Positions 1 to 34,900 of a DNA stretch of 34,900 nucleotides are shown here, piece after piece. The notes beneath the pieces are model-generated. The model worked only from the letters and a program-made list of their open reading frames with translations, had not been told where the DNA came from and made no database searches. The first letter of the stretch is position 1, and every line of letters begins with the position of its first letter. Source of the DNA: Lachnospiraceae bacterium (GTDB taxonomy: Bacteria > Bacillota_A > Clostridia > Lachnospirales > Lachnospiraceae). The DNA lies in contig JAFXWR010000272.1 of the NCBI GenBank assembly GCA_017542725.1, positions 1-34,900 of the forward strand. The letters are read 5' to 3'. The translations under genes and the position numbers were made by a program.

Positions 1-63
1 CCCCTACGATTATCTATTTAATAAATTGTGTAATAATTCATTGCACTTTTTGTAAATGTAAGT

Positions 64-1296
64 TTAGTCTTCATTTATAAAGAACTTGCCGTCCTCGTAA
101 AGTATCTTTCCATCTACCATAGTGAGTTTGACATTTTGTTTTCCGCAGGCATATACTAAGTTATTAATAAATGTATTTCTTGGCTGCATATTTGGCTTAT
201 TCACATCTATAAGCACTAAATCAGCAAGTTTTCCCTCTTCTAAAGAATCTGCATCTTTATGTCCCAAACAGTTTGCTCCATTTACCATAACCATCTTAAG
301 TATCTCTTTTGGATTTAGTGCAGATGGGTCATCATTTGTAACTTTTTGAAGTGTAGTGGTTAAATACATTTCTCTAAACATATCTATGGCATTATTACTT
401 GCAGGACCATCAGTTCCTATAGCAATCCTTACTCCGCTATCCAAAAACTTTTTGATTCTTGGTATGCCGCTTGCGAGTTTCACATTTGAACCTGGACAAG
501 TAACTATTGTAAGGTTTCTCTTTTTAAATATTTCTATGTCATCGTCATTTATATGCACACAGTGGTAGCCTCCACCACCAAAATCATATAGACCAAACTT
601 TTCAAAAACTTGTGTTGGTGTAAGTCCTCCCCATCTATTCTTACACTCTTCAAATTCAAATTTTGTCTCGGAATTATGAACATAGAACTCTGCTTTATAT
701 TTATGAGTGAGTTCTGACATCATTTTCATTATCTCTTCGTTATTAGTATACTCTGCGTGAAGTCCGAATGTATACTTTACAATGTTTCCGTTGTCGCCTT
801 TATAATTATTTATCTTATTGTAAAATTCTTCTGGTGCAATAACTTTATCAAATTGAGTTATGGAATCACAGATGTTTACTCTAAAACCTGCTTTATATGA
901 AGCTTCGGCAACTGTATAATTACTTTTATACATATCCATGCTTCCAGTAACACCTGATGTAAGATTTTCCATGATACCAAGCAAAGTGAAGTAATAAATA
1001 TCTTCATCAGTAAGTTTTGCTTCATTTGGAAAACAATATGTCTTTAGCCAATCGTGAAGTGGCAAGTCATCTGAGAGAGATCTCAAGAAAACCATTGCAT
1101 TATGAGAGTGTGAGTTTTTGATTCCTGGTATTAGATAGTTATCGTTACAGTCAACTACTCTCTCGTAATTAGAGTCATCACTTGCATCTGTTGGTCTTAT
1201 AGTTTTAATTCGGTTATTTTCTACAATCAAATCTTGTGATTTTAAGATTTCGAAATCCTTGTTTAAGACATTTGCATTTTTAAATTTTATTGACAT
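64..1296 (-). CDS. mtaD: 5'-methylthioadenosine / S-adenosylhomocysteine deaminase (amidohydrolase family)
   Basis: This is a cytosolic zinc amidohydrolase of 410 residues, the normal size for the family. Enzymes of this family deaminate S-adenosylhomocysteine, 5'-methylthioadenosine and often adenosine to the inosyl products, in recycling of SAM by-products. Visible motifs are the HxH metal pair (H63, H65 in NSHSHNAM), GLHAEYT (H180), VHNSE (metal ligand H207 and probable catalytic E210), HCVH (H245, H248), the PGSNVKLASG loop and GTDGPASNN (metal ligand D296). This set, especially GTDGxASNN and SNxKLxxG, favours MtaD over guanine or cytosine deaminases. The start is placed at ATG 1294-1296, which begins MSIKFKN and has a GAAGGGGA ribosome site at 1301-1308. 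An upstream in-frame ATG at 1321-1323 would add nine residues but lies in a short tandem repeat and has no such site. The stop is TAA. Exact substrate preference cannot be read from sequence. Confidence 0.88.
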   Translation of the reverse strand: MSIKFKNANVLNKDFEILKSQDLIVENNRIKTIRPTDASDDSNYERVVDCNDNYLIPGIKNSHSHNAMVFLRSLSDDLPLHDWLKTYCFPNEAKLTDEDIYYFTLLGIMENLTSGVTGSMDMYKSNYTVAEASYKAGFRVNICDSITQFDKVIAPEEFYNKINNYKGDNGNIVKYTFGLHAEYTNNEEIMKMMSELTHKYKAEFYVHNSETKFEFEECKNRWGGLTPTQVFEKFGLYDFGGGGYHCVHINDDDIEIFKKRNLTIVTCPGSNVKLASGIPRIKKFLDSGVRIAIGTDGPASNNAIDMFREMYLTTTLQKVTNDDPSALNPKEILKMVMVNGANCLGHKDADSLEEGKLADLVLIDVNKPNMQPRNTFINNLVYACGKQNVKLTMVDGKILYEDGKFFINED

Positions 1297-1300
1297 AACT

Positions 1301-1308
1301 TCCCCTTC
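1301..1308 (-). promoter_or_regulatory. Ribosome binding site that decides the mtaD start
   Basis: GAAGGGGA on the minus strand lies 4 bases before the ATG at 1294-1296. It supports the shorter mtaD start over the in-frame ATG nine codons upstream. Confidence 0.6.
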
Positions 1309-1310
1309 GG

Positions 1311-1362
1311 GCTCTGCAAGCATTCGCCCCTACATTGCTCTGCAAGCATTTACCCTTACTTT
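1311..1362. repeat. Imperfect 26-bp tandem repeat (two copies) upstream of mtaD
   Basis: The 14-base string GCTCTGCAAGCATT occurs at 1311-1324 and again at 1337-1350. Each copy is followed by a similar C-rich tail (CGCCCCTAC and TACCCTTAC), giving a 26-base period. It lies between the tRNA gene and mtaD. The GTAGGGGCG core on the minus strand recurs in partial form at bases 1-7 of the window. It resembles a small interspersed intergenic repeat, but two copies do not prove a family. Confidence 0.55.
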
Positions 1363-1375
1363 GCAATACAAAAAA

Positions 1376-1455
1376 TGCGGATAACAGGACTTGAACCTGC
1401 ACGGTTTCCCGCCAGAACCTAAATCTGGTGCGTCTGCCAATTCCGCCATATCCGC
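1376..1455 (-). tRNA. tRNA-Leu, anticodon TAG (reads CUA)
   Basis: The minus strand starts GCGGATA and closes with the matching TATCCGC plus discriminator A, giving a 7-bp acceptor stem. The anticodon arm is CCAGA-TTTAGGT-TCTGG, so the anticodon is TAG, for leucine. A class II variable arm (CGG-GAAA-CCG) fits Leu. The T arm is GCAGG-TTCAAGT-CCTGT with one G-T pair. CCA is not encoded: a T run follows the discriminator directly. The gene is single, not part of a tRNA cluster, and has its own promoter just upstream. Confidence 0.95.
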
Positions 1456-1466
1456 TTATCTACTAT

Positions 1467-1495
1467 ATTATATCTTAAAATTGATAATTTTACAA
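1467..1495 (-). promoter_or_regulatory. Sigma-70-type promoter of tRNA-Leu
   Basis: On the minus strand a perfect -10 box TATAAT (1467-1472) is preceded, after exactly 17 bases, by TTGTAA (1490-1495) as -35 box. Transcription would start around 1460, a few bases before the tRNA 5' end at 1455. The upstream terminator at 1497-1526 separates this promoter from the SGNH gene. Confidence 0.75.
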
Positions 1496-1496
1496 T

Positions 1497-1526
1497 AAAA
1501 AAGCCCCTATAAATAAGGGCTTTTTT
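1497..1526 (-). terminator. Rho-independent terminator after the SGNH-like gene
   Basis: An A6-GCCC ... GGGC-T6 inverted repeat has a short loop, with A and T runs flanking the stem, so it could act on either strand. It begins 8 bases beyond the TAG stop of the SGNH-like gene (1535-1537) and lies before the tRNA promoter. It should insulate the tRNA from read-through. Confidence 0.8.
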
Positions 1527-1534
1527 AATAATCA

Positions 1535-2650
1535 CTAATAGATATTTTTTATCATAGTGTCCATTAGCGAGTATAGTATGTCATAAATTTGCGGAACTTC
1601 TTTACTAAAATTTCGTAGATTTATAAAGCATGCATTTGGATATTCATTTGCCACATCTTCAACTGCCATATCATATAGGGAACTTTCTATAGGCAAGCCT
1701 TTACTATTTTCATAATCTAGAGATGCATACAGAAATACATTTTTATGTTTTAAACATGCTTCATTTAGATATTCTCTAAGTGTGTCTTTAAATTCTTCTA
1801 CATCAGTCTGATATTCATAATCATTTAGGCCAGATGTTATGAATACACTTTGAGCTTCATAATTTATAGCTCTCAAGACTTGTTCCTTACATTGTGAAAG
1901 TAAAAGTGAAGGACTCGAAAAATTTAAGATTACATATTCCTTTTTATTCTCATAGTCAAAGAATTCTTGTGCCGCTATGTCTCCTGTCACTGCAATTTGT
2001 TTTTTGTTCACTTCATTGATTGTGGAGCCTATAGATTTAGACATGGATCTAAAGATGGAGTAAACATAAAATTGTAATTTTGCATCCAATGTCTCGTAAA
2101 AAAACTTATCATAGTGTAAACCATCGCCAAAACCATGTTTTGTGTTATAAAAATATGACATATCAATATACATTACATTTTCATATTCATCCGCTAACTT
2201 TCTATATATCCTATCATATTCGGATGGTGAATAACTACCATTACCTATTTTTTTATTTGGGTAATCCATATAACTATGGAAAAATAAAAATTTATTTTTC
2301 GCACTTATCTCTTCTGCATATTTTCTAAGTTCTTGTTCAAACACAGATAATTCTGTATTCAACGCTTGGTCATTTACACCTGTGGCAAACAATATATAGT
2401 TATTGTTTGAGTTTATCGCTTCTTCAAATACTTTTTGATTTAATGGATTGTATATGGTTCCAACAGGAAAAATAAAATACTCATAAATTTCACTGTTTAT
2501 ACTTTTGTTGAAATATCCTGCATATGAATCTCCAACTACTGCAACTCCTGGAACCTTCAATACACCTGGTTCTTCGGCAAAAACTCTGCAAATAAAAGTT
2601 AGAGAAATGAATATAACCAACCAAAATATTTTTTTATAACAATCTCTCAT
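1535..2650 (-). CDS. Secreted protein with tandem SGNH-hydrolase-like domains, second one degenerate
   Basis: The product has 371 residues. Residues 1-25 form a classical signal peptide (MRDCYKK, a hydrophobic core, then VFA before EEPG). Cys21 is not in a proper lipobox, so a lipoprotein is unlikely. The first half (about 33-200) has the SGNH blocks: GDS (nucleophile S42), GVND (N93) and DGLH (D176, H179). The second half (about 217-371) repeats the layout with TGDIAA, which has no serine, and SGLND, but no DxxH, so it looks catalytically dead. SGNH enzymes are often carbohydrate O-acetyl esterases or lipases. The position right after a giant surface protein suggests a wall or surface glycan substrate, which is inference. 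The start lacks a recognisable Shine-Dalgarno sequence. The stop is TAG. Confidence 0.72.
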   Translation of the reverse strand: MRDCYKKIFWLVIFISLTFICRVFAEEPGVLKVPGVAVVGDSYAGYFNKSINSEIYEYFIFPVGTIYNPLNQKVFEEAINSNNNYILFATGVNDQALNTELSVFEQELRKYAEEISAKNKFLFFHSYMDYPNKKIGNGSYSPSEYDRIYRKLADEYENVMYIDMSYFYNTKHGFGDGLHYDKFFYETLDAKLQFYVYSIFRSMSKSIGSTINEVNKKQIAVTGDIAAQEFFDYENKKEYVILNFSSPSLLLSQCKEQVLRAINYEAQSVFITSGLNDYEYQTDVEEFKDTLREYLNEACLKHKNVFLYASLDYENSKGLPIESSLYDMAVEDVANEYPNACFINLRNFSKEVPQIYDILYSLMDTMIKNIY

Positions 2651-2660
2651 TTTTAAAACT

Positions 2661-2682
2661 TGGGCGGGCTGTTACCCGCCCA
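2661..2682 (-). terminator. GC-rich hairpin between the giant gene and the SGNH-like gene
   Basis: TGGGCGGG and CCCGCCCA form a perfect 8-bp stem around a 6-base loop. On the minus strand it is followed by AAGTTTTAAAAA. It lies 25 bases after the TAA of the giant gene and 10 bases before the ATG of the SGNH-like gene. It could be a weak terminator, an mRNA-stabilising stem or an interspersed repeat. The weak T run makes a strong terminator doubtful, so the two genes may be partly co-transcribed. Confidence 0.5.
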
Positions 2683-2707
2683 TACTTATCCTATAAATTT
2701 TATCGCA

Positions 2708-3790
2708 TTAGCCAACTCTAGTCGCAACTCCACCATTATTAGGGTCGCAGAAATATGTAGCACCTGCGACAGTTATGACGCCAGCAAATACAGAACCTAT
2801 CATATCACCTGACTCTACAAGATAATAGAGGTTTCCATTTATCTCAGTTAGTCCTGTTCTCATTGCTCCATCATCGCCAAAGTAATAGTAGAATCCATCT
2901 ATTTGTACAACTCCTGTAACTTTTTCATATGTCACATTTCCTGACGCATCTGTCACAGGAACAATAAAGTTAATAATTCCATTACCGGCATTTACAAATC
3001 CTTCTCTAAGTTCTGTATTTGCAAAGTTAACCATAGAAGCTTCATTAGCAATTGTTTCATCAAGTATTGGTACAGTCTCACCTACTGCACTTACATTCAT
3101 TGAATCCATATCGTACACATATGAAAGTCCATCAAATGCTGACAAGTCACCTACAATTTTACCTTCTGTATCTGTCATATATACAACTCCACCAACTAGT
3201 ATTGTAATACCAGCCATAAGTTTTCCTGCTTCAGCACCAGACTCTTGTAAATAATAAATATTTCCATTATGTCTTACTAAGCCAGTGAGCATTTCTCCAT
3301 TTGCATCAACTGCATACCAGCAACTAGTGCCTGAAACAAAACTTTCAAAGAATGTATTTCTTGCAGGTTGACCATTAACCATATATTTCCACTTATTTAC
3401 TATAGGGTCATAATTCCAAACTCCGCTTTCATTTGAATTTGAACTACTTACACCTGAAGGAACAATAAATTCAATTTGTAACCCTGTATCATCTCCTATA
3501 AGTTGTCCATTTTGATTAAAGTCTCTTACAGCACCATCTATATTTGCAAGACCAGTTACCATATTGCCGTAATTGTCTAAATAATAAGTTCCTGTTCCGT
3601 CATTTATCCAACCTGTCTTAGCTGTACCATCGTTGTTGAAATAGTGCCATGAATTCTTGTTATCATTTGCGTTTATAGTATATTGCCATCCATGTAATGT
3701 GTTGCCTTCTGGGTCTCTTGCTACATACTTACCTTTGGTTGAGTCATATGTCCAGTTAGCTATAGCGGTTATTTGCTGAGTTGTTGGTAA
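2708..3790 (-). other. C-terminal cell-wall-binding repeat domain of the giant protein
   Basis: About 360 residues of aromatic and glycine-rich repeats of the choline-binding/glucan-binding type, for example GWINDGTGTYYLDNYGNM, TGLVRHNGNIYYLQESG and GFYYYFGDDGAMRTGL. Such repeats bind teichoic-acid choline or other wall polysaccharide non-covalently. A second, less regular layer (LQIEFIVPSG, INFIVPVTDASG) separates repeat groups. The ligand cannot be told from sequence. Confidence 0.75.
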
Positions 3791-6700
3791 TGTGCCACCA
3801 GCTCCGCCACCGCCGCCGCCACCACCGCCAGTACCGCCACCGCTGCCTTGCTTCTCCCATTCAGCGTAAAGTGTCAAATCTTCATACAATTCTACTTCTT
3901 GTTTATTTAAGTAGGTTTTCTTGTCTGAACCTTTCCAATATTTAAATGAATAATTATTCTTTTCAAATTTGTTTGCTTTAAGTCTTACTTTTGTACCAGC
4001 TCTTACAATAGTTGGATCCATGCTGCCTTTACCACCATTTCTCATGTAAGTAATCGTGATGTTGTATGTGTCTATATAATTAGCATAAACTCTATTATTG
4101 CTTGAATCAGTATAAAGAGTGTCCTTGGTTATCTCATTTTTACCTGCAGCATCTGTTGTCCACTTTCTAAATAATCTTGTTGTAGTAGCTGGTATAGGTT
4201 CTACAAACGAACCATCTGCATTCTTAGGTTCACTTGATGTTCCTATAGAATAGTATGGTGCATCTAAGTAAGCTATGAACACATTTGTTGTCTTTCCAGT
4301 TGGAAGAGAACCTTCACCGAGTTCCATCGTAATCATAACTTCATTGTTATTCCAAAGTGGGAACAACTGTAAATCTGAAGTACTTCTAAATACTGAATCT
4401 ACTGTATAGTAATTTGTACCATTGTATGTCTTTCTTGCATAAGGTTCAGTTATCTTTGATGTCACAAACTTACCTGTGAATGTATAATAATTTCTTGTCT
4501 TAGGTGCAAATGCAGGTGTATCAGAGAACTTCTGATCATAAAGTATAGAATATCTTCCCTTATATGGATCTGGTACTGTTCCCTTCTCTTCATTTTGTGC
4601 AAGAGAAATATAGTATTTATTTCTTCCCCACATAGCATAGAGACGAACCTCCATTCTGCCTTCTGGGTCAATTGCAACTTCTTGTTTATCGCCATAGTAC
4701 TTACTCTTATCGTGCTCAATTGCTTCTGCCTCAGCTGCTGTAAGAGGAGTTTTAGACCAACCGATAAATCTATATCCTGTAAGTGAGTAACCATTTGGAG
4801 AAAGTGGCATAGTAACATGACCAGATCTACTTTGAGTTGCTGTAGTACCTTTTATTTCATTTGTATAAGGACCAGGTGATACTGGTGTATTCTTATCAAA
4901 TACTACTTCAAATGGTCCTGTCTCCCAATTAGCATAGAGAGTTACTACATTGTCATCCTCTGAACATCTCAAGTTCTTAACTTTTGCCTTGTTGTTATAA
5001 GTGAGTTTTATTCTTGGAGCAGTCTCAGGGTCTTCCTTACTATAGTCAATAGCATTTCTATCTATCCAATTTGAGAATGTCGCAACAGGAATCTTAAATC
5101 CAACATCTGGAAGTGTTATTTCCTCATCAAATTTTACACCCGTTATGTCTGCCATAGTTCCAGTTGATGATGTAGTTGCAGGGTCAAATTTAATCGTATA
5201 AGTTATAGGGTCCCAATTTGCATAGATACTATCGCCGTGAATAGTGTGATTATAAACTGTATCATTTGTCACAACTACAGCTCCTGCCTCTGTGGCACTC
5301 TTCTTGGTACTAAATTGAGTTGTCTTATATCCAAGTCTTGATGGTGTTGTCAAGTAAAGTATTCTATATCCATCTGGTATAAGTATAGAGTAAGTTGTAG
5401 GATTTGTCACTCCAGGTTGAACTATTCTATGTGTATCTCCAGTCATACCTTTAAACTTACCACCATTTGCATAAATAGTTACTTCATAAGTCTTATATCC
5501 GATATAAATATTATTTGTTCCATTTACTATCTGGTCATATACAATCCATGGCTCTCCAGGAGTCTCTCTATCCCTATATGGATCTTCTGCGTATATAACA
5601 TCTTTATAAGTAAGTGTTGGTCCAAATCCGGATGCAGAATTTAGGTCATCTAATACCTTTGTTCCTCTCTCTGGCACATAATATGAGAGCTTCATATCTC
5701 TTGTTGCAGTTCCAATCTTAAATGTCTCTGTTGAAGCATTGGTTACATAGATATTTCTCATATTGCTTCCAGTAGCAAATGTGACATTACCATTGAATAA
5801 GAAGTTCACCTTGCTATCAGCTGTTATGCCTGCTGGAGTAGATAACTTATATGAATAAGTGCTGTTATTTGCAGTGTTCTTAAATACACCACCGCCTAAG
5901 TTAAATGTTGCTCCATTATTTCCTGAAAGAACATAGTTGCCAAGCCCATTTACGAATACTATGTCATTTGTTGTATGCTCATCTATGGTTGTAGCATGAG
6001 GACCTGTGAGTGTTACTGTAGTGAACGTACCACCATTGTTAAATACTGCATTGTAGTTACCACTAAATACTATATCTTTATCAAGAGTTACTTTAGCCTT
6101 GTCTATATACATTACACTGCCAGCTGATGTAGAAGAACCATTGTTTTCAAATCTTGAGTTTTTAATTGTGATGGTTCCTGTACCACCATTAAAGTACATT
6201 GCACTTCCTTCACCAGTTACATTTGTAATTGATATTGAAGAAATAGTTACTGATGTATTATTGTTTGTAAATGCATATAGAGAACCTTTTTCTGATCTAT
6301 TGTTGTTGAATGTCAATAAGCTATTTCCACGTGTGAAGCCTTTAATATTATTAAAGTAAATAGTACCAACTGTTGCAATATTATTAGTAAATGTAGCATC
6401 TGCATTGATTGTAAATGCAGTATTGTCAGCATAGATTGCACTACCATTTGCTGCTTTGTTATTTGCAAATACATATGAGCCGCGACTTCTGTCTGCACGA
6501 ATTTCACCGCCAGTCATATAAATTACTCCACCATCAGTTGCTTCATTATCTGACATATTGACATTTGCATCGGCTTTTACAGCACCAGCAGCCATTCCAA
6601 TTACAGAGCCTTTTATACCCTTATTGTTTCTAATTACTGAACTATTGCTTGCAAATGTGAGAGTTGCTCCATTTACATAGAATATGCTACCTTCACCAGT

Positions 6701-9700
6701 AGAAGTATTATTTTCTACATTTACCTTACCAAGTTTAGTTTCATTGGTTCCTTCAAGAGCCATCATATAACCTGAGTTATTATTATTATCGATAGCTGTG
6801 TTACTTACAATAACATCTCTTGTTGGTGAATTTATAGTCACGAACTTCTTGCTATTAGTATTTCTATTAAACTCTACATTATCAAGAACCAACTTAGCAT
6901 TATTTATTGTTATAAATCCATCTGTTACGTCGTTCTTAACATTTGTAATACTTGTAGAAGAAATTACTACCTTGCCACCTACTGCATTTATAAACTTCTG
7001 ATTGTTAGAAGCATTTGTAGTGAGTCCATCTACATTTACATTATAGAAGTAAAGTTCACCAGTGCCTGAAACATTGAACATAGGTGATACTGAAGCTGAT
7101 TGATTTGCACTATGAGTGAGGGCTGCATTATTTCCACCCATTCCGCAGTCTGTAATATAAATCTTCTTATTGGTAATATTGAATAACTGCACGCCTTTAT
7201 CAACTGAAAGCTTGTAGCCATTCAAGCATATAGCTGAACCATCTGGCAAGAAGTCGAGAGCCTTCTTTACTTCTACATCAGTTGCAAGTGCAATATACTT
7301 AAGTGATGCAATAGCTTCCATCTCTGCAACACTATTAACTTCTGCAAATGATACAAGAGAATCGTGTATGCTTCCATCAACGTGTGGTACTGTATCTACT
7401 ACAAGTTTGCCACAGAGTGTGTGATCATGACTTCCAAGAGTGATTATAGTATGACCGCCAACTTTTACATGACATCTCTCTTTATACATATTCCACATTA
7501 CTTTTTGTGTTGGATCAACTACTGATGGAGCAATCCAATTTTGAGCAGCTACTGGCATACCTTCAATAGTTACTCTATCAAGATATGACTCTACATTACG
7601 TGCTACATATTGAGTTGCAATTATATTGGTATCTGTTACATTTTTCTTAAACTCAATTACTTCGTAGTTATCACCAAGTTTTACAGATACATCAGCATAC
7701 TTGCCTGACTTATAAAGTCTTGTATTTGTTCCTTCATATTCTTTATCAAGTTTAATTATATTTTCTGGAGTAAATACTGGAACTGAGTCAAATCCTGTGA
7801 TTCTATATTCATTCCAAAGTTTCAATACATCAATTTCTTTATTCTCTACTGACACAGATATATCTGACCTTGTAGAAAGCTTATGAGCTGCATCAGCATA
7901 CATACTTCCACCTGAAGTCATAAAGATATTTCTTGCATTTCCAGTAAATGCCAAGTTATCGTTTATCTTAATTCTATCGCCTACTGAAACTGTTCCTCTC
8001 TTCACATAGAGTGCACCAGTTGATCCATTGGTATTGTTTGTTATATTAGTCTCATCATAGATATTAAGAGTTGCATTAGCATCATCTATAACAAGTGTGG
8101 AATTAGTTGATCTATTATCTTTTATTTCTGACTTACTTATAGTAGTGTTCTTACCATAAACTGCTATGATACTTCCAACTGCATTTGCATTCTTAACCTT
8201 TATGTCGTCAAGAGTTACATTGTCAGCAAGTATCTTAATTGCAGCTCCATCTTTGTCGCCATAAGCGCCATCAATAACGAGCTTACTTATAACAGGTCTA
8301 TATGAACTTGAATCGGTGTTATCAACTACAAGTACAGGACCGTCATTTCCAAGTAACCTAAATGTATTTGCTATATTGAATGTAGAGTTATCTAAGTAAA
8401 TACCTGCACCATTTCTTCCCACATTGTTTGTCATATTAAATGTGACAAGTGTTGGGTCAGTGGTTATATTAGCTCCTTTTGCATAGATCATACCATAAGT
8501 TGCTATATTTTCTCTTATGTACATCTTATCACTTAATGTAAGTGTTGCATTATTAGTTACATTGAATGCTGCACCCTTATTAGCACTATTTCCGTTTATG
8601 TACATATTCTTATTTGTTACAAGATTAGCATTTCTTCCAGTAAGTTCAATTGCACTTCCTTCATTATTTTCGAATTTTGATTCGCCGTTTATAGTTGTAG
8701 TTACATTGTTGACCTTAAGTGCAACTCCTATTTCTCCGAGCATACCTTTTAACTTATTGCCTATAAAGCTGATTGTGCCAAGTGTAACTGCGTTTCTCTC
8801 TACACGTACAATAGATAATGGTGCTTCATTGTTGATGAATGATATGCTTGCAAACTTAGTATTACCATTTGCATTAATAGTGAATACTGAACTCATTGCA
8901 TCTTCATCACCACTATTATAAACTTTGTTGTCTCTAAATACTGTATTATAGAATGTAACATCTGCAGCATTATTTATCTTCATCCAAGATGTTGTATTAT
9001 CTGCATTATCATAAATATTATTCTTAAATGTCACGCCATCAAATACAACTTTAGCATCTTTTCTAATATCCATTATCTTAGTGTTATTATCATCAGCATC
9101 TACAGTAAATCCTTCAAATTGAACACCATATAATCTAAGTTCACCATATCTTACTAAGAAATGGTAATCTGAGCTACCTTCATCGGCTCCTACCTTAGAA
9201 ACTATAGCACCCTTAATCTTGTCTGTACCACCACAATCTGTAATAGTTAAGTTCGTAAGTTTGCCACTTGCAAGTTCAACTCCATATCCCTTTAAGAACT
9301 CTAACTTATATCCATTTAAGCAAATTGCATCGCCAGTGCTTAAGTATTTATCTAAACTATCAGTTATCTCGCAATTAGAAGCAAGTACGAAGTAATGTTG
9401 TCTACTTGCTGCTGGGAGATTAGAGTTGTCAATAAAGTCTTGCATAGTAACTACTTCTGTCCACTCTACATCAGCATGTGTTACATTGTCAAAGTGAGCA
9501 CATGATGCAGTTGATGGTAATCCACATATTCTATGCTTATGAACTTTAGATATGAATGAATTTGGTCTTGTAAGTTTTACATTGTAATTTCCTCTTGCAA
9601 ATGACCACTCAACCTGTTTTGTCTCGTCAGTTGGTGATGGAGCGAGCCAGATTTGCTTACTCATATCTTTTCCGCTTGTTGAAACTGGATCTACGTATGT

Positions 9701-12700
9701 AAGCACATTTCTTGCTACATATTGAGTTGCTATCACTACATCGTTTACAACAAATGTAAGTGGTATGAAACCATCGCCTACTGCTAACTCAACATTACTA
9801 TATGATCCTTTCTTATATACTCTATGTCCAAGTGACTTAGCCGCATTGTCAATTAAGAATATATTACTTGGGTCATTCATAGTATTAGTATTCTTAAACT
9901 CATCGAAATTATACTCATTCCAATACTTGAATATAGTCATATTGTTGTTAAGAGCCGCTACGCTTATCCTTGACTTTGTAGCTATCTTCTTTCCTGCTAC
10001 ATTCTTGATAAGTCCGTTTGGACGTACAAGTATTGAAGCTACATCAGTTGAACTATTATTATTTATCTGAACATTTCCCTCTACATAGAGAGTACCTTTT
10101 AAGTCAACTGCATATCCTGTTGGTAAGACATTGTTGGTAATGCTTGTAGTTCCAAGAAGCACAAGTTCTGCGCCAGTATCTATATCAAGTATGCCATTTG
10201 TCTTTCCTGTCATACTTAAGTTACTTATAGTAGCTTTTGTATTTGTATGGAAGATGCTTGTTACAGTATTGTTATCTGTATCATATTGACTTGTTAATTC
10301 TATATGAGAGTTGTCAAGTTCTAACAAATAATCTGCTACGTTGTCTTTTACAACTATCTTTTCTCCATCAAGAGCGCTCTTGCCAGATAATTTAATCAAT
10401 GCTCCATCTGTGACATTGTTATTTATAATTGATAATGTAGATATTGATAAGTTATCATCAAGTTTAAGTGATACTACATTGGCATTGTTAGTATGCACAT
10501 TTGCTATACTTACTGATGCCACATATGTTATAGACGAATCTATCTCTACTACTGGAAGTGTTGATGCATTGTCTATATTCTTTATAGTTACATTTTCAAG
10601 GTAAAGTCTTGCATCACTATCTGCCTTAAGTACTGACTGTCCAAGTGCAGCTGTGAAGTTCATATTTGATATAGTAATGTTGTACATATTTAGTCTTCCG
10701 CTTATATCAAATACACTATCCTTAGTTCGCGATACAGATGTTGTGTTGCTTACTATAGCTCCTGTGCCCTTGCAATCTGTAAATGTGATTTCTTTATCCT
10801 TGGCAAGTGTAAGCACTGTCAATCCTTTAGCAAGTTTCATTTGATATCCATTTAAGCAGATTACTGAACCTGTAGCTAAATTATCAAGTGGTCTATCAAC
10901 AACAATATCGTTGTTGAGTACGAAATACTTATTTACATGATTATTTAGCATCTCATCAAGATTTGAAACATCAGTAAATGATAATAACTCTTTATGCATT
11001 GTGCCATCCATATGGGCATCTGAATCGGTAGCAGTATGTCCACATGCTGTATGAGTATGTGCTGAGAGCAATACATATGCATCTTCTGTCAACTTAACTG
11101 AATACTTAGCCTTGTCCATTTCCCAATTTACAGTTACTTTCTCATCATCAGGTGAAGGAGCTATCCATACCTGCTCACTCATTGGTCTATCATGGAGTTT
11201 TACATAGTCTACATAAGCATCTATATTCTTTGCTACATATTGAGTTGCAAGTATCACAGTGCTTGTCTTCTTCTCTTTAAATCTAAGAACTGCATATTCT
11301 TTACCAAGTCTAAGTTCTACTTTATCATATATGCCTGCTTTATAAATTCTCTTATCAGCATTAGTTGTAGCCGCATTATCAATGTGGAAGATTTCAGTTG
11401 GTGCGTACATCACTCTTGAGCCTGATACATCGCTAAAGCTTGCAATCATTGAATCATTCCAATATCTAAAGAATGGACTCTCTATATTCTTTACTTGTAC
11501 ATAGATTTCAGAAGATGATGAAATCTTAGATATCTCATCGCCTCTTATTGCCTCTCTGTCCACAACTAAGTTAGCGTCGCTAAGTGCACCGCTTATATTT
11601 GCCTTGTTATCCTTAACTACTATGTCACCGCCTAATATAAGGTTTGCAGTAGCAAGAGTTACTACACCATCTGCAGCTACTTTATTGTCCTTTATAGTTA
11701 CATCGTTAAGTGTTACACTAATTGTTGCTGTATTTCCTTTAGCTGAAATAAGTGTTACATTTGTTTCGTTGTCTGACATAACAACATTTTCAAGTAATGC
11801 ATTAGTCTCGGCATAGATGATGCTTGAATTTTTGTTTGTAGTGTTCTTATTTTCTTTCTCATCAGCAAATCTTATATTTCCAATTTGTGACTCAGCGCCA
11901 AATACATATATTTCTCTACCCTGTCCACTTACGCCAAGTGCAGAATTCTTAGTATAGTTGCCATTTAATACATATGGGTCAAGTTTACTTCCTAATAAAG
12001 TTGCACCATTAAGCGCAATAGCTCCACCATACTGTGCCTCATTATCTTTTATAATAAAGTGGTTGTTGAGACCAAGTCCTGACTCTTCTATGCTTATCGC
12101 ACCACCTATTCTTGCTCCAGTATTTCTTGCTATACTGATTGTTGCTAGAGCCTCTAAAGTTGCATTTGGACCAATATAAACTGGTGTATATGATGCATCT
12201 CCATATACCTTATTATCTTCTATCTTAGTCTCTGCCGATACGTTTACAGTTGAATTTCTATTTAAGTTAATGAGCGCACTAGTTACTGAGTTAGATGATA
12301 TATTTGTCTCTCCATTTAAGTCTACAGTAGCACCTTCACCTACACGGATTGCATCTGCAATTATATTGTTTGTTAATTCTAGTTTGCCAAATGCCACATT
12401 GACATTTTCATCAACTTCTACTGCTGTACCACCTCTATTGTTGTTAAATGTAAGTTCTCCAAATGTGATACCTAAGTTGCCGACAGCTCTTCTCTTTAAG
12501 TTCATCAAGCTATCATCTTTTCCAACAATATTATCTTTAAATCTCACTTTATCGTAAAGTATCTCGCCATTTTGTTGAGAGTTAGAAATTAAGTTTACGT
12601 CTACTCCGTTGATACTATTTCCCATGAATAGCACGTCGTGTAGATTTGCTTTTGCATCTCTTCCTACATTTACTATACTCATACCAAAGTCTGCATTAGT

Positions 12701-15700
12701 AAAGCTAAATGTAGCGAATTGAACATTATAGAAGTTAACTTCTGCGGCTCTTTGTATATTAAATGGTGGATCATTTAAACTATCATCATTGTCTACTTCT
12801 GTGATATATCCTCTATTAGCAACTCCTGTATTCACCGCATTTCCACAATCAGTGATATTTAAAACACCTTCATCTGTAAGTTTAAATCCACTATTGCCAT
12901 GCTCAAATATCATATTATGCCCTGCAAGACAGATAGTTGAACCTGAAGCTACATTTCTAATAGGAGTATTGATGTTGTCATATATTATCAAGTCATTTCT
13001 AAGTGCTACATATGCTGGCTCTGCTTGAGAAAGTGCACTTATCAATTCATCAAGATTAGATACAAACCTAAATGTCACAACCTTATGTTCTTCTCCACCC
13101 ATATGAACGCAAGACTCTGTGGCAAGTAATCCACAAATCTTATGAGTGTGAGAAGCAAGTGTTGCATATCTTGTATTAGTAATCTTGACACTATATTTTT
13201 TGTCATTGCCAAAGATCCAATCAACAGATTTAGTCTCATCGCGAACATCTGGTCCTTCCCATATAGCATCCTTTATTGCCATGCCTGCTACTTTAACTGT
13301 GTCAACATAAGTCTCAACATTTTTAGCTACATATTGAGTTGCAATTATATCTTTATGAGCCTTGTCACTTGTAAATACTAATTTCTCGTAGTCTCTACCA
13401 AGTACAAGAGTTACATCACTATAAGTTCCCTTCTTGTAAACTCTAAATCCTCTGTCATAAGAACTCTTATCTACCTTAAATATCTCTTCTGGCAAGTAAG
13501 CTGAATGAGCATCATCAAACTTATCAAATCCAGCTATAGCATATTCATTCCAGTGCATAAAGATTTCATTTTCAACATTTATGTCTGAGAAGTAAATCTC
13601 TGAGCTTGTAGATATAGGTGAAATGTATCCAGCCTCAAGTTTAGCACCCGCTCCAATTTTCACATTAAAGTCTTCTCCCGCTAAAGTCTTATTGTCTTTT
13701 ACCACTACATTATTATTGATAGTCATAGTTGCTGATTCAATATCAATTGCACCATATGTATCTACTATGTTATCTCTTATTGTAACTTGATTTTCAATAT
13801 CAACTGATGCAGCGTCTCTTGTGTATAAGAACGAACCTCTATTTCCTATATAAGACACTGATGAAATTCTAAGTTCTGTGTTGTAGCTAGCTCCATCATC
13901 TATGTCAAGTACAAATGCTGCTCTTCCAACTTCTATGCCACTTACACTTAACTCATTCATATTTATATATCCGCCATTTAAGTAAATCATAGAATTAGAA
14001 GCCTTGTTTGTACCTGTAAATATTAAGCCCTTACCAACTTCAACATCATTTAGGTGTTCCATCTTAATCAAATTATCACTTGCGTTATTGTCAGCAAATA
14101 CTAAGTCTTCAAAGTTTGTATTGTTTTCTCCAGAATATCTTGAAACTATTAAGTTAGAAGCTTTGTTGTTTTCAAATGTCATTCCTTTTACATCTATGTC
14201 ATTAGTTCCAAGTACTCTATTTGTTTCTAAGAATACTGCGCCCTCAGAGTTATTGTTCTTAAATATAATTCTTGAATCATTATTTGCGAATTCAAGTGAT
14301 GCATTGGTAAGCCCTACTATAGAAGACATACTTGCCATATCAGGAGATGTAATTATAGCTTTATTACCAACTATCTCTACTTCGCCATCAATTATAAGCT
14401 TAGATTCAGCAGCTGCTATTGCTGATCCAAATACTGCTTCATTATTTACTATTTCACTTCTTGTAGTGATTACAAGTTCACTAGTTGTTCTTGCCATAAT
14501 AGCAGCACCTGAAACTGCTTTGTTGTCTCTATATACTGCCTTGCCAGTTACTGTGAAGTCTACATCATCAGTTAATAGTATACCAGCACCTACACGTGCA
14601 TCATTACTTATTGCGTTGAACTTATTTACTGTAAATGTTCCGCTATCTACTGAGATTACAGAACCATTATTAACTCTGTTGCCTATAGAGTTGAGTACTC
14701 CGTTTACAGCTACATTTGTGTTATATAAGTTAATAAATCCATCTATCATTGCAGTTTCAACTGTAGCAGTATTTCTAACTATTGACATAGTAGAGATTAC
14801 AACTTCACTATCAGCCAAATCCATAAATGTTGCATTTGTAGTAGTATTATTTACAATGCTTGCTGATGCTACATAGAGCTTTGTGCTATCAGACATATTT
14901 AAGAATGCTCTACTATCAAATCTGTTGTTCTCTATCTCAACATTATTGAAGCTTACATTTCCATCATTGTCTACTCTGATAAACTCTTGTTTCTTAGTTG
15001 TATCTACATAATTCATAGAAGCAATTCTCAAGTTATAGAAGTTAAGTGCTCCATCTCTTACAAACATAGCTACAGGCTCTACAGAATATCCTGCTTCTCT
15101 ATCAGGACCTGTAGTAATCATACCTTTACTTACATCGTGTTTGCAGTCAGTGAATGTAATTGTCTCACCACTTGCGAGTTGCAACATCTTAACTCCACGT
15201 CTAATCTTAAGTTCATGACCATTTAAGCAGATTGCAGATCCATCTTTTAATCCTATAGCTTTTGTAATTTCTACATCTGTAGCAAGTACAAAATACTTAT
15301 ATCCAAGATTAGAGTTCTTTATGATTTCATTTTCATTCTTAACTTGTATAAAGTTCACAACATCTGTGTGGATAGATCCATCAAGATGAGCTTCTGTGTC
15401 TACGAATCTATTACCGCATATAGTATGTAAGTGTGAAAGGAGTAATATGTCATATGCATTTTTCTTTCCAACCTTTACACTGCTATGAGATGCTTCATAG
15501 TAAACTATTACAGTGCTGTCATCTTCATCTTCAACTGTTGGAACGAGCCACAATTGATCAGAAAGTTTTGCTCCATCAATTATTACTCTATCCATATATG
15601 TCTCTACATTTTTAGCCACATACTGAGTTGCAATAATAAAGTCTGGGTTAGTTTCTCTCTTATAGAGAAGTGTAGAATAATCAATTCCTACAAAGAGTGA

Positions 15701-18700
15701 CGTATTACCATATTTGCCAGACTTATAAATTCTTTGTCCTTCATCATAAGTTTCCTTATCAAGTATGAATATCTCTTCTGGCAAGTAAGCAACTCGATTA
15801 TTTGCAAAGTTGTCAAATGACTCGATATGTTTCTTATCCCAGAAGTCAAACATCTTGACATCCATTCTATTCTTATTATTTAAGCTTATCAAAGAACCTG
15901 AAGCAATTATGTAACCAGGTGCGACAACTATACGAGCATCATCATGTGAGCCATTTAGTTTTATAGAGCCCATACCATCTACACCACCATGGTTATCATA
16001 GATACTTATATGTCCACCAAGTATAAGTTGTCCGCTCACTGCTATTGCCGGAGATGCTACATTTATATTATTGTCTACGATATTTACATCACCAATAAGT
16101 GCTGCTTTACCATATCTACTAACATACAATATTCTGTTCTCTTTGTCTGTGACTGTTAAATTGTTGAATGTAGCAATCCATGGATTAAGTCTATTTCCAT
16201 TTACGTAGATAAGTTGGCCAAAGTAATTATCTGCAATATTAAATATGTCATCTATTGTTCCTTCAAATCCATTTTCTATACTGATAAGTGAGTAAGCTCT
16301 ATTATCTCTTATATCACTATGTGAAGCATATATATTGCCTCTACCACTTATTTCAAATAATGAATGGTCAAGAGTAGAAGTATTTGATCTATTGCCAATT
16401 ACTGAGATTGTAGAAATTATTATGTTGTCAATGTCATATACAAGTGATGCAAATGCTGCTACATCTCCACCAGCTCTATTATCTACAAAGCTTACACTTG
16501 CTACATAAACTCTTGACAAACTATCTGTCATATTGAAGAAACTACTATTAGAATTGTTTGTATTGTTTCTTACATTTACATTTTCAAGATATAATTTGCT
16601 ATTACTATCGACATTTATAATGCTTTGGTCAAGTGTGCTGTCATCAAATGCCATATTCTTAAATGTGACATTGAACAAATAGAGCTCTCCACCTTGCACG
16701 CTTATCATAGCATCATCAACTGAAGAAGCTGTATTTGTAGATTGAGTTATAGCTCCTGTTCCTTTGCAATCTGTGATAGTAAATACATATCCTGCATTTA
16801 ATGTTAAGAACTCAAGACCCTTGTCAACATTTAAGTTAAATCCGTTCAAACATATAACTGAATCTGAATCAAGGTCTATTGGTCTTGTAATATTTATATC
16901 ATTTGAAAGTGCAAAATACTTGCCATTTGCTCTATTAAGATCATCTTCATTTCCAGCATTTACAAATATGATAGTCTGATCATGCTTCTTGCCATCAAGG
17001 TGAGCAACTGAATCTGTAGCAATATGTCCACAAACTGTATGCATATGATCGATCAAGTAAATTGTCTTTTCACTTGTAATCTTTACGCTGTGCTTTGTGC
17101 CATCAAATCTCCAAGTCTCAGTTATATCTTCATCAGCAAGTGTTGGAGCAACCCAAAGTTGACGTATCTCAGGCACGTCATAAAGTCTTATATCATCGAC
17201 ATATGTCTCTACATTATGAGCAACATATTGAGTTGCAATTACTACTCTGTCATCCTTATTTCTCTTAACCTTAATAGTCTCAAAGTTTCTACCAACCTTA
17301 AGTTCTACATTGCTATATGTTCCACTCTTATAAATCTTTCTATTTGGTGTTGTAGCACCATTGCTTAGTGTAAATATCTCTTCAGGCAAATATGCAACTC
17401 TACCATTTTGTAAGTCATTGAAGCTTGCTATATCATATTCATTCCAATACTTAAAGAATGTTTCCTCATCAGTAGATACATCTACATAAATTTCAGAATC
17501 TGATGAGATAGGATGATTGATATCACCATAGTAATCTGCATATCCTGATGTAACAAGGTTTGCATCTCTTCCAGTTGTATAATCTTTGTTGTTCTTAACA
17601 ACCATCTTTCCACCAAGATATATGCTTCCATTATTTCTACTGTCTATTATACCTATAGATTCATTTAATCTATTGTGTTGTATATCTACATTTCTAAAGT
17701 TGTAATTACCTACTGCTAAATCAATAACTGGGTCTGCTGTAGTTATAGTGTTGTTACTTATCTTTATATTGTTGAATGTCACTTTGTCAGAAGATACATC
17801 AATTAGTGGGTGTCCTATTACAAAGTCAACAATTGATACTGATGAAATTATAGTCTCTCTTCCACTTGTATTTTCAACTTGTATCAATACACCTTCACTT
17901 GTGCCATTACCTTTTAATGTAAACATTCCTTCTTCAACTAAGATATTTGCATCATGCATCTTAATTATGGTTGCTCCACCTCTTGCTCTATTATTAGTAA
18001 TAGCATAATTCTTTGAATCTTTTGGTACAACCAAAGTAGCTTCATTTAACATAATTGCGCCTGAACCAGCCGATTCGTTATTTGACATTGTCGCTCTATT
18101 TGATAAGTAAATCTTTGAATTCTTATCAGCATAGATTGCGCCACCATTTGACATTGTATTTGTTACATTGTTATTTGTAATAGCGATATTTTCTGCAAGT
18201 CTAAACTCTGCATTCTCTCCAACAAATATACCACCACCATTATCAACAGCTGTATTTCTGTCGATTTCAACTATGCCATCTGTTGTCATAGTTCCTTTTT
18301 CGCCTACATAGATAGCTCCACCTTTTTGACCTCTGTTGTTCCTTACTATTACACTTTCGCTTCCCTTCAATACTGCATTCAAGTAAATAGGAGCGCCTGT
18401 TGTAGCATCGTTATTTGTCACTATGATTGGAGCTTGAACATCCATATCTTTATTTATGACAATTGCCGAACCATTCTTTCCTATATTTCCTTCGAAGTAA
18501 AGAGGTCCTTCATTCTTAGCCTCTCCATCGAGAGCAAGTACACCACCAATATCTGCAAGTACTTCATTTCTTATGAAGCTCATGGTAGATAATGTAAGTA
18601 CTCCTGTATCTTTTACATTTACTACTGCATAGGCAGCTCTATTATCTATAAATGATACACTTGCGAATTCTACATTATTGTATGCAGAAATTGGAAGTAA

Positions 18701-21700
18701 TGAGTTAACTTCTGATGCATTGTTAAGATTTGCTACCACAGCGTTATTTTCAAATGTAGTGTCTACAAATCTCAATTTATAGTTTCCAGTTCTTGATAAG
18801 TTGAAGAGTGATACTTCAGTATGGTCATAATTTAAGTTACCAAACTTAGACTCTATAAAGTTTACCTTACCATTTTGTCTTAAGGTCATAAATGTTGAGT
18901 AATCATCACTTGTATTTGATATAGTAGCTACCTCTATACCATAGAAATTAATAGTTCCGTTTTGAACTATGAAGTTGCTACTCATCTCACTTGCATCATC
19001 ACTCTCTGTAATATATCCCTTCTTAGGAGTATCAAGTGCTACTGCATTTCCACAATCACAGAAGTTAAGAGTGTTGTCTTGTGACATCATAAATGTATTC
19101 TTACCCTTCTTTATGATAAGTCTGTGGCCATTTAAGCATATGGTACTACCTGATGCTAGATTACTTATCTGCCTATCAATAATTAAATCTTGATAAAGTG
19201 CTAAGTAAAGTGGTCTACCTGGATGAGCGCTTATATAATTTACCAAATCTGTTTGGTCTGTAATATATGTGAACTTAACTTTCTCATGACTTGAGCCATC
19301 TATATGTTCGCAAGGAACTCCATCGCTAAGTCCGCATACCTTGTGTTCATGAGTTAATAGGTATACATCTCTTGCATCAAGAGTAGCGTTTACGTTGTAA
19401 GTTCCTCTTGCCATTTGCCAGTTTACATTCTTAGTGTTGTCGTCATTATCTGGTCCGCCCCATAACTGGTCATTGTCTTCAAGACCTCTAAGCATTATCT
19501 TGTCTACATAAGTAAGAGTATTCTTAGCTACATATTGAGTTGCAACTATGTCACTTGCATCTTTTCCAGTTCTAAATACAAGTGTTGCATAATCAGTTCC
19601 GGCATTAAGAGTTACTCTGCTATCTGTGCCCTTCTTATAAATTGCATATCCATTACTCTCTTCGTCTCTATCAAGTTTAAATATTTCTTGATGTAAGTAG
19701 AATTCGTGGTCGTCAAAATTATTAAACTCTTCTACATAATTGCCATTCCAATATTTAAATATCTCTTGCTCATTATTTTCTACAGAAACTCTTACTATAG
19801 AACCTGAAGCAATCTTATTTTCTTTATTCCAGAAACTTGAGCTTAATATACCGCCATCTGCTACATAGACATTTACAGGTCTTGACTCTAACGCGTTATT
19901 ACCATCAATATAGACATGGTCACTTAAGTAAAGTGTTCCATCTTTTTCTACATATATGATAGGTTTATTTCCTACAACATTATTTCCAGTGATGTTAGTC
20001 TCGCCTTTAAGAGTTACCTGTCCTCCCTTACCTACATAAAGAAGTGTTTCATTAAGTCCTACAGTATTACAACTTGCAATTATTGCATAAGTATTTGAGT
20101 CTGTAGCATATAAGATTGCATTTACATTGTTGTCGTGAATATCAAATCCACCAGCAAACATATCTGAGCCTTCGTATGCTATAAGCCTTGCAATACCTAT
20201 AGAAGTATTGCCTGCAATCTCTGCATAGTTAGCTGACATTCTTGTATCTTTACCAACTATATTGATAATCTGATTATCTGCTATATTTCTTACAATAGAA
20301 ACTGTAGATGCAACTACACCATCATCAGACTCTGTGTATAGAGTGAGGAAGGCTGTATTTGCACCGCTTATGTTATTTTCTGCGATACTTACACTTGCAA
20401 GTCTTAATTTTGCTTGCTTACCATATACGCCAACTAATGATGCTACATCTTTTACTTCATTATTTGCAAATACTACATTTTCGATATTTGCGACACCTTT
20501 TCCAGTTACATGTAAGAATGATTGTTTATCTGTTGCACTGTCATTTGAAACTTTCATATCTTCTACATGTATGTTATACATATCTAAGACACCATCAGTA
20601 ACTGAAATCATATTTTGTTTAGCATCTGCTTCACTTACGCTATTTTCTGATCTTGTAATAGTACCAATACTACTATTTATATTACAATCAGTAATAGTTA
20701 TGTGTTCACCATTTGCTACATTGAATATATCTAAACCTTTTCTAATCTTAAGTGTGTAACCATTTAGACAAATAGATGAGCCTGAAGCAAGGTCTATTGT
20801 CTTTGTGATTTCTACATTTGTAGCAAGAGCAAAATACTTATACTTGCCTGTTGCTAAGTTTTCAATAAGTCCAGCTTCATCTCTTACAACTACGAAATTA
20901 ACTATCTCGCTATGAAGCTCTCCATTAAAGTGAGGTATAGTATCAGCGACATCATTACCACAAATAGTGTGCTGATGGTTATTTAAGTAAACTATAGTAT
21001 CTTTTGAAACTTTTACATTGTGCTTTTCTTCATACATTCTCCAAGAAGTTGTGATATCTTCATCATCAAGTGATGGAGCTACCCACTCTTGGTTCACGAC
21101 ATCTCTATCATGAAGTATTACTTTATCTACATAAGTTTCTATGTTCTTTGCCACATACTGAGTTGCAAGAACTACTGGTGAGTTCTTCTCCTCTCTGAAT
21201 GTGATTGTTGCATAGTTATCACCGACTTTAAGTTCTGTATATGGGAATCCACCTTCTTTATAAAGTCTAAAGCCTTGATCAGTCATAAAGCCATCAACAT
21301 GGAATATATCATCAGGTGCAAACATAATAGTTGGATCAACTAACTCTGCAAAGCTTGCGATATATGCCTCATCCCAATACTTAAATGCTGTATCATTATT
21401 ATTTGCTACTGATACATAAATTTCTGAGTCTGAAGAAAGTTTAGCACCTTTATTACCAAGTGTCTCTCCTATACTATGAACATATAAGTTAAAGTCATCT
21501 CCTGTTGTCATCTTATTATCTTTTATAACTACTTTACCACCAAGGTAAATTCTTCCAGCCTCTACTTCTACTGCTGCTGCACTTAAGTTATTATTATTTC
21601 TAATATCGACATATCCTGCAAATCTTGTCTCTCCATCAATAATTTGTCTCAAGAATGAACCTTCATTGTCATGGTAAAGCACAGAGCCAGATGCTACAAA

Positions 21701-24499
21701 TCTACTTCTTGAAACTCCGCTCATATTAACTGCTGCAAGTCCCAATTTATTTCCATACATCTCTGTTATACCATTATTATTGATGTTTGATGTATCCATA
21801 TCTATCAATGCATTTCTTGTCTCATTGTCTACAAATAATAACTTATCAACATCTATAGATGCACCATAAGCTTCAAGTACATTTTTATTAGAAATATTGT
21901 TCTTAAACTCTACATCATCTATAAGTGTATCATCAGTCAACTCTATGTAGAGAACGCTATCTGTTGCTCTATTGTTGATAAATGAAAGCGATGCAAGGCT
22001 TATATTTTCTCCACTCTCTATATGCACTATCTCACGTCCATCGTTACCATCAAATACTATGCCCTTTAATCCATAATCTTCTGTATCATTTGCTATATAG
22101 ACAGCTGAACCTTGATTGCCATCATTATTCTTTATAGTCCACTTCTTTTCTACATTGATTAGTGAATCATCTGCATAAACAACTGTTCCTTGTTCTGCAT
22201 AGTTATCTTCTATGATTGATCTAGTTGATTCATTTGGCACATAAAGCTCTGCATTATCAAGATAGAATACTGCACCTTGATTAGCTCTATTTCTTCTTAT
22301 GTCTACATTCTTAGGTAATGTAAATGTGCTGTTATCAATATAGTAAACCGAACCTTTTTCGCCTCTATTATCATATGCTCTTACGTATCCATCTGATACG
22401 AGCTTTCCATTAGCGCCTGTTATGTAAATTGATGAGTATTTACCTTTGTTGCCTACTACTTCATATCCATTTTTTGTTCGTACTGATGCATTATCAATGT
22501 AGATAATTCCACCCTTATTAGTTCCAGTAGGGTTTATAGTATTTCCTTTTGCATAAATTCCAAGCACGTCTACACCGGCAGGGTTAGTTCCACTGAACTT
22601 AACAACTGCCTTGTCGGTATTATTATTTAATATAGAAATGGTTGCATACTTAATTGCATATCCAGAAATTAAATTAAGTAAACCATTATTTGCATTTCTG
22701 ATATTAGAATTCTTAATTATAATATTTGAAACTGTTGCCTTAAATCTATTATTAGTTGGTCTTATAAGTGGATGCTCTGATGAGTGTCCGTCTAAAGTTA
22801 TGTTGTCAAATACTACATTCTCCGCATATAGTTTGCCATTAGCACCTATGTTGATGATAGTTTCTATATTTGAAGTGCTAAGGAAACTTATGGTTGCGAA
22901 TCTAATGTTATATAAATTGAGTTGTCCTTGAGTAATTCTAAACAAATCTGTTTCTGCACCTGCGATTGTTGGATAAGATTCAGATATTGCTCCTTTTTCA
23001 TCCTGATTACAATCACATATTGTAAGTGTCTTATCACCAGATATTGCAAAATCTGCACCTTCATCTATATAAAGTGTATGTCCGTTAAGACAGATTGCCG
23101 AATCATCTTCTAATGTATAGTTCTTAGTAATTCTTATGTCATTATAAAGTGCCCATCTCTTTTGCTTCAAACTTCTCTCTATATCATTTTCATTCATTAT
23201 TAATGCAAAGTTTACAACTGAGTGAGATGCCTTATCATAGTGAGCACAGCTTTCACTTGCAAGTGTTCCGCAGAGTCTATGCTTGTGACCTGCAAGATAT
23301 ATGATGGTATCTTTTGTAACTTTTACATTGTATCTCTTGGTTTCATCTCTTCCCCAAATCCAATCAATCTCTACTTTCTCATCTTCAACTGATGGAGCAG
23401 ACCAGATTTGTGCTTCTATTCTTACATCTTCTTCAGGTAAGAGTACTCTATCTACAAAAGTCTCTACTCTCTTAGCAACATACTGAGTTGCCACTACCAA
23501 TTCTGTAGCATCCTTCTTAAACCTTAATGTCGCATAATCATAACCCCACATAAGAGCTACTCTCTCATATGTAGATATCTTATAGACTTGAGCTTTTCTT
23601 GCTACTGTATCATATGGCTTATCAGATCTAAATATCTCTTGAGTTACATAGAAATTCTTCTCATTGAATCTTTCTATATAAGTATCATTCCAATATTCAA
23701 ATACTTTTACTTCTTCAGCAAGTGATGAGATACTGATTACTGAACCGCTTGCAAGTTTATGTCCTTCAATACCTCTCATCGCATAAGAAGTAGAAGCTCT
23801 TGAGAATACTAAGTTATATCCGAGGCTGCCACTAAAGTTATTATCATTTATAAATATCTTGTCACCGACATTTAATGTTCCCTTATTTACAAATACTGTA
23901 CCATATCGAGTATTTGCATTTGCTGTGATAGATACAGAACCTACCATATTAACTATAGAATCTTCATCAAGCATTGTGAGAACTGATCCAGCAGTATTCA
24001 CTGCCTTATTTTCTTTAGCCTCAAATACATCATTTATATCTACCTTGGCATTTCCTTTTACAACAATGACACCATGAGCCTTACCTTCGTTCTTTGTAAA
24101 TCTGTTATATTCTTTAAACTCTACTTTTGACTCTTGTCCTATACTTACTATAGAACCGCTATTTGAAATATTTCCTTCTGCACTTATTCTAGTAAACTCA
24201 GCCTTCTTATAGTTTGTGAACAAGATTGCGTCATTTGCAAACTCATTATCTTTAACATCTAAATCAGTTATAGAAGTTGTAGCATTTGAATTAACAAATG
24301 ACATAGCTGTATTCATAGTATTATTAGTAAATGAAGTTTCTTTTATGTCATATGAAGCATTGTTTCCACTTGCTACCATCGCTATATCCATCTGCAAGTT
24401 GTTTGTAAATGTCACATTGTCAACACTTACATCTTTATCATTTGTATAGATACCGATTACTCCAGAGCCATTATTGGCAACAAAGTCTATGTTTGACAA
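2708..24499 (-). CDS. Giant surface protein, C-terminal segment after the in-frame TAG
   Basis: This is the downstream 7263-residue part of the giant surface protein. The start shown (TTG 24497-24499) is only the first possible start after the TAG. The eight codons 24500-24523 are in the same frame and continue the upstream protein, and no ribosome site precedes the TTG, so independent expression is doubtful. In order it holds the end of unit B0, units A1 B1 A2 B2 B3 A3 B4 A4 B5 (Asn-rich right-handed beta-helix with His/Cys headers), about six InlB-type B-repeats, a Gly-rich hinge and cell-wall-binding repeats. It has no signal peptide of its own, no membrane segment and no C-terminal LPxTG. 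The likely role is a cell-surface adhesin or stalk held to the wall by its C-terminal repeats. The stop is TAA. No catalytic motif was seen. Confidence 0.85.
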   Translation of the reverse strand: MSNIDFVANNGSGVIGIYTNDKDVSVDNVTFTNNLQMDIAMVASGNNASYDIKETSFTNNTMNTAMSFVNSNATTSITDLDVKDNEFANDAILFTNYKKAEFTRISAEGNISNSGSIVSIGQESKVEFKEYNRFTKNEGKAHGVIVVKGNAKVDINDVFEAKENKAVNTAGSVLTMLDEDSIVNMVGSVSITANANTRYGTVFVNKGTLNVGDKIFINDNNFSGSLGYNLVFSRASTSYAMRGIEGHKLASGSVISISSLAEEVKVFEYWNDTYIERFNEKNFYVTQEIFRSDKPYDTVARKAQVYKISTYERVALMWGYDYATLRFKKDATELVVATQYVAKRVETFVDRVLLPEEDVRIEAQIWSAPSVEDEKVEIDWIWGRDETKRYNVKVTKDTIIYLAGHKHRLCGTLASESCAHYDKASHSVVNFALIMNENDIERSLKQKRWALYNDIRITKNYTLEDDSAICLNGHTLYIDEGADFAISGDKTLTICDCNQDEKGAISESYPTIAGAETDLFRITQGQLNLYNIRFATISFLSTSNIETIINIGANGKLYAENVVFDNITLDGHSSEHPLIRPTNNRFKATVSNIIIKNSNIRNANNGLLNLISGYAIKYATISILNNNTDKAVVKFSGTNPAGVDVLGIYAKGNTINPTGTNKGGIIYIDNASVRTKNGYEVVGNKGKYSSIYITGANGKLVSDGYVRAYDNRGEKGSVYYIDNSTFTLPKNVDIRRNRANQGAVFYLDNAELYVPNESTRSIIEDNYAEQGTVVYADDSLINVEKKWTIKNNDGNQGSAVYIANDTEDYGLKGIVFDGNDGREIVHIESGENISLASLSFINNRATDSVLYIELTDDTLIDDVEFKNNISNKNVLEAYGASIDVDKLLFVDNETRNALIDMDTSNINNNGITEMYGNKLGLAAVNMSGVSRSRFVASGSVLYHDNEGSFLRQIIDGETRFAGYVDIRNNNNLSAAAVEVEAGRIYLGGKVVIKDNKMTTGDDFNLYVHSIGETLGNKGAKLSSDSEIYVSVANNNDTAFKYWDEAYIASFAELVDPTIMFAPDDIFHVDGFMTDQGFRLYKEGGFPYTELKVGDNYATITFREEKNSPVVLATQYVAKNIETYVDKVILHDRDVVNQEWVAPSLDDEDITTSWRMYEEKHNVKVSKDTIVYLNNHQHTICGNDVADTIPHFNGELHSEIVNFVVVRDEAGLIENLATGKYKYFALATNVEITKTIDLASGSSICLNGYTLKIRKGLDIFNVANGEHITITDCNINSSIGTITRSENSVSEADAKQNMISVTDGVLDMYNIHVEDMKVSNDSATDKQSFLHVTGKGVANIENVVFANNEVKDVASLVGVYGKQAKLRLASVSIAENNISGANTAFLTLYTESDDGVVASTVSIVRNIADNQIINIVGKDTRMSANYAEIAGNTSIGIARLIAYEGSDMFAGGFDIHDNNVNAILYATDSNTYAIIASCNTVGLNETLLYVGKGGQVTLKGETNITGNNVVGNKPIIYVEKDGTLYLSDHVYIDGNNALESRPVNVYVADGGILSSSFWNKENKIASGSIVRVSVENNEQEIFKYWNGNYVEEFNNFDDHEFYLHQEIFKLDRDEESNGYAIYKKGTDSRVTLNAGTDYATLVFRTGKDASDIVATQYVAKNTLTYVDKIMLRGLEDNDQLWGGPDNDDNTKNVNWQMARGTYNVNATLDARDVYLLTHEHKVCGLSDGVPCEHIDGSSHEKVKFTYITDQTDLVNYISAHPGRPLYLALYQDLIIDRQISNLASGSTICLNGHRLIIKKGKNTFMMSQDNTLNFCDCGNAVALDTPKKGYITESDDASEMSSNFIVQNGTINFYGIEVATISNTSDDYSTFMTLRQNGKVNFIESKFGNLNYDHTEVSLFNLSRTGNYKLRFVDTTFENNAVVANLNNASEVNSLLPISAYNNVEFASVSFIDNRAAYAVVNVKDTGVLTLSTMSFIRNEVLADIGGVLALDGEAKNEGPLYFEGNIGKNGSAIVINKDMDVQAPIIVTNNDATTGAPIYLNAVLKGSESVIVRNNRGQKGGAIYVGEKGTMTTDGIVEIDRNTAVDNGGGIFVGENAEFRLAENIAITNNNVTNTMSNGGAIYADKNSKIYLSNRATMSNNESAGSGAIMLNEATLVVPKDSKNYAITNNRARGGATIIKMHDANILVEEGMFTLKGNGTSEGVLIQVENTSGRETIISSVSIVDFVIGHPLIDVSSDKVTFNNIKISNNTITTADPVIDLAVGNYNFRNVDIQHNRLNESIGIIDSRNNGSIYLGGKMVVKNNKDYTTGRDANLVTSGYADYYGDINHPISSDSEIYVDVSTDEETFFKYWNEYDIASFNDLQNGRVAYLPEEIFTLSNGATTPNRKIYKSGTYSNVELKVGRNFETIKVKRNKDDRVVIATQYVAHNVETYVDDIRLYDVPEIRQLWVAPTLADEDITETWRFDGTKHSVKITSEKTIYLIDHMHTVCGHIATDSVAHLDGKKHDQTIIFVNAGNEDDLNRANGKYFALSNDINITRPIDLDSDSVICLNGFNLNVDKGLEFLTLNAGYVFTITDCKGTGAITQSTNTASSVDDAMISVQGGELYLFNVTFKNMAFDDSTLDQSIINVDSNSKLYLENVNVRNNTNNSNSSFFNMTDSLSRVYVASVSFVDNRAGGDVAAFASLVYDIDNIIISTISVIGNRSNTSTLDHSLFEISGRGNIYASHSDIRDNRAYSLISIENGFEGTIDDIFNIADNYFGQLIYVNGNRLNPWIATFNNLTVTDKENRILYVSRYGKAALIGDVNIVDNNINVASPAIAVSGQLILGGHISIYDNHGGVDGMGSIKLNGSHDDARIVVAPGYIIASGSLISLNNKNRMDVKMFDFWDKKHIESFDNFANNRVAYLPEEIFILDKETYDEGQRIYKSGKYGNTSLFVGIDYSTLLYKRETNPDFIIATQYVAKNVETYMDRVIIDGAKLSDQLWLVPTVEDEDDSTVIVYYEASHSSVKVGKKNAYDILLLSHLHTICGNRFVDTEAHLDGSIHTDVVNFIQVKNENEIIKNSNLGYKYFVLATDVEITKAIGLKDGSAICLNGHELKIRRGVKMLQLASGETITFTDCKHDVSKGMITTGPDREAGYSVEPVAMFVRDGALNFYNLRIASMNYVDTTKKQEFIRVDNDGNVSFNNVEIENNRFDSRAFLNMSDSTKLYVASASIVNNTTTNATFMDLADSEVVISTMSIVRNTATVETAMIDGFINLYNTNVAVNGVLNSIGNRVNNGSVISVDSGTFTVNKFNAISNDARVGAGILLTDDVDFTVTGKAVYRDNKAVSGAAIMARTTSELVITTRSEIVNNEAVFGSAIAAAESKLIIDGEVEIVGNKAIITSPDMASMSSIVGLTNASLEFANNDSRIIFKNNNSEGAVFLETNRVLGTNDIDVKGMTFENNKASNLIVSRYSGENNTNFEDLVFADNNASDNLIKMEHLNDVEVGKGLIFTGTNKASNSMIYLNGGYINMNELSVSGIEVGRAAFVLDIDDGASYNTELRISSVSYIGNRGSFLYTRDAASVDIENQVTIRDNIVDTYGAIDIESATMTINNNVVVKDNKTLAGEDFNVKIGAGAKLEAGYISPISTSSEIYFSDINVENEIFMHWNEYAIAGFDKFDDAHSAYLPEEIFKVDKSSYDRGFRVYKKGTYSDVTLVLGRDYEKLVFTSDKAHKDIIATQYVAKNVETYVDTVKVAGMAIKDAIWEGPDVRDETKSVDWIFGNDKKYSVKITNTRYATLASHTHKICGLLATESCVHMGGEEHKVVTFRFVSNLDELISALSQAEPAYVALRNDLIIYDNINTPIRNVASGSTICLAGHNMIFEHGNSGFKLTDEGVLNITDCGNAVNTGVANRGYITEVDNDDSLNDPPFNIQRAAEVNFYNVQFATFSFTNADFGMSIVNVGRDAKANLHDVLFMGNSINGVDVNLISNSQQNGEILYDKVRFKDNIVGKDDSLMNLKRRAVGNLGITFGELTFNNNRGGTAVEVDENVNVAFGKLELTNNIIADAIRVGEGATVDLNGETNISSNSVTSALINLNRNSTVNVSAETKIEDNKVYGDASYTPVYIGPNATLEALATISIARNTGARIGGAISIEESGLGLNNHFIIKDNEAQYGGAIALNGATLLGSKLDPYVLNGNYTKNSALGVSGQGREIYVFGAESQIGNIRFADEKENKNTTNKNSSIIYAETNALLENVVMSDNETNVTLISAKGNTATISVTLNDVTIKDNKVAADGVVTLATANLILGGDIVVKDNKANISGALSDANLVVDREAIRGDEISKISSSSEIYVQVKNIESPFFRYWNDSMIASFSDVSGSRVMYAPTEIFHIDNAATTNADKRIYKAGIYDKVELRLGKEYAVLRFKEKKTSTVILATQYVAKNIDAYVDYVKLHDRPMSEQVWIAPSPDDEKVTVNWEMDKAKYSVKLTEDAYVLLSAHTHTACGHTATDSDAHMDGTMHKELLSFTDVSNLDEMLNNHVNKYFVLNNDIVVDRPLDNLATGSVICLNGYQMKLAKGLTVLTLAKDKEITFTDCKGTGAIVSNTTSVSRTKDSVFDISGRLNMYNITISNMNFTAALGQSVLKADSDARLYLENVTIKNIDNASTLPVVEIDSSITYVASVSIANVHTNNANVVSLKLDDNLSISTLSIINNNVTDGALIKLSGKSALDGEKIVVKDNVADYLLELDNSHIELTSQYDTDNNTVTSIFHTNTKATISNLSMTGKTNGILDIDTGAELVLLGTTSITNNVLPTGYAVDLKGTLYVEGNVQINNNSSTDVASILVRPNGLIKNVAGKKIATKSRISVAALNNNMTIFKYWNEYNFDEFKNTNTMNDPSNIFLIDNAAKSLGHRVYKKGSYSNVELAVGDGFIPLTFVVNDVVIATQYVARNVLTYVDPVSTSGKDMSKQIWLAPSPTDETKQVEWSFARGNYNVKLTRPNSFISKVHKHRICGLPSTASCAHFDNVTHADVEWTEVVTMQDFIDNSNLPAASRQHYFVLASNCEITDSLDKYLSTGDAICLNGYKLEFLKGYGVELASGKLTNLTITDCGGTDKIKGAIVSKVGADEGSSDYHFLVRYGELRLYGVQFEGFTVDADDNNTKIMDIRKDAKVVFDGVTFKNNIYDNADNTTSWMKINNAADVTFYNTVFRDNKVYNSGDEDAMSSVFTINANGNTKFASISFINNEAPLSIVRVERNAVTLGTISFIGNKLKGMLGEIGVALKVNNVTTTINGESKFENNEGSAIELTGRNANLVTNKNMYINGNSANKGAAFNVTNNATLTLSDKMYIRENIATYGMIYAKGANITTDPTLVTFNMTNNVGRNGAGIYLDNSTFNIANTFRLLGNDGPVLVVDNTDSSSYRPVISKLVIDGAYGDKDGAAIKILADNVTLDDIKVKNANAVGSIIAVYGKNTTISKSEIKDNRSTNSTLVIDDANATLNIYDETNITNNTNGSTGALYVKRGTVSVGDRIKINDNLAFTGNARNIFMTSGGSMYADAAHKLSTRSDISVSVENKEIDVLKLWNEYRITGFDSVPVFTPENIIKLDKEYEGTNTRLYKSGKYADVSVKLGDNYEVIEFKKNVTDTNIIATQYVARNVESYLDRVTIEGMPVAAQNWIAPSVVDPTQKVMWNMYKERCHVKVGGHTIITLGSHDHTLCGKLVVDTVPHVDGSIHDSLVSFAEVNSVAEMEAIASLKYIALATDVEVKKALDFLPDGSAICLNGYKLSVDKGVQLFNITNKKIYITDCGMGGNNAALTHSANQSASVSPMFNVSGTGELYFYNVNVDGLTTNASNNQKFINAVGGKVVISSTSITNVKNDVTDGFITINNAKLVLDNVEFNRNTNSKKFVTINSPTRDVIVSNTAIDNNNNSGYMMALEGTNETKLGKVNVENNTSTGEGSIFYVNGATLTFASNSSVIRNNKGIKGSVIGMAAGAVKADANVNMSDNEATDGGVIYMTGGEIRADRSRGSYVFANNKAANGSAIYADNTAFTINADATFTNNIATVGTIYFNNIKGFTRGNSLLTFNNNRSEKGSLYAFTNNNTSVTISSISITNVTGEGSAMYFNGGTGTITIKNSRFENNGSSTSAGSVMYIDKAKVTLDKDIVFSGNYNAVFNNGGTFTTVTLTGPHATTIDEHTTNDIVFVNGLGNYVLSGNNGATFNLGGGVFKNTANNSTYSYKLSTPAGITADSKVNFLFNGNVTFATGSNMRNIYVTNASTETFKIGTATRDMKLSYYVPERGTKVLDDLNSASGFGPTLTYKDVIYAEDPYRDRETPGEPWIVYDQIVNGTNNIYIGYKTYEVTIYANGGKFKGMTGDTHRIVQPGVTNPTTYSILIPDGYRILYLTTPSRLGYKTTQFSTKKSATEAGAVVVTNDTVYNHTIHGDSIYANWDPITYTIKFDPATTSSTGTMADITGVKFDEEITLPDVGFKIPVATFSNWIDRNAIDYSKEDPETAPRIKLTYNNKAKVKNLRCSEDDNVVTLYANWETGPFEVVFDKNTPVSPGPYTNEIKGTTATQSRSGHVTMPLSPNGYSLTGYRFIGWSKTPLTAAEAEAIEHDKSKYYGDKQEVAIDPEGRMEVRLYAMWGRNKYYISLAQNEEKGTVPDPYKGRYSILYDQKFSDTPAFAPKTRNYYTFTGKFVTSKITEPYARKTYNGTNYYTVDSVFRSTSDLQLFPLWNNNEVMITMELGEGSLPTGKTTNVFIAYLDAPYYSIGTSSEPKNADGSFVEPIPATTTRLFRKWTTDAAGKNEITKDTLYTDSSNNRVYANYIDTYNITITYMRNGGKGSMDPTIVRAGTKVRLKANKFEKNNYSFKYWKGSDKKTYLNKQEVELYEDLTLYAEWEKQGSGGGTGGGGGGGGGAGGTLPTTQQITAIANWTYDSTKGKYVARDPEGNTLHGWQYTINANDNKNSWHYFNNDGTAKTGWINDGTGTYYLDNYGNMVTGLANIDGAVRDFNQNGQLIGDDTGLQIEFIVPSGVSSSNSNESGVWNYDPIVNKWKYMVNGQPARNTFFESFVSGTSCWYAVDANGEMLTGLVRHNGNIYYLQESGAEAGKLMAGITILVGGVVYMTDTEGKIVGDLSAFDGLSYVYDMDSMNVSAVGETVPILDETIANEASMVNFANTELREGFVNAGNGIINFIVPVTDASGNVTYEKVTGVVQIDGFYYYFGDDGAMRTGLTEINGNLYYLVESGDMIGSVFAGVITVAGATYFCDPNNGGVATRVG
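3791..3847 (-). other. Gly-rich hinge in the giant protein
   Basis: This is a 19-residue run composed almost only of glycine, with one Ser, one Ala and two Thr, between the InlB-type repeats and the wall-binding tail. On DNA it is a compact GC-rich island of GCC/ACC triplets in an AT-rich gene. It probably works as a flexible linker and is a likely site of replication slippage. Confidence 0.85.
3848..5497 (-). other. InlB-type B-repeat stalk (about six repeats) in the giant protein
   Basis: Six blocks of about 80-110 residues begin with a beta-strand such as YEVTIYANGG, YTIKFDPA, FEVVFDKN or YNITITYMRNGG. They end with a [L/V]YAxW-type strand (YANWD, LYANWE, LYAMWG, LFPLWN, VYANY, LYAEWE). 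This matches the Listeria-Bacteroides repeat (Flg_new) pattern, a ubiquitin-like stalk module common in Firmicutes surface proteins. It would hold the beta-helix part away from the wall. Confidence 0.75.
5498..7618 (-). repeat. Giant protein unit B5 (last, about 707 codons)
   Basis: Begins at ATQYVARNVESYLD. The header is class B (HDHTLCG, then VDTVPH with no second Cys), followed by AICLNGYKL and ITDC. It contains the long-type cassette (KGSVIG, GGVIYM, GSAIYA, GTIYF, roughly 6280-6620). There is no terminal linker: the helix runs into the first InlB-type repeat. Confidence 0.7.
7619..9730 (-). repeat. Giant protein unit A4 (704 codons)
   Basis: Linker ATQYVARNVLTYVD; class A header HKHRICG with SCAH; AICLNGYKL and ITDC. 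Long type, with GGAI-like rungs (EGSAIEL, KGAAFN, GAGIYL, roughly 8330-8680). It ends in STRSDISV and a LWNEY segment before the next linker. Confidence 0.7.
9731..11248 (-). repeat. Giant protein unit B4 (506 codons, short)
   Basis: Linker ATQYVAKNIDAYVD; class B header HTHTACG with TDSDAH; VICLNGYQM and FTDCKGTGAI. No GGAI-type cassette. It ends in ATKSRISV and FKYWNEY. Confidence 0.7.
11249..13342 (-). repeat. Giant protein unit A3 (698 codons)
   Basis: Linker ATQYVAKNVETYVD; class A header HTHKICG with ESCVH. It has the variant CLAGHN in place of CLNG, then ITDCGNAV, which is shared with A2. A short GGAI cassette lies near 11950-12170 (IGGAISI, YGGAIAL). It ends in SSSSEIYV and FRYWND. 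Confidence 0.7.
13343..15631 (-). repeat. Giant protein unit B3 (763 codons, long, mixed type)
   Basis: Linker ATQYVAKNVETYMD; class B header HLHTICG with VDTEAH; AICLNGHEL and FTDC. It is long (cassette near 14280-14600: GAGILL, SGAAIM, GSAIAA), and its tail (VVVKDNK, then STSSEIYF) is like those of A1-A3. It directly follows another B unit, breaking the A/B alternation. Confidence 0.7.
15632..17236 (-). repeat. Giant protein unit B2 (535 codons, short)
   Basis: Linker ATQYVAHNVETYVD; class B header HMHTVCG with TDSVAH; VICLNGFNL and ITDCKGTGAI. No GGAI cassette. It ends in ASGSLISL and FDFWDK. Confidence 0.7.
17237..19543 (-). repeat. Giant protein unit A2 (769 codons)
   Basis: Linker ATQYVAKNTLTYVD; class A header HEHKVCG with PCEH; TICLNGHRL and FCDCGNAV. 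It has the richest cassette of the array (KGGAIYVG, NGGGIFVG, NGGAIYAD, GSGAIML, RGGATI, about 17930-18490). It ends in SSDSEIYV and FKYWNEY. Confidence 0.7.
19544..21166 (-). repeat. Giant protein unit B1 (541 codons, short)
   Basis: Linker ATQYVAKNIETYVD; class B header HQHTICG with ADTIPH; SICLNGYTL and ITDC. No GGAI cassette. It ends in ASGSIVRV and FKYWNG. Confidence 0.7.
21167..23491 (-). repeat. Giant protein unit A1 (775 codons)
   Basis: Linker ATQYVAKRVETFVD; class A header HKHRLCG with SCAH; AICLNGHTL and ICDC. Long type with a cassette at about 22090-22540 (KGGIIYID, KGSVYYID, QGAVFYLD, QGTVVYAD, QGSAVYIA). It ends in SSDSEIYV and FKYWDE. Confidence 0.7.
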
Positions 24500-25780
24500 T
24501 TTCTTAGTTTCTTTTTCAACATTCTATACAAAATGAACTATGCTACCTTTCTTTCTAAATCCGGTAAATGTAGTATCTGAAATACTTGCTTTACCTTTAC
24601 TATAGATTGCAGCACCTTCATAATTTTCTGCCTTACTATTACTAAATGATGCAAATCTAATATTTATAATACTATCTTCGCTACCATAAATGCTTGCACC
24701 CTTACTAGATATATTTTCGTCAAATGTTATAGTGCTATCTTCGCCATCAACATTGAGTGTTCCTCTATTTACATAGATTGCACCTGCTTCTCTATAAGTT
24801 GATTTATTTCCATAGAATGTCGCACCATCTTTAATTGTCACTTTTGCTTCTTCATCATCAATGTTGAATATCACGCCTTCATTTGCATAAGGATTTGATG
24901 TGTTGTTTATATTTGTATTGTCATGATATTCTCCACCAAGCACTTTCATATCAGCAACTTTTTCTACTTTGATAAGCGCTGATGCCTTAGCTTGGTTGTC
25001 ATATGCTTCTATGTTATTAAATGTAGCTACTTTTGCTTTAGCAAGTGTGATAATTGGAGTTGCATTATAGTTTGTAGCAATCTTTGTGTTTTCAATATCA
25101 AATGAGCTATCATCGCCATCCATAACAAATATTGAAGATGTTGCTCTTGTATTACTTATAGTTGAATAGTTGATGATTACATTTGATTCATCTGTTCCTT
25201 TTACAAGTGTTCTATTTATGTTGATAAAGTTAATGTGGTTGAGGACTAATGTCGAATCATTAACTTCTATAGCATATTTATCGGTAGCATCTTGACCACC
25301 AAGTAACTCGAAATGTCCTGTTCCCTTACAATCAGTTATTACAACTTTAACTTTTTCTGACATATCAAGGAAACTTATATTCTTATCAATAGTAAGTGTC
25401 TTACCATTTAAGCATATATCTATTTCTTCATATTGTGACCAAGTTCTTGCCACATCTTCTGTGATATGTAAATTCTTTCTCAAGTATAGTTGTCTAAATC
25501 CTCTTCTAAACATAGCCACATTACGAGCATTGAAGTATGTAGCTATTCTCACATCATAATCAGTCGCAATCATATGTGAGTGAGGTATTTCTTCTTCTCC
25601 ATAGATACGACCTGGATTGATAGAAGTGATAATCACTGTTATATTCTTTGTATTATCTCCATAGTAAACAAGTGCTTTATCATCATCAAGAGCTGGTCCA
25701 AACCATACAGCCTCTTTTGAAGTTGGGTTTATGATACTTTCAACTTTAGTCTCAGCATTTCTTGCTACATATTGAGTCGC
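23492..25780 (-). repeat. Giant protein unit B0 (763 codons, contains the TAG)
   Basis: Linker ATQYVARNAETKVE. The header is reduced: it keeps HSH but lacks the CG that follows in the other nine units. It has DICLNGKTL and ITDCKGTG (B type). Its long-type cassette (EAGAIYV, KGASIYG, EGAAIYS, about 24540-24800) is followed by the TAG. It ends in ASGSVISI and FEYWND. Confidence 0.65.
24524..24526 (-). other. In-frame amber (TAG) codon interrupting the giant gene
   Basis: The minus strand reads ATA GTT CAT TTT GTA TAG AAT GTT GAA AAA (IVHFV-stop-NVEK) and continues as beta-helix sequence (KKLSNIDFVANN) in the same frame. The distance from the stop to the next repeat motifs is a whole number of codons. 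A single base change from GAG, AAG, CAG, TAT, TAC, TTG, TCG or TGG would explain it. TAG is also the natural stop of the neighbouring SGNH-like gene, so general TAG recoding is unlikely. Confidence 0.9.
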
Positions 25781-28700
25781 AATAATCACATCTTCTTTTC
25801 CTTCTTCATCATCTAAGTAGACATATTCTACTGGCACACAGTCATCGCCAATATATACATTGCAGTTTGAAGCTGTGCCTTTCTTATAAATGTGAGTGCT
25901 TCTTGGAAGTTCTATATCTTTTAAGAATGTCTTATTTGCACTTATGTAGCCATTGTCATAACCTTCTACCTTGCCTTCATACCATCCGCTATATACTAGA
26001 CAATTATTTTGACTATGATAAATATTTACTACTGACTCTGATGCCTTAAACTTAGTTCCTGGCAACTGTCTAAATAGTGCAGTACTATATAAACTACTAT
26101 AATAGAAACCATATGTGTCTAATGTCTCATCACTAACATGTTTATTATTCTTTACTGCCAACTCTATATTGCCTAATGCAAACACACCCTTGCCTGTTAT
26201 GTTTGCAATCTTATATCTTGAATCGCCTGTAAATACATTGTTCCTTACATAGAAGTTACCAAATAAACTAAACTCTCTATTTCCATTTAGAGATATTGCA
26301 TCCATAGCCATTCTATTATTAGCTATAGTCAAGTTACTATTTGTTGCTATGAAGAAGTCTGCTCCATCAACAACATTAATTATGCTCTGTCCTACTAAAT
26401 CATTGTTCTTAATTGCAAGTCCTGCTATCTCAAGCTTAGAACCTGCTTCTGCATCTATAATATTTCCAGCTATATAACGCATATCTGATATAGTTGCATT
26501 TCTAAATACAAGTTTTGTGCTTGTGTGAACAAGTGACCTAATATGTCTTCCACCTTTGATAGTCACATCACTTAAGAGTACCTTTTCAACTGGTCTATCT
26601 GAAGTTTCATGAGAGATAAACTCAGTAGCATCAGAAAGTGAAGCATAAATTATAGATGCTCCTTTGCCGCCTATGAAACTTAAAGCGTTATCTTTATATA
26701 TAGGATGTAATGTTACTTTATTGCTTGTGTCAAATAAGTTATGATTCTCATCATCTACATAGATATTATGTCCATCCATATAGATAAGTCTCTCTCCATA
26801 GAGTTTACCCATGACATCTATGTCAAACTTTGTCTCTCTAATTCTTATATCTTTTCCTAAGATATATTGAGTATTGTATAGTCTTGGCATACTGCCTGTA
26901 GACTTATATTGATAATAGAGTTGTGGAATCGTTGCTACATGGACATAATTATCTCTTGCAACTATACCATTGTGATCTACATACTCATATACACCTGATG
27001 TAACCGTCTTAGTTGCAACATCTACTTTATTGTCTACAATCCTAATATACTTTTCTACTACTGATTCTTTCTTAGAAATTACTGACCTTGATGCTTTTCC
27101 TCTTCCCTCTACTTTTACCTTATCATCAGTGAATACTGAATAGAGAACTCTATCAAAATTACTATTTTGCATAGGGTCTATATACCAACCAAGGAAATTA
27201 GCATATGTAATTCCTTTTACTTTATTTGTTGTGAAATCCCAATCAGGTATAAATGAAGTGTGGTCTGTAATAGAAATATTTCTACCAAGGAATCCAAGGT
27301 ATGACATCTTATTGTCAAACTCTCCGATAGTTGCCAAAGTATAAGGCACGTCAACAAGAGAACCTCTACTTGTTCTCTTAATATATGTATCTTTTATATC
27401 TATAGATTTTCCTTTATATTTTACTGCATCCTTATCTACAAAGTAAGATACGTTGACATAGTCGTAACCCACATACCACTTGTCATCTTCTCTATAGAAT
27501 TTCTGTTGTCCACCTACCTGCTTATATGAAGAGTTTTCATACTTATAGTATCCCTTACTATAGAATGCCTGTGGTGCTGGTGCATCGCCTACCCACCATG
27601 GTTCTACTCTTCCTTCGTAATTTAAGTATACCAACTCATCCAGTTTTGTAGTTGTCTCTTTAAATATATTATCTGCCACTAATTCATCAAATCTATTTCT
27701 AAACTCAACCCAAGAAAGAGTTCTAGATGTAGTTTCGTCCTCATAATATCTTACATTCATAGATGAATAGTTAACTCCATCAGCCCTTATAGCATCATTG
27801 TAAGCATAATACTTTATGACACCTACTCCAAGTATATCTTTAGTTAAATTATATAATACAGAAGGATCACCTGTTGCTGGAAGTGTATCTACTGACTGCT
27901 CAGTTAGAGTATCAAAATTATAATGGAATACATTGTTGAACTCTGTTCCTCTATTTACATACTCGACATTCTTATCATTCCATCCGTAGAATACTTCTGT
28001 CTCAGGTGCTGTTGCTGTGAACCAAACTTCTGAGTTCTTAGAAAGTGGCTCTCCATCAACACCGGCTGTAATTCTTATCTTATTATTGATTGCGAGTAAG
28101 TTTTCTACCACTCCGTTTCTTGTGTTATTCTTATATTCTACAACTCCACCAAGTATGATATTTAATGGATATTTTTTATTTGCATAAGTATAACTCTCTG
28201 TAAGTGCGTTGTCACTTATCACAGAGTCCACAAATCTTATGACACTTCGATTCTCATCTGTGAACTCATAGATGTATGCGCCAGATGTACGAGTTATATA
28301 AGTTCTCACAAATGACAATGTTGCATTGTCAACATAAATTATATTGCTGTTGCCATCAAATGTACTATCTACAATATTTGGTGCAACTATATCTCTAAAG
28401 CTAATTAAGTTAGCCTTGTTTTGAATAGTATTATCTTTAGCATATAATCCGATTACATTTACTTCATCATTATACAAACTATGCTTTGAATTTCTATCAA
28501 AGTAGAATGTCTTTGGCTCTTCATCATTTACATCACCTGCTGTGAACCAACCAAATGTTGTTGAATCATCTATTCTCGCATACTTTCTTGTAAGCATCTC
28601 GTTAAAGTTTGGATTAGATTCATAGTCATAAAGTTTATGACCACTTCCGCCGACCAATGATACACAGTTTTCAAACATCTTATCACTTGTATCATCTTTA

Positions 28701-31700
28701 TATGCGAAATTACTACCTACATATATAGTCTTTAAGTTTTCACAGCCGTCAAATAATAAGTTGAGGTTTGTAACATCTTTTACTGCAAATGAAGTCAAGT
28801 TGACACTTTCAAGACCGCTACAGTTAGCAAATGCTTTTGACATATTAGTTACTTTACTTGTATCAAAACTTGTCAAATCTAAGTCTTTCATACTTAGACA
28901 ATACGAGAACATAGATGAGATGTTTTCGACATTTGTAGTATTAAATCTTGAAATGTCTATAAAGTCTAAGCTTATACAATCTTCAAACATACTTTCAAAT
29001 GAAGTAACTCTGCTTGTATCAAATCTTGTCAAATCAACTCTCTCCAGAGCAAGCATATTTTTGAACATACCATTTGATGCTGCATTTAATCTTATATATG
29101 AAGAAGCTGAATAGAAATAAATTGTCTTATATGACAAATCCCACCAAAGAAGTATCTGCTCATCAGTTATGCTACTCAAATCTGTAACTACAGCACCTGC
29201 TCCAGATTGAGACACATCATATACTGTTCCGCTCGTTGGCGCTGTCTTGCTCCACTTTACTTTCTCTACAGTCACGTTACCTGATACAGTCTTTCCTGAA
29301 ACCATAACATTTCCATCGCCGTTTGCTGCTTTTCTCATCGTAGCATTAAATATCTCACCTGTAGTCATATTAGCAAATGTATTTTCAACAGTTTGATTGA
29401 AGCTAATAAATCCTGTGTTGCTGTCATTATTCATCGTTACATTTTCTATATAGATGTTTTCTGATTTAAATTTATCACTAGTTCCATACGAGTTGATGCT
29501 TACGAACGAATCTGTTGTATTTATATCAAAGAAGCTTACGCTTGCCATAACGAGTCTTCCTGCATGGTTATTCATATTGATTACTTTATGATTAATTGTA
29601 ACTCCTGTTTTTGAAGTTATATAACCGTGACTCCTTGTATGGTCATCCTTACAGTTAGTAATCATGAATCTTGCATTAGAATTTTCAAATGCAACCCAAT
29701 CTTCAACATCATTAAAGATGAGATTATGACCATTTAAGCAAATTGAATATTCTCCCTCCAATCCATAGACTAGAGATCTTGTTATTTCAACATCTTTCTT
29801 TAGATAAATATTTGCAGTATTAATATTTAAGTGATTTTCAGATCTTGCTTCAAGCCAATATTCTTTATCAGTTGTTAAGCCATATTCTGAACCTGCTGTA
29901 TGAATATGAGTGTCAGTCTCGTATCCGTAAATATATGCTCCGATTACAACTCTTCTCGCATCTACTTGTCTCTCGTATATGTTTTCATCTCCTGCTCTAT
30001 AATCAAGTGATGGCATAGCATTGCTAAATCTATCATCGTATACTTCATAAGAGCCATACCCCTGAGTACCAGGTATTATATAATTTCTATTTGGACCTGA
30101 CCAGAATACGCCTTCACTCAAATCTTTTACAAATCTTGTTCCATCATTCCAAGTATAATAATCTTTGTTTAATGGTCTTTCTACTTGAGTTAACACATTC
30201 TTTTCAATCAATTGATATGAAACTGTAGCAATTCTTGTATTGTATTTTGTCTCTTCTGCATCTCCAGGTAGTCTTTCAAGAAGTAATGCTGTAATCTCTA
30301 CATAGTTAATTCCAAACATTACTTTCTCAGTAAGTCCTTTCTGTGTCTTATAAATGTCTCTTGCATATATTGCATCTACATCGTAAACATGGTCTTTGTC
30401 TTCATGGAACGTGCTTACAATCTGCGCTGCAGCGACCTCATTATATCCCTCTACAGTTATTTTTGACCAAGTAGCCATTACACAAGACTCAAAATATTTA
30501 CCTGACAAATCATTAGCATATATGTATATGTCAGAATCAGATGCCTTGAATTTATAACCACCATCAACAAATAACATAGGGTTGTTGCGACATAGATTAT
30601 CGTGCTCATCATCTGGTATACTTCTTCCAGCGCTATTCTTAGAAAAATCATAAGTGTAATTAAACTGTCTTACCCTCATGAAGTTTCCAGCAGGATCATA
30701 AATGTTGTTTTTAACATTAAGTCCGCCATCTCTTATAAGAATCTTGTTGTATTTATTAGTATTCTTATAATTAAGAGCCGCACTATATGTCGAAACTGTC
30801 ATAGTCGTACTAAATGTATTGCTTTCAATATTGAGAAGTCCTGACAATACAAGACCAGACTCAAGCGAAAGCATAGAACGAGGGTTATCCAAATCATCGC
30901 TTATTGTTATCACATTCTTATTGATTGTAGTTTTGCCATCTTCATCAAGTATTGTTAGTCTTGGAACTACATTAATCAAATCTCCATTTGAAACAGCACA
31001 ATTAGTTACAGTGTTATTTCCAGCAAAGTATGCATATTCACCAGATCCAAGTGCATTGCTTCTCTTAAATGTGAACTTATCCAATGAAATCATTGTATTG
31101 ACTGAGTTAACATCGCTTATTTCAAAATCTTTCAATATTACCGTTCTTCTATTTACTCCTTCTGTAAACTCTGTGTCAATTAATGAATTCATATTATTTC
31201 CAACTGATGTTTTTCCAATTTTCACATTCTTAAAATATGCAACTGGGTTTTGAGTTGTTGGTAATTTAAATGCAGTTAAGTATGTAGAAGAATCAGACCT
31301 CAAATTTACATCATTCATCTCTAAACCATCAATATAAAGATTCTTCACAGTAAACATTTCATGATTTGAAGTAAAGCTATTTCCAAATGTTACATTGTTG
31401 ATATAAAGGTTATTCTCAGCGATGCTGGTGCTTGCATGAGAATCTTTAAACATTACATCTTGGTCAACACCATCTCCACCAAAGCCTTCTATACTCAAAT
31501 TGCTTAAGTAAAGTGCATTTGAACCATATACATCTACAAGACCTGGCTTATAGTCAGTTCCATTTTGTATAATAGTTCCTTTACTTGAAGCTAGATTTGT
31601 TGCCCCAACTATATTTAAATATCTATGACCTACTATTTGATTTTTATTAGTAAGCACACCTTTAATTCTATTATCCTTAGATTCATTCCATCCGTTATTT

Positions 31701-34700
31701 TTCACAGTATCTATCTTTAATAATTCATTACCAGCATACTTAGACCCTTTCTTAGTCCCTTGGCCACCAACTAATTTATTGCATCCTGCAAAAACATCTT
31801 CAAATTGAGTGACAGCACTAAACTCCTCTTCCACATAGATTCTTTCAAGATTAGCACACCCTTTAAATGCATCTCTTGTATTTGTCACTTTACTTACATC
31901 TATACTTGACAAATCTATATTCTTAAGCGCTTCACAATTTTGGAACATACTTCTTATATTTGTAATATCATTTGTCTTTGCCATCTTAGTTGTATCCACA
32001 TATTGTAAAGCTTTGAAGTTATAAAACATGTATGCAAGAGTAGTCTCTGGCCACTTTACTTTATCAGCAGCTGTCCATAGATATACTTCATTTTGTACAA
32101 CGGCTCCTTCTTCAAAAAGTAAGTATGCCAAGATTGCAGTATCTGGTACATTTGAGAAGTCTGTGTATTTTGTAAAGCCTCCACTTTCAGATATATCATA
32201 AGCTTCTCTTGCTCCCTTTCCACCATAGAAGTTCTGTGGTTTTTCATCAGCCCAAATTATTCTTTCTATAGTGTTGTCTTCAGCACTATATGTTTTAGGT
32301 TCGTCTAATAAACTCTTAAGATAAGCATTAATATTTGTACTCATTGATAAGGCTGCGTATGTCTCATTTTTCTTTTTCTTGTCAACTACACTATCTACAT
32401 TGACCTTTACTTGGTCAAATATAGTGTAAATTGGTTTACCAATTCTTGTCTCATGTTTTCTTCCATTGCTCAAGTCAAAGATTGCACTTGCTGTACTCAA
32501 ATAATTGATAGTATGACCATTCAAGAATACATTCATACCTTCAGAGAATATACCATCAAATCCTTCTGGTATAGTGATATCATCAGTAAGCCAATATCTT
32601 GGATAGCAATATCCTATATCAGGTGTGTCGTCTACTGCACCAAGTGCACTTAATTTCTCGGGTAATACTACAAGTAATTTTTCAAATCTATCAACCTTTA
32701 TAGCCCAAGTAGATAAATAGTCATCAGACAAATCTGTGATAGCAGCATGGTTTCCTATCATTCCTTCATGTTTACAATCTTCAGTTATAGGAGTTCCGCA
32801 AAGTCTATATTGATAAGGTTCACTATTCTTATCAGCATATGCATAGACTCCATAAAGTGTAACTTTTCCACCTACTGCTTCTCTTGCATTGATTCTATAA
32901 GTGAAATTATTTGTAGCTGTGAGTAGTTTGTAATCATTGATATACATGCCTCCATCAAGAACATCTATACCAGCATTAGCATCTTTACCTATGAATCCTA
33001 CAAACTTAAGTCCATCTGCATCATATGAACCATCTCCTATACCTTCAACTAAACCAATTAGGCTTCTTTCTGAACGCCTGTAGATAAATTGACTTTTTGG
33101 ATTTTCGAATTTTCCTCCTGCATCTAAGTCAAACTCAACTTCAACACATTCCTTACCTAATACATATGTGTCGTCTCTTCTATAAATTTGATAGCCTTCA
33201 AATGTATCTCCACTACCACTTGCATCAGCAGAAAAATAAGATGAGAGTGCTTTCTTGAAGCCTTTACTTGACCATTCATTCATAACGACAGTCTCTGCTT
33301 CATCTACATAGATACCTACACTTCTTGTGGCCATATCAACATCTACATTATCTATCTCAAGTATCATATTCTTAGGATTATATCTTATATTTCTTTCCTT
33401 ATCGCTTATAGCAGAACTTGCATCATAGTTTTCATCTATGTTTGCTTCTGCTAAGAACTTGACTGTAGTTGTTTTATACCTATTATTAATTAATGACCAA
33501 CAATATTTATCTTTATTCTCTTCAGTATAAACCACCTCTCTTACTATTGGGTCACGAACTGGATTTGGCTTTCTCTCTGCCTTACCTATATAAGTACAAT
33601 ATCCTATACCTTCTTCATCTTCCTCAAATGCTCTAAAATAATCAGAACTTATATTCGTCTCAGAAAAGACTGTTCCATTTCCTCCTATCAGTCCTTTTGC
33701 TTGAATAAACATTTCTGAGTCACTAATGTCGCTTTCAAACTCTCTATCAACATATATTCTTTCTCCAGTGTACTGGTCAAACATACGGCTTGCAACAATG
33801 CTTCTATCTGTTCTATTTTTTAAATCCCAATTAGATAAATCAAGGTTTTTAATTGAAGCATTACTAAACATACTACTCATATTAGTCACTTTACTCACAT
33901 CAAAGTGAGATAAATCTAATTTTTCCATACTATTTCCAAAATTACGAAATGTCATCCACATTGAAGTTACATTGCTAGTATCAAAAGTAGATATATCTAA
34001 TTTTTTCATACTATAACAACCATAAAAAAGGGAATCGAGTGACTGAATACCACTTATATCAAAGTTTCTTAAATCCAACTCTTCAAGTCTTCTACATTCT
34101 TGGAACATAGATGATATGTTGGCTGTATTATGTTTCGCACCCGATGCGTCTATATACGACAGTCTAAGACTTGTTAAATTTATTGACTTTATATTCATAC
34201 AGTACGCAAACATAGTCTGTGTAGTTGTTGGACATACTTTCCACTCAATATTTGATAAGTCAACTTCTAGCAAATTATTACAATCATAAAAAACAGAAGA
34301 TAGATTAGTCCATTGAGCTGGGAAACTCGTAAAATTATTAAAATCTATATACTTTATTGCATTAAATCCGTAAAACATTCTATATAAATTACCATTTTGA
34401 ACTCCGACCTTGTATTTACAATACATATTTAGGACATTACTTGAATCTACCCATCCTAAGATTGCCTTATCATCATATGTGTTTGAAGCATTGATAACTA
34501 TATTTCCATAGGCACTTGTACCCGCTGTTATCGTAGGATTAAACTGGAATCCATTTGTGTTTGTTTTTGGTAAAGTATTTGTCCACCTTAATTCAACTAT
34601 ATCATCCTTTTTTCCGCTAAGATTAGTTGCTGACGAACCATCATCAAATAATGCATTAAATGTTATGCCTGTTGGAAGATATACATCAGCTGCCTCTGGC

Positions 34701-34900
34701 ACTACCTTTTTTGGCTCTTCAGTATCTGGACTATTATAATATGCTACAAAATCTTTTGACTCACCCTCTGCTGTGAAGTTATTTTTTATATTGGTCTTAT
34801 CATCAAAAGTTAGGTAATTTGCTCTTGCATTTGTATATCCAAGAACATATCTTCCTTTATTTTCTTCCATCTTAGTATTAATTTTTATTTTTGCATCACA
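24524..34900 (-). CDS. Giant surface protein, N-terminal segment (5' end beyond the window), ending at in-frame TAG
   Basis: The frame is open to the right edge: codons before the ATG at 34868-34870 (reading CDAKIKINTK, then MEENKG) contain no stop. That ATG has no ribosome site and no signal peptide, so it is probably internal. The visible part is 3458 codons plus TAG. It contains three DUF285/BspA leucine-rich modules (33590-34598, 31681-32265, 28540-29270) interleaved with beta-helix segments. Three divergent copies of the header strand (FLNGH near 32530, ICLNGH near 29735, YMDGH near 26790) precede the first canonical linker ATQYVARN (25763-25780), which starts unit B0. DUF285 repeats are typical of surface proteins of mycoplasmas and gut or oral Firmicutes and are associated with adhesion. 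If the TAG is real, this half would lack the wall-binding tail and be released or degraded. Confidence 0.82.
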   Translation of the reverse strand, partial: CDAKIKINTKMEENKGRYVLGYTNARANYLTFDDKTNIKNNFTAEGESKDFVAYYNSPDTEEPKKVVPEAADVYLPTGITFNALFDDGSSATNLSGKKDDIVELRWTNTLPKTNTNGFQFNPTITAGTSAYGNIVINASNTYDDKAILGWVDSSNVLNMYCKYKVGVQNGNLYRMFYGFNAIKYIDFNNFTSFPAQWTNLSSVFYDCNNLLEVDLSNIEWKVCPTTTQTMFAYCMNIKSINLTSLRLSYIDASGAKHNTANISSMFQECRRLEELDLRNFDISGIQSLDSLFYGCYSMKKLDISTFDTSNVTSMWMTFRNFGNSMEKLDLSHFDVSKVTNMSSMFSNASIKNLDLSNWDLKNRTDRSIVASRMFDQYTGERIYVDREFESDISDSEMFIQAKGLIGGNGTVFSETNISSDYFRAFEEDEEGIGYCTYIGKAERKPNPVRDPIVREVVYTEENKDKYCWSLINNRYKTTTVKFLAEANIDENYDASSAISDKERNIRYNPKNMILEIDNVDVDMATRSVGIYVDEAETVVMNEWSSKGFKKALSSYFSADASGSGDTFEGYQIYRRDDTYVLGKECVEVEFDLDAGGKFENPKSQFIYRRSERSLIGLVEGIGDGSYDADGLKFVGFIGKDANAGIDVLDGGMYINDYKLLTATNNFTYRINAREAVGGKVTLYGVYAYADKNSEPYQYRLCGTPITEDCKHEGMIGNHAAITDLSDDYLSTWAIKVDRFEKLLVVLPEKLSALGAVDDTPDIGYCYPRYWLTDDITIPEGFDGIFSEGMNVFLNGHTINYLSTASAIFDLSNGRKHETRIGKPIYTIFDQVKVNVDSVVDKKKKNETYAALSMSTNINAYLKSLLDEPKTYSAEDNTIERIIWADEKPQNFYGGKGAREAYDISESGGFTKYTDFSNVPDTAILAYLLFEEGAVVQNEVYLWTAADKVKWPETTLAYMFYNFKALQYVDTTKMAKTNDITNIRSMFQNCEALKNIDLSSIDVSKVTNTRDAFKGCANLERIYVEEEFSAVTQFEDVFAGCNKLVGGQGTKKGSKYAGNELLKIDTVKNNGWNESKDNRIKGVLTNKNQIVGHRYLNIVGATNLASSKGTIIQNGTDYKPGLVDVYGSNALYLSNLSIEGFGGDGVDQDVMFKDSHASTSIAENNLYINNVTFGNSFTSNHEMFTVKNLYIDGLEMNDVNLRSDSSTYLTAFKLPTTQNPVAYFKNVKIGKTSVGNNMNSLIDTEFTEGVNRRTVILKDFEISDVNSVNTMISLDKFTFKRSNALGSGEYAYFAGNNTVTNCAVSNGDLINVVPRLTILDEDGKTTINKNVITISDDLDNPRSMLSLESGLVLSGLLNIESNTFSTTMTVSTYSAALNYKNTNKYNKILIRDGGLNVKNNIYDPAGNFMRVRQFNYTYDFSKNSAGRSIPDDEHDNLCRNNPMLFVDGGYKFKASDSDIYIYANDLSGKYFESCVMATWSKITVEGYNEVAAAQIVSTFHEDKDHVYDVDAIYARDIYKTQKGLTEKVMFGINYVEITALLLERLPGDAEETKYNTRIATVSYQLIEKNVLTQVERPLNKDYYTWNDGTRFVKDLSEGVFWSGPNRNYIIPGTQGYGSYEVYDDRFSNAMPSLDYRAGDENIYERQVDARRVVIGAYIYGYETDTHIHTAGSEYGLTTDKEYWLEARSENHLNINTANIYLKKDVEITRSLVYGLEGEYSICLNGHNLIFNDVEDWVAFENSNARFMITNCKDDHTRSHGYITSKTGVTINHKVINMNNHAGRLVMASVSFFDINTTDSFVSINSYGTSDKFKSENIYIENVTMNNDSNTGFISFNQTVENTFANMTTGEIFNATMRKAANGDGNVMVSGKTVSGNVTVEKVKWSKTAPTSGTVYDVSQSGAGAVVTDLSSITDEQILLWWDLSYKTIYFYSASSYIRLNAASNGMFKNMLALERVDLTRFDTSRVTSFESMFEDCISLDFIDISRFNTTNVENISSMFSYCLSMKDLDLTSFDTSKVTNMSKAFANCSGLESVNLTSFAVKDVTNLNLLFDGCENLKTIYVGSNFAYKDDTSDKMFENCVSLVGGSGHKLYDYESNPNFNEMLTRKYARIDDSTTFGWFTAGDVNDEEPKTFYFDRNSKHSLYNDEVNVIGLYAKDNTIQNKANLISFRDIVAPNIVDSTFDGNSNIIYVDNATLSFVRTYITRTSGAYIYEFTDENRSVIRFVDSVISDNALTESYTYANKKYPLNIILGGVVEYKNNTRNGVVENLLAINNKIRITAGVDGEPLSKNSEVWFTATAPETEVFYGWNDKNVEYVNRGTEFNNVFHYNFDTLTEQSVDTLPATGDPSVLYNLTKDILGVGVIKYYAYNDAIRADGVNYSSMNVRYYEDETTSRTLSWVEFRNRFDELVADNIFKETTTKLDELVYLNYEGRVEPWWVGDAPAPQAFYSKGYYKYENSSYKQVGGQQKFYREDDKWYVGYDYVNVSYFVDKDAVKYKGKSIDIKDTYIKRTSRGSLVDVPYTLATIGEFDNKMSYLGFLGRNISITDHTSFIPDWDFTTNKVKGITYANFLGWYIDPMQNSNFDRVLYSVFTDDKVKVEGRGKASRSVISKKESVVEKYIRIVDNKVDVATKTVTSGVYEYVDHNGIVARDNYVHVATIPQLYYQYKSTGSMPRLYNTQYILGKDIRIRETKFDIDVMGKLYGERLIYMDGHNIYVDDENHNLFDTSNKVTLHPIYKDNALSFIGGKGASIIYASLSDATEFISHETSDRPVEKVLLSDVTIKGGRHIRSLVHTSTKLVFRNATISDMRYIAGNIIDAEAGSKLEIAGLAIKNNDLVGQSIINVVDGADFFIATNSNLTIANNRMAMDAISLNGNREFSLFGNFYVRNNVFTGDSRYKIANITGKGVFALGNIELAVKNNKHVSDETLDTYGFYYSSLYSTALFRQLPGTKFKASESVVNIYHSQNNCLVYSGWYEGKVEGYDNGYISANKTFLKDIELPRSTHIYKKGTASNCNVYIGDDCVPVEYVYLDDEEGKEDVIIATQYVARNAETKVESIINPTSKEAVWFGPALDDDKALVYYGDNTKNITVIITSINPGRIYGEEEIPHSHMIATDYDVRIATYFNARNVAMFRRGFRQLYLRKNLHITEDVARTWSQYEEIDICLNGKTLTIDKNISFLDMSEKVKVVITDCKGTGHFELLGGQDATDKYAIEVNDSTLVLNHINFININRTLVKGTDESNVIINYSTISNTRATSSIFVMDGDDSSFDIENTKIATNYNATPIITLAKAKVATFNNIEAYDNQAKASALIKVEKVADMKVLGGEYHDNTNINNTSNPYANEGVIFNIDDEEAKVTIKDGATFYGNKSTYREAGAIYVNRGTLNVDGEDSTITFDENISSKGASIYGSEDSIINIRFASFSNSKAENYEGAAIYSKGKASISDTTFTGFRKKGSIVHFV
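25781..27016 (-). repeat. Divergent beta-helix unit N3 in the N-terminal part
   Basis: About 412 codons. The header strand is degenerate (YMDGHNIYVDDE in place of ICLNGH), with no HxHxxCG. Asn-rich beta-helix strands follow, then a tail close to the canonical linker (THIYKKGTASNCNVYIGDD) leading into ATQYVARN. No cassette and no LRR module. Confidence 0.5.
27017..30229 (-). repeat. Divergent beta-helix unit N2 with embedded LRR module
   Basis: About 1071 codons. It begins at a linker variant (ATVSYQLIEKNVLTQV, matching ATQYVAKNVETYV), then THIHTAG (HxH kept, Cys lost), SICLNGHNL and ITNC. A DUF285 module (28540-29270) interrupts the helix, which then resumes. The C-terminal part has a poorly assigned stretch of about 250 residues rich in Tyr and Lys (27050-27900). 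Confidence 0.5.
28540..29270 (-). other. DUF285/BspA-type LRR module 3 of the giant protein
   Basis: Consecutive repeats of the form L..(V/I)DL(T/S).FDTS.VT....MF..C.SL (for example LERVDLTRFDTSRVTSFESM). A lead-in ILLWWDLSYKTIYFYS precedes them, and the exit LVGGSG then ARIDDSTTFGWFT is the usual closing motif of this family. Surface-exposed and probably a binding module. Confidence 0.85.
31681..32265 (-). other. DUF285/BspA-type LRR module 2 of the giant protein
   Basis: Shorter module with about three repeats (YMFYNFKALQYVDTTKMAK, MFQNCEALKNIDLSSIDVSK, AFKGCANLERIYVEEEF) and exit KLVGGQGT. It is preceded by AILAYLLFEEG, which matches the lead-in of the other two modules. It sits between the FLNGHTI header strand and the next helix strands of segment N1. 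Confidence 0.8.
33590..34598 (-). other. DUF285/BspA-type LRR module 1 of the giant protein
   Basis: The longest module. It has repeats such as VFYDCNNLLEVDLSN, MFQECRRLEELDLRNFDIS, LFYGCYSMKKLDISTFDTSN and MEKLDLSHFDVSKVTNMSSM, with lead-in AILGWVDSSNVLNMYC and exit GLIGGNGT. It is the most N-terminal recognisable domain in the window. Confidence 0.85.

Follow-up and report, generated by a model that had tools for sequence, protein, structure and literature searches.

Locus and domain architecture

The window is the whole stretch of DNA analyzed (34,900 nucleotides, contig JAFXWR010000272.1), from a Lachnospiraceae species whose genus is known from ruminant stomachs. The following features were assigned.

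24527..34900, minus strand: 5' part of the giant gene, 3,458 codons by frame translation, 5' end not reached
24524..24526, minus strand: in-frame TAG stop, codon 3459, absent in all five relatives
2708..24523, minus strand: 3' part of the giant gene, to the terminal TAA (2708-2710)
33701..34453, minus strand: first DUF285/PARCEL (Liste_lipo_26) repeat block, ends approximate (by eye)
31751..32053, minus strand: second DUF285-type block, ends approximate (by eye)
28730..29074, minus strand: third DUF285 block, residues 1943-2057, the best Pfam stretch
25184..26056, minus strand: module m1, residues 2949-3239, divergent head (H-x-H kept, C-G absent)
5561..23767, minus strand: array of nine strong linker plus beta-helix modules, m2-m10, 3' limit approximate
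9680..11536, minus strand: module m8 and the next head, residues 7789-8407, modelled with AlphaFold2 (mean pLDDT 87.5)
10880..11536, minus strand: linker/head of m8, H-x-H-x2-C-G-x8-H-x5-H, modelled alone (mean pLDDT 83.8)
3848..5494, minus strand: six InlB B-repeat/Flg_new-like stalk repeats, unit limits by eye, one stretch passing Pfam alone
3794..3847, minus strand: glycine-rich linker
2711..3748, minus strand: choline-binding repeat tail (PF19127), similar in sequence to choline-binding proteins and to glucan-binding repeats
1535..2650, minus strand: SGNH/GDSL-like hydrolase with a signal-peptide-like start, adjoining the giant gene

With the start taken from the relatives described below, the domain order is signal peptide, acidic linker, DUF285 repeats, one divergent and nine strong modules, InlB-like stalk and choline-binding tail. 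The DUF285 repeats matched PF03382 over three stretches (E = 9.1e-47) and TIGR02167 (E = 3.3e-43), the stalk matched PF09479 (Flg_new/InlB B-repeat) over one stretch (E = 1.1e-6, 29.1 bits against a cut-off of 27), and the tail matched PF19127 over two (E = 8e-15). By sequence, the tail also matched choline-binding proteins in the PDB (E = 8.7e-8 and weaker). No Pfam family was matched at E ≤ 0.01 in the middle 5,000 residues. Profile matches to m2-m10 begin at residues 3712, 4484, 5026, 5794, 6328, 7092, 7789, 8302 and 9004. The parts named in an earlier note on this DNA were thus recovered (DUF285 modules, nine H-x-H-x2-C-G heads, Flg_new/InlB-type repeats and Choline_bind_3 near the C end). 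Its description of them as an unusual combination in one chain holds for the parts, but the build is common to several species of the genus and is not peculiar to this gene.

Reading frame, internal stop and relatives

From base 34900 to the closing TAA, the minus frame spans 32,193 bases, or 10,731 codons; translation confirmed the whole number of codons given in the earlier note, and a sole internal stop. Each of the other five frames is interrupted by 472-1,587 stops, so a frame this open is not a product of chance. The window contains no N letters. The frame has its last ATG at 34870, preceded by ten open codons, as had been noted. In the list of open reading frames the gene appears in two pieces, one of 7,263 aa that starts at a TTG (24499) and one of 3,458 aa that runs off the window edge; as sequenced, the TAG splits the frame into 3,458 codons, open on the 5' side, and 7,271 codons.

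The gene was present in five related assemblies, all of them draft or metagenome assemblies. The frame is open for 12,864 codons on a single contig in G005, and for 11,793 codons in G002, followed by an in-frame TAA in the tail and a further 252 codons. The frame of G004 runs off its contig, and the contigs of G001 and G003 break within the array (with an exact overlap of 128 bp at the break in G001, and no overlap found in G003), so the module number in these two is unsure. The earlier note had proposed that the protein continues past the window edge, and that a signal-peptide start should be looked for to the right. Both were borne out in 5/5 relatives, in which the frame goes on for 1,337-1,403 codons and reaches an ATG that has a ribosome site (AAGGGG or CAGGGG) and is followed by a signal-peptide-like stretch (judged by eye) that lies outside the window. 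The window allele should therefore be about 12,100 codons long, an unusually large size.

Substitution rates were similar on the two sides of the stop (dN/dS = 0.16 before the TAG and 0.19 after it, the latter from a comparison of 7,263 codons), and judged from these ratios both sides are under purifying selection. One 500-codon segment (aa 1-500) gave dN/dS = 0.405. From the relatives and the selection on both halves, we infer that the window allele would encode a single chain, its TAG reflecting an error or a mutation of very recent origin, or else being read through. The view of the locus as a single gene is thus upheld by the long frames of the relatives, with the qualification that the window allele itself is split by the TAG.

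Two readings of the stop were weighed. It is nearly an even call that the stop arose as an assembly or sequencing error, as perhaps did the exact module number, and that the gene is really intact: none of the five relatives has a stop at this place, which lies in a poorly conserved stretch. Against this, no exact direct repeat in the window exceeds 25 bp, so the array should assemble easily and a mix-up of repeats is unlikely; a near-identical repeat unit may nonetheless have been collapsed. Alternatively, the TAG is real and this strain has a broken gene, the N part being secreted without an anchor and the downstream part not exported. TAG is an ordinary stop here (16/67 ends of mechanically listed ORFs ≥150 aa from the loci analyzed), the first listed downstream start (TTG 24499) is not followed by a signal-peptide-like stretch, and one relative of five (G002) also carries one in-frame stop. 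We consider a broken gene unlikely, because the TAG is the single defect in 10,731 codons, with no frameshift found in the frame, and because dN/dS after it is close to that before it, although a very recent mutation would look alike.

Conservation and exchange along the gene

Six alleles of related species could be aligned, which shows that the frame is real, that the modules keep their places and that species have exchanged the distal end. In the module tree, the modules were orthologous by position, with their order kept across species. The tree was built from 79 of 93 profile matches, leaving out partial matches and the three weak P0003 matches; the row G003a at 3084, partial (39% filled), nonetheless passed the filter and was kept. 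Divergence among the alleles was mosaic, and exchange between species was found in the distal DUF285 part. The 800-codon limit of the exchange test was set after viewing the divergence profile, and the block shuffle covers all runs of that length.

The conserved module order, together with the presence of two or more giant frames in each of the genomes G001, G002, G003 and G005, would also suit a structural surface layer or self-aggregation fibre instead of an adhesin to host or feed. To this reading we give a low probability, as the exchange found in the distal DUF285 repeats hints at contact with a variable partner.

Beta-helix modules and linker

In the AlphaFold2 model, m8 is a beta-helix preceded by the linker and is almost all beta; the predicted fold is that of a right-handed parallel beta-helix (pectate-lyase-like). 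The eight further strong modules align with m8 along the chain by sequence profile. The module has so far been found in one genus only. The linker motif H-x-H-x2-C-G...H...H was invariant in 45/45 strong heads. As searches of Pfam and the PDB gave no match to the linker, it is, with its invariant His/Cys set, a candidate new domain.

Foldseek alone gave no match of the module to the PDB at E ≤ 0.001. Its structural neighbors include AlgE4, PL6 lyases and polygalacturonases, and an SGNH/GDSL-like hydrolase adjoins the giant gene in 4/4 relatives with a contig that covers the 3' end. An enzymatic role of the rods, as polysaccharide lyases or epimerases in a wall-bound polysaccharide-degrading comb aided by this hydrolase, is nevertheless improbable, since adhesins and tailspikes score equally as neighbors, and many invariant module positions fall in the linker, those of the helix being mostly CLxG and DC turns and single Asn residues.

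Proposed wall anchoring and role

Choline kinase was found in 12/12 genomes of the genus and LicD in 9/12, with no LicD found in G010-G012. G013 has LicD and lacks choline-binding repeats.

The giant gene probably encodes one secreted, wall-anchored adhesin of about 12,100 residues, with a choline-binding tail, beta-helix rods and an exchanged distal end. The signal peptide would export the protein, and the C-terminal repeats would hold it to a phosphocholine-bearing wall polymer. The InlB-like stalk and the row of about ten linker-joined rods would carry the chain outward, to a far N-terminal end of DUF285 repeats and an acidic region that is probably disordered. Judged by the residues conserved, the invariant His/Cys set of the linkers most likely binds a metal ion (zinc), making the joint from one rod to the next stiffer. 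Polysaccharide or glycoprotein is the most likely ligand of the beta-helices, and the distal DUF285 part most likely serves as a contact surface that varies and is exchanged.

A bolder version is tentative and rather unlikely: a genus-specific class of giant surface fibre whose ten or so zinc-clamped modules have held their positions since before speciation. Each module would then probably have a ligand of its own, and a single molecule would read surface sugars as an ordered set. The gut lineage, with its small genome, devotes several percent of its DNA to such proteins and on this reading would perhaps live attached to another cell.

Comparison with known systems

Bacterial proteins of at least 5,000 residues are known, and surface attachment is among the main roles proposed for them in the available text of PMC11573180. 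The adjacent paralog g2 (about 6,200 residues, upstream in G001, G002, G003 and G005) has the same kind of modules and, by eye, a like stalk and tail, with the choline-binding repeat in the copy of G005; it is half as long and its modules form their own clades. P0003 (5,614 residues) shares a signal-peptide-like start, an acidic region, a CLNG beta-helix with H-x-H heads, InlB-like repeats and a choline-binding tail (by eye; PF19127), but has half the length, only two modules above 100 bits and 33% identity over the searched head region.

Giant1-5 of Apilactobacillus kunkeei, as described in the available part of PMC12863079, are extracellular proteins of 3,000-8,000 aa that take up 6% of a 1.5 Mb genome; their genes are consecutive with short intragenic recombination, Giant1-4 have an SRRP-like beta-solenoid domain, and the C-terminal part is thought to bind the wall. 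Very large extracellular size, a small genome, consecutive giant genes, a beta-solenoid, putative C-terminal wall binding and short intragenic recombination are common to both systems. According to the same text, the A. kunkeei beta-solenoid is N-terminal, followed by alpha-helical repeats in Giant1-3 and an SH3b-like C end, whereas here about ten linker plus beta-helix modules fill most of a chain of ~12,000-12,900 residues, with DUF285, an InlB-like stalk and a choline-binding tail in addition. Long alpha-helical repeats after one N-terminal beta-solenoid, the trait of Giant1-3, were not found in the module array, the one modelled module being almost all beta and eight further strong modules aligning with it.

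The distal repeat blocks match DUF285 and TIGR02167, as in PARCEL/DUF285 proteins; DUF285 is a small share of this chain, and the beta-helix array lies outside that family. The PARCEL repeat has been proposed to spread horizontally (PMC2996958, in the part available), which fits the mosaic seen in the giant gene. The choline-binding proteins of Streptococcus pneumoniae (PDB 2bib, 2v04) share the C-terminal repeat tail, and sequence comparison gave no similarity upstream of it. Giant ORFs of Omnitrophota (up to 39,678 aa in the available text of PMC10066038) likewise occur in reduced genomes with adhesion proposed, although in another phylum; the same text describes them as poorly conserved, with transmembrane helices and few annotated domains.

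By its frames, G005 holds about 7% of its DNA in a few giant surface proteins, and in this lineage one can ask how a gut bacterium with a small genome benefits from them.

Length and start of the giant gene

The minus frame from 34900 to 2708 was recounted as 10,731 codons with a TAA at its end and a single internal stop, as in the earlier note, while the remaining five frames held 472 to 1,587 stops each. Relatives came from a single scan of the species genomes, for which nine modules of the window were aligned as the query (A1). The scan gave 33 pattern matches, 14 of which were relatives, at eight loci in five assemblies: three titled Lachnospiraceae (goat reticulum, sheep omasum, water deer rumen), one under the title Clostridiales (RUG816, where RUG stands for rumen) and one uncultured Clostridia assembly with no source given. 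On single contigs, the gene was open across 12,864 codons in G005, and across 11,793 codons in G002, followed by an in-frame TAA and 252 further codons. It was split over two contigs in G001 (7,984 + 4,353 codons, exact 128-bp overlap) and G003 (7,622 + 4,333 codons), and ran to the contig end in G004 (7,653 codons). Window residue 1, counted from the edge, aligned to residue 1377 (G001), 1357 (G005), 1338 (G002), 1404 (G003) and 1364 (G004). That the protein is longer than the window, as had been claimed, was supported: in 5/5 relatives the frame extends past the edge to an ATG start that follows AAGGGG or CAGGGG as ribosome site and opens, as judged by eye, a signal-peptide-like stretch. From these offsets and starts, the window allele should be ~12,100 codons.

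The in-frame stop

Internal stop, from frame reading:
24524-24526, minus strand, TAG at codon 3459

No stop was present at this place in any of the five relatives. The window contained no N, and its longest exact direct repeat measured 25 bp. The stop may be an error, a recent mutation or a codon that is read through. An old pseudogene is argued against by the lone defect in 10,731 codons and by similar selection on either side (dN/dS vs. G001 of 0.16 from residue 801 to the TAG, 0.19 downstream). Reassignment of TAG was disfavored, as it is a usual stop here, ending 16 of the 67 listed ORFs in the relatives' loci.

Chain architecture and distribution

The N-terminal parts, read by eye and only in the relatives, were a putative signal peptide, ~700 residues rich in Glu/Thr/Ser, and a first Cys/His and beta-helix part. 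Toward the C terminus followed DUF285/PARCEL blocks, the divergent module m1, nine strong modules (m2-m10), InlB-type repeats and choline-binding repeats. The ATQYVA motif occurred ten times at a spacing of 506-775 residues, and no Pfam match (E ≤ 0.01) was found across the central 5,000 residues.

The full module was matched at 1e-20 in 8/40 relatives of G005. Within the genus of G005, linkers were detected at E ≤ 1e-5 in 10 of the 12 genomes (strong in G001-G005; weaker in G007, G008 and G010; marginal in G009 and G012; not found in G006 and G011). In a family-wide even draw of 299 genomes, G005 was the sole match at 1e-8, so the draw held no further strong carrier. The source of P0003, a similar protein of 5,614 residues, may lie outside this genus.

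Module evolution and mosaic divergence

The module tree included 79 of 93 module matches. Modules of the long gene clustered by position across species, and each of m2 to m10 formed a clade (support ≥100/99), that of m6 with one additional copy from G005. By this grouping, the array predates the divergence of these species and has stayed in the same order since, as far as the broken assemblies reveal.

Against G001, dS was 0.109 at residues 1-800 and 0.774 for the remainder (Fisher P = 1.8e-68; the 800-residue limit was picked after viewing the profile), and the lowest 16-block run was reached by 0/10,000 block shuffles. Divergence was uneven over the whole locus, since dS was 0.60 for the neighboring amidohydrolase (241 codons compared) vs. 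1.60 for the SGNH gene. The pattern fits a recent between-species exchange of the distal, DUF285-bearing end. dN/dS was 0.20 for the whole residue 1-800 tract and 0.405 for residues 1-500 alone.

The SGNH-like neighbor (1535-2650, minus strand) diverges far faster than the adjoining amidohydrolase, as if it had changed together with the giant gene; by eye, its first half is repeated in its second. The amidohydrolase gene begins with a short tandem repeat (1311-1364, 26-bp unit, 2.1 copies). The adjacent heads of m6 and m7 in G005 (L005:15524-16180, 17813-18469) have a nearly identical stretch in common, which points to a recent duplication or to gene conversion. The contigs of G001 and G003 break inside or beside this module.

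Probable anchoring to the wall

Choline_bind_3 gave 28-60 matches per genome in G001-G012 and 0, 2 and 4 in G013, G014 and G015 (control set, 1/14 positive). Choline kinase was present in G001-G012 and not found in G013-G015 (5/14 controls positive, 2 above cut-off). LicD was found in 10/15 genomes, namely G001-G009 and one genome that has no choline-binding repeats, G013; it was not found in G010-G012 (2/14 controls positive). In pneumococcus, a choline-binding tail attaches protein to a phosphocholine-bearing polymer; on these distributions, the tail of the giant protein is probably tied in the same way.

In six genomes, a ~600-aa frame bearing choline kinase lay close to a 317-327-aa frame with choline-binding repeats:
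G005 C10:58142-59383
G003 C25:7712-9157
G001 C8:47226-48776
G002 C10:1173-4224
G004 C174:3743-5240
G007 C41:5596-7053

Proposed role and known systems

The gene would encode a giant adhesin, exported and wall-anchored, with a stalk, rods and a variable far end; candidate contact surfaces are feed particles, mucin, ciliates and other bacteria. Comparable beta-helices occur in adhesins, tailspikes and polysaccharide enzymes, and the last of these keep enzymatic rods as a rival reading. Much of the invariance sits in the linker, so binding rather than catalysis is preferred for the rods.

Giant1-5 of A. kunkeei are closest in kind. PMC12863079 describes consecutive giant genes of 3,000-8,000 residues, occupying 6% of a small genome, with a beta-solenoid, a probable wall-binding end and intragenic recombination; as described there, they differ from the present gene in build and in their shorter chains. 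Size by itself is not new, since there are larger bacterial ORFs, among them one of 39,678 residues given for Omnitrophota in PMC10066038. As far as the searches go, what is new is the module itself, its arrangement in a row of about ten, and the domain combination.

Other giant genes and upstream leader

A second giant gene (~6,200 codons) lies immediately upstream in the same direction in G001, G002, G003 and G005 (L010, L014-L017, L020); in G004, its place is taken by an ORF of 344 aa that ends similarly. A search of 15 genomes found a near-identical 20-nt leader in five of them, in a single copy each, directly 5' of the ribosome site. It can fold as a 7-bp hairpin, with no covariation and one pair broken in G004.

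Regions with the 20-nt leader, by locus:
L010:3934-4013
L014:6005-6084
L017:2444-2523
L020:18440-18519
L024:1420-1499

G005 held five frames of >5,000 codons matching the module profile, some weakly (12,889, 6,212, 14,230, 6,878 and 5,542 codons), totaling ~137 kb or some 7% of the 1.9-Mb assembly. The 14,230-codon frame (C1:231993 onward; L027, L028) opens with a signal-peptide-like stretch of its own, and its first 11,002 residues contain 15 H-x-H-x2-C-G motifs.
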